From Paulownia fortunei (Eukaryota > Streptophyta > Magnoliopsida > Lamiales > Paulowniaceae), in assembly GCA_019321725.1 (NCBI GenBank), contig CM033106.1, positions 21,636,965-21,700,964 on the forward strand: a stretch of 64,000 nucleotides of DNA, written 5' to 3'. The position numbers were made by a program, and so were the translations under genes. The number at the start of each line of letters is the position of its first letter. Position 1 is the first letter of the stretch. Below, piece after piece: positions 1 to 64,000 of the stretch. Below the pieces are notes generated by a model, which saw only the letters and a list, made by a program, of their open reading frames with translations, searched no databases and was not told where the DNA came from.

Positions 1-641
1 TGAATATTTGTATCAATTCAATTCTTGATTTATTTTTTAAGTTGAGTTTTCTACATTGTTCTTAATGCTTTCAATTACTTGGCCACTAATTGAATGATTT
101 AGTAATCATATTGACCTGGGAGGTGATATATGTGTCTAGTTCTATGTGTAGAAAACTATAAATTGTATGTAAGATAGGAATATACTTGCATGGTTTGTGT
201 AGTCTTGTTAAAGATCCATAGAACCTAATGAATTGTTGATTGTTGTAATTCACATAGGAATATAGTGGGTTCGCAATTGATGGAATTTTCGATAGACATT
301 GTGAGAGGCTAGTGAATAATTTAAGGATTTTTGATTATCACTTGAGAAATAAATTAAAATTGATAAAATGAATTATTCAATTCGGACTAATTATGGTGAA
401 ATCATAACCCTAGGTCTTTTAAGTTAGTGAATTTCATCTTTAAATACTTTTGATTATTAGTTTAGTTTAGTGAGATTTAATTTATAGTCATCAACACATT
501 CTTTCATTTTTTCAAATAAAATTTGAATTAATAAATTTTTGGTACTTAATAATTCAACAGTCCTCGTAGGAACGATAATTATTCATCATTTTATTACTTG
601 TTAACGATAACGTGCACTTACGTTCATGAATTTTCACAAGA
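1..641 (+). repeat. Athila-type 5' LTR, 3' portion
   Basis: This is the right-hand part of the 5' LTR; window base 1 aligns with 4238 of the 3' LTR, that is LTR position about 622. It ends CACAAGA just before the primer binding site; the aligned end of the 3' LTR reads TGCAATA, so the terminal CA seems mutated in both. The missing first 620 bases lie left of the window, apart from the 186-bp piece proposed to be at 53098-53283. Confidence 0.85.
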
Positions 642-647
642 AGTTTT

Positions 648-668
648 TGGCGTCGCTGCCGGAGATTA
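648..668 (+). other. Primer binding site, tRNA-Asp type
   Basis: TGGCGTCGCTGCCGGAGA lies a few bases after the LTR end. It differs at a few bases from the TGGCGCCGTTGCCGGGGA complement of plant tRNA-Asp used by Athila-type elements. It sets the 5' boundary of the internal region. Confidence 0.8.
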
Positions 669-1375
669 TTTTATTTTGTTAATATCTATACCAAGTAACT
701 TTAATTTTAATTTTAATTTTTCTTGTATAATATTTTTCTTATTTTTATTTTTCTTTTATCGTTTGAGTGTGCCTTTATTTATAATCGCAGGTGTTTTCTT
801 ATGTGTGTGATATGAGCAGATAGTGGTAGATGAGATGGCATATAATTCATACCATTGATCAAGTGAATATGACATGACAAATCAAGCTTCAACTTAGGTC
901 TTTGAAATTAATCGAGAGAATGCCATTACTGCATTGACTGCTCATGTTGAAATCCTTTCTAAACAGGTGGAGAAATTTGTTGCAGCAACTATTATTCATT
1001 CACATGGCATGTGAGTCATATGGCAGTTTTCATGCAAGAACATAATACCAAGAGAGCAATCAATTTGCACCACCATGCGTCGAGCATGCTGAATATGGGT
1101 GGAATTACAATGAGCTGCAAAATTATCCTCTCTCTAACATTTATCAAGGATGGCCAAATCATTATAATGCTTCATAGAGAAATGATGAGAATATGATGTG
1201 GCATGCATCTAGTTACCCACCATTAGAGAAGAAGTGAAGCCTTGAAGAAGCATTAGCTCAATTCAAACGTACTACGAATCGAATCTTGTTGCGAACTGAA
1301 CTTAGTAATCTATCACAACAGATAATTTTTCTTGATGAAGCAATGACTCAATTAGCAAACACTTAGAGCCAATTC

Positions 1376-1870
1376 ATGTTGGTACCCACAACTGATGTCC
1401 AATATCCATCATCACAACTTCAAAACTCGGAGATCCAAATTTGTGAGATGGATAACATATTTCCAACAAGACATCAAGAAAATTTGTCTTACACACCTAA
1501 GGCAAATAGAGTGGGAGAAGAACATTGTGATGTAAGTTTGCTAAGTGATGAAGAGATTGAAACTATCTTGTGGATTGAAAAAGTGATGAAATATGAACAA
1601 GTGGTATCAACACAAATACCTCTAGCGGAGAATGGAGAAGATCAAGAAATTTTTCATCCAAGCGTATCTCAAGAGCCATCACTCGAAGTTTCTTATCCCC
1701 ATCTTGTACAAAATAACAAACCTATATCAAGTGTTGTGGAGGATGATATGGGGATCTTATCGCACGAGTATGAATTGGAGGATCACGAGTTGGGAGATTG
1801 CTCATTAAAGCATTCTATAGCAGAAAATAAGGTGTATTTGAGGATGTTGACAAATCTATTATCCATATAG
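1376..1870 (+). pseudogene. Hypothetical internal ORF of the Athila-type element, function unknown
   Basis: An open frame of 164 codons, rich in Glu, Ser and Asp, is the longest in the internal region. Residues around 45-75 are acidic. I see no zinc knuckle, protease or other recognisable domain. Upstream at about 880-1375, other frames look like eroded coding sequence with Gln- and Asn-rich stretches, so the ORF may be what is left of a gag-like or element-specific protein. The start codon is only the first ATG in the frame. It may not be translated. Confidence 0.3.
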
Positions 1871-2123
1871 ATTTCATCATCCCTGAAATTGAAAAGGACA
1901 AAGATATCTCTTTCACACAAAGAGAACTATTTTTGGTCATCGGGTATGCACTCATCAATGTACAAAAGACACATGATCCAATACCGAATTATGCTCACTA
2001 TGCTTATCTTTGGGGATCACCTACACTTCTTGAGCATACAAAGGCATGGCATGAAAAATACTTATTTTTAGATCCCAATTGAGCAAGGATAAAGTCCGAT
2101 TGAAAACTATAAATTAAGCGCTT

Positions 2124-2141
2124 CTTGGGAGGCAACCCAAG
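2124..2141 (+). repeat. Short hairpin CTTGGG-AGGCAA-CCCAAG
   Basis: CTTGGGAGGCAACCCAAG is a perfect 6-bp stem with a 6-base loop, just after the coding-like part. I recognise this kind of motif from the 3' half of Athila/Calypso-like elements. Its role is unknown. Confidence 0.6.
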
Positions 2142-2395
2142 TGTTTTATATTTTTTTTATTATTTAGTTGTTTAATATTCAATTTTTTTTTATTTTAGTT
2201 TGATGATTTTTTTTGTTTGTTTTATTTCAGAATCCAACTCAAGTTTGGGGGCGAATTCATAAAATAAGTAATGATATGTCACCAACTAATGAATACATGT
2301 TCATCAATATTCTTGAAGAGAATGATGATGAAGTTGATGAGAATTAACACTACCTTCATTTAGGGAAGTCTTCTATGCCTTATCTTGTTTTATTT

Positions 2396-2434
2396 AACAT
2401 TGAGGACAATGTTAGTTATAAGTTTTGGGGGTGG
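2396..2434 (+). repeat. Inverted repeat followed by a polypurine-tract-like run
   Basis: AACATTGAGGACAATGTT (2396-2413) is a 7-bp stem with a 4-base loop, followed at 2421-2434 by a G-rich run resembling a polypurine tract. Similar G-rich runs occur at 2241-2252 and 3001-3012, before the real tract next to the 3' LTR. The arrangement is typical of Athila-type 3' untranslated regions. Confidence 0.6.
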
Positions 2435-3601
2435 ATGTATGTGCTTCATTTGACTTTGTTTTTGTTTATGTGCTTGCTTGACTCTTGTGGTAATTTTTAC
2501 CTTTCTTGTAATCCTTTAGCATATTAAGTACATAGCCTTGAACATTTGAATTTTTTGCTTGCTTAGAAAAAGTTTATGTAAACTCGATATTTTTTTTGCG
2601 ATCTCATATAATTTTAGAACTTGTTTGATTGTCACTCGAGGTGAAATCTTAGGTTACATAACATTAAGGAAGTGATTTAGGCTATTTTTGGACCGTTTGA
2701 ACCTTTCAAGTCATCCTATTTATGATGTATAATCCCTAGTGTCCCCCATTGAGCCTATTTAACTATTTTCTTTGTCACCTTACAAATCAATCTTAGTCAA
2801 AGAATTGAAACAAACTATTTATCTTATATATTACCCCACACTTAACTCATTGCTATTCTAGTAACATCATTTTGAGCATTGAAAGTGGTTTGAAAAAAAA
2901 AATAGCAAAGAGAGGCGGCGATTTGTACAGAACTTCCGAAAAAAAAAGTGTCAAGAAATATGAGAAAAGAGTGCAACACCCATTGTTCATAAAAATAAAT
3001 AATTTTGGGGGAGTATCACATCAAAGAAAAAGTAAAAAGAGAATATGTGAAAAAGGAGGAGTTTAACGAATAAAGTGGTATGACAAATCAAAAGAAAAAA
3101 GGTTCGTGAAGGTGTGAGACGAAGATGTGGCAGTGCTCCTCAACAAGGTTCTTGAATAGTTGTGTGCTATGAGTAATTTGAGCCACTATATTGTATTTTA
3201 TCCTACCATTACCTTAGCCACACATTACAAGCTTTCAAAGTCCTAATGATCCTTGATGTTGTGTTAATCTATATTAGTGGAGAGTGACCTGAAAAGCAAG
3301 CCTATGAAATTCTAAAAAATATAAATAAGAGATCAATAATTTTATTGTGAGTTTGCATAAACCAAACCGAGTAGGGAAAAGTTAAGTGCAAGAGTCTACA
3401 CACATAAACTCAAAGGATTTAAAGATGGCCTGGTGAATTTGGTACTTCAGTTGAAATCATGCATTTTAATAATATTTCGAGATTTCCTTCAGTTATGAAC
3501 TCAAAACGACTTTTGACCCCATTTAGTTAGTTGGTTGTGATCATCACTTATTATTTTACTTGTTTTATTTTTTTCTTTTGCTCGAGAACTAGCAAAATAT
3601 T

Positions 3602-3616
3602 AAGTTTGGAGGTATT
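3602..3616 (+). other. Polypurine tract of the Athila-type element
   Basis: AAGTTTGGAGGTATT directly precedes the TGATGAGTG start of the 3' LTR. It is the expected priming site for plus-strand DNA synthesis. Confidence 0.7.
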
Positions 3617-4875
3617 TGATGAGTGAAATTTATACTGATTAATTGAACACTATTTGCTTAACTTCTTGATTAGTTTTCGATATTTTTGTAAGTTTTATTA
3701 TCATTTTTAGTATTTATTTTGTAAATTTGAATATGAAAGAAGAATGTTACTTGAATGCACAAAAATCTACAGTCATCTTATATTTTTTCTTAAAAAATAA
3801 ATCGAACGATGAACAGTAGCGCCTAGGTGCTGCCGCTATTGGAAAATGGTGTTATTCTAGAATGTGCAGTGCTTAGGCTCTACCTGGCGGATAACTGAAG
3901 GCAAAATCATCATTTATCCCTCTTTAGGGCATCTCCCGTCAGATTTTGAAGATCCCAAAAGCCTCCAATTCAAATTTTGAGAGGGGAAGAGAGAGAGAGA
4001 AAAGAGAAAACAAGCCAAGAAAGAAGAAGGAAGAAGAGAAGAAGATGAGAGATTTTTTCCAAGAGTTGAGAAAAAAATATCTACAAGGGAAGAAACTCAT
4101 CCTCTTTCAAGTTTTATTTCATTTTCCTCTTTTTCTCATTAATTATTTTCATGGATATTATTAAGTTATCTTTTATTTTTACCATCGTGAACTAATTTAT
4201 TATTTTAGGGTTGTGATGTAATCTAATTATGATGATTTGAATATTTGTATCAATTCAATTCTTGATTTATTTTTTAAGTTGAGTTTTCTACATTGTTCTT
4301 AATGCTTTCAATTACTTGGCCACTAATTGAATGATTTGGTAATCATATTGACCTGGGAGGTGATATATGTGTCTAGTTCTATGTGTAGAAAACTATAAAT
4401 TATATTTAAGATAGGAATATACTTGCATGATTTGTGTAGTCTTGTTAAAGATCCATAGAACCTAATGAATTGTTGATTGTTGTAATTCACATAGGAATAT
4501 AGTGGGTTGATAATTGATGGTATTTTCGGTAGACCTTGGGACAGGCTAGTGAATAATTTTGGGATTCTCGACTATTACTTGAGAAATAAATTGAAATTGA
4601 GATGAATTATTCAATTCAGACTAATTAAAGTGAAATCATAACTATAGGTCTTTTAAGTTAGTGAATTTCATCTTCAAATATTTTTGATTATTAGTTTAGT
4701 TTAGTGAGATTTAGTTTATAATTATCAACACATTCTTCCATTTTTTCAAATAAAATTGGAGTTAATATAATTTCGGTACTTAATAATTCAATAGTCCTCG
4801 TGGGAGCGATACTTATTCATCACTTTATTACTTATTAACAATAACGTGCACTTGCATTCACAATTTTTTGCAATA
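3617..4875 (+). repeat. Athila-type 3' LTR (1259 bp)
   Basis: It starts TGATGAGTG after the purine tract and ends TGCAATA before the C1 gag. Its last 638 bases match window bases 1-641. Its first about 186 bases match the minus strand of 53283-53098 with about 11% differences by eye. A purine-rich stretch near 3980-4060 may belong to the R/U5 leader. Confidence 0.85.
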
Positions 4876-4880
4876 GCAGT
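4876..4880 (+). other. Right target-site duplication GCAGT of the Athila-type insertion
   Basis: GCAGT follows the LTR end and reads into copia gag (Ala-Val-Asn-Ala-Trp). The same pentamer flanks the start of the related LTR fragment on the minus strand at 53284-53288, again in the Glu-Ala-Val part of the copia gag. Confidence 0.65.
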
Positions 4881-7800
4881 CAATGCTTGGGAAACGTCGA
4901 TATCTTTTTATGAGCTTCATGAGAAACTTATCAACAAAGAAGCATTTATGCGTTTCTCCTCCACCTTGCCACTGTTCCTCCCAATCACCGCCAACGCCAC
5001 TACCACAAGCACAAAGAAACAATGGAGTCTATCTCAATCTTCATTTCTAAATGCATGGCTGCAAACTTATGCCCCTTGTGGTGATTGGTCTCCGGTGTCC
5101 GTATCTTGGCTACTATTAAACGTGTGGTGTTCAAGGCCATACTGCAAAAAAGTATCCTACATTTATCTTTACCACATTCGCAACATCTCAGGATCATCAC
5201 CCCTTGCCTCATCGTCCTTTAGCACTATTTTCTCCGGCCCCGTGGCAACCCCAAGCGCACTATGTTGGTGTCAACACCACCTACACTCCTACATGGCTCC
5301 TAGACACTGGGGCATCTCACCATGTCACCACCGACATGAGCAACCTATCTCTTTAAACTCCATATCATGGCACCAATAGCATTATGATTGGCTACGGCAC
5401 GGGTCTTCCAATCACCTACACCGGTTCCACTACCCTTCCCACTACCTCTTGTCCTTTTAAATTATCTAATGTTCTTTATGTACCTAGTATGAAAAAGAAT
5501 CTTATATCCATTTATCAATTTTGTTGCACTAATAATGCCTCTATTGAATTCTTACCAAATTCATTTCATGCAAAGGATCTTCGCACGGGGGTAATTCTTT
5601 TGAGGGGACCAACTAAAGATGGTGTTTATGAGTGGCTGATGCCTTCCTCCAAAGCATCATCTCAGTTAGTTGCTTTTCTAAGTGTCAAGACTACTCCGTC
5701 CAAGTGGCACTCTAGATTAGGTCATCCCGCATAAAGTGTATTTAAACATATTGTTTCTAATTTTTTGCGTCCGTTGTCAAGTACATTAGCTACAGTTTTT
5801 TCATGTGATGCATGTGACTGCAACAAAAGTCAAACTTCTATTCCTTGTATCTACTATTATTTCTTCCATCTACTTGAAGCGTTATTTATGATGTGTGGAC
5901 ATCCCCTAATTATTCTATTGATGGTTTTAAATACTATGTTATTGTTGATCACTTCACCAAATATATCTGGTATTATTCTTTTAAACAAAAATCCATGTAT
6001 ATGATGTCTTTGTTCACGTTAAATCTCTTATAGAAAAATAGTTTATACAATCCATGGTAACCCTCTACTTTAATAATGGAGAAGAATATCAAGCTCTCGA
6101 TAGATTCCTCTCCATAAATGGTGTATCCCATCTTACCATCCCACCACATACACTTGAACACAATGACCTTTCGGAATGACATCATTGTCACATTATTGAA
6201 ACATGTCATTCCCTCCTCACTCATGTATCTGTTCCACTCATTTTTTGGAATTATGCGTATGCCAGTGTCATCTATTTCATAAATCATCTACCTACCCCTA
6301 CCCTCCACATGTCCTCACTACATGAGAAGCTCTTTGAATTTTCCCCAAACTATTCCAAACTTCATGTATTCGGTTGTCTATGTTACCCATAGCTTTGTCC
6401 ATATTCATCTCACAAGCTTGATACTCAATCTGTTCTATGTGTCTTCTTAGGTTACTCCCTCACTCAAAGTGCCTATCTTTGCCTTGACCCAACCACCACC
6501 AAAATCTACACCTCTCGTTATGTCAAGTTTGTTGAATACATATTTCCATTCACTTCCCTCCAGAGTCATCTCAGTCATCTTGAGCCTAAAACCATCTCCA
6601 ATTGGCTCCCTCATGTCTCAATTGTTCCCACAACTATCAATGCACAGTCCAACACCCCGTGTGAGGCTCTTATCCAATAACAAGTACCGATTGACCGAAC
6701 ACCTCTATCCAAATAACCCAAACACCACCAGATCCTACCCAACTTCAATCCCAACCCAACTAGCTAATCAGACACCTCCAACAGATCAGCTAGATAACCC
6801 AACCAACCTAATACACCTAAATAACCCCAATCATATCAACCAAACCAAAAACACCCATATCATGACCACCCGAGCTAAAAATAATATTCATAAACCTATT
6901 TCAAAACTAAACTTAACTACCACCTTAACCCCCTCTACTGACTTTAAACCATCTATAGCCACTCAAGCCCTCAAAGATCCAAAATGGCATCGGGCTATGT
7001 CTGAAGAGTATGACTCACATGTTTGGAATGGCACATGGATGCTTGTTCCTGCCTCGTCTAGCACAAACCTTGTATAGTGTAGGTAGATTTTTCTTACTAA
7101 GCATCTTTCTAATAGTTCTATTAATAGGTACAAAGCACGCTTAGTGGTGAAAGGATTTTACCAATGCCCAGAAGTAGACTACCATAACACTTTTAGCTCG
7201 ATGATCAAGCACACCACCATGCAGCTCCTTGAGCGCCTTGCCATTAGTCTGGGTGGTGCTTATGTCAATTAGATGTCAACAATGCCTTTCTCTAATGACA
7301 TCTCATTGAGGCCATATATATGGCACTACTACCAGGCTTCATTGATTGCGATAACCTAATCAAGTGTGCAAACTTAGAAAGGTCATTTATGGTCTCAAAC
7401 AAGCACACGTGCTTGGTATCATGAGTTGTGTTAGTTCCTTGTTGTCTTCGGCTTCACCAACTCCCATGTCCATACATCTTTCTTTATCCTTAACACAAGT
7501 GGTAATCTTATTTTTCTTCTTGTCTATGTTGATGACATTATTATTACAGGCGACAATGATACTTTAGTCTAAAGGTTGATCTCTCTACTCGCCTAATAGT
7601 TCTCACTTAAGGATCTTGTACTCCTATCTTTCTTTCTTGGTATGGAGATCATTCCCATTTTCTCTGGGTTGTTGTTATCACAGAAACGGTATATCGAAGA
7701 TTTATGTGCTTAGACTAATATGACAAGTGCAAAACTAATAGCAACACCACTTTCTACCGAGCCTACGCTTACTCTATACTCTGGTACTGCCTTGACAGAC

Positions 7801-8430
7801 CCTACTGAGTTTTGTACTATTATTGGCAGTCTTCAATACCTATGTCTCACACAACTAGGCATCATCTTTACAGTGAATAATACTAAACCTTAGAATGCAG
7901 TAAAGAGATTCTATGTTACTTATGTGGCACCATTGATCATGATTTTGTTCTCTTTCATGATGTCTCTCTATCTCTTCATGCATTTTTAGATGCTAATTGG
8001 GCAGGCAACAAGGATGATTGCACCTCCACAAGTGCTTATATTGTGCATCTTGGACGCAACCCCATCTCGTGGTTCTCCAAGAAATAACATACAATTGCGT
8101 GGTCTTCTACTGAGGGTGAGTATAGGTCTGTCGTTGCCGCTGTTGTTGAGATTCGATAGGTATGCTCACTTCTTACTGAGCTTGATGTCCATGTTTCTGC
8201 CTCTCTAATCATCTATTGTGACAACACTGGAGCAAATCATCTTTGTTCTAATCCGATATTTTACTCACGCATGAAGCATGTTGCAATAGACTACTATTAC
8301 ATTAGTGCTCTTTATATCTCCCATATTTCCTTTGATGATCAACTAGTGAGTGCTCTTACCAAACCACTCCCCCAGACTCATTTTCATCTACTGAAGACCA
8401 AGATTGTAATCTCCAACAAAGCTCCATCTT
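4881..8430 (+). pseudogene. Copia element C1 gag-pol, right part, broken by stops and frameshifts
   Basis: The order is that of a Ty1/copia polyprotein. Gag C-terminal part: 4881-5000 (ETSISFYELHEKL). Degenerate CCHC knuckle: about 5110-5160 (CGVQGHTAKKY, last Cys now Tyr). Aspartic protease: DTGASHH near 5303. Pre-integrase: WHSRLGHPA near 5706. Integrase: about 5765-6440, with Cys pair CDAC and VDHFTKYIW. Reverse transcriptase: about 6960-7700, with YVDDIIITGD near 7520. RNase H: about 7980-8340, ending in a KHVAIDYYY-type motif and TKPLP. Several frame changes and internal stops mean no functional product. The N-terminal half is missing here because the Athila-type element interrupts gag; a fitting N-terminal half lies on the minus strand at 53289-53870. 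Confidence 0.85.
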
Positions 8431-8439
8431 GAGGGGGAA
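8431..8439 (+). other. Polypurine tract of copia C1
   Basis: GAGGGGGAA directly precedes the 3' LTR and follows the end of the RNase H frame, as expected for a copia element. Confidence 0.75.
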
Positions 8440-8649
8440 TTTTAGAGAAAATATTGTACATATTTTGTTAGTTTCTTATTTCTTTGATTTTGTATTTATT
8501 TGATTGATTATAGGATCAATCTAGATTTAGAATCTTTTGATTGATTTAAATTAGGATTAAAAACCTACGTAATTTGAATTATGTACTCTTGTATATATAT
8601 CAACTTCATCAATGGAAAAAATTAATCCAATAGTATTCTAATTTCTATA
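8440..8649 (+). repeat. Copia C1 3' LTR (about 210 bp)
   Basis: It starts TTTTAGAGAAAATATTG after the purine tract and ends TTTCTATA. It aligns over its length, with indels, to the minus strand of 54089-53885 (205 bp), which is followed there by a tRNA-Met-type primer binding site. The canonical TG and CA ends are mutated in both copies. The next five bases are TAACC. Confidence 0.8.
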
Positions 8650-8654
8650 TAACC
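8650..8654 (+). other. Right target-site duplication TAACC of copia C1
   Basis: TAACC follows the C1 3' LTR. The same pentamer, read on the minus strand, precedes the LTR at 54090-54094. The match supports both LTRs belonging to one insertion. Confidence 0.65.
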
Positions 8655-9551
8655 CTATTAGTCCCAAATGGTATGAAAGAGTTTAGAGAGGATGAATAGA
8701 CCTTTTAAAAATTTAAACTCTTTCAAAAAATTACTAATGTTGAATTTGTGCTTAACTTACAATGTTTAGTCCCCTAATTTTCAATTTCTAGTAAAATAAC
8801 TCTGGTAATTACTTGGCTACTTCAGTTTACTGAAGACTCAACTTAAAAACTTGAAAACAACTGAGTTAACTCCTTTTCAGATGGCAAGGATTCAGGCAGT
8901 TAGAGCGATTTTCATATTTTTGTTTAATGTCACACATGTAACTTGGATGTCTCATATGTCTTCTTTATTTTTTTTTTCAATTTCTATTAAAAATCTTTCT
9001 TAGTTTTTTTTGTTGCACATATTTCTCTCATTTTCAACTAGTGTAAACTGTTATTTCACTATTCTGTGCAGTCAGTCTGAAGTTTTTTGCAATATTTTTG
9101 TCCTTTTTGTACTGATGGCCTCGTATCTACAATGAATCCATTAATCTAGATTGTAGATTTTAATTAGCACAAGGTGACAAGTGTAAGTTGACTCTTTGAA
9201 GATAGTACCATATAATTTAAAGAAATACTGACTATATACCTCAAAGCTCATGTGGTTTTCCTTTCTCGCCACCTAGCCAATCTAACAACCTTTAATAATT
9301 TTGATTAAATAAAGAGAAACTGAAGATGATCATAACGATTTTCTACCATCTAAAAAACATCAACCAAGTCATCAATTTTCATTAGATATCACAAGTCATA
9401 TATTTAAACATCCAGCATAAATTTGAAATGGAGCAATTATGAGCACTTAAGTTGATTTCCATGTTAATCGTCTTTTATTTCTATTTCCTATCTTAGGAAG
9501 TCATGAAGATGGTGCAAATGCATTTTATTTTCCAACTAAAAAAAACCTGAT
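8655..9551. other. Anonymous AT-rich spacer, no gene seen
   Basis: No frame longer than a few dozen codons, no LTR end, no tRNA-like boxes. It is the sequence that originally lay to the right of the C1 insertion site and into which C3 inserted at its right end. If 19070-21163 belongs to a gypsy element that C3 interrupted, this could be eroded internal DNA of that element, but I see no protein motif to support this. Confidence 0.4.
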
Positions 9552-9556
9552 TAAAT
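9552..9556 (+). other. Left target-site duplication TAAAT of copia C3
   Basis: TAAAT directly before the 5' LTR; identical to 19070-19074 directly after the 3' LTR. Confidence 0.85.
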
Positions 9557-11795
9557 TATTAGAGTAGAATGCCTAGCGCCCTAATTAGATTGGATGTATT
9601 GTTCTCATTTTAGTTATAAAACAATCTTATTAGAATCATATTAATATAAAAGGCGCTTTCTTTATCTTCTGTCTTGCAATTTCTTTTTGCATATTAGATA
9701 AGGTCCTTAAACCAAATATATCTATGGGGCATGACAGCGTATATAATAGCGATCATGGAATATGTCTCTAAAGCTTTGGTCTTAAATAAATTTTGAGTCA
9801 AGGATTTTTGGGGATGGGATAATAAATAGCCCAATAGGCTCGCGCATACGATACATGCTCACATGAGGAGAATATCTCATTCCATAGACATTAGCATAGT
9901 AACGCACGTGTATCTATGTGGGTGCTTGTTTAGAGAACAAGTACACTGAACTAACCTACCAGAAATTCTTGGAAAATTCATTTGTCGAATTAAAAATCTC
10001 TATGTTACGATAGTGCATGACTAGTCCTTTGAATTGAGGCACCATAGTAATCTTATACGTGTCATGTCTTACTTTAATGTATTCTATGATTATATGATAA
10101 TCATAAATGGATTACGTTGGGTATTACATATATAAGTATGGAGATTAATGAGTGATCAACAAAAAATCTGTCACTTGTCTAGTAGAACAAATGAATATTC
10201 TATGTTTTCATAGTTCATAACTCTGAAATTCTTGGCCAAAGTATGATGAATGCCAGAATAAGGTTTCAGACGATTCGTCTAGAGTCACTTGAACTTTAAA
10301 TGGAATCACTGTTATAGAGTCAATTAGGGTTTTGACTTTTATCCATAGTTTAGACTCAATCGAGAGATTAGTTTATGGAAGGACCTTACGTGCATGTTAT
10401 TCGTAATTGTAATATGACCACTTGCTATTTCACCTAAGACTAGTTTGTCATGATTACTTGTTAGGTGTTTTCATAGATAAAGTGGGTATTCTTGGTTTTA
10501 AAGAGTTAATTATAAGTGAATTAATTAATTGGATTAAATAATGGGAATAATTATTATTCATAAGTTGCAAATATTGCAATCCTACTACTAGCTTAGTAGT
10601 GAACCTAAAGAGTCACATATAATTTGGAATAAATAATCTCTATTCTAAAATTAATCCAAAGAGTTGGATATAATTAATTAATTAGATTAATTAATTAAAG
10701 ATTAAATTAATTCAAATTAATTGAGTTAATTATCTAATTAAATAATAGAATCCTATTTTGAGTGAATTAATTAATTGATTGGATTAATTAATTAAACTTG
10801 GGCTAATTAATTAATTGAATTAATTAATGTGCTTGCTAAAGTCCAAGCTCAGGTTAAAAATGGTTCATTAATAGAAGAATTAAATTAAATAGAAAAAGTA
10901 GTTTTTCTTATTTAAATTGATATAAGATATCAATATTGAATTTATAGGATAGGTTCAATGTATTTGTATATCAAGATTGAATTTATGGGATAGATTCAAT
11001 GTATATGAAGGAGAGTAGGGTCAAAAATTGATGGCCAATTAGAGGCCACATTTTCGGCCATTAAAGATAAAATGAAGAGAGGGTTTTGGTATGATGTGAA
11101 TTTGGTTTGTTAGGAAAGTTAGACTTTCCAAACAACCAAATTAACATGTAGGGCTAATATTAGATTTTACCTAATTTTTGTAACCACCATATAAAATAAA
11201 TACTGAAGACAAAATTCCATAATTCCTCAACTCCAAAAATTGGCCACAAGCAAGAAAGAAAGAAAAATGTTATCTTCTTATCTTTTCTCATTTCCTTGGT
11301 TATTCAAATTTTCTAGTGCATTGTTCTTCTTCCACGAGTTGTATTAAGAATAATTAATTAAATATTACAAGTTGGATTAAGAATAATTAATAAAAAATAT
11401 TTAATCTTTGATTCCATCGGTTGGATTAAAGATTAGTGTCCACTCTCTTTTTAGGCTTGAAAAAGAAAACAAAGAACACTAGCAAGTTCTTTGCTTTTGG
11501 TTATTCTAGTCCAAGGTATGGACTTCTTTAGAAGGAGGACACATGGACTCCTTGGTGAGAGATTTTCTACATTCCTGCAATTGATTGCCTTGAGCCTTAC
11601 ATTGAATCGAAGAATTAGAAAAGGGTAACAAATTATATCGTCATTAAATTTATATTCTATTTATGGACTTGTTAGTAATGCCGATCATTAGAATTGCTAT
11701 GAAACTGGGGGTAATTCTATAAATGTTATTGCATCTTTTATTTTAAAAAATTTAATTTTCACTTCATTTACCCCTAGGTTATAGAGAACCCAATA
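9557..11795 (+). repeat. C3 5' LTR (2239 bp)
   Basis: It starts TATTAGAGTAGAATG (3' copy TGTTAGAG) and ends ACCCAATA (3' copy ACCCAACA). It contains an AT-rich stretch of short TTAATTAA-type repeats at about 10520-10830 and two copies of a 41-bp unit at 10926-11007. Confidence 0.92.
10926..11007 (+). repeat. Two tandem copies of a 41-bp unit in the C3 5' LTR
   Basis: Units 10926-10966 and 10967-11007 start GATATCAATATTGAA / TATATCAAGATTGAA. The 3' LTR has three copies at 18193-18315. Confidence 0.85.
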
Positions 11796-11796
11796 G

Positions 11797-11810
11797 TGGT
11801 ATCAGAGCCA
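11797..11810 (+). other. C3 primer binding site, initiator tRNA-Met type
   Basis: TGGTATCAGAGCCA lies one base after the 5' LTR and matches the plant initiator tRNA-Met complement used by most copia elements. Confidence 0.9.
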
Positions 11811-14180
11811 TGGTTCGCATTATTAACAGTTGGTGTGATTTATTTTGAATGTTTATTTGATCAACATGGCTTTGTTGTTTTTGTATTTTCAGAGATCAAA
11901 CACAATTCATTTTATTGAATTACATGTAAAATGTTTTAAATTTGTTAAATTATTATACTGCAGCACATGATGCGTTTGGACCTATAGCCCGCGCATTGAG
12001 CTTGCGGGGCTATGCCCTAAAATAGCGACGGCATGGGCGACTATCGCCACAGCTTGTTATTGTATGCAGTGTGTGCTCAACCAACCTACTGCGTGTAAGG
12101 GTTGATTCTACCCAGCAGTGCATGTGCGACTAGGCGGCAGTTTGTCATTTGGTTCCACAATGTGCTGTCGGGCGATCCATTTACATATGATTTTGATAAA
12201 TATTCTATTTAATTAATTTTAAATTAATTATTAATTTTAAAAAGCTGAAAAATTATTTTTCATAAAATAGAAGATTGTGTCCAAGTCTTGAAAATGCATT
12301 GTTTAACAACTTGGTATATTTACTTGCTTTAAAATTCATGTGATGAAAGTTTATTGCATATTTTATTTAGGGATGATTATGGGCCTGTGACCAATGTGAT
12401 TGGATGTTTTAATTATCTTTGGGTATTTAGGGCCAGTGAGCCTCTTATTCTATTTTTGTATTACATTTAATTTTTGCAAAGAGAGTAGAATAGAAAGTGA
12501 ATTTTGATTTTAATTTTTTTCAATGGATGACGTTTGAAGGCTAAAGGCCCAGGCTTATATAAGTTATTAAATGCAAATATAATAGAATAGGAGATTCAAG
12601 GCAAATGTATGGGTACAAAAATAAAATATAATAGAATAGTTTTTTATATTTTTAACCTCAAATTGACCTTGCCCCATTTTTGGCTCAAATGGGTCACGTA
12701 GGATGGCCATGATCATCCCATCGCTTTTTGCGTAAGATGCATGTTAAATATTATTTAAGGTTCTTACATGCGCACATATGATGATAAGCATTAAATAACC
12801 CACTTAGTAATGTAATTGATGAGGTATTGGATAAAATCAAACCCTACTTAATTTACGAAATTAAGTAAAGAATTTTCTATAATTCGATTTTAAACAAAAA
12901 TGTACAAGTTAGGTAGGACTTATCATTCTATGCCTATCATCAAAGGTAGAGACATGACGACCACTACCGTACTTAATCACTCGCTATAAGTCGTGGTCTT
13001 ATGTAGGAAAACTGTGATCTCTACCAAGAATAGAGATGTTCGAGGATAGACTCGTCATTATGTTGGCCATGAGTCATGGGACATCTTGATGCTCTATCTA
13101 CACAAACATTTGATGGGTGTTATTTGACACTTAGCACCATATGTGCTCATAATATTACGGTATATGGGAAGAAGTAAGACAAAACAAACTTGAGGGTTGT
13201 ATAGTGATACAATCGTTAAAAAGTTGATCACCAATATAAATATTTCATGAGCTCATAAAATTAGGGTGTGAAATATTTTCGTTGGGCCTCAAGCCCACTA
13301 GGAAATTCAATTTTCCGAAACTCCCATTAGGGGTGATGGAGTTCGAATAAAATAGTGGGTGATATTTAGTATTAAAGACCTTATATTAAATGAATATGAT
13401 TTTTCCATAATTTATTTATTTTTCTGCCTTGTTTAGGATAATTGTTATCACTTATAATTCCACTAAAAACTATTCCTGACACCAATGAACATCACTAAAC
13501 TCTAATTCTATTTGGATTACTCTTGAAATTTGAGAATGGTTCTCAAATTTGAGAGGTTAAGAAATGTGCAAAAGAAGAGTTTCTATCAATAGTTGTAGAA
13601 ACAACTCTCACAAGAATTGTGGAAGTATATCCTATTACACATTCTACAAAGAGTTGTAGAGAAACCTTCTAAAATTGTTGAAGAATGACCTCCTATAAAG
13701 AGTTATAAGAGATTCTAGCTAGCAAAGCTAGATGATTAATCCGCATAAGATTGCTTCATGTCACTACTACGGGATAATGGGGCATTGGAAGAGAGAGATC
13801 CTAAGTATTGACTTGCTCAATGATTTAGAAATATATTCTAAATAGAATTTTGAATTAGAAAGAGTTATGCTTCAAGTTTAAATTTTGTGGAATTAGATAG
13901 CCGACATTGAAAATTCTTCTTAAGTATTAAATACTGGATATTGATCTCATCTCTGCAAAGAGTTACAAGAGTTGACAAGAGGAATACATCAACGTTGATG
14001 ATTCTTCTTGGGTATAAGATACCGGATATGATCCCATCTTTTCAAAGAGTTGCAAAGAATGAGATTAAGAGGATTATCTTTCAACTTTGGAGTAAAGAAA
14101 ATGTTGCTTCATTAGATAAAGGTGCAGTCCACTTAACTCTAGATCTTTAGATGGAATTAGGGTATTTTTAATTATTTCTC
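11811..14180 (+). other. C3 leader / eroded gag region, 2.4 kb
   Basis: Gag would be expected here but I find no gag motif or zinc knuckle in any frame. The stretch has a locally GC-rich segment at about 11965-12180. At about 13600-14060 there are repeated motifs of the type AAAGAGTTGTAAGAG and an imperfect duplication of about 70-90 bp (about 13900-13970 and 13988-14058). Either gag has decayed beyond recognition or the element never encoded it. Confidence 0.5.
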
Positions 14181-16712
14181 TTTAGTGCTAAAAGATATTA
14201 AGAGCATAATCTTTGTTGGACAGAGAAAGTTTGGTTGAAAGATCGAATGTGGAAATATTCCATGGTTCTTGATGTTGTTACATTGACAAATGATTAATAC
14301 AATCGCAAAATTCCATGTCAGTTATTCAACAAAATAAAAGAAAATTAGATAATCCTAGTTCCCAACTTTTATGGCATGCTAAATTAGGTCACATCTCTGA
14401 GAAGAGAATTCATAGTTGGCCCAATTGCTCAATCTTTCGAAAGAGCAATGAATGCCAACATGTGAGTCATGTCTCAAAAGGAAGATGGTCAAATCACCAT
14501 TTGTTGGACAAGTGGAGCAAGCAAACGATTTATTAGATTTGATCAATTCGATTATATATGGGTCTACTAAGTGTTAGTGCTCGTAGGAACTATCAATACT
14601 TTATAATCTTTACTGAAATGATTATTCTAAGTATGGTTATGACTACCTTATAAGGTACAAATCTGAAACCTTTGAAAAGTTTAAAAATTCAGATGCGAAG
14701 TGAAGAAATAGACTGGGCTAAATATCAAGGCTTTTCGATCAGATCAAGGAGATGAGTAATTGAGCATAGAGTTTCTTGATTATCTAAGAGAGAATGAGTG
14801 CTTCTCCACAACTTAATGGAGTTGTGGAATGTAGGAATCGAACCTTGTTGGATATGGTTCGATTCGTGATGAGTTTCACTACATTACATCTTTCATTCTA
14901 TGAAGCAACAAGTGGGAGATAAGTTAGATATGAGATCCATCTTATACATGTTCATGGGTTATTCAAATGAGTCTATTGGATACTATTTTTATGACACCTC
15001 GGAACAAAAGGTGTTTGTTTCAAGGAATGTCACCTTCCTTGAACAAGAATTTCTATTAGATAGAAGTGGAAAAATCGTGAAACTTGAAAAAGTTCATGAA
15101 CTATAGAACATCCCAAATGTTGTAGTTGATAAAAAAAAACCCGCTAATATTAGGCCCTCTGATACACAACCTCTTCGAAAATACGAAATGGTCTCTAGGG
15201 TACCTAAAAGGTACAGCCTTTTGTTAGAAAACAAAGAAGAGAGACTCCCCTTAGATAATGATCCAAGAAGCTATGGAAAGGCGATGTCTGACAATGCCTC
15301 GAAGAAGTGGCAAGAAGCAATCCAAGATGGACTCTATGTACTCCAATAAGGTATGAACCTTGGTGGACCCACCACAGGGAGTTGTTCTCATTTGATGCAA
15401 ATGGGTCTACAAGAAAGCTTGGAGTAGATGGAAATATAGCAACCTATAAAGTACGTCTGGTTGCAAAACATTATACTAAGAAATAAGAAATTGATTATGA
15501 AGAAACCTTTTTACCAGTGGAGATGCTTAAATCCATTCGGATTCTGCTGGCCATATCTGTATATTATGACTATGAGATATGAAAAATGGATGTGAAAACC
15601 ACATTCCTTAATGGAAATATTAATGAAGAGATCTACATAAAGCAACCAAAAGGCTTCATATCCATCGGGAGAGAACAAAAGGTTTACAGGCCATAGAGAT
15701 CCATTTATGGACTCAAACACGCTTCGAGGAGTTGTAACATTCTATTTTATGAAACATATAAAATGTTTGATTTTCATAAGAACTTGGATGAACCATGTAT
15801 CTACAAAAAGATTAATAGGAGCACAGTTGCATTTGTTGTACTCTTCGTTGATGACATCCTACTCATTGAGAATGATGTGGGATGTTGCAGCTAATGAGGA
15901 CTTGGTTGTCTAAATAGTTTTCCATGAAGGACTTGAGAGATGCATCTTTTATCCAATAGATAAAGATCTAAAGAGATAGATCTAGAAGGATGATCGAACT
16001 ATCCTAGTCCATGTACATAGACAAAGTGCTAAAAAGGTTTAGCATGGAGGAATCCAAATAAGGATTTCTGCCTATGAGTCATGGGGTTTCCCTCTTTAAG
16101 GCTGTGTCCCAAAACACCTGAAGAGAGAGAAAAGATGACTCGCATACCTTATCCGTCTGCAATAGGGAGCATACTATATGCAATGTTGTGTACAAGGCCT
16201 GATATTGCACATGATCTAACTGTTATGAGCAGATATCAATCTAATCCAAGGGAAGAACACTAGAAAGCCATTCAGATGATCCTTAAATATTTGAGAAGGA
16301 CTAAGGATATCTTTTTTATATACGACAATGGAGAACTAAAACTTGAATGATATACAGACTTTAGTTTTCAATCCGATATAGATGACTCGAATTCCATATC
16401 TGGATATATATTCACCTTGAATAGTGGTGCAGTCAGTTGAAAAAGTCCCAAGCAAGAAATAATTTCAAACTCTACCACCGAAACTGTATATATTATTGCA
16501 TCAGATGCAACAAAATAAGTTATTTGGATAAGAAACTTTGTTCAAGGGTTTTGGATATAGCAAGCAAAGGAGCCAATATCTCATCACAGATCCAAGCATA
16601 TAATGAGATGTATTACTTGAGAAGAGAGATCATTGATAGAGGCAACGTCATTATGGATCGAGTTGCTTCAGCAGAAAATGTAGCAGACCTATTAACTAAG
16701 CCCTTAGCATAG
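14181..16712 (+). pseudogene. C3 copia pol (pre-integrase, integrase, reverse transcriptase, RNase H), broken
   Basis: Motifs run in copia order. Pre-integrase: WHAKLGHISEKRI near 14372. Integrase: DYSKYGYDYL near 14620 and FRSDQGDE near 14735, followed by an apparent deletion before KLDMRSILYMFMGYS at 14920. A linker covers 15100-15300. Reverse transcriptase: about 15300-15960, with KMDVKT and the catalytic FVDDILL near 15844. RNase H and tail: about 16130-16712, with YPSAIGSILYAM and ending ADLLTKPLA. Frame changes and stops are frequent. The integrase Glu region is partly lost. This would have encoded the replication and integration enzymes of the element. Confidence 0.88.
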
Positions 16713-16773
16713 AAGGTTTTCGATGAACAACTTGAGAAGATGGGCCTAAGATGCATGGGAATTGGAGCTAGGG

Positions 16774-16785
16774 CAAGTGGGAGAT
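16774..16785 (+). other. C3 polypurine tract
   Basis: AAGTGGGAGAT directly before TGTTAGAG, the start of the 3' LTR. Confidence 0.8.
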
Positions 16786-19069
16786 TGTTAGAGTAGAATG
16801 TCGGGCGCCCCAATTAGGTTGGGTGTATTGTACTCCTTTCTATTGTAAAAGGATCTTATTGGGAATCATATTAATATAAAAGGTACTTTCTATATCTTAT
16901 GCCTTGCATTTTCTTTCTGCACATTAAATAAAGTCCTTAGACCTAATATAGCTACGGGGCATGGTTGAACATATGATAGCGATCATAGAATATACCTCTA
17001 AGATTTTGGTCTTAAATAAGTTTTAAGTTAAGAATATTTTGAGATGGGACAACAAATAGACCAATAGACTCGGGCATATAATGCATGCTCGCATGAGCAG
17101 AATGTCTCATTCCATAAGCATTAGCGTAGTAATGCAAGTGCATGTATGCTGGTTCTTGTTTAGAGAACAAATGCATTGAACTGACCTACCATAAATTCTT
17201 AATTGAAAAATTCATTTGTCGAATTAAGAATCTCTATGTTACGATAGTGCGTGAGTAGTCCCTTAACTTGAGGCACCATAGTAATCTTGTGCGTGTCATG
17301 TCTTATTTTGATGTATTATCTGATTGTATGATAATCACAAATAGATTACGTTCGGTATTTCATCCACATATATGAAAGTTAATGAGTGACCAACAAAGGA
17401 TCCATCACTTGTCTAGTAGAATAAGTGAATCTCCTATGTTTTCATAATTTGTAATTCTGAAATCCTTGGCCAAGGTATGATAAATGTCCAAATAAGGTTT
17501 CTGATGATTTGTCTAAAGTCACAGGAATTTTAAATGGAATCACAGTTATTAAGTCAATTAGGGTTTCGACTTTTATCCATACCCTGGACTCAATTGTGAG
17601 ATTAGTTTACAAAAGGACCTTATATGCATGGTATTCGTAATTATAATACGATCACTTACTATTTCACCTAAGACTAGTTTGTCATGATTACTTGCTAAGT
17701 ATTTTCATAGATAGTAAGGTTCTTGGTTTTAAAGAGTTAATTCCAATTGAATTAATTAATCAAAATAATTATTATTCATAAATTGCAATTGTTGCAAACC
17801 CATTATTAACTTAGTAGTGAACGTAAAGGGTCACACACAATTTGAAATGAATAATCTCTAGTCTAAAATTAATCCAAAGAGTTGGATATAATTAATTAAT
17901 TGGATTAATTAATTAAGGGTTAAATTAATTCAAATTAGTTGAGTTAATTATTTAATTAAATAATAGAATTATTTAATTGAACCCAATAAGATTGGGAATC
18001 CTATTTGGAATGAATTAATTAATCGATTGGATCAATTAAATGAACTTGGGCTAATTATTTAATTGTATTAATTAATATGCTTGCTGAGTCTAAGTCCAAC
18101 TTGAAAATGGCTCATTAGTATAAACCCACTTGGAATATTAGAAGAATTGAATTAAATATGAAAAATATTTTTTCTTATTTAAATTGATATAAGATATCAA
18201 GATTGAATTCATAGGATAGTTTCAATGTATTTGGATATCAAGATTGAATTTTTGGGATATGTTCAATATATTTGGATATCAAGATTGAATTTAAGGGATA
18301 GGTTCAATGTATCTGGACGAGAGAGGGGACGAAAATTGATGGTTAATTAGAGGCCATATTTTTGGCAATTTAAGATAGAAGGAGTAGGGGATTTTGATAT
18401 GATATGGATTTGGTTTGTTAGGAAAGTTAGACTTTCCAAACAACCAAATTAACATGTGGGCTAATATTATGTTTGACTTAATTTTTGTAGCTACTTTATA
18501 AAATAGTTATTGAAGACAAAATTCCATAATTTCTCTACTCCAAAAATCGGCCACAAGCAAGAAAGAAAGGAAAACATTTTCTTCTTCTCTCTTCTCTTTT
18601 CCTTGGTTCTTCAAATTTCATAGTGCATTGTTCTTCTACCTTAAGTTGGATTAAGAATAATTAATAAAAACATTTAATCTTTGATTCCACCGGTTGGATT
18701 AAAGATTAGTGTTCAATCATTTTTTAGGCTTGAATAAGTAAACAAAGAGCACTAGCAAGTTCTTTGCTTTTAGTTATTCTAGTCCAAGGTGTGTGCCTTC
18801 TTTAGAGGGAGGACAGTGGACTCCTCAGTGAAAGATTTGCTACAATCCAGCAATTGATTGCCTCGAGCCTTATATTGAATCGAAGAATCAGAATGGGTAA
18901 TGAATTACATCATCATTAAATTTGCATTCTATTTATTGAACTATTAATAACGTTGATCGTTAGAATCGCTACGAAATCGGGGGTAATTCAATAAATGTTA
19001 TTGTATCTTTTATTGTAAAAAATTTAATTTTCGTTGCATTTACCCCCATAGGTTATAGAGAACCCAACA
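16786..19069 (+). repeat. C3 3' LTR (2284 bp)
   Basis: It starts TGTTAGAGTAGAATG and ends ACCCAACA. About 45 bp longer than the 5' LTR, mostly explained by a third copy of the 41-bp unit (18193-18233, 18234-18274, 18275-18315). Confidence 0.92.
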
Positions 19070-19074
19070 TAAAT
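19070..19074 (+). other. Right target-site duplication TAAAT of C3
   Basis: Identical to 9552-9556. Confidence 0.85.
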
Positions 19075-21163
19075 CATATTAAGTGCCTCCTATAAATTGG
19101 CATAAACATTCTATATTACTAATTTAGGGTAAACCTTACTCATTTTTGGTAAGCAGAATCCCTAATATAAAATTTCGACATCTCATACATTAATAAAATA
19201 TATAATCTCATGTGAATAAGTTCACTATTTATATGGATCCTTGTTGAACAATGTCTTTAACACCATAAAATAATTATTTAACTCATCAACTTATTATCAA
19301 AGCTAATTCTTGAACCACTAGTTGCTTTTAACGTCGTACCAATGGTAATCCCAAAACTCACAACCTAAGCTCTGGTACAACGTAATTGTCGTGCCCCAAG
19401 TTTGGCAATAATCTTCTAGTTTATCTAATATCTGATATTGGTGTAAAACATCTATATCTCAAATTATTTTAGCAATTATACATTAATATATTCCACCATT
19501 CAAATAAACATTATAATCATCAAATATCTATATGACATGATTCCAATAAATAAGTCATAATTCCTTAAAATGTTTATCTCCCAACAATATTAACAAAGCT
19601 TCAATGTCTGACATCATTCACAAAGTCACAAGAAAAATAATAAATTTCTCTGTATTCAAGTCTATCCAGTTAAACACTTCTAACTATAATAAAAGTAACT
19701 AAGCTTTAACTTTTTTCATAGGGTTTCTAGTCTGAGAATCTCTCCAAGCAACTACACCTTGCCATTTGATAAATGTTAGTGGAATCATGAGCACAAACAA
19801 CCCAACACTCAACTAGTTGGATCAAGCAAGCCAGATAATATTTTGATAGTTGATAAAATAAACAAAAAAATAGATTTAATAATAAAACCGTTTAACGAAA
19901 CTAAGTACAAGGCACAAAATCAAATACCCATACAAAACCAATTAATATTCACCAAGCAAAACACCACATATAATGCAACTTGTCACGTGGTAGGCTTAAT
20001 CCTCCTGTCTTGGATCACGTGGCAGGTTTCACCTCGTATCCTGGGTCACAAGCCAACACTTAACCTCAATTGGTCTCGATTGTCCTGACCTATTCTAGAA
20101 TAGTCAATAGTGCATATGGGTTCAACAATAGTTTCAAAAACCAACACATTCACAAAATTACACTTCAACAATCCTTTTTTAAAAAACACATATGAATCAC
20201 ATTTATAAAGCCGACTTTCATAGTTTAATACATAATAAACTTGTTTGATTCACCCAAAAATAACAGTTATCAACACTCACAAAATAATAAATATGACTTA
20301 TAGGCTATAAAAGTAAAAAGTCACTTACCTTAATTAGATCAATCTAACTTAGGTTTGCCTGTGCCAACACTCCTTTTATTCCATTCATCCAAAACCTAAA
20401 AACAAGAAATAATGTTATGTGTGTGCACAACATCGTGTTACCACTGCATTCATAAATCTCCCAATTAAACTATCTAAACAATCTGTCCAAGCATAAATCA
20501 AGAAGACGTAATCATTATATATGATCTCCCTGACACCTCCAATCATTAATTTATTAATCAACTAACCCCAACACATGATGAGAATACTCAAATGAATACC
20601 CAACACTCCAATAAATTAACTTAAATATAATCCCACTAATTCATTGAACATTTGATGTATGATCATGAGTAAAAAATATAAATACTTCAAACTCACCAGC
20701 ATGATGAAGTGCACATCCAATACTAATTTGATAAAAGAAAATCTCTCAGTTTCTATTTCCTTTATTGTAGCAGACAATAGCCCACATTTCCCAATTCCAT
20801 TCATTATTTCCTATAATTGGCCGCTTATTCCTTCTCATCTTTGCCTCCCCCTTTCTTTTTTTTTCTTTTTTTTTCTCCTTTTCTTTTTGACAAAACCTCT
20901 CTTCTCTTTATAGATGCAGCCGACCTTTCTCTTCTTCCTTTTGTTCTTCTCATCTTCTTTAATTGTCTACTTAATATAAAAGTAGACCAAAGTCTAAGGT
21001 TTCGGGTTAAATATCATAATTAATATTTTAACCCTTTTAATTTATATTCTAATGTAATTGTAAAGCCATACTTTTTACTTATTGAAATATAACACTCAAA
21101 GAAATTTAATATCTGATTAGTTTTATAAATATATATATATATACAAAATTGTCGGGTGTTACA
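19075..21163 (-). mobile_element. Ty3/gypsy LTR, primer binding site and leader fragment, minus strand
   Basis: Read on the minus strand, an LTR of 1777 bp (21163 to 19387) starts TGTAACACCCGACA and ends CACGACA. Six bases later comes a primer-site-like TTGTACCAGAGC (about 19368-19380), then about 300 bp of leader up to the C3 insertion. The TGTAACACCC start is typical of chromovirus-type gypsy LTRs. A TATAAAG box at about 20905-20914 (minus) is followed by purine-rich leader. No coding part is recognisable, so the element is truncated or continues beyond C3 in eroded form. Confidence 0.6.
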
Positions 21164-21199
21164 CTAGTCTAGTCTAGCATATTCATCATCAAGATATGT

Positions 21200-21690
21200 A
21201 CTAGTTGTTCCTAACATAGTTCCATTAAATAGCAAATGAGAAGACTGACGACATCTTTAGTGATCAAATCTAAAATTTTGTCTATATTTACACAAGATAT
21301 TGTTATGTGTACTTGCTGCTAAAAAGTAAAGATAGGGTCTTAGAAGCTTTTGAAAGCTATAAGATTAAAGTTGTAATGAATAAAGAATATTCTTAGTGGT
21401 AGAGGTGCATTTGCATAATACAAAGCTCCATTTGAAGAATTTTTCTCAGAATATGATATTATTTATCAAATCATAGTTTCTTTCTCACCTCAATCAAACA
21501 TGTAGTGTTGAACGCAAAAATCATACTCTTAAAAAGATGATGAATGCTATGTTGAAAAATTCAAAATTACACCAGAATTTGTGGGAGCAAGTAATTGTCT
21601 CAACTAACTATATTATTAATAAAGTACCTACGAAAGTAAGGATGAAACTTTTATACAAGTTATAAAAAGGCCATAACTCTTCCTACAAAT
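21200..21690 (+). pseudogene. Copia integrase fragment
   Basis: Broken frames read as the copia integrase core: a YCYVYLL-KSKD stretch near 21300, an FESYKIKVVMNKE stretch near 21340-21390, an FFLTSIKHVV-type segment (equivalent to the usual PHTPQQN-GVVER region) near 21480, and LLIKYLRK/KVPRKV with a GRKPSYK-type end near 21610-21690. Frames shift several times. No LTR accompanies it; it is a scrap between two gypsy LTRs. Confidence 0.7.
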
Positions 21691-21704
21691 ATATATCTAT
21701 ATTA

Positions 21705-21795
21705 CTATTAAAAGTGTGAATAGGTTTCAAGGTTTCTTAAAAAAATTGATTCACCAAAAATAGCCCTCTATTAAAAGTATGAATAGGTTTCAAGT
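21705..21795 (+). repeat. Imperfect direct duplication
   Basis: ATTAAAAGTGTGAATAGG (about 21708) recurs as ATTAAAAGTATGAATAGG (about 21771), each followed by TTTCAAG. The unit spans about 63 bp and abuts the start of the gypsy LTR. Confidence 0.6.
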
Positions 21796-24060
21796 GTAAT
21801 GCACAATTCTCTCCTACATAACCAATAATAAGCATTTTGCATGAATATTCATCTAATCAATACGCATTATCGGATTATGGCATACAAATAGCATGATTGC
21901 ACGAACATGAATAATTATTACCATATGCTCCAGTTATGTTTTAACATGCATTAGTACATAAAATATGAGATCAAACTTTTGTTTCTTGATTTAACATATT
22001 CCTTAAGTGCCTTTTTACAGTGAAAAACTCGGTATCTCGGGTAAAGAAGATTGATGTGTTGAATAGCCATGAAATGAATTATTTGTATTGCTCCATACTT
22101 GTTACATTCTAAAGTGACTATTTACCTAAATATTTGCTTGAAATATATTACATTTGGCTAAGAACTAAAAGTATGCAAAATGGTGCAATTTGATTGGTTA
22201 GTTGACTAGGTTGCATAAAATTATTCTAAACCACATTACACTTGATTATAACACCAAATCATCATTTTTTGTCATCTCTCTAGCCCAAAAATGTGGCTTT
22301 TGGCATGAGAAGACACCAAACATGATGCAACCAATCATCACCCTCCATTTACCTCTTTTTGAAATGTCAAAGAAATCATTTTTAACCTATTTTCTTGTGG
22401 AAGCTCCTAAAAAACGACCATCCATTCTTCTCCAAAGTTTCTCTCAAATTTCTACACTCTCATACTCACAAAAATTGAATTCAATCCATAAGAATCCATA
22501 GAACATAAACTAGAACAAGTTTCCACCCTTTTAAGGTTAAAAACCATTGATTTTGAAGCTTAATTCCAACTTAATCAAGGTATATTCTTTTTCAATGTTT
22601 CTTATGATGAATTTGTAGTATCTTGAATGGTTACATATTTTAGTATATTTTTGTATGATTGAAAACTTAAGTAGGTTACACTTGAAGCCAAAACCAAGCT
22701 AGTTAAACTAGTTTTTAACAAAATTGATAGTCTTGTGAATATGTTTGATTTACTTGTTCTTATTGATGTTGTAATATTTATATTATGTTTGAAAGTTTTT
22801 ATGAATGATTGTGAACAATAGTAATTAATTTGCTTAATTGATGGTTAGAATCAATTTAAGTTAGAATCAAGTTCACCCGAGATTGTGTTCAAGGTTTGGG
22901 GGCTGTCCTAATAGTAATTTAATGGCTGTCCTAATATTTTATTGTCTTGAATTATTAGTAAATATGAAGTATGTATTGTTTTTGAAGTAATATAATCGAT
23001 ATGAAATTGTTTACAAAAAAATTGAAAAGTGTATATGATTTTAATTAGAATAGATTATGTGATTTATTAAAAGGATATTGAAAGGTACATGATTTGATTA
23101 TTTTAGACCTTTAACACATCCTATCTTTCAAAGAGATTGACCTTTTCACTTAGCACAAAGTGGACTTGAGGTAAGTTAAAGCTTTCATTTGCTGTATCAC
23201 AAGAATCATAATGTGTTCATGTTTTAATGTGATTGTTATTATTTATCAAATGATGTAATGTTTTATGCATTTATGGTTCATGAAGCATGACACTATTAAA
23301 AATATAATGAGGTTTTTGAAAAGAAAGTATGGTACTTGATTGATGGTCGGGTAAACAAGGGACGCGGGAGGGACCGATGGATCCAACAAATGGTGGCAAA
23401 TACTTGAGGTTGAAAAATCGGTATAGGAAAGCCACAATGAATGAGATAGAATACCTGAGGTTGAAAGACCAAGTATGAAAATCCCGTATTAGTTCTCTTA
23501 TTGGCCAATCATTATGAACAGGTTCCAAAAACCACGATCTATCACTATTAGTTAGGTACCACACTTCAAGGGCCCTAAAGAATGATTTATGAAAGAAAGT
23601 TATTAAATTGAATAATGTATTTAATCATTTATGTGATTTGCATGTATGATATTTGTTATTTTATCAGTTTCACCTTTCTGAGCCTTTAGCTCATTAGATT
23701 CATGTGATGCAGGTGGAAATATATAGATTTAGAGGTTGACTGAGTCTACAGAGCGGTCAGACAAAGATTCGTTCATATGCCATGCTTCGAGTTGTTTGGT
23801 AGCATATTTTGAAAACTCTATTTTATTTTTAAATAAGCCGTTTTGTTATGGTTTTGTAAACATATGTACTCAGTTTTGATTTATGTATATGGTGTGGTTA
23901 AAATGAAATAAAACAACAAATGAATTCAAATTCTTTCTCTTATAGCCAAAAGGGAAACTTTTATCAAAATCATAACTCTAGTATTGATGATAAGTTAACA
24001 TTTCTTGATTTAACTGTATTAGCTTGTTTAGGTTCTACAGTTAGGTTAAGGGGTGTTACA
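21795..24060 (+). repeat. Chromovirus-type gypsy LTR (about 2.27 kb)
   Basis: The right end is firm: GGGGTGTTACA at 24060 is followed five bases later by the primer binding site TGGTATCAGAGC. The left end is less sure; I take TGTAATGCAC at 21795 as the TG start. The middle has the layout I know from Del/Tekay-like LTRs, including repeated CTTGAGGTTGAAA-type motifs at 23400-23470 and a GAGCCTTTAGCTCATTAG motif near 23680. Confidence 0.65.
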
Positions 24061-24065
24061 GTTTA

Positions 24066-24078
24066 TGGTATCAGAGCG
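24066..24078 (+). other. Primer binding site, tRNA-Met type
   Basis: TGGTATCAGAGCG five bases after the LTR end. Confidence 0.8.
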
Positions 24079-24260
24079 GAGGTTTAGTCGTTCCTGTAGA
24101 CAGAAGAAGGTATATGAACACATTCTGGCTGAGAAACTCGGTCAACTATTTGTTTATCTGCCTTTATGTTTATTTGATTATATTTCATTTCATGTTATTG
24201 TCATGATTATGCATTTATTATTGGCTGATGAATGGAATGAGATTGGACAATGCATATCAG

Positions 24261-24470
24261 ATGATGGCACCAAAAAGGAAGACAATGGATGATCATGAGG
24301 GTAATCATAGTGTGGTGAACAATTTGACTGATCTCATTCAACAACAAACTAGAATGTATAGTGAACAGATACAACAATTTCTAGATATACAACAAAGAAC
24401 CCAAGAACAGAATCAACAACTTCCTCCACCACAAGCTCCACAGGATCCTTTACACGCTGTGTATGAGAAA
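24261..24470 (+). pseudogene. Gypsy (chromovirus-type) gag N-terminus, truncated
   Basis: ATG at 24261 opens [15 protein letters not shown] and continues for about 70 residues as a Gln-rich, coiled-coil-like N-terminus ([16 protein letters not shown]). The start MAPKRKT is typical of chromoviral gag. After about 24470 the similarity ends in a T-rich run; the gag core, zinc knuckle and all of pol are missing. It should have packaged the element RNA; here it is a truncated remnant. Confidence 0.65.
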
Positions 24471-25664
24471 TTAATTTTCCCTTCGCAAGTATTATGTTGT
24501 TGCTTTTTTTTTTTTTCATACACAAACGTATCAAAAATTCTGTCCTTTTATTTCCTTCTATTTTGTATGTAAGCATCGATTTTGATGAGTTGCAAGATAT
24601 ACTACGGAGTGTAACATTGTCAATTAACAGAATTAAACAAAATGAGTTTGATAACTCATGCTAGATATAAATTTGTGGAATTTTGTGAGCTTATAAGTAT
24701 CTACTATTATTAGAACAATAAGCTGAATAACCATCTTTGTGGATTAGTATTTCATGAAATTTACTAAAAATAAGAACTAAATGCAACTTAGTTTTCCTAT
24801 GAATGTTATTTACCCAGGTGTGTTGTCATTTTAGTGCCCTTATTGATTGAGAAGTGGCTTTAAATTTAGGGCAACTTTCCATATCAATGCTTTTAGTATT
24901 AGCCATTCCATCACCATATAATCTCCAAAAGTTTTTACATTGGCAGTGTCCTCTTGATTAGACTTTTATTGTTTTCTAACATAATCATATTTACTTTATT
25001 GAACTTTTTTTCTTCATCACTTGTTGATATTTCTCCTTTGTTCTTAAAAATAAAGTGAGAAAAGAAAAGGCTAATAACATACTACATCCTCAAATTTTAC
25101 ATGAAGTTGATCATTTTCCTCATGTGGTATAAGAAAATAGTCCTTCCAGTGTTCCACATGGTCAAAATCAATTTAAGGTTCAAGTGGATAAGTCCAGCAC
25201 AACTGAACCAGTTAGGCTAGTAACATAAGGTCTGACATTATCGATGTTAGCAAAATGTCTATAAATGATCATCTATCAAGTAATAAAAACATCATGATTT
25301 TTTCTATGATGTATGAACTTATCATAGCTATATTTTCGATATATTTGTAGAGACACATTTAAGATATTTTATCTAATTCAACGTGCAAATGGATCACTTT
25401 GCAGCACTATCCTAAAGCATTTCACACATAATCAAGCGGAAGAAAATAATTTGAGGCTCAAATAGTATCATCACAGTACAATATAAATATTTTATAAAGA
25501 AAACACATTATATTGAATAAAAAACAAATTTTTGTACTACTTTTGTGTTTCTTGATTTTTTACTTTTTTATCGAATAAATTCATAAAATTAATAGATAAT
25601 TATATGCATGTTGTATATATTTTTGCATTAGGCATACAAATTATGCTTTTTAATTACAAGGTTT
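24471..25664. other. AT-rich spacer without recognisable gene
   Basis: No long frame, no LTR ends, no RNA gene seen. The sequence near 25530-25610 (TGTTTCTTGATTTTTTAC and onward) resembles 39240-39300 downstream of the RPA-like exons, suggesting an old shared repeat. Confidence 0.35.
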
Positions 25665-26740
25665 ATTCTTTCTTCTGTTGTCATTAAAAGCACCACGTTA
25701 CAAACTTTATTCGTTCTTCTATGTCATTGAAAAGCATGCAGTACTACCTGTGCGTTTTTCATGTTCTCATGAGTTTTGAATTGTTGTGCATGCTTATTGT
25801 AATTAATTTTTCTTATTAACTTGTATCCTAAATATTAGTAATGTAATATAATAATAGCTCATTTAATAATAAAAAAAGCCATCTTGAGGATATGAAAACG
25901 TCCAATTCTAAAGGGCCACAATTAATTTATAATTATTATAACACTCATCATGTAGATTTTTTTTTTAAAATTACTTAACAATCATTAGAGCTTTATCGAT
26001 CTAAGTCCAATAGAATTCTTTCTTATATGTCATTAAAAAACAAGCAGCACTACTTGTGCGTCTTGCTTTCTTCATGAGTTTTGCTCTGTTGTGTGTGCTT
26101 ATTGTAATTCATAACTCTTATTAACAATTGAGTACTAAATATTAATATTGTAATAAAATAATGACACATTTAATAATAAAAAACGGATAAATGCATTGAA
26201 ATAATTAATATAATGGGCTACAATTACTTTTTCATATAGCCATTACGAGGATATATAAACGTCCAATTCTAAAGGACTGCAATTAATTTATTATTTGAAA
26301 ACATGTAACGTCAAATTGTACCACTCATCATGTAGGTTTTTTTTTTTTTTTTTCTAACTTACTTAATAATCATTAGAGCTCCGTCTATTTAAGTGCAATA
26401 GAATTCTTTCTTCTATGTCATTAAAAAGCATGCAACACTACTTGCATACTAAATATTAGTAATGCAATATAATAATAACTCATTTACTAAGAATAGGAAA
26501 AAGGATAAATGCATTACAATAAAGAATCTGAAACTATGCAATTATTTTTTCATATAGCCATATTGAGGATATGTAAAATCCAATTCTAAAGGGTTTCAAT
26601 TAGTTTACAATTATAGCTATTTGGAAGACATGTAACGACCAACTATACCACTCTATCATGCAGTTTTTTTTTATTATTATTTACTTAACAATTAAAAATT
26701 ATTAGAGCTCTATCTAGTCCAGTAGAAGTACAAAGCATTT
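25665..26740 (+). repeat. Tandem repeat of about 300-390 bp units (three diverged copies)
   Basis: Units start near 25709, 26015 and 26403 at an ATTCTTTCTT-like motif. Each contains, in order, a TGTCATTRAAAAGCA block, a short Thr/Cys-neutral CTACTTGTGCG block, a CTAAATATTAGTAATG block, a TATAGCCATNNTGAGGATATG block, a CCAATTCTAAAGG block, CATCATGTAG followed by a long T run, and TCATTAGAGCTC/T. A partial copy precedes at about 25665. Copies differ by many substitutions and by indels in the T runs. Confidence 0.8.
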
Positions 26741-26810
26741 TTAGTTTCAACCAAACACACTAATCAATTCAAATACTCTTCGTATCACTAATCAAATCAT
26801 TCAAGAAAAT

Positions 26811-26846
26811 GAAGGAACCAACTCAGCAGTGCAAAAAGAAAGAGGT
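26811..26846 (+). other. Possible first exon of a host gene
   Basis: ATG opens MKEPTQQCKKKE and stops at a good donor (GAG|GTAACG). It is the only ATG with a close donor upstream of the RPA-like exons, with the Tat element in what would be the intron. The phase does not fit simply to the next candidate exon, so this may be chance. Confidence 0.2.
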
Positions 26847-26966
26847 AACGAAACAAACTCATTGTTCATGTTCTAACTTTATGCTTTCCTATATTCCTTA
26901 GTTACTACAACTTTAAATACCATTACTTTGATAATTTAGAATTTTTTTTTTATAAAAATGCATACG

Positions 26967-26971
26967 AATAT
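26967..26971 (+). other. Left target-site duplication AATAT of the Tat-type gypsy
   Basis: AATAT directly before the LTR; identical to 36141-36145. Confidence 0.8.
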
Positions 26972-27637
26972 TGATGTGGCATAGAATTGCCCCATTCTTA
27001 ATGAGTCTACTTAGGCCAAGTTTAAGTTGGGTTCATGAGAAATATCAAGTCTTATGGGTCTTGGTGGTTACTAATTGATGACAGATTGGTCAGCCTGTTA
27101 AGAGAAAATGGATATTTATGGTCGAGCTGAACATGGGCAAACCTGTTTGAAGGACTCAAAAATATTTGAGTTGGTACATCCAAGCTGATATGTCTGAGTT
27201 AGTTCATCTGAGCTGACATGCTCGGATCGGAATTGAGCATGAATAGGTAGTTGGTATTTTCGGATTAAGGAAGTATTGTTAAACTAGAATACTAAGAAGA
27301 AAAGAAGAGTATTTTATGTTAATGAGCGAGATTTTATGAGATCAGTCTTATCTCCGCCTAAAGATTGCCCTTATTTTCAGAAGGTAATAGAATTTTTTCC
27401 TTATTATATCACTTCAGTAAACTATTATAAAAGGAGATTGAAGATATGATTTATTTTTTACGCATACTTATTATACATAAATTAATAGAGTGATTCTTAC
27501 TAACTTGAACGTTGGAGTATTTATGTTGGACACTCCCCAACATTTTGCAGGTCAATTCGGCACGAGGTTCATGTAGATCAAGGTTCAATCATTCGATTTA
27601 GGTTTTTTTATTGTTGCTAGAGTTTTTGACATCATCT
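26972..27637 (+). repeat. Tat-type 5' LTR
   Basis: It starts TGATGTGGCATAGAATTG and ends CATCATCT just before the primer binding site. It contains two copies of a motif of about 27 bp (CATCCAAGCTGATATG and CATCTGAGCTGACATG, about 27178-27225) and a TATAAAAGG box near 27426. Confidence 0.85.
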
Positions 27638-27639
27638 AA

Positions 27640-27658
27640 TGGCGCCGTCTGTGGGGAA
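27640..27658 (+). other. Primer binding site of the Tat-type gypsy
   Basis: TGGCGCCGTCTGTGGGGA, two bases after the LTR end. Confidence 0.88.
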
Positions 27659-28259
27659 TTTTGAGTTAAAGCATGAGTTCTGATTATTTATTTTAAATTT
27701 CCAGTAGTTTCTGGAAATTTGTGTGGTTTTTTGTTATAAATTTATTGGATTCCCCAAATTTCGTGATTTTTTGCTTCCGAGGCCTCTAATGGTAAACAAG
27801 GAGATACTTAGAAACTTGAACAAGGAACTAGAAGAGCATTCTAGGCGGGAGGAAAATCCTAATACAAAGAACATAGATGATGATAAATAACCACCTGGCA
27901 CTCCAGCCATTGTTTCCCGACCAATGCCAATCAAGAGAGGAGTAGGTGGAGGAGATTTGGGTTCTGGCACACCCATTGCACTCACTTTGGAGCAACTGCA
28001 ACATATGATTGTTGTTGCTATTAACACAACACTAAAATAGATGGAGGTTGCACAACCTCCTCCTCAGCCATAGGAGAGAGGTGTGGCGACCAAAAGAAGG
28101 AATAAATCCACGCTCGTGAAAGATATTCATGAAGAAAGTTATACCTCAGTTGTTCTAGGAAAGAACACTGGGAAAACTAAAGTAGATGCTAATGCAGACA
28201 TATCATAGAAAGTAGATAACCTCCATTAAGAATTAAGAGAAATTAAACAAAAGATGTCT

Positions 28260-29230
28260 AGAAAGATGATGGTGTAGAGGAAAGGAATTCATTTCTTAGA
28301 GGAAGTTATGGTAGATAAACTACCCTCTAGTTTCAGGCCACTTAATTTTGAATATGATGGGACTGCAGACCCATGGGACCATGTTTGCAGGTTTGAGAAT
28401 GCAACTCTAATGCACCAATACACAGATGGAGTAAAATGCAAAATTTTCCTTATTGGCCCAACAGTGGCTTAGTTAGTTGCCCCCGAATTCTATAAACAAT
28501 TTTGATGAGTTCAGCTCAATGTTAATGCATTAATTCGCCAGCTCCAAGAAGTACCAGAAGATTGTCTTGACCCTGTACAATCTCAAACAGAGGGATAATG
28601 TAGGGGTCATAAGTTACATCAAAAGATTCACCACAACTGCTTTGGAGGTTCCCTATACCTCACAGGATATTTTATCGAATGCCTTGGCTCAAGGATTACA
28701 TGATGGAGAGTTTTTTAAATCCTTGGTCAAAAAATCTGATAAAACTTTCGATGAGTTGTTGGCCCAAGAAAAGAAGTATATTAATGTTGAGGAAGCCCAG
28801 AAAATAAAGAGGGATGAAGAAGGAAAAAATAACAATGATAGAAGAAAATAATAAGAGAGGAAAGCTGATGCTAACCCTACTAATCAGCCTAGGATAGAAA
28901 GAATGGGAGGACCTCAGTTGAGGTATGAAAAATACGCGCCTTTGGTCATGCCTCCTGAATAGGTGTTGGTTGCAGTCCTGCTCTATGGTGGCCAAAAACA
29001 TATTCAGATGTTCCTAGAAGAGCTAAATCAGATCAATTCTATCGATTCCATAATAATTATGACCATATTATGGAAGATTGTTACCATTTAAAAGATGAGA
29101 TTGAAAGGATGATTCAAGCAGGGCATCTAAAAGAATTTGTGTACAAGGATAGAGAACAACCAAGAGGGCAAAAGAGAAAAGGGCAAAATTGGCAGCCTAC
29201 TCATAGGGAAGAACAAAAAGTGGGGTGAGG
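28260..29230 (+). pseudogene. Tat-type gypsy gag, broken
   Basis: The retrotransposon gag core is clear: LPSSFRPLNFEYDGTADPW near 28322, a CRFENATLMHQYTDGVKC stretch near 28390, and the best-preserved part 28567-28851 (TLYNLKQRDNVGVISYIKRF, then LSNALAQGLHDGEFF and a Lys/Glu-rich tail). The Trp-Phe part of the core (about 28460-28510) is damaged by a stop and frame change. A region of HYHRNYGHIMEDCYHLK-type, expected to carry the zinc knuckle, is blurred near 29040-29100. It would have formed the virus-like particle. Confidence 0.82.
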
Positions 29231-29479
29231 GGTTGAACTAAGGGAAAATACACCACCAACTCATCCTAAGAGGGGGACAATACATATGATTGTGGGAGGA
29301 CCTACTGACGGGGATTCCCACCGAGCTAGGAGAGCTCATGCCAGAGCAACTAGATTCTGGCAAGAAGAAAATCATAAAGTTAACCAGGTGGTTAAAGGAG
29401 CAACAATCTAATTCGGACCGAAAGATGAGAGAGGCCTACAAGTCCCTCATAATAACGCCTTGGTTATAGTAGCTTCTAT

Positions 29480-29800
29480 GGCCAATTATGATATGGCCTG
29501 AGTTTTTGTGGACATAGGGAGCTCTGCGGATATTTTTTTCTACAATTGCTACAAACAGATGGAGTTGGGAGCCAAGTAGAGACCTCACTTTTTGGCTTTG
29601 TAGGTGGAGCAGTTGGGCCTAAAGGACAGGTGATCTTGTCGGTGGCATTGGGCTTATCACTCTTGCAAAAGGTCAGGATGGTACATTTTTTAATAGTTGA
29701 TGCACCATCAGTATATAATGTTATATTGGGCAATATGTTTTAGGTAGTGATCTCCACCTACCATATAAAGATGAAGTTCCCGGTAGGAGAAGCTATCGGA
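29480..29800 (+). pseudogene. Tat-type gypsy aspartic protease, broken
   Basis: VFVDIGSSADIFFYNCYK near 29496-29550 is the retroviral-type protease active-site region; the usual DTG/DSG triad reads DIG. A hydrophobic VILSVALGLSLLQKVRMVHF stretch and the VYNVILGNMF-type end (equivalent to YNAILGR) follow at 29630-29740 in another frame. Confidence 0.75.
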
Positions 29801-30011
29801 GAGGTAGAAGGAGATCAATATTTAGCTCAGAAATGTTATGTGGAAGCTATAAAGAGAGCGAATAAAAATAAATAATGAATATAGATGCTCCTAGATGAGG
29901 GGATCGAGATGGAAAGAAGGCTAGGTAGGGCAAGGAGACAAGCCTGAACCCCATGTACAGCCTGATGAAAAGCTGATATCAGTTGAACTAGTTCCTAGTG
30001 AACCTCAAAAA

Positions 30012-30777
30012 ATGATCAAAATTGGTACTCAACTTAATCAACATTTGGCAGAATTACTAGTTGATTTCCTAAGAAATAGTATGGATGTATTCGTATGGTC
30101 TGCTCAGGACTTAACTGGGATAAGTCCCGAAGTAACCATGCACCATTTGAATGTGGATCTAGCAACTCGATTGATTAAGCAGAAACGAAGACATTTTGGC
30201 CCAGATCAGAGGAAAGTCAATTTGTCACTTCCAAGGATACCTAATGCTATGTAGTTATGCCTTTCAGATTGAAGAATGTCAGAGCTACTTATCAGAAGTT
30301 AGTGGACCGGATGTTCAAACAACAGTTAGGTAAGAACATAGAGGTTTATATAGATAATATGCTAGTGAAGAATAAAAAAGCAGAATCTCATATCTCCGAT
30401 CTGAAGAAAACCTTTGATGTGCTCAGAAAGTATGGCATGAAACTGAACCCGTCTGTTCTTTTAGGGTCAAATCAGAAATTGTTTTGGGATATATGGTGAC
30501 AGAGAGGGGGGATCGAAGTCAATCCCGTAAAAGTTTGAGCTAGCCTAGATATGAACTCTTCTTCCGGGATCAAAGATGTGTAATGTCTTACAGACAAGAT
30601 TACAGCGCTGAGTAGGTTCATATTCAGGTCAGCAGAGAGGAGTTTTCCTTTCTTCAAAATCTTAAGAAAATGATGTAAATTTGAATGGACAGAGTAATGA
30701 CAAAAAGCATTTAACGAGCTGAAAGAGTTTCTAGCTAAGCTTTTATTGCTTACTAAGCCAACTCGAGGAGAAGTGTT
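30012..30777 (+). pseudogene. Tat-type gypsy reverse transcriptase, broken and partly deleted
   Basis: The N-terminal part reads FLRNSMDVFVWSAQDLTGIS (about 30070) and VDLATRLIKQKRRHFGPDQ. The fingers/palm part between about 30235 and 30255 is deleted. It resumes with MPFRLKNVRATYQKLVDRMF (30257). The catalytic YxDD reads EVYIDNMLVK near 30345, so the second Asp is Asn. Thumb and connection follow to TKPTRGEVFYTYL at about 30777, where the strand of the homology flips. Confidence 0.85.
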
Positions 30778-31195
30778 TTATACATACTTGTTAGAAGGGG
30801 AGCGTGCTATCCTCAAATCTTTTACCAAGGCCTCATACTCTACTTCATTATTAGATGCTTTAATATCAAATTTGATGGCAAATTCTAGCTCATCTCCTTC
30901 TAGGATAGTTAGGACAATTCCAGCTCCGCACCCCTCCACAGTAGTTGATCCATCTATATGTAATAGCCATTTCGGACTTTGTTCCTCCTGTCTGGACAAC
31001 TCTTGATTGAAATCTACCAAAGCTTGTGCTTTAATTGCCGCTCTAGGCTGATAGTCGATGTCATATTCCCCTATTTCTACAACACATTTGATCCTCATTC
31101 CCGAGGTATTGGGTTTGCCCAAAATATGCTTCAATAGTAGATTTGTGTGAACTGCCACCTTATGAGATAGAAAATAAGGTAAGACGTTTATGCAT
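30778..31195 (-). pseudogene. Inverted RNase H segment of the Tat-type gypsy
   Basis: This stretch codes on the minus strand while everything around it in the element codes on the plus strand. Read on the minus strand it gives LPYFLSHKVAVHTN, then GEYDIDYQPRAAIKAQALVD, then the RNase H core WLLHIDGSTTVEGCGAGIVL, and NNEVEYEALVKDLRIA. It is open throughout its 154 codons and keeps the RNase H Asp (HIDGS) and Glu (EYEAL) residues. The parts that should join it to its flanks (about 50 residues before LPYF and about 25 after KYV) are missing. Confidence 0.85.
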
Positions 31196-31196
31196 A

Positions 31197-32118
31197 CTTG
31201 GTAAAAGGTTTGAGGTCGCAGTTTGACTATGTCGAAATACATCAGATTCCTCGATCAAAAAATAACAAAGCAGATGTCTAAGATGGCCAGCTTAATGGTT
31301 GATTGTAAGAATTGAAAGATAACTATAATGTATGCACCTCATAGCAGCATCCAAAAAAAAGTGATGGTAGTAGAGGAAAGAGAAGATTGGAGAACACCTA
31401 TTTTATCATACTTGAAAAAGGGCTCATTCCTTAAAGCAAGAAAAATGCTGCTCAGACACAAAGTTGAGCAGCACGATTTTACATCATATGGAGGGGGTAG
31501 TTATGTTCAGCGCACCTTATATGAGACTTGTTATACAAGAGGATGTTCAACGCACCTTATATGAGGTGCTTATCAATGGAGGGGGGAGTTATGTTCTCAG
31601 GTAGATATATGAAGGATGTTGTGGGGATCATTCTGGAAACAGAGCCTTAGTGAGGAAAGTCTGGAGGGCAGGATATTTTAGCCCACCATTCGGAGAGAAG
31701 TAGACAAGTTGGTTAGAAAGTGTGACAAGTGTCAGAGGCATACCTCACTCATACATTGACCTACGGAAGAACTAACAGTAATGACTTCAGCATGTCTTTT
31801 TGCTCAGTGGATGATAGATATTGTGAGACCTTTTCCACCAACTTCTGGGTAGAGGAAGTTTCTACTGGTGACAGTTGATTATTTTAGCAAATGGGTAGAA
31901 GCCAAGCCCTTAGCTAAAATAACAGAGCTGAAGTAATGAAGTTCATATGGAAGAATATCTGTTGCAGATATGGCATCCCAAGAAACCTGATCTCAGATAA
32001 TAGTACCCAATTCAATGGTGCCAAGATACGGGCCTGGTGTGAGGAGATGAAGAGGTTCACTTCAGTTGCTCACCTGCAAGCAAATGGGTAAGTTGAGATT
32101 GCCAATTGAATCATTCTA
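31197..32118 (+). pseudogene. Tat-type gypsy RNase H tail and integrase, broken
   Basis: The plus-strand homology resumes with VKGLRSQFDYVEIHQIPRSK. A linker (EEREDWRTPILSYLKKG, 31375-31440) follows. The integrase has CCGDHSGNRALVRKVWRAGY, the KCDKCQRH zinc-binding part near 31710, MIDIVRPFPP near 31810, VTVDYFSKWVEAKPLAK near 31870 and YGIPRNLISDNSTQF near 31970. The frame stops at the hAT insertion; the part with the catalytic Glu and the C-terminus is largely missing, apart from a GPEVLTWN-type end near 34275. A short duplication (CGCACCTTATATGAG at 31509 and 31551) lies in the linker. Confidence 0.82.
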
Positions 32119-34205
32119 CAGGATAGACCTGACCATGGGTCGGGTCCTGTTGTGAATGGGTCAAAAGCAATTAACCACAGGTCCGACCCACAAACCCATG
32201 AATCGCCGAGTTAGCCCAGCAGGCCTGACCCTTGGAACCGCCGAGCCAACCTGGCAGTTCTAAGCAAAAAAAATGAAAAAATGAAAAAAGAAAACTAGTC
32301 GTTGCCAAGTCTAAACGGTCATTTGACCGTTTGTTTTTTCTTTTTTTGTTTTTTCTTTTTAATTTTCCTCCTATAAATACCCCTCCACTCTTCATTTTTT
32401 CCACACTTCAACTCACAAATCTCAATTATCTAATTCTCAACTCTCAATTCTCTAATTCTCACTCTCAATTATTCATTCTCAATTCTATATTATTTTAATT
32501 GTTTCGTTAAATCTTTTTTCATATTTCATTTATTTCATCTTCAATTATTTATTATTCAATTCTATATACTAAATTTTCATCATTTATCAAAAAATGGTCG
32601 GTTCAAGCAATAAAGGTAAGGGAAAAATGCCCACAACCGACGAGCAATCAAGGCTCAACATTGATTCTGAAGTTGAGTTAAGTGATGAAGAGCAAACTCA
32701 CTTGTATACTACTCAAAAAATAATAAGTGATGCTCATACTCGATCTACTCCATCTCTCAAATCCTCCATTTTTACAAAATATATTGATAAAGTGATACTT
32801 TCAAATGGAGAGATGCGAGCAAAATATAAATATTATTCGCAATCTTACAAATTTCAATCCAGTTGCGGTTATGGATCATTAAAAAAACGTAGAGAAGAAG
32901 TATCGAGTAGAATTCGGCATTGATCGTACCCAAACTCAAATGCCGTCATTCGCATCTTCTGGTGCTGGTGGAGGTAACAATCTTTCTTTATTTAAATATA
33001 ATGATGTTAGATGTAGAGAAAATTTAACTAGATTTATTTCTGTTGAACATCTTAGTTTTAGTTTTGCAAATAAATTTTTTTTAATGAATTAATTCAAACA
33101 ACATATAATTCGGCAGCTAAAGGTATTTCATGAACCACACTAACACACCATGTAAAAAAATATATAATAAAACTAAAAAAGAGTTAAAAGAATTATTAAA
33201 TAATATAAATAATAAAAAAATTATATAGTGATATTTGGAGTGATTATTGACAAATATATTCATATATGGGTATTACGTGTTATTGGATTGATGATTCTTA
33301 GATACTTCAAAAAATATTACTTGTATTTAAAGTTTTTGATAGTCCACACACAGCGGCAAATATTTCACAAATTATATTTTTAATATTAGAATAATATAAT
33401 TTAGTTAATAATTTTTTTTCAATATCATTTGACGATATTACAGCTAATAATGCTAGTATTGGTGATCTTAAAGTTGTATGTGAACCATCAATTAGTGGTA
33501 ATTTTTTTATATTAGATGTATATGTTATATTTTAAATTTATGTGTACAAGATGGCTTAAAATTTTAGATAATCAACTTAAACTAATTAGACAAGTATTTT
33601 CTTATTTATAGACACATCCACATATTAATAAACAATGATTTAGATTTTGTAAGGTTAACGGTGTGAGGCCTAAAAAATTTACACGGGATGTTCCAACCCG
33701 TTTGAATTCAACATATATATTATTAGAAGAATCTATCGACTATAAAGATTTATTATGTCAATATTTTTTACAAATTATTTCTACTCCTTTTCATTTATAT
33801 CCACATCATTGGATAGTATGTGAAAAAAATTATAATATTTTAAAAATATTTAATGATATTATTTTACAATTATCTAGTGTTTATTCCCCAACTTCTCATT
33901 TAATATTATTAAATTGTTGTAATATTGCATCAATTTTACATAAAAATATAACTCCCAAGATAAAAATTTAGTAAATTATACTTTATCAATGCAGTTGAAA
34001 TGGGAAAAATAGTTTTTTGAAATTCTAGATATTAATTTAATTAATGTTGTTTTTGATCCTAAACTTAAATTAGATGGTTTACAAGACTTGCTATTAATTT
34101 ATTACAATACTGTAAAATGTAATAAAAATGATTATACTTTAGATATTAATAATATTATATTTAAAATTAGAACACTTTTAAATGAAACAAGTATTTAGAT
34201 TTCCA
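32119..34205 (+). mobile_element. hAT transposon remnant inside the gypsy integrase
   Basis: The left end CAGGATAGACCTGACC starts right after the integrase frame and is followed by GGGTCGGG-type subterminal repeats in both orientations (32130-32240). A transposase follows. I could not find a matching inverted end or an 8-bp target duplication near 34200, so the right end is lost or rearranged. The promoter region has TATAAATACCCC near 32372. Confidence 0.7.
32594..34200 (+). pseudogene. hAT (Ac/Tam3-like) transposase, broken
   Basis: The first open part (32594-32921) starts MVGSSNKGKGKMP and holds a BED zinc finger, but the CKYC pair reads YKYY: KYKYYSQSYKFQSSCGYGSL. Later parts appear in shifting frames: NNASIGDLKVVCEPS near 33445, the well-preserved RPKKFTRDVPTRLNSTYILL at 33663 (usual form PTRWNSTY), and a C-terminal piece LQDLLLIYYNTVKC near 34077. 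Many stops interrupt the middle. The family cuts and pastes DNA; this copy cannot. Confidence 0.85.
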
Positions 34206-35570
34206 ATTTTTGATCGAGGGTGGAGCTGTAGCTAAAAATTTGGCTTGACTTCGGGAGGTTATGTAAAATTGACCAGGGCCCGAGGTCCTGACTTGGAACA
34301 TAAATGGAACAGATCAGTTGTTGGCTCAGCCCCATGTTGAGCAACTACCATGGCAAAGCTAGCCATCTAACGAAAGGCATTTGGGATGAACTGGTTCAAA
34401 GGAAATTTAAATTTAGTAAATACATCAACGAAGAGTTGAGGAATAGAAAAACATAAACCAATCTCTAACTGGTCTACAAAAAATGCTAGGTAACCTAAGA
34501 GAGGTTGATCTGGTCTTTGATATAGGCTAGGTTCTATGAGTGTGTGATCACTTGGGATGCCAAAGTCAAAACATAGGTCTTCAGGGCTTAACGAGACATT
34601 TTAGAGGGAAGAAGCTCCGGTAAGGATGAAGCACCAGGCAAAGTAGCTATGGTAACTCCATCTATAGGAAGTGCTATTGGGATAGGAGAACTAGGTCTAG
34701 AAAGAGGTCCAAAGGTTCAGCTAGGGCTGAGGAAGTACTAGGGCGAACCTCTACTAGATGGTAAGTTTGTCACTCGACTCATCCATGAGGTTTAAAGGTT
34801 GCCGAATTGGACGTTCAACCCTAAAATAAGGTTGGGAGGACTCCACAGAAGTGGGCAGTCTTCCCACTTGTTCAGAAGGTGAACTAGGAGAGTTATCCCT
34901 AGATTTCATGGAGATGGAAGAGGAAGTCTGGAGGCCGCCAATGGAACTAATGGATCAGCATCATCTGAATAGAACATGATAAAAAATTCAGAGGATTGTA
35001 AAAAATGGTATTAAATATATAGCAAAAGATAAAGGGAGAAAACTTCAGGAATGTGTTGATTCAACTACAGAATTAAAAAGAAAGGTATAGACTCATACCC
35101 ATTTAGCAAGAAGAAAAGATTGAAGCAATTAAAGCAAGTAGAGAAAAAAACCGAAGGTAGCTGGAGACAGGCGTCTGAAGGTTCCTGAAGAAGGCTAGGG
35201 TTTTTTCTTTCTATAAAAGTTTCAAGTGCAGAAAGGATGAAAGTGGGGAAGACAAGTTCTTTTATAAATCCTCAAAGAAAGACGAAGGGGTACTTTCCGA
35301 TGCTCCACGTGTAAGGGTTAGATCAGCCCATTAATGAATGAGTACGATTGGGTGTTGGATGATGACCACGTTTATAGATAGATCAAGTCTGTCAGTTACA
35401 GTTATCTTTTTAAATTCAAATTTAGCACGGGTTTTCATGCATCATGATGAGCGCGAATTATGGAGTATGCCACATTTAATAATAGGTAGTGGAGCTTATT
35501 GATGCCAACCTATTCCAGTTCGGATTCATGTAATAATTACCTACTCTATCCGATTAGTCCCTACTCAAAT
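34206..35570 (+). other. 3' region of the Tat-type gypsy, no ORF
   Basis: Begins with the eroded integrase C-terminus (GPEVLTWN near 34275) and runs to the purine tract. No open frame of note. Locally richer in GC than the flanks. Confidence 0.5.
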
Positions 35571-35588
35571 AGAGTAGGGGGAATTAAT
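35571..35588 (+). other. Polypurine tract of the Tat-type gypsy
   Basis: AGAGTAGGGGGAATTAAT directly precedes TGATGTGG, the start of the 3' LTR. Confidence 0.8.
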
Positions 35589-36140
35589 TGATGTGGCATA
35601 AAATTGTTCCATTTTTAATGGGCCTACTTGGGCCAAGTCTAAGTTGGGTTCACGAGTAATATCAAGTCTTATAGGCCTTGGTGGTTACTAATTTATGATA
35701 AGCTGGTTAGTCTGTTAGGAGAAAATAGATATTTATGGCCGAGCTGGACAAGGGCAGACATGTTCGAAGGACTCGAAAATATTTGAGTTGGTACATCTGA
35801 GCTAATATGTATAAGCTAGTTCATCCAAGCTGATATGTCTGAACTAGTTCATCCGAGCTAACATGCTAGGACCGGAATTGAGCATGAATAGGTAGTTGGT
35901 ATTTTCAAACATAAGAAAATATTGTTAAATTAGAATACTACGAAGGAAATAAGAGTATTTTATGTTAATGAGCAATATTTTAGAAAATCAGCCTTATCTT
36001 CGCCTGAAAATTGGCTTTATCTTTAGAAGGTAATAAAATTATTTGTTTATTCTATCAATTCGGCACAAGGTTCATATAGATCAAGGTTCAATCATTCAAT
36101 TGAAGTTTCTTGATTGTTGCTGGAATTTTCGGCATCATCA
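35589..36140 (+). repeat. Tat-type 3' LTR, internally deleted
   Basis: It starts TGATGTGGCATAAAATTG and ends GGCATCATCA. It has three copies of the roughly 27-bp motif (about 35795-35870) against two in the 5' LTR. It lacks about 140 bp present in the 5' LTR between GGTAATA and CAATTCGGCAC, including the TATAAAAGG box. AATAT follows at 36141-36145. Confidence 0.87.
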
Positions 36141-36145
36141 AATAT
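36141..36145 (+). other. Right target-site duplication AATAT of the Tat-type gypsy
   Basis: Identical to 26967-26971. Confidence 0.8.
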
Positions 36146-36176
36146 AGAATTTAATATTTACTTGGATTTGCTGCAG

Positions 36177-36254
36177 TTTTGATATACTAAGAGATTCGTT
36201 GGGGTTGGTGCGCATTGAGTTAACAAATATTGTATATTTTGTTGCCGGAAACAG
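36177..36254 (+). other. Possible exon of the RPA-like or another host gene
   Basis: A 78-base stretch bounded by TTGCTGCAG and by a strong donor CAG|GTGAGT. One frame is open through it (FDILRDSLGLVRIELTNIVY and on). I do not recognise the protein. Its phase does not obviously match the next RPA-like exon. Confidence 0.25.
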
Positions 36255-38258
36255 GTGAGTGCTGAATCTTTGCCCATATACAGATTATTTGTATGTTAAC
36301 TGGGTATTATAAACATGAGATTGTTGTTTCATTGAACATTTTGTTAATGGGCCCTGAATGCCATTATTAATTGATATAAGAAATATATGTATAAAATGTA
36401 GATGTGAACATCAAAGGAATAGAACTTACTCAATATTATCTTGATAAACTTTCCTCCAATTTGCTTGATAAATTTACTACCGATGTTATTCTCTAGTTAT
36501 ATGTTTTTTTCTTTAACAAGACATGTTTAAAAGCCTTTTCAACATATTTCTATTTGTTACTTTTCCAAAGTGAGACTTCACGATGACACTATTATTTTCA
36601 TGACAATGATAAACTATACACTTCTATTATCTTCTAGATTTTTGTAGATCACAAGTTACGGTCTTAAAGAATTTTAGATACCTATTGACAAAATGAATAG
36701 TTGACAAATGCTTCTTTCTTTGAGTAGAATATGAATTGATGCAACCTTCAAGTAGCATTGGAGTATGAATTCACACACAATATCATAAATTTATCTTTAA
36801 CATAATTCAGCCACGATATGACTATTTTATTACAAATTATAAATTACTCATTTCTAAATATTATATTTATTTCGCATAAAGGATTGGTATTCAAACATTA
36901 ATAATGTTTTCTCCCCTAAAAATCAAGACGTTTTCAAGAACTACTCAAAGATTATGCCAACCTTCTCCAACAGTGGACCGAAAGTTGCTACCATTGTTAG
37001 CATCATTTTCTTCCCACTTAAGCAAATATTTTTTTATTTACCTTTCCCCCTTTATACTACAAATCAGGCTAATAGAAGCATATGGTTTCAAGATCCCAAT
37101 TAGTTTAATCCATTGCTATTATCTTGGGGCAATAATATTTTAGTTCTATTATAATGCAAGAAAACTGTCAATTAGGTCAAAAGATTCAGCGATTTCGGTA
37201 AGACTTTTGCAAATAAATCAAAAGTCACTCACTATACGGTTAAGGGCTATAAGAGTTGGATTTGAAACATCTAAGGAACAAAACTTTTCTTCAAAAATCT
37301 AAAAGATGATAATGTCCGATGATGAAGTACGTAAAATTCAAACTTTTATATTACTACTACTATTACAGTTTAAAGATTAATAACAAAATTAATAATTCTT
37401 GTAGGGTATATGGATTGGAGTTATAATATTCAATGATGATATCAATCGCCTTGCTAGAAAATTTGCAGTGAACAATGCATATTTGATTTCCAATAGAGAT
37501 GTTAGGAAGGTTATTACAATGTTTTCTAATGCACATCCAGAAAAAAAATTGGTGTTGAAAAAATATACGATTGTGAAGGATGCATTAGAACCTATTAGAG
37601 ACAAAATTGATTATAATTTTATGGAGTTTAAAGGCATAAATCCCGCAAAAATAAAGGAGTTGGTGCAAATTCGTTTTCCTTTACTTATTATTAATTATAT
37701 TTTTTTATAACATGAGTTTAAGTTTAAATCACGTTATATAAATATTTATGGAATTATTATAAAAGTCAAAAAAATGTAGAATTACTATAAATCCAAAAAC
37801 CACACTGAAATATTTAAGGGAAATAATAGTTATGAACAAAGAGTAAATGAAATATCATTATTCATTTTTATCATATAGCAGTTTTCATCATTGAATTTTA
37901 AAGATCAACTTGAATTAAAATAATATTTTTACTAACTTAGCTTTATTTGATCTTTTGTTAACTACTATGTTATTGGATACTTAATTATTTAATTTGTTTT
38001 CTATTATACAGATATTATCCCATAGTAATCTGTATTTGGAAATATATGACAAAAAATGAAGGAAAAGCATTGCAGGAAATTATTGATCAAAATTCAATTG
38101 TTGGTGTCACTAAGGTCACTGCAAAAAGTACTTAGGTAATATTTTTTCAAGTTTAATTGATTCATAATAAGTTGATTTTCTATTTTTATTGAAGCTGATT
38201 TTAAAACTATAATAATTGAAACGTGTGCTTCTCTTTCCTAGCCTATGACAATGTTGAT

Positions 38259-38995
38259 TGATGTTTTGTAGATTTGGCTTTCCCTAGATGGGCTCGTCTA
38301 AGCTGAGTTCTGGCTAAGGGTTCAAGGTGTATGAGATCCTGTATGGGCCTAGGCCCAAATAATGAGCTGAGTTAAGGGCTCTGGCCTAGATATGTAGCTA
38401 TTTAAGTGTTACCGATAAAGGGTGGATTGGTCAGCTTATGTGGAGTGATAGAAGTTGGCCTACTCTGCCCATATCCAAGCTGGGCCAACAAGTCAGTTGG
38501 AAGACTATCTTGTTGATGCCGAACTGAAATGCTTGACCTAATACAAAGTGACTAACCTGGGCGGAGCAAGCAGGTCAGCCTGATGTGGATGGTAGAGTGA
38601 ACAGGTTAGCAATAAAGAATCCTAGTGTTATTATATTAGGATGTTGAAAAATGAAAAGGTATCCTTTCTTATATGATTTTTATGATTTTAGAAGATTTGT
38701 CTTATTTTTTTAAGGTAGTAGAATCCTTCCCTAATTCTACCACCCTCGTGGGCTACTATGAAAAGGTGACTTAAGGTATAGTTTATTTTTGACCTGTTAT
38801 CTTACATTAACATTATACATATTTTAATTGAGCGATTGATGCCCTTTTGAATTCTTACTGATTTGAGTATCGGATAGTTTTCGCTAGGCAACTCCCAACA
38901 CTTTATAAGCTAATTTAGGCATGGTTCGTTAATTAGTGCATTGGGTTCAGATTTCCTGATTCGTGCTATAATTTTGAGCATATCAAGTAGCGTTG
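38259..38995 (+). mobile_element. Tat-type gypsy LTR with attached primer site, in an intron of the RPA-like gene
   Basis: Between RPA exons C and D lies a GC-richer block that starts near TGATGTTTTGTAG and ends ATATCA. Two bases later comes TAGCGTTGTCTGTGGGAA (38998-39015), a mutated version of the Tat-type primer site at 27640. Because the primer site is kept, it is the 5' end of a truncated element and not a clean solo LTR. It is only distantly similar to the LTRs at 26972 and 35589. Confidence 0.6.
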
Positions 38996-39019
38996 TCTGT
39001 GGGAATCCGAGTGGTCTCC

Positions 39020-39230
39020 ACTCGAGTGCTCCGACACATCTCTCCCCAGGGTGTAGTTGATGTGGAGAGAATTCGTCCCACATCGTGTATGTAGGAAGTG
39101 GTTTGTGCGCATATAGAGTGGAGCAGATTACTTCCCTTATGAGATGTCTTTTAAAACTGTGAGCTTGAGACGTGGTGTTCTGAAGCCAAGCCAAAGTAGA
39201 TGATGTTTGCTCACTTCGTACCCATCACTA
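39020..39230 (+). repeat. Unidentified repeat with GTCCCACATCG motif
   Basis: Locally GC-richer than its surroundings, with CGTCCCACATCG near 39077 and a TTTTAAAACTGTGAG stretch near 39149. Such pairs of motifs occur in dispersed plant repeats. It follows the Tat-type primer site, so it may be leader of that element or a separate insertion. Confidence 0.3.
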
Positions 39231-40143
39231 ATACTTATGTGTTGCACTTGTGTATTTCTTAATTTTTTACTTATTTTTATTGAATAAATTAATAGAAACA
39301 ATAAATAATTATATTTTAGATGAATAACAATTGCAAACTACCGCAACATCAGTTCTACAAATAGACCCGACTTGTAAAGAATTGAGCACATGAGACAATG
39401 GTATCCAATAAATTTAAATACATGAACTATATTGATTAAAATTTAAGAATAACATAGTTATTTTTTAAATTTATATAGATTACGTACATTTGATAATTCA
39501 ATCAAAGTACGTGAAGTATCAATGATACAAAGATAAAAGGTGCAGAGGAAATGACACTCAAAGGTATCATACACAATCGAGATGTAGGTGCATTCATTAT
39601 ATATTATTATATTTTTTTATTATGATTGTTCTATTGTAAATTCATTATTTATTAAGTTATTAGCACAATCAATTTATTTACTAAGTTAAGTTCTACTTAA
39701 GTAGTACCTCAACTATTTTTACATATTATTGGTTTAAGGGAATTGTTGATAAGGTTGAAAATAAATTATCCTTATGGTATAACTCATGCAATAAGTGTGT
39801 TGCATCATTTTTAAAAAATAAAGACAATGTAGCTTACAGTAAATATAATGAGGAATAGGTTGAAATGACACCAAGGTATTAATCATATAAAAAATACTTA
39901 AATAATTTATTTATAAATCTAAATACTAAGCATTATTTCATGAATTACAAATATAGATTGGTGTTGAATATCGTACAAGACAATTATAATGCATGCATTA
40001 CTATATTTAAGGAGGCATCAATTATATATGCCGGATGCTCATTACTTAAACACCTAATTAATATTATACTATGGATTATTTTTTCTCTGTATATTTTATC
40101 TTTTTATATTTTTTTTCTTTTTCTTAGATATATATTTGCATAG

Positions 40144-40440
40144 TAGATAAATGTGGAGTTGATGGAATCATGTATATAATATAACGCTGACGCATTTCTT
40201 TTAATTTGAATTATTGATCGTATATTATGTATATACTATAAGTTTTATTTTATGTATATAATATAAGTTTTATTTTAATCTTGCAAATTTTATTTTAAAA
40301 TCAATATATATTTTGCGATATGAACGACATTTATGATATACACAATAATTTATTGGTTACTAATTTTTTTGATTAAGATTTTAATTTTAATTGATTTAAT
40401 AAAATTACTCTTACAAGTATACTAAAAGTCTAAAATAGTG
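40144..40440. other. AT-rich spacer after the RPA-like exons
   Basis: No continuation of the RPA frame, no other gene. Short duplication TGTATATACTATAAG / TGTATATAATATAAG near 40217-40275. Confidence 0.4.
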
Positions 40441-40889
40441 TACATCCGCAGCCAAGGAAATCAGCATACCATCAACAGTAGCCGGTCCGTTGCTCCCCCT
40501 CTTCAGATGCTTGAATAATCTTTTCCTTAAGAGAGGGGAGTGAGAACTGGTTTCATGTCACCCTTCTTCAGATGCTTGGCAATGGTTCCGTTAATAGAAA
40601 TCCCAGTCGTAATCTTGTACTGGAAATAATGAAAGTGCATCTAGTATATTTATGTCTGATTCCATAAAGTTCAAATCGTTTCCTTGGTTTCGAACTTGGG
40701 ATTCAGTCCAAAGCTAGAATTGCTTTGGTTTTTTTTTTTTTCATTTAAAAAATGTTGACTTTTGCTCGATATCATCTTAGCCACCCCACACACCATTGCA
40801 GAGTGAGGAAAAATTGCGAAATTTGCACAAGAAAAAAAGGGAAGGTTCTTAAGGGGAGCAAGAAAATCTGGTGAAAATGAATTTTGCAT
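40441..40889 (-). pseudogene. Unrecognised coding-like fragment, minus strand
   Basis: Read on the minus strand, an open stretch starts MQNSFSPDFLAPLKNLPFF (40889) and runs 72 codons. After a stop, a second stretch (about 40640-40441) reads QYKITTGISINGTIAKHLKK and, after a frame change, RGSNGPATVDGMLISLA. The second part looks like real protein sequence, but I cannot name the family. Codons are less AT-biased than the flanks. Probably a host gene fragment or pseudogene. Confidence 0.3.
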
Positions 40890-41280
40890 GGAAATTTATG
40901 CGGAAAAGTGTTTAGCGGTGCAATGTGTCAATGGATTGTTCTTTTGAAGATGCATTAAGGTGCATTACGCCAAATAAATTTATTTTAAGGGTGCAAATGT
41001 CAATTACCCATTGCAAAGTGACATGGCATATACACAAATTGGAAAAATTTCTTAAACACAATTCTAAAAGTATTTGGAAACTCATTCCAAATGGACTTGT
41101 AAATATAGAAGTCCACTTATAGAAATATTATATGTTTGGTAGTTATTTTTTAAGAAACTTTTAGAATAACTTACTTTTCTATGAGTCCATTTTGAAAAAG
41201 TGCAAAGTTATAACTTTTAAATTTTATCTTTTTTGTACTTCGCATTAAATTACATTTCTATCAAATACTTACAATACTTA

Positions 41281-41450
41281 TAAGTATTTTTTAAAATATC
41301 CATATTAAAAAGCCCTTTTTATAAATAGATATTTATTCTAAAAGTACTCTCAAACATACATTCCACAAGCATTTTTTAAAAGATCCATATTAAAAAGCCA
41401 TTTTTATAAATAGATATTTATTTTAAAAATACTCTCAAACATGCACTCCG
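41281..41450 (+). repeat. Tandem duplication of about 85 bp
   Basis: Two copies (about 41283-41367 and 41368-41450) share AGATCCATATTAAAAAGCC, then TTTATAAATAGATATTTATT, then TACTCTCAAACAT, with a few substitutions. Confidence 0.8.
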
Positions 41451-43014
41451 CATTTAGTAAAACTCCAAGAGCTCAATTGTACCACCAAAATAGCAGTTTG
41501 GATCTTTTTATTTAAATTTTATATTGTACTTTATATTGTATATAACACACGCACATCATCATGTATAAAAAAAATTACTTTGTATTTATGCTTAGAATTA
41601 ATTAGGCATGTGACGTGCATATTGTTTTATGAAATATAAGGTACACCATAAAAATATAATATTTGATCTGAAGTGGCAAAAGAGTGCTTAAAACAATGTT
41701 AACTGAGCTCAACTTAGTACCATTATTTATGAAAGAATATATAAGGAGCCTGATAACCAAAAGATATCCATAACGGCGGTTTGGGCTGGATTAACTTTTT
41801 CGGAGGAAAAGAAGAAGGAAAAACAAAATATTTAGGGGATACCTATACAGGCATCCCATAACTTATCTTTATTTTTTCTTTCTTTTTTATAATATAACAG
41901 TATTTGCTATTATTATTCTACAATTATTATGATAATAAATAATTAAATTAGTAAAATATTTGATTATTTTTAACTACTCAAACAGTCAATTAATTAATAA
42001 CTATTAATTTTTTACTAATAATCAAATAACAAATTCATTTACTTAATCAAATACTAATTTAACTAATCAAATAATTGATTTTTAAAAAATTGACTAAATT
42101 TTATAAACACACTAAGAAAAATAGCACATTAATTATTCTATAGAACAATTGAACAATTTTTTTGATAGATGAGTAAGTTTTAATCAATCAAAAATTATGT
42201 AATTAATTAATGACTAAAAAAACTTATTAATTATGATAAATATATAACTACTAATCAATCAAGAACTTATAACAACAAAATAGTTTTAATTTGTTAACTA
42301 ATCAAATTATGTTAATTAAAATTTTAGTTAATTAATAAATTATTTGTTAATTTATTAAGCAATTATCGATTAGGAACTAAAATAACTTAAATTTTTAAAT
42401 ATATAATTAATCAAATAAAAATTAACAATTAAATAAATAATTTAATATTCTTTTATTTTCTCATCTTTTTTTTTTCTTTTTTTTTTTTATTTGTTTGGCC
42501 TTTTTCTTCTTCCTTCTTCTGCTTCATCATACCCCACCCCAGCCTTCTCCGCCAACCCTCGCTCTTAGGGGTGTTTATTCGATAAAATACAATCAAATTG
42601 AATCGAGAATTCAGTACACCAGAATATCATATCAAATACTAGATCGAAACAATCTTTTCAGTTTGGTTATTACCAAACTCTTTTGCGATATTTTGGTTCG
42701 ATTATTTAGGAAACCAATTTTTTTTAAATCATAAAATATTATAATCATAATTGTATTTTTTAATTTTTAATTTTTAAATTTTTTTAGTAAACAATATATA
42801 ATATATAAAAAATATATTTATAAAAATAAAATATAAAAATAATAATTTGGTATTCGATATGACTCGATAAATCGAAACTAAAAAGCAAAATAAACTGAAT
42901 ATCGATTTTTATAAAAATAAAAAATCAAATATTCAACTAAATTTTTAAATTTTATTTCAATACGTTCTGAAATTTTTTATTTCTATTCGATTGAATAGTT
43001 TATCAAATTATGAA
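41451..43014. other. AT-rich, gene-free DNA with low-complexity segments
   Basis: 41900-42470 is a run of TTAATTAATTA- and AATCAAATA-type low complexity. 42560-43014 contains many degenerate ATCGAATA/AACCGAA-type words, a common kind of plant dispersed repeat. No gene or RNA gene seen. Confidence 0.5.
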
Positions 43015-43190
43015 CAACCCATTTCTACCTAGCACCCACCCCATCATCCCCTGAAGCACCCCCAAAACTTGCCACCCACTCTCCCTAGGCCCAATTCTTG
43101 CTGCCCCAACACCCAACCCCACCCGACCTCATCCTAACCCACCACCCTCAAGCACCCAATCCCGTTGTGCCCAACGACAACCTCTAAATC
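43015..43190 (+). repeat. C-rich, G-poor tract
   Basis: About 170 bases dominated by C and A with CACCC, ACCCC and CCCAACA words and very few G, flanked by AT-rich DNA. A similar short C-rich run occurs at 42525-42560. It could be eroded Pro-rich coding sequence or a degenerate microsatellite. Confidence 0.55.
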
Positions 43191-44665
43191 CACTATTACT
43201 ATTTGTATTTATATGTATTTATATCTTATATGGTATGTAGGGATGACATTAAGTTTGGATCAAATCTAAATCCGCCTCTCTTGTGGTGAATTTTAAAAAC
43301 ACATTAAGAGTTTTATAATGGATCTTAAGTTTTATCCATAGCAAATGAGAGATCTTTAAGTAGTCAAACTTCATCTGAGTACAATTACGAGCGAAGTGAT
43401 CAATCTCATCATTGCACTTGACATTTGTTGGTGGTTAGTTGCCTTTATCACTAAAATGACATACCTTGTCACTTCATTGGATCAAATTTATGGTTCTAGT
43501 TTTAACTTTTGCTCTTGTCAAACTATTTTTGTCTTTTCCAACACTAACCCAAGTTGGTTTATATTGGTCAACCTGAGCGACAAGAATAATTACTTGTATA
43601 TTTTTTCGACTCTCAACAATCAGCCTCAAGTTAGGCGATTATTATCAAAAATATATTAGTGATATTTATAAGTCAGTTAAAAAAAACGACTTTAGGACAA
43701 CTAGAACTTTTTAATTATGAGCAAGCTCATATGACAAAATAGAGCTCAAACTCCTTATTAATTCCTCATATTTGCAATTTGCACAAATTAAAGCACAAAC
43801 GTGATTCTTGATCCATTAGTATATTGTCAGCGCCTAAGTCGCGATAATGTTTGGCATTTTAAAATCTTGTATTTCCGGCTTAAATAAATTAAAGCGCGAA
43901 TATTAATCTTAGTTTACTATCATATTGTCCGCATCTAAGTCGCGATAATATTGGATAACTTGTCCATTTTCATGCTTAATTGGCTTAAAACGTAAAATTT
44001 GTGAGTTGGTCTAAGACTTTAAATTAATTGCGCAAAAAAAAACATAGGTATTGGTCTAATATTTTATTCTAGATCCAAGTAAATTATTTATTATTCCTTT
44101 ATACTCAGCGAAATCGAAAATTTCACAACTCATGCTAGTAATCATCTCCCACTGAATAAAAAACATAATAAAAATTTACTGATCATGAATAAAATATAAG
44201 TTTTTCACACATATATTATGAATGCAAAATGCAATATGAACAATAAAATATTAGCCCCATATGGGCGATATTGACATTTGGTGCATCATGTTTGGGATAA
44301 TTTTGGCTCATAGTGGTAAAACAAAAAATATCCCCCTAAAATTGATATACATGGCCTCCCAAAAATGGCCTAGTAAATACATGCCTTGAAAATAGTAAAA
44401 AATTATATTGGTTCAAAACCTACTATATCAATCTAGACAAAAATAAAAAAAATAGGAATATCGAATTACCACCACCGCCACAAATTATCTCCCATAAAAA
44501 TATGAGATAATATAAAATAATAAATATTCAATTACATGAGCACCCAAATGTCAGTGTCATTCAAAATATATAATAATTCATATCGCATCAAATAAATTTA
44601 AATTGCATCATAATTATATAAAAATAATAATTAATAAAGCACGTAACTCATAATGGATATATTAA
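43191..44665. other. Gene-free DNA, possibly internal part of the minus-strand copia
   Basis: No protein motif in any frame. An imperfect direct repeat of about 100 bp centres on CTAAGTCGCGATAAT (43832 and about 43936). A unit with CCATATGGGCGATATTGAC near 44258 is GC-richer. It could be leader or internal DNA of the element whose LTR is at 45554-46011. Confidence 0.35.
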
Positions 44666-44669
44666 TAAT

Positions 44670-44850
44670 TTTGCATGCATCCTAATGCGAAAAATAAATT
44701 TCATGCACCCTATGCGCAAAAAAATATATTTCATGCACCCTATGCACAAAAAAAATATTTTTCATGCACCTTAATGCGCAAAAAGTATTTTTATATTAAA
44801 AATTGACCCACAAAAAAAAAATTGCATGCATCATAATGTGAAAAAATATT
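44670..44850 (+). repeat. Minisatellite of about 30 bp units
   Basis: Four to five copies of TTTCATGCACCCTATGCGCA followed by an A-rich spacer, starting near 44672, 44701, 44731, 44760 and, after a gap, 44822. Copies differ at CCTATGCG / CTTAATGCG / TCATAATGTG. Confidence 0.75.
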
Positions 44851-44986
44851 TTAATCACTTTCTATTGGAATTAATCCAATAATTTTTTTTAAAGGTAAAA
44901 AATAATATCTATTCACATCAAAAAACTTTTTAGAAAAATAGCACAAAAAACTATATATAGATTTCGCAGTCAATTATATCACAAAG

Positions 44987-45062
44987 GAGTGCAGTGGTCT
45001 AGTGGTAGTTCTCCATTTCAATAACAATCAGCAATTAGGTTCGAATTCATGTTGGTGCAAAC
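44987..45062 (+). repeat. tRNA-derived SINE-like element or tRNA-like relic
   Basis: TGGTCTAGTGG (44995-45005) fits a pol III A box and GGTTCGAATTC (45038-45048) a B box, at tRNA-like spacing of 43 bases start to start. There is no acceptor-stem pairing and no CCA context, so it is not an intact tRNA gene. Plant SINEs start this way. The 3' end is not defined. Confidence 0.5.
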
Positions 45063-45064
45063 TC

Positions 45065-46011
45065 TCAAATTTTATTTTCAACAACACATGGCAGCCACGT
45101 CAGCCAGTGCGCCATGCCAGCATCGGCGCCTTCTCCGGCATCGGCCGTCCGATTCCGGCGACCAAATGGATTTTCCGGCGAGAAAAATTAAATATCTATC
45201 AAAAAATTTAAAAATTTATATCTCACTCATTTTAAGTTCGTTTTTTACGAATTTTATATTATTTCGAACCTTTTTTTATGATCTACAACATAGCATAAAA
45301 ATTCATAACAAAAATATCAAAACTAGTTCGATTTTGAGTCTAAATATAAATAAGTATCTAACTTTAAATTAAATTTTCTCTCAAACTGTTTATCCATTTT
45401 TCACCAAATTTTAATCACGTGATCTACACATTAAAATCAACGTATGGTAAAAAATTATGCTTTTAGAAAAATAATTTTTTTTAAAGCACATACACATTTA
45501 TAAATTAAATCAAATGAAATGGCGAGAACGGGCCCTATGGGCTCTAATACCACTGTAAGAAAATTAATCAATAATATAATATAAATCAATATTCATATAA
45601 TTCATGTGAATCGAGTATCTCTATACGCAGCGGATTGTCGATCCACGTATCCTGAATCAAGCTTATCTACCAGTCTCCTTTTGATCGAGCCACGAACATA
45701 TCTTTCTCGTTGGTGGTGAATAACTACTAGAGTTATTCACTCAATTACACATCTCAAATTCTTGGAGTCTACGGTGATGCTCCAAGGAAGACTGAGAGAG
45801 AAAAAAATTTGAGAGAATATGGAGAGAGTTTATGGGAGAATTACGTTTATTCGCACATTCTGTTGGATGAGTATTAGAGATATTTATTCCTGCTTAAGGT
45901 AGAATCCTAGTCTAACTAAGAAACTCAAATCCCACTCAAATTGTGGAGACATACAACTAAATATGGATGCTAATTGGGTTAAGGGTCGTAAAGCCGATCC
46001 AATTTCCAACA
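45065..46011 (-). mobile_element. 5' end of a Ty1/copia element, minus strand (LTR, primer site, leader)
   Basis: On the minus strand an LTR of 458 bp (46011 to 45554) starts TGTTGGAAATTGGATC and ends CTTACA. One base later comes the primer site TGGTATTAGAGC (45552-45541), followed by a leader with GC-rich CGCCGGAAT-type sequence near 45110-45180. No gag or pol follows that I can recognise, and no second LTR is in view to the left. Confidence 0.75.
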
Positions 46012-46215
46012 GTTAGAATCCTTTATATTTAGAAAACCCCTAAACTTCTGTTAATTGATTTATTTGCATTTAGGAAACCCTAAATTAGTGGTAGGTGATT
46101 TATTCTTTCCTTTGGAGTAAATACTATTGTTATGTGTATATATTGTATTCAATCTATCAATGACAGAAGTAACGATATTCACACATATTCTGTCTCTTCT
46201 CAACTCTTCACTATG
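46012..46215 (+). repeat. Possible copia solo LTR, plus strand
   Basis: GTTAGAATCC at 46012 resembles a copia LTR start lacking its T, and the sequence has LTR-like layout: TGTGTATATATTG (TATA-like) near 46133, a CAATCTATCAATGACAG stretch and a C/T-rich end near 46200. It directly abuts the minus-strand copia LTR. No second copy is in the window. Confidence 0.4.
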
Positions 46216-46560
46216 AACATATAATATAATAAAATTGCAAAGGGAACAAATACATACATTCATTCCTAGAGGTTTTCCACAATTAAGATATTCTCAAGTT
46301 TCCAATTTTGGCTGATATCATTAGGGGCATTTTGGTCTTATTACCATGATCACACTCATTTATCCCATAAAATACATAATTGGTCAAATTTTACGTTAAA
46401 ATTTCTCATCACAATCAACCCAAGTTATACAATATTTAGTGATAAACTAGTTCATATCCCACAATTTATTACATTTTTTATCAATCCCCCTAATAAAGTA
46501 AATGGCCCCGTGTAACCAAATCCAACAAAGTCAAATAAAATATTGTTCAAACTTACGTAA

Positions 46561-46580
46561 ATATATATATATATATATCT
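46561..46580. repeat. Short (AT)n microsatellite
   Basis: Alternating AT for about 20 bases, in AT-rich surroundings. Confidence 0.9.
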
Positions 46581-49500
46581 ACACAATATATTTATCCATT
46601 GATTTTTGTATATAATAAATATCAAATGAAATACTAAAATATATTATTTAAACATAAAATATATATTTTATATATATAATTTATAGTATTTCCAATATTA
46701 AGCTAAGTAATAAATATATTTATTTTATTATATAATTAGATACTTTACAAATATTTATCTGTAAATGTGATATACACTAACGTTATTATACACTTTTATA
46801 TTACTAAATATTAGTATCTATTATATATTATGAATAAGTATCTCTTTTACATAGTAAATATATGATTTTTGTATGAAATATATAAATATTATCGTATAAA
46901 ATTAATTGTAATTTTATCTAAATCTATGGAAACATCGTAACAAATATATATTATGTTGAAATTAATATTTTTAAATAATACTGCTGACATAAAAGGTATT
47001 TTAGTCATTTGTTTAATATATTTACCATCCATTACTATTTATCAAATATATGCATGGAATGATTCGAGGAATCTTGATTCAATTCACTCCTTATTCCTTG
47101 GTCATGCCAAGCGAAGGTTATTTTATGTTAATATCATTTATTTTTCATCTTCATTCTACTTCTAAATTCTTTCATTTCCCATCTAAACATTCATATATAC
47201 CAATCATCCCCTAAATGATGAGTATTACAAATAAAAAAAAAAAAATGATGGTGATATATTTATGGTGTTGCACCTTGAAAAACCCTAATAGGTATAACAT
47301 ACTCGAGATGAGTAGTAACATTTACATTCGACCAAATGATATGTATATGGTTGATGGTGCATTGTATTCAATGAGTACCTAGTATATGACCACTAGGACA
47401 TGTGTTAGTATTTAAACTTGACCCGTAATCAATTGAGCTCGGTTCTGTACCAATGCTTATTGATCCAAAATTACCTGAAATATCATTTTTATTTTTTATT
47501 ATATTTATTTCATTTTTAGTTAATAATTATAATTATTATTTCATATAAAATATTATTTTATTATTAAATTTATTATCATGTATTATATATTATTTAAATA
47601 TAAAATATTTTAATAACATTCGTAATTTAAAAAAAATGAATTTTGGAAAATTCCGAGCATGCTTGGTTTCTTTCCAAACGAATCTTCCCATTTTTTACTA
47701 TGTAAAACACTGAAATCATATTTATTTTTTCAATATCATTGAAAATATTCCATTTCTCAATTTCTCAATTATTAGAATACAATACATTAAACCTATTATT
47801 TCCATTTTCTAAGGCTATTCTAACTCCTATCTTGACAACCATTATTCACCATCATCATCTATCATATCAGTCACTTCTATCAGTCACTTCTACCTTAATG
47901 GTTCCAACCGTTCACTTTCTCCCATTATCTTCCCTTCTTCTTCTCACCTCACCCCCACCAGTTGAAACCAAAAAAAAAAATTAACGAAAATTGTAATTTT
48001 ATGAACTACAAGTGCTTCAACATACATGTTCTTCTTTTCCAGCCATAGGAGGTGTTGCAATTTTAACATACTATTAATGGAAAATAAGCTAGATTGGAGC
48101 AAGAAAAATGATCGATGCAAATGATGGGAAGTGCTACAACTTTAAGGTTACAAACCCAAGTGCATGTTATGTCAAGTAATAAATTTTTCAGGAGTTCGAG
48201 GTCATTCCATAGAAAAGTTGTTTGAAGATTTCAGGATTATAATTCTAAAAAAAGATAGGCTTTATATGGTTTAAAAAAAATATATGCTATAACTAAAAAT
48301 AATAATAATAAAAGTATTGAGGATTACGGATCCACTCTTGAGTTTTGGATAGAGGAACAATTATTTATTCTTTACCTCTTTTAATTAACATTATTGGAAT
48401 CCATACATAATGAAGGTTCTAATGGGAACATGTTATCAAATAGTTCATACAATAAGATAATCATAATTTTATCTTTAACGCCAACACTTATTTATGAGAT
48501 CAAATATTTATACACACATTTATCTACAACGAATCAAGGTGTCACGTTTAGTGGTTGGTGTAGAAAAATCAAACAAAGTCTAGCTAATGAACCTAAGTAT
48601 TTGTTATGTCATTAGTGATACATAAATCAATATTCACCACAAAATAAGTAGAGTTTAGATCAAAAATTAAAATAATAATACAACACGCTTATAACCGTTC
48701 CTCTTCCTCTATCAAGAGGTTCACCCTTTTTCTAGCAAAATTAAATTTCGAAAGACATAATGAAAGTATGAAAGACTAAAACTAGAAGAGAAACTAGAGA
48801 ATATATTTTTATTACTATTAGAAAATTTAGCCTAAAAAAAACCTCTACCCCCACTCTTACAAGTTTAATACATGACTTATTTATAGTGTTTGGAGTATGC
48901 TAAAGGCCAAGTATATAATGGAGGAGTTAAACAATTAAATGGTATGCTAGTTGTCAAGAGTTGGTAAGTTGTTATATCAAATCTTCTAAATCTTCACTTA
49001 CCTAATTGAATTGAGTTTTTAGGCTGGATACAACAAGATTTTGTAGATCTTCTATGCTGATTATTTGCATATGTTAGTTGTCAAATTTGGCCACTGGATG
49101 AAAGAGATATGGTCAATTATTAGATCATGTTCAAAAGTCATCATTCAACATCAATAGTGCATTACAACATATTTATTGACCATTGTGATATATTTTCTCA
49201 CTATCTTGTCTTCAACAAACTTATTTATCTACCCCTTATGTATAACATATTCAAATATCAGTCCAAAATTAATTTTGGTTTAAAAGATATGACCCAATTG
49301 ATAAAATAGGTTAGAAGTAGACTTAACTTTGATCTGAATTTTTGGTGATCTATTTTTTACAGCCACTTGTAATCAACTTCTTTGATCCTTACACATTTAG
49401 TATGGGATCCATAGTTTGTACGAACTTGTAACTGAATAACTTATCAATCCATGGCCTCAAGAATTATTCCAAAATTATTTCGAAATCAAAAGTTACATCA

Positions 49501-49827
49501 GTTTCTCTGAAACCTGCACATAAGAATATAAAACTTGTTAATCTAATTTTTTATGTTGATTTCCCATTTTATTCCTAAAACACAAAAATGATTTAATTGG
49601 GAGTTCTTGCAATAATTTCAAAGTAAAAATAATTATATAAATCTTAATTAATTGTACACTTTTAAATGTTCATCATACAAAAACCAACTTATTACTAATC
49701 TCTAATAATTGTAGCGTAATGAAATGCAAAACAAATAAAAGAGAACATGGCATAATGATCAAAATTTTAAAAAAAACCTGCAAAATAGTCTAACAATCAC
49801 AAACAATTATTTATCAGTAATCACAGA
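46581..49827. other. AT-rich DNA without recognisable gene
   Basis: Short open frames occur (for example 46953-47165, 47739-47984, 48394-48615) but none shows a known motif, splice context or codon bias. No LTR ends found. I see nothing else to call. Confidence 0.45.
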
Positions 49828-52800
49828 TGTAATACCCAAGTCTCACACTACTCACTTGCCCAATATAATTCATGCTCTACATGCTACTTATATGTTAATT
49901 TGCATTAACATCTACATCGCATCTTTTATAGCATTCTTAATCATTGCACCTCCAATGCTATTACTTGATGTTAGTGATTGATATCCTACAACCTAATTAA
50001 GTGATTCTATATTTAGATAAGATAAAGAATAGATTGATCAATATAATAGATATTCATAGGTTGTATGTTATAATTTTAGAAGTGTTAAAGGTGTCACTAG
50101 TAAGCTTATATGATTCGATTCGATTTGATCGAGGTGTTTTAAGGGTATACATCCATAGATTAACATACTTGGGATATCGAACATGATATAATGTGATTTA
50201 AGTATCATAATACAAGGTTCATATGTGCATGTGATTTTAGAATGAAAACTAGACAATCATTTAAGAATCGAATGTCGATCGGTTTGGAGATCGAATGAAC
50301 GATTAAGAAATTAGGGCATAATGTATTATCCGATCATATGGAAATTAAAGTAGGTTGTACATAGATAAAAAAGTGCTGATAAACACTAGATTAGGACTGT
50401 ATAAGGTGTGAAAAATATCAGATTTGAACCACAACTTGACACCTCAACCTTGCCACCTCAAGCTTCGCCACCTCAAGCTTCCACCTCAACCTTTCTTCAT
50501 TTCTACCCTTGAGCCACGACCAAAAACTATTTTTTGAGCTATTTCACTTCCAAAACCTTCATATTGAATGTTAGAAATTGCTCTCAAGTAATTCCAAGTA
50601 AAGAAAAAAAAGTGAAGGAAGCAAAGGGAAGTAAGGAGGAGCAAGTTGAATCTAAAATCTGTGCATATGTGAGCTTTAATTCATGTTTTTTATTTAAGTT
50701 CTTGAATTGTTTGAGGGTTTATAATTTTTAAAGCTTCTATTATTGATTATAATCATGTTAGGATATTATTTGTGGTCTTTTAGTTTACAAAAGAAGGATT
50801 TTTAGTTGCAAAATCACAATAAAAATCACTAGGGACAGAAATTGTATACTTGCTGATTTTTTATATTTATGCTTTATATATGTATAATAACTTGATTAAA
50901 ACCTGTGTATTTCACCATATAGTATTTATATATGAGTCTAGGTGATGTATGTAAGTTTAGAGAGGTTATAAATTGTAATATAGTGTGATAATTAAAGAGG
51001 TGCTCAAAACTGTCTTCTTTGAAATTCAGATTCTGTCTTATGTGAATAGTGTTGGTTTTACATCAATTAATCGATTAGTTTTGGTAGTACTTTAACCTGG
51101 TTGTCTTTTTATATGTTTTATCTAAGTATGGTGAAAATTTGGGAGTGATTGAATGTACTTAAGGGTGCCAAAATCATTAATGTCATGAAGTGTACAAAAC
51201 TGTCACGGTAGGAAAACAATCTCTTTCAGTATTTTGTAAAGAGAGCTGAACTTGGGAAACTATATCCATGATTTTTAGCAATTATATGATATGGTTACAT
51301 TTATATACATGTTATCTAAGTGTGGTAAAAATTTGGGAGTGATTAGATATATTTAGGGATGTCAAAATTATCATGCAACTAAATTGGACAGCAAGTAAAT
51401 ATGAAAATGTGAATCTATCTCATTTGATAACTTAGCATATTTCAACCTAGACATGTTGTTATTGAGTGTTAACAATTAGGTACATGATATTAGAGTTATA
51501 ATAATTTAATTATATGATGTTTACATGTATCTAAGATGAGAAATTAAGGTATTGGAGGGACTAGATTGGGTTCTAGTTTGTAAAACCTAGATAGCTTGGT
51601 GTTTAAGGTCTTAGTATGATATTTTATGCTTTCAACTTGCCAAATTGGGAATGGTGATTGATGTTGGGTAATATTACAAGCTATTTTACATCTAAAATTG
51701 GAGGGGAACAATAAACAAATCTAGACTAAGTCACCAACCAAGTGAAAGGTAAGTAAAGATCCATTTGCAACTACAATACAAGATCATAATATGTCTTGAA
51801 GCATGTATACCTAATGTGTTGATAATATTAAATTTGACTAAGAGTCTTATGGTTCTTGAAACATGTTGAGAGAAAGATGACTTGCATTTTATATTGAACA
51901 TACAATTCATGAGCATTAACATGTGCATGCACGGCATAGGAGTATAGTGGAGGTTCTTGCATGCACGATATGATTTGAGACATGATTTTCAGAAAGAAAA
52001 TATTTTGGTTAGCCACTACTAGTATACCGAGGCATGTGAGGCATGCTTATATGATATTTTTGGGCGCCATGAGTGTTACTTCTCGAAATATCACAGGGGT
52101 TGACAGAGGGTGTGCCTCTGGTGGTCACGAGAGGGTGGACCACTTGACTGTACCCTTATTGACTCCGCCAGTAGGAAGACTTCTGGAGGATCATAGGGGA
52201 AGACAGGGGGTGGACCACTGGTGATCCTAGGAGATGGCCCTTGGACTGAGTCATTTGTTTATGGACATGTGATTATTGATATTATTCAGAGTTCTATCTG
52301 GTACATAGTAGGTGGGCCAAGGGCCCAATAAATGAAGTCATTTTTAATAAAAATTCTTTGATTTATGAGTACTCAATTTGACACATTTATAGCATCATAT
52401 CTGAAAGTTGAGTTGCATGAGATTTTATATCATACTCTTGTCATGCATAGTTTTTACTTATTGAGCGTTAGCTCATGTAGTTCATGCATTGTAGGTGAAC
52501 ATGGTGAGACTTGAGACCTCTGGTTTACTGGCTAGCAGTGGAGCTCCTATAGGCTTTCAAATATCAATGTACTTGGATGACGAATTGTTTGGCTATTTTG
52601 TGGGCTGTATTTTTTATTTTATAGTTATTGTATTATATTAGTGACTTTATCATGTATATCACTTTCAAAACTCCTTTTGCGATAGAGTGTTTGGGTTTGT
52701 GATAGTTTTGATAGACTTGGTTAATGTTTAATAACTACCTATGTATATACAATGTTACAGGATATGAAAGCACTTTACTTTTATCAATGTTTTATTGAAC

Positions 52801-52856
52801 TGAGTAAAAAAAAAGTTATACACATACATACGTGCACATATTATGTTGCACAAGTT

Positions 52857-52914
<58 letters not shown>

Positions 52915-52932
52915 TGTTGGGAGGTTGTGACA
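49828..52932 (+). repeat. Chromovirus-type gypsy LTR (about 3.1 kb)
   Basis: Starts TGTAATACCCAAGTC and ends GGTTGTGACA, with the primer site five bases later. The layout resembles Del/Tekay-like LTRs: CACCTCAACC/CACCTCAAGC repeats near 50440-50500, a duplicated GACAGAGGGTG / GACAGGGGGTG segment at 52100-52230, and GAGCGTTAGCTCATG near 52463. The left end is chosen from the TGTAAT start and is not confirmed by a second copy. Confidence 0.65.
52859..52904. repeat. (TA)n microsatellite
   Basis: About 22 uninterrupted TA units, 30 bases before the LTR end. Confidence 0.95.
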
Positions 52933-52937
52933 AAGAG

Positions 52938-52954
52938 TGGTATCAGAGCCCAGG
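52938..52954 (+). other. Primer binding site, tRNA-Met type
   Basis: TGGTATCAGAGCCCAGG, five bases after the LTR end. Confidence 0.85.
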
Positions 52955-53051
52955 TCTTGATTCTGTAGATTGTCCATGTACATGATCTTTGAACTTGTAT
53001 ATTTCATGAATTATATTGGCTATTTGTTATAAACAAAATGGTATTGCAGTC

Positions 53052-53097
53052 ATGGTGAGAACAAGAGGTGAAAGTAGTAGTGGAGCCAGAATGATTT
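53052..53097 (+). pseudogene. Gypsy gag N-terminus, cut after about 14 codons
   Basis: ATG opens MVRTRGESSSGARM, which has the look of a chromoviral gag start. The frame then runs directly into minus-strand Athila-type LTR sequence. The rest of gag and all of pol are missing. The cut coincides with the proposed inversion breakpoint, and the missing continuation is predicted to lie left of the window. Confidence 0.55.
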
Positions 53098-53283
53098 TTT
53101 TTCTTTCTAAGAAAAAATATAAGATTAATGTATATTTTTGTACATTCAAGTAACATTCTTCCTTCATCTTCAAATTTGCAAAATAAATAATAAAAATGAT
53201 AATAAAACTTATAAAAATCTAAAAAACTAATCAAAAAGTTAAGCAAATAATATTCAATTAATGGGTATAAATTCCACTTATCA
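53098..53283 (-). repeat. First about 186 bp of an Athila-type LTR, minus strand
   Basis: Read on the minus strand it starts TGATAAGTGGAATTTATA and aligns without large gaps to 3617-3802 of the Athila 3' LTR, about 11% different by eye. It breaks off at 53098 against gypsy gag. It is preceded on the minus strand by GCAGT (53284-53288). Confidence 0.82.
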
Positions 53284-53288
53284 ACTGC
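53284..53288 (-). other. Target-site pentamer GCAGT next to the Athila-type LTR
   Basis: On the minus strand the copia gag reads GTGGAAGCAGT and then the LTR start TGATAAG. The same pentamer follows the Athila 3' LTR at 4876-4880. Confidence 0.65.
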
Positions 53289-53870
53289 TTCCACCACCAA
53301 TTGAAATTCTGGACTTAGGCCATGAAGAATTTTGTATATTATATCCTCATCATCAAGAGGCTTACTGAGTAAAGCAAATTCATCAGCACGAGACTTGATG
53401 AATTGCATGCATTGTGTAATGCTTTTCAAACCTTTGACATGATGCTTAAGCCTCTCTTTAATATGTTTGATGTGGCCCGGAGTGGATTTTGCATAGTTAC
53501 TAGCAAGGGTGGTCTAGATTTGGCTTGATGTGCTGGTGGTGGAGAGAAAGGGTTGGATGTATGGAGAAATAGCGCCTAGAAGAGCACTAAAGATGGGTCA
53601 ATCTTCCATGTATTGTAAGCAGGATTTGGTGAGATGGTGGTACCTGTGGTGATAGTAGCAGTGGGACATGAGCATTAATTTGAAGCTTCTAAGTGATGTA
53701 AGCTTCAAAGTGATGTAATTGGTGGTGGTGAGTTTGGTGATATTGGTTAAATTGATGGTAACAAGAGGTCGATTAGGTTCCTGCGTGTTTCGGATAATAT
53801 TATGTGGTGTTTCAGTGGTGGAGTCTTGGGAAGCTATATTGGGAATGAAATTGAGAGAGATAGTTGATCA
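53289..53870 (-). pseudogene. Copia gag, N-terminal half, broken
   Basis: On the minus strand, after the primer site, broken frames read as a copia gag: NRPLVTINLTNITKLTTTNY near the start, then, after frame changes, ITQCMQFIKSRADEFALL and LDDEDIIYKILHGLSPEFQL ending VVEAV at the LTR. The typical continuation of this family, NAWETSISFYELHEKL, is found at 4879 onward directly after the Athila 3' LTR. The two halves make one gag with no overlap beyond the pentamer. Confidence 0.82.
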
Positions 53871-53871
53871 A

Positions 53872-53884
53872 GACTCTAATACCA
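53872..53884 (-). other. Copia primer binding site, tRNA-Met type
   Basis: TGGTATTAGAGTC on the minus strand, directly after the LTR end. Confidence 0.85.
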
Positions 53885-54089
53885 TATATAAATTGGAATA
53901 CTAATGACTTGATCTATATATATACAAGAATACAAAATTCAAATTAGGTAGGTTCCTAATCCTAATCCTAATCAATCAAAAGATTCTAAATCTAGATAGA
54001 TTTCTAAATCAAGCTATAGAAACAATCAAATAATTACAAAATAAAAGAAATAAGAAACTAACTATTTATATACAATATTTTCTCTAATA
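53885..54089 (-). repeat. Copia C1 5' LTR (about 205 bp), minus strand
   Basis: On the minus strand it starts TATTAGAGAAAATATTG and ends TTTATATA. It aligns with 8440-8649 over its whole length, with substitutions and a few indels (about 13 and 18 bases). Confidence 0.8.
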
Positions 54090-54094
54090 GGTTA
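54090..54094 (-). other. Left target-site duplication TAACC of copia C1
   Basis: TAACC on the minus strand directly before the LTR; identical to 8650-8654. Confidence 0.65.
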
Positions 54095-54400
54095 AACATC
54101 CAAGTTTTGTGCTCAAAAACTATAGGATCACATGCTGAGAAAAAGGGATTTCAATTTTCAAGAGTCGTGAACAGTGATGCGGCGGCGAATCATATGACTC
54201 GTGCGGTGAATAACTCGATGGTGATTGATGTTGCTGTGGGTTTGATGAAGAAGTCGGCATGGCATCTGGACTTATTTTCCTCTTCTGTGGAATCACTTTC
54301 TTCAACAACATGTCTCCAAGAAGTTTTGGCTGCTGATCCAGTTGGTGGCGATGGAGGATTTGGGGTTTTAATAGATTTTTCCCATCCTTTTGAGTAATTT
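54095..54400. other. Possible gene fragment, unrecognised, open on both strands
   Basis: A GC-richer 300 bases is open on the plus strand (96 codons from 54107, ending FSHPFE) and in two minus-strand frames (one with KSIKTPNPPSPPTGSAAKTS, another with SPDAMPTSSSNPQQHQSPSS). The minus-strand versions have the Pro/Ser/Gln bias of a disordered plant protein. I do not recognise a family. This is the original left flank of the C1 insertion. Confidence 0.3.
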
Positions 54401-54607
54401 CAAATGTTGGAGTAAAGTATTTTAAGTTGCATTTTTATATAGAAGGATTTGAAATGAGGAAAGGATTTCAATTGATTTCAATTAAGTTGGATTTCAAATC
54501 CACCATAACGACTAAAAAAAAACAAAAAAAAAAAATCAAACTAGGACTAAAGTTTTGAAACCCATTATATCAGGAAGTTATCCAAACATGCTTATATAAA
54601 TTTGTTA

Positions 54608-54950
54608 TTATAAATATGAAATTATTAACTTCAAATTCATCAATCTAAATGAAGTTTTAGGGAATTCTGATACTTCTTCTTTTTCTACTTCTTCCTTGGG
54701 TTCTTCCATAAATTTAGTTGAAGAGGGTGCGTCTCTCCTTCGGATGACTGGGTTCTTTAACGGGTTCAATCTACTCAAGAGACTTCGACACTTCAATTTG
54801 CTCTTGGGTATTGCTTGTAGAGGGTTTGGAAACAAGATGTCATCATCGGAGGGCTTATCCCTCAAGGTGTGCCACCTTATTGACCCAGAAGCTGGTCGGT
54901 TTATTGGCTAGTTTTTCTCTTCCCATGATTAGTGCTCAGAGTAGAATAGC
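54608..54950 (-). other. Possible coding fragment, unrecognised
   Basis: On the minus strand an open frame of at least 85 codons reads MRDKPSDDDILFPNPLQAIP near its start, then a basic part (SRLNPLKNPVIRRRDAP) and an acidic part (EEPKEEVEKEEVSEF). It lies downstream of copia C2 on the same strand and might be an extra ORF of that element or a host fragment. The opposite strand is also open for 71 codons. Confidence 0.25.
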
Positions 54951-55479
54951 AGTGATACCAATATAATTGAGGAGATATATGATATGTTGCAATACAAATC
55001 TAATGAGTGATATTGACCCTATTGCACAATTTTATACCCATGAATTTAAAGGCTGTGTGTAGCAGTTTAAAGGCACTAATGATCCAATTAAGGCATGACT
55101 ACAGTTTTCAAGGAGTGAACACATAGAAACTACCTAAAATGGTGCCAATCTCTATTAAAGTAGGGAAAATATTACAGAATTGAGATAATTCTTAATGCAT
55201 TCCTAATTTGACAAAATCTTTCTTCATGCAAGGGTTTGGTAAATATATCAGCATGTTGATGGTCAATGTCAACAAAATGTACATGAATATTACCATTTTG
55301 GACATGATCACTAATAAAATGGTGTTTTATTTTAGTGTTCTTGGTGTGTGGGTGATACATTGGGTTTTTGGAGATACTAATTGCACTAGTATTATCACGT
55401 AAGACAAGAATATGATCATTATCCATAATAATTGAGTACAACTGTTACCATGTGCCACATATTCAGTTTCATAGTCGAT

Positions 55480-56090
55480 AGAGCAATAAAACTCCTAGTT
55501 AATTAAACACTGAGAAAAATTCTACATTTATTATGTATGAATGTATTATGAATTTCTATTAAAAGTTACAGTGAAAAAATCGATAAAAATATGAAAATAA
55601 TTAATACACAGATTTGTAGACGAATGGATAAAATACGAATGTAAAAAATTATTCGCGAGCAAAAATACGGCTTATTCTAATATTATTTTATTATAAATTA
55701 TGTTTCTACTATTTTTAAATTGAGCAAAAATTATTTTATGAGTAACTTTATATTATTTAATTTATAATTATGACATAATTAAAGATAAATATTTAATAAT
55801 AAATACTATATTCATAAATTAATTTTTATTTTTTATCTATATGATATTCCATTAATACTTATAAATAATTTTTAAATTATCTTTAAATATTATAAATATT
55901 TTTTAAACAGGATATTATTCATCAAATATTATACGGATAAGTATAATACGTGTGTGAAACGTTTCACTTTGAAGTATGAAATATTACTCGACGGTTCAAA
56001 ATGTGTACGGGAAACAAAAATATTTTTTATTTATTCATATCTACGTGTACTATACGAATATAATACGAATTTTAACTAACATAGGCTTCC
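55480..56090. mobile_element. AT-rich insertion in C2 RNase H, type unknown
   Basis: About 600 bases of AT-rich DNA without coding sense split the RNase H frame between the SDAD part (about 56270) and the LRDNTSA part (about 55410). I see no clear inverted ends or target duplication. Its right side is joined to an inverted copy of adjacent RNase H sequence (56092-56181). Confidence 0.4.
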
Positions 56091-56091
56091 A

Positions 56092-56304
56092 CAAATAATT
56101 TCAATTTGGTTTTTCTGATGCTGACTATGTTGGTTGCATAGATTGTACAAGTAACAGTAGTACATGTTAACTATTGGAACATTTTATTATTAACCCAACA
56201 ATGTTCCAGTAGTTTATATGTACCACTGTTACTTGTACAATCTATTCTGCAACTGCAACCAAGACAGTCAGCATCAGAAAAACCAATAAGATTGAAATTG
56301 TTTG
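56092..56304. repeat. Inverted repeat (arms about 90-100 bp) made of RNase H sequence
   Basis: The left arm 56092-56181 and the right arm 56201-56304 are reverse complements over most of their length, sharing GGTTTTTCTGATGCTGACT and GATTGTACAAGTAACAG. The right arm is in the normal minus orientation of the C2 RNase H; the left arm is the inverted extra copy. Confidence 0.9.
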
Positions 56305-56336
56305 TCGAAGGATACCATAGACCATAACTAATAGTC

Positions 56337-56415
56337 CCTTTAAGATATTTAATAATTCTTTTTGTTGCAGTAAAGCTTTAAGATATTTAATAATTCTTTT
56401 TGTTGCAGTAAAATG
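56337..56415. repeat. Tandem duplication of about 40 bp
   Basis: AAGATATTTAATAATTC followed by TTTTTGTTGCAGTAAA occurs twice in succession (from about 56341 and 56380), inside the C2 RNase H. Confidence 0.9.
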
Positions 56416-58119
56416 TGATTCTATTGTGTCAGATTGAAAAGTGCACAAAGACTAGTAGAGAACATGATATCTGGGTGGGTGGCGGTTAAATATAGCAGGT
56501 TGATGGTCATACCTCTGTAATTCTTTTCGTCAACACTTTAATCCTTCTTTTCTTTGTTTAATTTTGTGGATTGACTCATAGGGGTTGCTAGTGCACTTTG
56601 TTCATCTATTCCAAATCTTTTCAGAAGTACTTTGCTGTATTTTAATTGAGAGATGGAAGTTCCTTTCTTGGTTTATTTCACTTGAATTCCAAGAAACAAG
56701 TTGAACTCATTAAGCTCATCTCAACTTCCTGTTACATAGACTTGGCAAACTCAATGCATAATAATGGCTCCAAAAACAATGTCATCCACATATATTTGTG
56801 GAAAAAGTAAGTCGTGATTATGATTTTTGATAAATAGTGTAGTATCAATAGTTTCCATGGTAAAGCCAGTGTTAGCAAGAAATTTTCTTGGCCGCTCATA
56901 CCATGTCTTAGAAGTTTGTTTCAATCAGCTTTTGATAATTTAAAGACATGATTAGAAAAGTTGCAGTTAAGACAATGAAGAGGTTGTTTAACAAAAACTT
57001 CTTGATTTATAGAACCATTTAAAAACACACTTTTTGACATCCATTTGAAATAAAGTAAAATTTTTAGGAGATGCATAAGAAAGAAGCATCCAGGTTGATT
57101 CCAATCTGGCAAAAGGAGCATAAGTTTCTTCGTAGTGTATACCTTCTTCTTGAATGTAGCCCTTGGCCTTATTACGAGTAATGTTACCATTTTCATCCAA
57201 CTTGTTGTAAAACACCTACTTGGTGCTTGTAACTGGATGATTTGCAGGTTGTTCCACCAACTTCTAGACTTTAGTCCTTTCAAAATTGAGCTAGTTCTTC
57301 TTCTGTAGCTTTCACCCAAAACTGGTCATTAAGGGCTTCATGTATGTCTTTGGGTTCCATAAGTGACAAGAATGCACAAATCTAGTCACTAGTATTTTCT
57401 TTCCTTAATTTTGGTCTTGTAGTTAATCCAATTTGTGGATCAACAATAATCTTATATTTCAGATAACTAGAAGCATATTAGAATTTTCTGTTTCTTTGTT
57501 CAATGATATCATCGGTTTCGTTGCAGGAATCATTCATGGAATTATCCTTGGGTTCCTCCGATTGTTCGTGCTCATGATTGTTAGAGTTTTTCGAGTCAAT
57601 CTCTTTTTGCAGTTCTTCTGAAAATTTATTATAACTTGTAGATTTTAGGCTCAAGATTTCCTTGACAGATGTAAGGTTAGACTCGTGAAAAGTAACATGT
57701 ATAGATTCATGAAAGGTCCTCTTTTGTTTATTGAAAACACGATGGGATTTGCTATGCATTAAATAACTAACGAAGATTCCCTCATTAGATTTAGAATCAA
57801 ACAAGGCAAGATAGCCTTATCATTCAAATATAAAACATTTGCAGCCAAAACCATAGAAATAAGAAATGTTTGGGATTTTTCACACCAGAGTTCATAAGAG
57901 TGTTCTTTAATCTTATTTATTGATCATGGTTCTAGACATTTCTTGCAAAATCCTATTTTTCTTTCTATGGCTCCGTTTTGTTGAGGAGTTTGAGGACCTG
58001 AAAAGTTGTGAATGTATCAATCTTCACTTTAGAAGAACCCAAAGTCATTTTCATCAAACTTAGTACCGTGATCACTTCTGAGTTTTCTAATGAGGTATTC
58101 TTTTGTTGCAAGTTAAACT

Positions 58120-58475
58120 TGGTTTGTGGTCCATCGGTTCAATATCATTTTGAGTCATGGTATTAGTCATTTGGGTCTACTTGATTTGTGGTCCAATATT
58201 TGGTCTCTAAAGAATTCTTGAGAGATGTAGTTGTAGAATACTCTTAAAATTAGTAGGAGGTGTCATTAATGAAATAGGTGGAAGATGGAATAAATGTAAG
58301 AAGTAAGTTAATTAATTATTGCATCAAAAGTGTTCATGGAGTGATTCCCCACCCACCCCACATTTTGAGCAAGCGAAAAATTTGAGAACCAAAAGTTCTC
58401 TCTCTCTTAGCCTAAATAGCCTTCCTCTTTTAATAAAGAAAATATCTCTCTTCAACACCTTTTATAGTTGTGTAA
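58120..58475. mobile_element. Insertion of about 350 bp in C2 integrase, type unknown
   Basis: The integrase reading is lost between a YVFVIVDD-type part near 58570 and the RSDHG part near 58090. The inserted DNA has a CCCACCCACCCCACATTTTG stretch near 58345 and a TCTCTCTCTTAGCC stretch near 58408. A short direct repeat (TTTGTGGTCCA near 58132 and 58185) lies at one side. Limits are approximate. Confidence 0.4.
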
Positions 58476-59280
58476 ATGCTTAGCGAGTGCAATGAATGAC
58501 TGTGATGCAATATTTTATGAGCCAGAAACAGTACCACAAGTAAATATAAGTATAATCATCAACAATCACAAAAACATACTTTTTACCTCCCAAAGAAGTT
58601 TTCATTAGCCGAAGTGGTTGAAACTTCATTCTTTGGCTTGAAGGAGAGGATCTTATCTATTTTCCCTTTTGACATGCGGCATAGATTCTGTCTTCAGTGC
58701 AGTTGATTCTAGGAGTTCCTTTGTCAAGATCCTCATTGAAAATATGAGGGTAATTCCATATTAACATGTCCTAGCCTTCTACGCCAGGTCCAGCTTGTCT
58801 CATCTGTTGCTACTAGACACTCGACATTTTGGTAGATAAATCATCAAGACTAATGTAGGAAACGTTTCTTTCTTGACTGGTAAAAATAGTTTCATTTTCC
58901 TTAGTAATAGCGCAATGTGAAGGATGAAATTGTACCTGATATCCACTGTCACATAACTGACTAATGCTAAGTAAATTATGTTTCATTCCTTCAACTAACC
59001 ATGCATTTCCACTGGTAGTACCAGCGTTCTTACCAATAGTTCCTCTACCAATAATCTTTCCTTTGGCCTTTTCAGTAACGAATACATTACCTACATTACA
59101 ATTTTCAAGGTACACAAACATTGAGATATCTTTTGTTATATGCTTAGAGCATCTGCTATCCAAGTACCATTTGTTCCTTTGAGAGTGTCTCTTAGGAGAT
59201 CCTGTATGAGAACTTAATTTTTCTCATGTTCCCAAAAGTTTTAGGTTCTTCAAGTTTAGTGACAAGAGACTTGGGTAACG

Positions 59281-60100
59281 GGTAAAATATTATAATTTAA
59301 TAAAACTTTTCTCAAAATACCGTAGGATATAAAGGGTTTAGGATTTTATGACAAAACATCATTCACCGTGACGCTTTTATTAATTTTTAATTTTTAATTT
59401 TTTAATATATAGTGAAAGCACTAGGAGGCCTAACGCTTTCGATTATAAGTGTTTGCCTGCCTAACTCTTTCAGTCGGAATAAATAATATTTTTTTCAAAA
59501 ATTGAGGAGTTATTAGGAGCAACGCTTTCAATTTATTTTTTTAAATAATCCAATGTTGAGTGTTATGGAAGATAACACTTTCAATTGAAAGTATTTGCAC
59601 AGTTAACACTTTCTTCAAGTATATTTAAGCTGAAAGCATTATGTGCAATAATGCTTCAAGTTGGAAGTGTTCTTGCACATAACACTTTTTTTTAACTTTT
59701 TTTTTATTTAATGCTTAAAGTAATGCTCTTTCACACACACACACACATATATAATATTAATTAAAATGCGCCAATTGTTGATAGCATTTTTATTTTCTTA
59801 TTTTTTCTTAATATATATATATATATATAACTTATTGTGTATAGTATTTATATTTATATATATATTCCAATATTAATTATTAATAAGTATAAATATATAT
59901 TCAAAAATATGTGTATACATGTAATATTTATTTATATATTATATTTATGTGTATTTAGTATTTTGTATAATTATAATATTACACAAGTAAAATATAAAAG
60001 TTAAATTTTTAAACAAAATTTAAACAACGATTAAAAAAATTTATTATACAAATAAATAGTGTAATCAAATTAAACATATTACATACAGTAATCAGTAATG
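59281..60100. repeat. Terminal non-coding region of the Mutator-like element
   Basis: Many short copies, in both orientations, of AACGCTTTCAATT / AATTGAAAGTGTT between about 59380 and 59720, then AT-rich DNA with (AT)n runs at 59813-59828. Long, internally repetitive ends are usual for Mutator-like elements. The exact terminus (about 59281, GGTAAAATATTATAATTT) is inferred from where copia homology stops. Confidence 0.55.
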
Positions 60101-62500
60101 TCCGTTAGTACCATAACCACGTGGTAGCCTATTCTTGTGCCCTCTAGCTCTCTCTCCCCTACTCTATGCAGCAGTATCGAAATTTTGTGACATCTCATCA
60201 GTTTGTGAATCATCATCTATATATGTACTATAATGACTCGATGAAGAGGTACCATAGACATAATCTTAAACATTAATGTTATTGGAGGGAATAGAATATG
60301 AGAGATATTAAATTACGAATGTGATGATACATTTCCAGGCATCAATCCTAAGCCAAGATCAAGTTATACCTATGAGTACGTATATACTGTCGGATCGTAA
60401 GGAGCGAAAGAAAAATAATCCTCTAATATCGGGATTAGCCTATAAACATCATCATGAGAGACAGACAACGTAAAAGGCCCAGCTATATCTATTGTTGGAA
60501 GGCAGTGATATGATGTCGAAGCATGGCCGGTGAAATAAGGTATCTAAGCCCGACCAGTGGTACTACCCTCTACTGAGCGACTGGATTTCTTAGTACGACT
60601 CCGCCTCCTCCTATTTATCATAGTATGTATATCATCTGGTGGTTGTGATTGTTCTGAGGACATTTGTTGAGGCAAATCTTGGCTAACAAGAAGGGTCGCG
60701 GCCTACTTACCAACAAAAATATATCGCTCCAATAATGAATTAGCCGCACTCAAATCCTCTGCGGGCCTCATCTGAGCACTTATAGTAAGAGAGGTCAACT
60801 GGTCAGTTTGAAATATATATCAAAAACCACGTATAAATATATATGGTATAAAAGAATTTCAAAAATAAAAATATACCAAATTATCAATTTACGTATAAAA
60901 AATTGCATCAAAGATGCATCCCCAACGTAGTAGCCCATAGTCTAAACCTTATTGGCAGGCGATATAAAACGGTGTGTAACTCTATCATACCATTCATTAT
61001 ATCCATCATCTATAGTGATTGTATCTCTGATGAGTGGTCTGCACACAATAGTCTAAAATCTCTAGCCCAAGCATTGATGTACTAAGTGTGATAAGCCTCC
61101 CAGTCAAATCCTGCATACCCCCGCAGTCAAATCTATGCAAATCTATGTCATGATTCTATAGAAACGAAGGGATGTTTTGTATCATTCTAAACTATCAAAG
61201 AACCCTCTCAGGATGGTGCATCTCAACTCGTGCATAGAATATAAATGGGCATGTGGACGTCTAAAGCTGGGGACTACAATATGGTGGCAACTCAGTAATG
61301 TATTGGGAAGTCATGTCATACGATTGCCAAATGAACTGCAAAAAAAATACATATTAATAATAAATTATAGGTGATGTCAAATAAAACTTCATTATAACCT
61401 TGTTGTCCTGATGTGGCATCATGACATCAAGCATCTCTCAAAAGATGCGTACGAAATATTGAGTAGTATGACTACAAGTCATCACCTTATTTAACCTGCA
61501 ATTATTTATTTACATTAACATAAGAAAAAATTACATATACTTCTAAAAAAGTAATACTTAATTTTTTTATCGTGCACCATACGGAAGAATATGAAGTACA
61601 TGCTCTAAATTAATATGTCAGGGCTCCAAATCTATAGGTGGTTCTAGAACTATGGCTTAATGGGTATTCTCCTTGACCACATTCAAATATGAAAGAACTG
61701 AAATTTACATCAATACAAAATATGATAAATATGTATTAAAGTATAAGATAAATATATATTAATTTTACCTATAATAATTGCAATGCACCACCAATATTGA
61801 ATTTTATCTTGGAGAATGTCGTACACAACTCAAGATACAAGAAAGCTAATACAACATTACCCCAACTATACTCACTAACTTCATCAACATTCTCAAATTT
61901 TGGCAAATAAAGCAACATGATTGAATTTTCTGAGGAATCAAGACACATAACACCACCAAGCAGCGTGAATGCACATGCACGGGTGTACTGTAGTGCATGC
62001 TCCTTATCACTGTCTTATATGATATGCAAGAGTAGTTGTATATAGACACGCCCTCCTAAAATGCTCGACATAGGACAAAACCTAGAGTAACCTCACAGTA
62101 TTGCACCCACTGTGATATAGACATCTGGTGATCTACACTCGTGATTGGACGATCGTCAATAGGAAGACCCCAAATAATTGCAACATCCTGTAATGTAATG
62201 GTTGTCTCTCCTACTCGAAAATAGAAAATATGTGTCTCTCGGCACTATCTATCCACCAAAGTGGTGATCAAGTAAGAATTAGCGACGAAACGTCAACATC
62301 TGTACTTAGCATAAAACCCTATATGATGTAATACAGTAAGCACGCGTGTATGCTGGTACACCTTATCAAATAACTGATAAAAAGATCGTCAACCCATCTA
62401 CCATGTAATATCTCATCAATCGTCTCTGTCATCACAATCTCGGATCTATGTTATGACTGTATAGATAACAAACTCGAATCACCTAACCTATATACTTGTG
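60100..62500 (-). pseudogene. Plant mobile domain protein (PMD, MAIN-like), broken
   Basis: On the minus strand, broken frames give the plant mobile domain in order: GETTITLQDVAIIWGLPID near 62200, ISQWVQYCEVTLGF near 62120, the long clear part ALQYTRACAFTLLGGVMCLD then VSEYSWGNVVLAFLYLELC (about 62000-61830), and YARVEMHHPERVL near 61210. A C-terminal tail (RRRRSRTKKSSRS near 60600, TSYHCLPTIDIAGPF near 60500) resembles tails of these proteins. Stops and frame changes are frequent. The domain occurs in host MAIN-like proteins and in transposons; here it is next to a transposase on the same strand, so a transposon origin is favoured. Its biochemical role is not established. Confidence 0.8.
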
Positions 62501-62809
62501 TCAAATACATCATGTAAGTTAGAATAATTCAAATTAGTAAAACTTCGAAAGTAATATTAAACTTATGACATGATTCAAATATTTATAATCAAATAAACCA
62601 TATGTAATGAGAATAAGTGTTTTGATCATTCCAACCACAATTAATAAAAATAAGTGCATTATAAATAATTATATCAAATAAGTGCATGATAAATACTTAT
62701 CAATGAGTATTATGATCATTCCAACCACAATTAATAAAAATAAGTACATTACAAATAATTAGTATTAAAAACCTTAATACAATAATATGTCAATAGAAAT
62801 TTTAACTTA

Positions 62810-64000
62810 TACCATGGGTCAACCCTAAAATCAAGCAAAGTTCATTGCTGAGACTATGTTGGACGTTGTTATTGTCGAGCTTGTTGTCTCGCACAAGTTT
62901 GTGCTCATTTGGGATGTGAGAAGTCCGATTTCTGCCTTGATTAGGAATAACCCGTAAAGTGCTATCATGAAATAACTCAAAATCAAGTAAGTCTCAATAA
63001 TCTTCGTCCATGTACGACTTGAATACAACAACATATATATGTCTATAACTCTGTATGTTGTAATATGATTTCACGAACACTGCAGAGTTAAGCTTGTAAG
63101 CAGCACACACCTTCTGAGCATGAGAGGATGGAATCCCAAACAACTTCCATTTGCTGCATGTATAATCCCTTAACATTAAATGCACATTGTGTCTATGATC
63201 TTCATGTCTACTTCCATAGTATGTTTGTGTGATAACAGAAGCTGACTGCTGATTGTGGTCAAACATGGTTGTAATATAATACAAGGAGCACACCTCCCAA
63301 TACTTGTATTTCTTATATGCATAATCAGTCCATATTTGATTATTTTGCATCATCCTATCTACCTTTAGCACTCATTTATGGAAACATTGAGCACACCGAT
63401 GAAATATTATATCCACTATAGTTGTGACTGGAAGGCAACGAGCACCTTTTAATACTTCATTAATACATTCGGACATGTTGGTGGTCAGAAGTCAATCTCA
63501 CTACCCTTCATCATGAGCAAATACCCATTTCTTCTTATCAATCTTTCCCAAGTATGCAAACACTTGTGCCTTAATGCTTGTAATCTCTTCAAGAGCCTTC
63601 TCAAATTTATTTACCAGCTCTATAACATAAGTCACTCAATCATATATTCTTGAAATGATTGTTGAAATTATCTCAAGCAAAATTGATGCACACCATGAGG
63701 GAGTTTGAAGTTGGGTACGGTCTCAACTATTCGAAAAATGCCATGATGTCGATTAGAAATAAGACGCATACCTTCAACCCCTCGTATAATGTGTTTGCTC
63801 AACATCTCTAGAAACCACTTTCAAGACATAGTAGTTTCTTCATCCACAATTGCAAAAGCAAGTGCAATTAACATTTTATATTTGTACTTCATGTATAAAT
63901 GGGTTCCAATGACACTTAAGACTTTGCGACAGTGATGAAATCCCTCTATACAAGGCTTGAGGCCTAAAAGACTTATTTGATTATTTTTTATCTTGAATTT
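62810..64000 (-). pseudogene. MuDR-family (MULE) transposase, C-terminal part, broken
   Basis: On the minus strand from the right edge: LKPCIEGFHHCRKVLSVIGT and HLYMKYKYKMLIALAFAIVD (about 63960-63840), the DDE-domain start of MULE transposases, with about ten residues missing before the AFAIVDEE part. MRLISNRHHGIFRIV near 63740, a helical middle part, and NMSECINEVLKGARCLPVTT near 63465 follow. The SWIM zinc finger CSKWKLFGIPSSHAQKVC at about 63165-63110 reads Ser where a Cys is expected in GIPCSH. The C-terminal tail carries YMDEDYW near 62997. The start lies outside the window. The family cuts and pastes DNA; stops show this copy is dead. Confidence 0.85.

Follow-up and report, generated by a model that had tools for sequence, protein, structure and literature searches.

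Three transposable elements cut by one segment: evidence for a plain two-break inversion of about 53.5 kb in Paulownia fortunei

Elements at the locus

The window analyzed here is the whole 64,000-bp stretch C2:21636965-21700964 of the 509-Mb genome of Paulownia fortunei; its left flank was read as a 9.8-kb stretch, L030. Three nested or neighboring elements (copia, Athila-type, and gypsy) are each split into halves that now occupy opposite strands, separated by about 50 kb (Table 1). The earlier note had described a split arrangement over both strands, which self-comparison and domain matches confirm.

Table 1. Features of the window and its left flank (window positions unless L030 or C2 is given)
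Feature	Position	Strand
Athila-type 5' LTR, leftward continuation, cut there	L030 9380-9800, 421 bp left of base 1	+
Athila-type 5' LTR, right part, inner end approximate	1..642	+
Athila-type internal region, ~3 kb	643..3616	+
Athila-type 3' LTR	3617..4875	+
Target duplication GCAGT, right-hand copy	4876..4880	+
Copia, gag remainder and pol, degenerate	4881..8439	+
Copia 3' LTR	8440..8649	+
Target duplication TAACC, one copy	8650..8654	+
Second copia element, RVT_2; LTR pair 9555-11793 / 16784-19067 (80.5% identical)	9555..19067	+
Second gypsy element, gag, weak RVT_1; LTR pair 26970-27640 / 35587-36143 (pieces 81 and 87%)	26970..36143	+
Target duplication ACAGA, 5' copy	49823..49827	+
Target duplication ACAGA, partner	L030 1830-1826	-
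Cut gypsy 5' LTR	49828..52932	+
Cut gypsy primer site TGGTATCAGAG	52938..52948	+
Cut gypsy gag, first 40 bp, cut at right breakpoint	53052..53091	+
Cut gypsy gag, resumption	about L030 9377	-
Cut gypsy 3' LTR	about L030 4944-1830	-
Athila-type 5' LTR, first ~190 bp	53092..53283	-
Target duplication GCAGT, left-hand copy	53284..53288	-
Copia gag, N-terminal part, degenerate	53289..53863	-
PBS-like TGGTATTAGAG, just inside copia 5' LTR	53884-53874	-
Copia 5' LTR	53885..54089	-
Target duplication TAACC, other copy	54090..54094	-
Left inversion breakpoint	about C2:21636543/21636544, 421 bp left of base 1	
Right inversion breakpoint	53091..53092 (C2:21690055/21690056)	.

The split copia element is the host of the Athila-type insertion, which sits within its gag. 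Its LTRs are 83% identical in the self-comparison (8442-8600 against 54087-53916 on the minus strand; divergence 0.145), and its plus-strand part contains Pol_BBD, gag_pre-integrs, SH3, and RVT_2 domains. The N-terminal part of gag matches Retrotran_gag_2 (profile 42-144 of 172, E 0.00046) with 20.1 bits, which is below the Pfam cut-off of 27; the C-terminal part is not recognized as gag by Pfam, and comparison with protein databases gave 27 candidates and no match. Two genomic relatives of the copia element (the two fetched of four found) are continuous across the Athila site; in one of them, L047, the N-terminal piece aligns to bases 1-220 and the C-terminal piece to bases 223-506 of an uninterrupted sequence. 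These relatives bear out the earlier proposal that the two halves of gag join at a single codon.

The Athila-type element owes its label to the earlier note; on the plus strand of its internal region Pfam finds no pol domain. In the self-comparison, LTR part 1-634 is 92% identical to 4238-4867, and 53293-53104 (minus strand) is 88% identical to 3607-3796. The left part of the 5' LTR as a whole differs from the element's own 3' LTR at 82 of 1049 positions (7.8%; divergence 0.083), and the two cluster together against seven relatives with 100% bootstrap support. The copia and Athila-type LTR divergences agree with the order of nesting.

The window holds the 5' LTR, primer binding site, and gag start of the cut gypsy element, and L030 holds the rest, with gag, protease, reverse transcriptase (RT), RNase H, the integrase zinc-binding domain, and the 3' LTR following in turn on the minus strand. 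The two LTRs are 93.5% identical over 3.1 kb (K2P 0.062). This element is Tekay-like, putatively of the Tekay/Del kind. Elements of that kind have long LTRs, an initiator-Met-type primer site, the order gag-protease-RT-RNase H-integrase, and a chromodomain; the LTRs, primer site, and domains are present here, and Pfam finds no chromodomain.

The second copia and second gypsy elements both lie within the inverted segment. An RPA-like gene that had been placed in the segment is not confirmed by Pfam, which finds no RPA domain at E 0.001 on the plus strand at 9.5-18.5, 18.9-27.5, 27.5-36.5, and 36.1-45 kb or on the minus strand at 36.1-45, 45-54.2, and 55-64 kb, and none even at E 1 on the plus strand at 37-40 kb. 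The inversion is not known to affect any confirmed gene.

Reciprocal junctions of the inverted segment

The target duplications TAACC, GCAGT, and ACAGA each match across the split; the first two matches had been reported before and are upheld, while the ACAGA pair, absent from the earlier note, is a third. The chance of three such 5-mer matches, given the local base composition, is about 1e-8. Since three elements and three target duplications match across the split, a single segment of about 53,512 bp cuts all of them. Both ends of the segment are joined in reverse orientation, its breakpoints are reciprocal, and the interrupted gypsy, copia, and Athila-type LTR sequences complement one another over both junctions. 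Because each cut lies inside a transposable element whose halves are on opposite strands, the event is legible from the sequence itself. The explanation is very probably a plain two-break inversion of the chromosome spanning about 53,512 bp (C2:21636544-21690055, with a few bases ambiguous), an ordinary type of rearrangement that is unusually well documented here.

At the left junction, LTR homology ends at L030 9382, the junction itself is at about 9380, and the minus-strand gypsy gag starts there. The earlier note had foreseen such a junction, with LTR homology ending about 435 bp left of the window and joined to minus-strand gypsy gag; it lies at 421 bp, within 14 bp of that forecast. The right end had been set at 53097/53098 and is moved to 53091/53092, because bases up to 53091 match the gypsy family. 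The proposed inversion is thus supported, with both of its ends corrected.

Comparison with 11 gypsy relatives shows that 14-21 bp at the gypsy cut, present in 11 of 11, are missing from both junctions, which show neither an insertion nor a duplication. At the left junction about five bases, ACACC, are assignable to either side, and the break on the LTR side lies in an A-rich stretch and is ambiguous by a few bases. Self-comparison of the window and its comparison with L030 reveal no paired repeats or long homology at the breakpoints. Neither the window nor L030 contains N bases, and both junctions are gapless. An inversion through staggered breaks, with AATGAT duplicated at both ends, was considered and rejected: the 11 relatives show loss of bases in place of a duplication.

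These junction sequences bear on three other accounts of the arrangement. The first is misassembly, with the segment turned round by the assembler or at the scaffolding step and no inversion in the living chromosome. Repeats abound in this genome, and 2 of the 21 stretches first sampled each contained 100 N; however, flips are expected at gaps or long repeats, whereas here the joins are gapless and fall in mutually dissimilar sequences, and the flip of a contig end would lose none of the bases that both junctions lack. With joins free of gaps and a few bases missing, misassembly is unlikely.

The second is inversion by homologous recombination between inverted repeats, a process to which the inverted LTR pairs now flanking the segment, including the long gypsy pair, might seem suited. 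The breakpoints, however, lie in gypsy gag and in the LTR of the Athila-type element, two sequences without similarity in these comparisons, and bases were lost at the cut; the LTR pairs are inverted because of the inversion event itself, and recombination as its cause is hardly credible. It is similarly far-fetched to invoke a more complex event, such as several breaks or replication template switching, that mimics a simple inversion: the ambiguous bases at the two breaks would accommodate it, but the junctions contain no insertion or duplication, and two junctions alone explain all three split elements.

Copy number, mechanism, and age

Apart from the two-break inversion, the split could reflect two separate or duplicated copia-with-Athila loci, each broken independently. 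A duplicate would have identical target duplications, and the LTR fragment taken alone is not clearly sister to the 3' LTR. At 12.1%, the divergence of this 190-bp fragment from the 3' LTR exceeds that of the left part as a whole (p = 0.06), but not clearly that of the adjoining stretch (23 differences in 190 positions against 34 in 350, p = 0.38). The fragment and the 3' LTR are both closer to relative L024 (distances of 0.099 and 0.094) than to one another (0.121), which counts against the inversion.

The surroundings of the two halves oppose duplication. The earlier note had regarded an intact Athila-type 5' LTR accompanied by copia gag, left of the window, as the sign of separate or duplicated copies; the 9.8 kb of L030 contain nothing of the kind, and neither the N-terminal part of copia gag nor the start of the LTR occurs there. 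The copia gag stretch has only four other matches in the genome, 69-80% identical, so that no close second copy is present, and duplication leaves unexplained why the gypsy element is split at the identical two junctions. Two loci are therefore a vanishingly unlikely source of the pattern. In a genome search with the right flank (54095-54600), the window itself is the only full-length match among the 40 matches listed (59 candidates); the other 39 are 68-83% identical and cover 54395-54600 only. No second copy of this flank beside copia is among those 40 in this assembly, and the uninverted order was not seen.

The sequence shows an Athila-type element within copia gag and a gypsy element at a distance of about 53 kb. 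One cut lies roughly 190 bp inside the 5' LTR of the Athila-type element, the other 40 bp into gypsy gag, and the intervening piece is attached in reverse at either end. The cuts probably came from two double-strand breaks in the germ line, at which the gypsy element would have lost 14-21 bp and the LTR no more than about 10 bp, followed by end joining without repeats. The absence of paired repeats and of N at the breakpoints is consistent with two double-strand breaks rejoined by end joining. The inversion is younger than the gypsy insertion (LTR K2P 0.062), and it is a scar of break repair that implies no function.

Known inversions and the use of split elements

Inversions that arise in a cut-and-paste manner, by breakage and non-homologous end joining, are described for Drosophila in the available part of PMC7584159. 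The present case shares with them two breaks in non-homologous sequence and ends without duplication; unlike the Drosophila cases covered there, the event is revealed by nested elements and target duplications from a single genome, with no uninverted relative, and a few bases were lost. Inversions by recombination between inverted repeats, also treated in that part of PMC7584159, likewise have inverted copies on both sides of the segment, here the LTRs; in contrast to them, the breakpoints at this locus lie outside the paired repeats, and the LTR pairs are the result and not the cause.

REANNOTATE rebuilds the fragments of nested elements into one model, as was done here, and flags possible rearrangements (PMC2672092). 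Unlike the present approach, it, as far as the accessible text of PMC2672092 goes, assembles colinear pieces and leaves target duplications unchecked and better detection of inversions to the future. Literature searches on split elements and inversions gave general works or works on other subjects, and the approach is not claimed here as unpublished.

Usually, inversions are detected by comparison of genomes. At this locus a single genome reveals the event, the position of each breakpoint within a few bases, the type of repair, and an upper bound on age, which is possible because both cuts lie inside transposable elements with target duplications. A scan for strand-split elements whose target duplications match could, in any repeat-rich assembly, list inversions and point out assembly flips, with no need of a second genome. 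The inversion has also left the 53-kb block flanked on either side by inverted LTR pairs (for gypsy, 3.1 kb at 93.5% identity), so the block could flip again; that it now re-flips by recombination and is polymorphic within the species is conceivable but unlikely.

The Opposite-Strand Halves of the Nested Element

A real inversion is by far the best reading of the split elements in the window (C2:21636965-21700964 by genome search), which the earlier note had ascribed to an inversion or else a misassembly. The inverted segment runs from C2:21636544 to C2:21690055 and is ~53,512 bp long. Events of this kind are already known; what makes this one valuable is that a single genome records it so fully.

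The earlier note had described an Athila-type element nested in a copia element, the copia being split into halves on opposite strands. This arrangement is confirmed by self-comparison of the window, by the target duplications, and by the strands on which the protein domains lie (see table). The N-terminal part of the copia gag is found on the minus strand (PF14223, E 0.00046, matching profile positions 42-144 of 172, with a score under Pfam's cut-off); the remaining polyprotein, with Pol_BBD, gag_pre-integrs, SH3, and RVT_2 domains, is found on the plus strand. Elsewhere in the genome, four stretches match the 220-bp copia gag piece, at 69-80% identity. In both of the two best of these four, the N and C pieces of gag align to adjacent stretches, and their overlap consists of the target duplication only. 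Since the pieces are adjacent in both copia relatives compared, the proposal that the gag halves meet at the same codon holds.

Between its LTRs (window 643-3616), the Athila-type element spans only ~3 kb, in which no plus-strand pol domain was recognised; the element therefore looks non-autonomous.

Features of the split elements; positions are those of the window unless L030, the stretch flanking it on the left, is named
Feature	Position	Strand	Evidence or remark
Target duplication TAACC	54094-54090 and 8650-8654	- (first copy)	Alignment of ends
Target duplication GCAGT	53288-53284 and 4876-4880	- (first copy)	Alignment of ends
Athila-type LTR, fragment	53293-53104 vs 3607-3796	- (first copy)	88%, self-comparison
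Athila-type LTR, left part (portion within the window)	1-634 vs 4238-4867		92%, self-comparison
Copia LTR	8442-8600 vs 54087-53916	- (second copy)	83%, self-comparison
Target duplication ACAGA	49823-49827 and in L030		At gypsy outer ends
Gypsy 5' LTR	49828-52932	+	5' end of gypsy element read up to 53091
Gypsy primer site TGGTATCAGAG	52938	+	
Gypsy gag start	53052	+	
Gypsy LTR	L030 4944-1830	-	93.5% identical to window 49825-52933
Rest of gypsy gag, protease, RT, RNase H, integrase zinc-binding domains	L030, left of junction	-	

The Left Flank and the Divided Gypsy Element

Before the left flank was known, the inversion had been predicted to reach ~435 bp left of the window. L030 comprises 9.8 kb left of the window together with the window's first 200 bases; the overlap is identical, and no N bases occur in L030. 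Homology to the LTR (window 3810-4437) starts at L030 9382 and extends no further leftward, placing the left junction at ~L030 9380, or 421 bp left of base 1, where minus-strand gypsy gag adjoins as the inversion predicts.

The gypsy element is thus divided between the two ends of the segment. On the right it is cut 40 bp into gag. Its outer ends carry ACAGA; this pair, which the earlier note had missed, is the third target duplication to match. Given local composition, the probability of three chance 5-mer matches is about 1e-8. Of the 21 stretches sampled at the outset, 3 contain copies of this gypsy LTR family.

A self-complementary AT-repeat run of 55 bp (window 52860-52914) lies ~180 bp from the right breakpoint, with the break outside the run, and a similar run is present in the gypsy 3' LTR; AT-repeat runs of this kind can be fragile. 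L030 also contains a tandem duplication of 179 bp (926-1281), its copies 98.9% identical.

Footprint of the Breakpoints

The gypsy cut site was compared with 11 relatives (L032-L042), taken from 12 loci given among 40 scored matches of 698 candidates; the twelfth locus is the cut element itself. All 11 relatives are contiguous at the cut site, and all contain 14-21 bp at the cut that are absent from both junctions; the range arises because a few bases (ACACC) at the left junction fit either side. On the LTR side, the cut sits in an A-rich stretch that is variable among six relatives compared, and by our reading at most about 10 bp would have been lost there. No inverted duplication or long homology was seen at the junctions. 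Together with the lost bases, this pattern points to breaks that were repaired by end joining; classes of inversion breakpoint footprint are described in PMC7584159.

Gene Content and Order of Events

The RPA-like gene that the earlier note had placed inside the segment was not found in the scanned stretches, which cover part of both strands, so the segment is not known to have carried any confirmed gene with it. Outside the segment, Plant mobile domain (PF10536) matches occur in two frames at window 61766-62319 (minus strand), and a copia remnant (Pol_BBD, SH3, and RVT_2; about 55172-59223, minus strand) lies just right of the inversion. A 225-bp stretch at 56086-56310 matches its own reverse complement at 78% and is possibly a foldback element.

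K2P between LTRs is 0.145 for copia, 0.083 (left part) and 0.133 (fragment) for the Athila-type element, and 0.062 for gypsy, values that fit the nesting order. The inversion is later than the gypsy insertion. Grouping of the 190-bp Athila-type LTR fragment with the 3' LTR of its own element is not clear: L024, a related stretch, is nearer to both. The fragment is more diverged than the whole left part (p = 0.06), but not clearly more so than the neighbouring stretch (23/190 vs 34/350, p = 0.38).

Within the Athila-type 5' LTR, a ~350-bp stretch (window -68 to about 281, compared with about 4170-4520) differs from the 3' LTR at 9/350 positions, in contrast to about 10% (73/699) for the remainder (p = 2e-6); this near-identical stretch is likely a gene-conversion tract.
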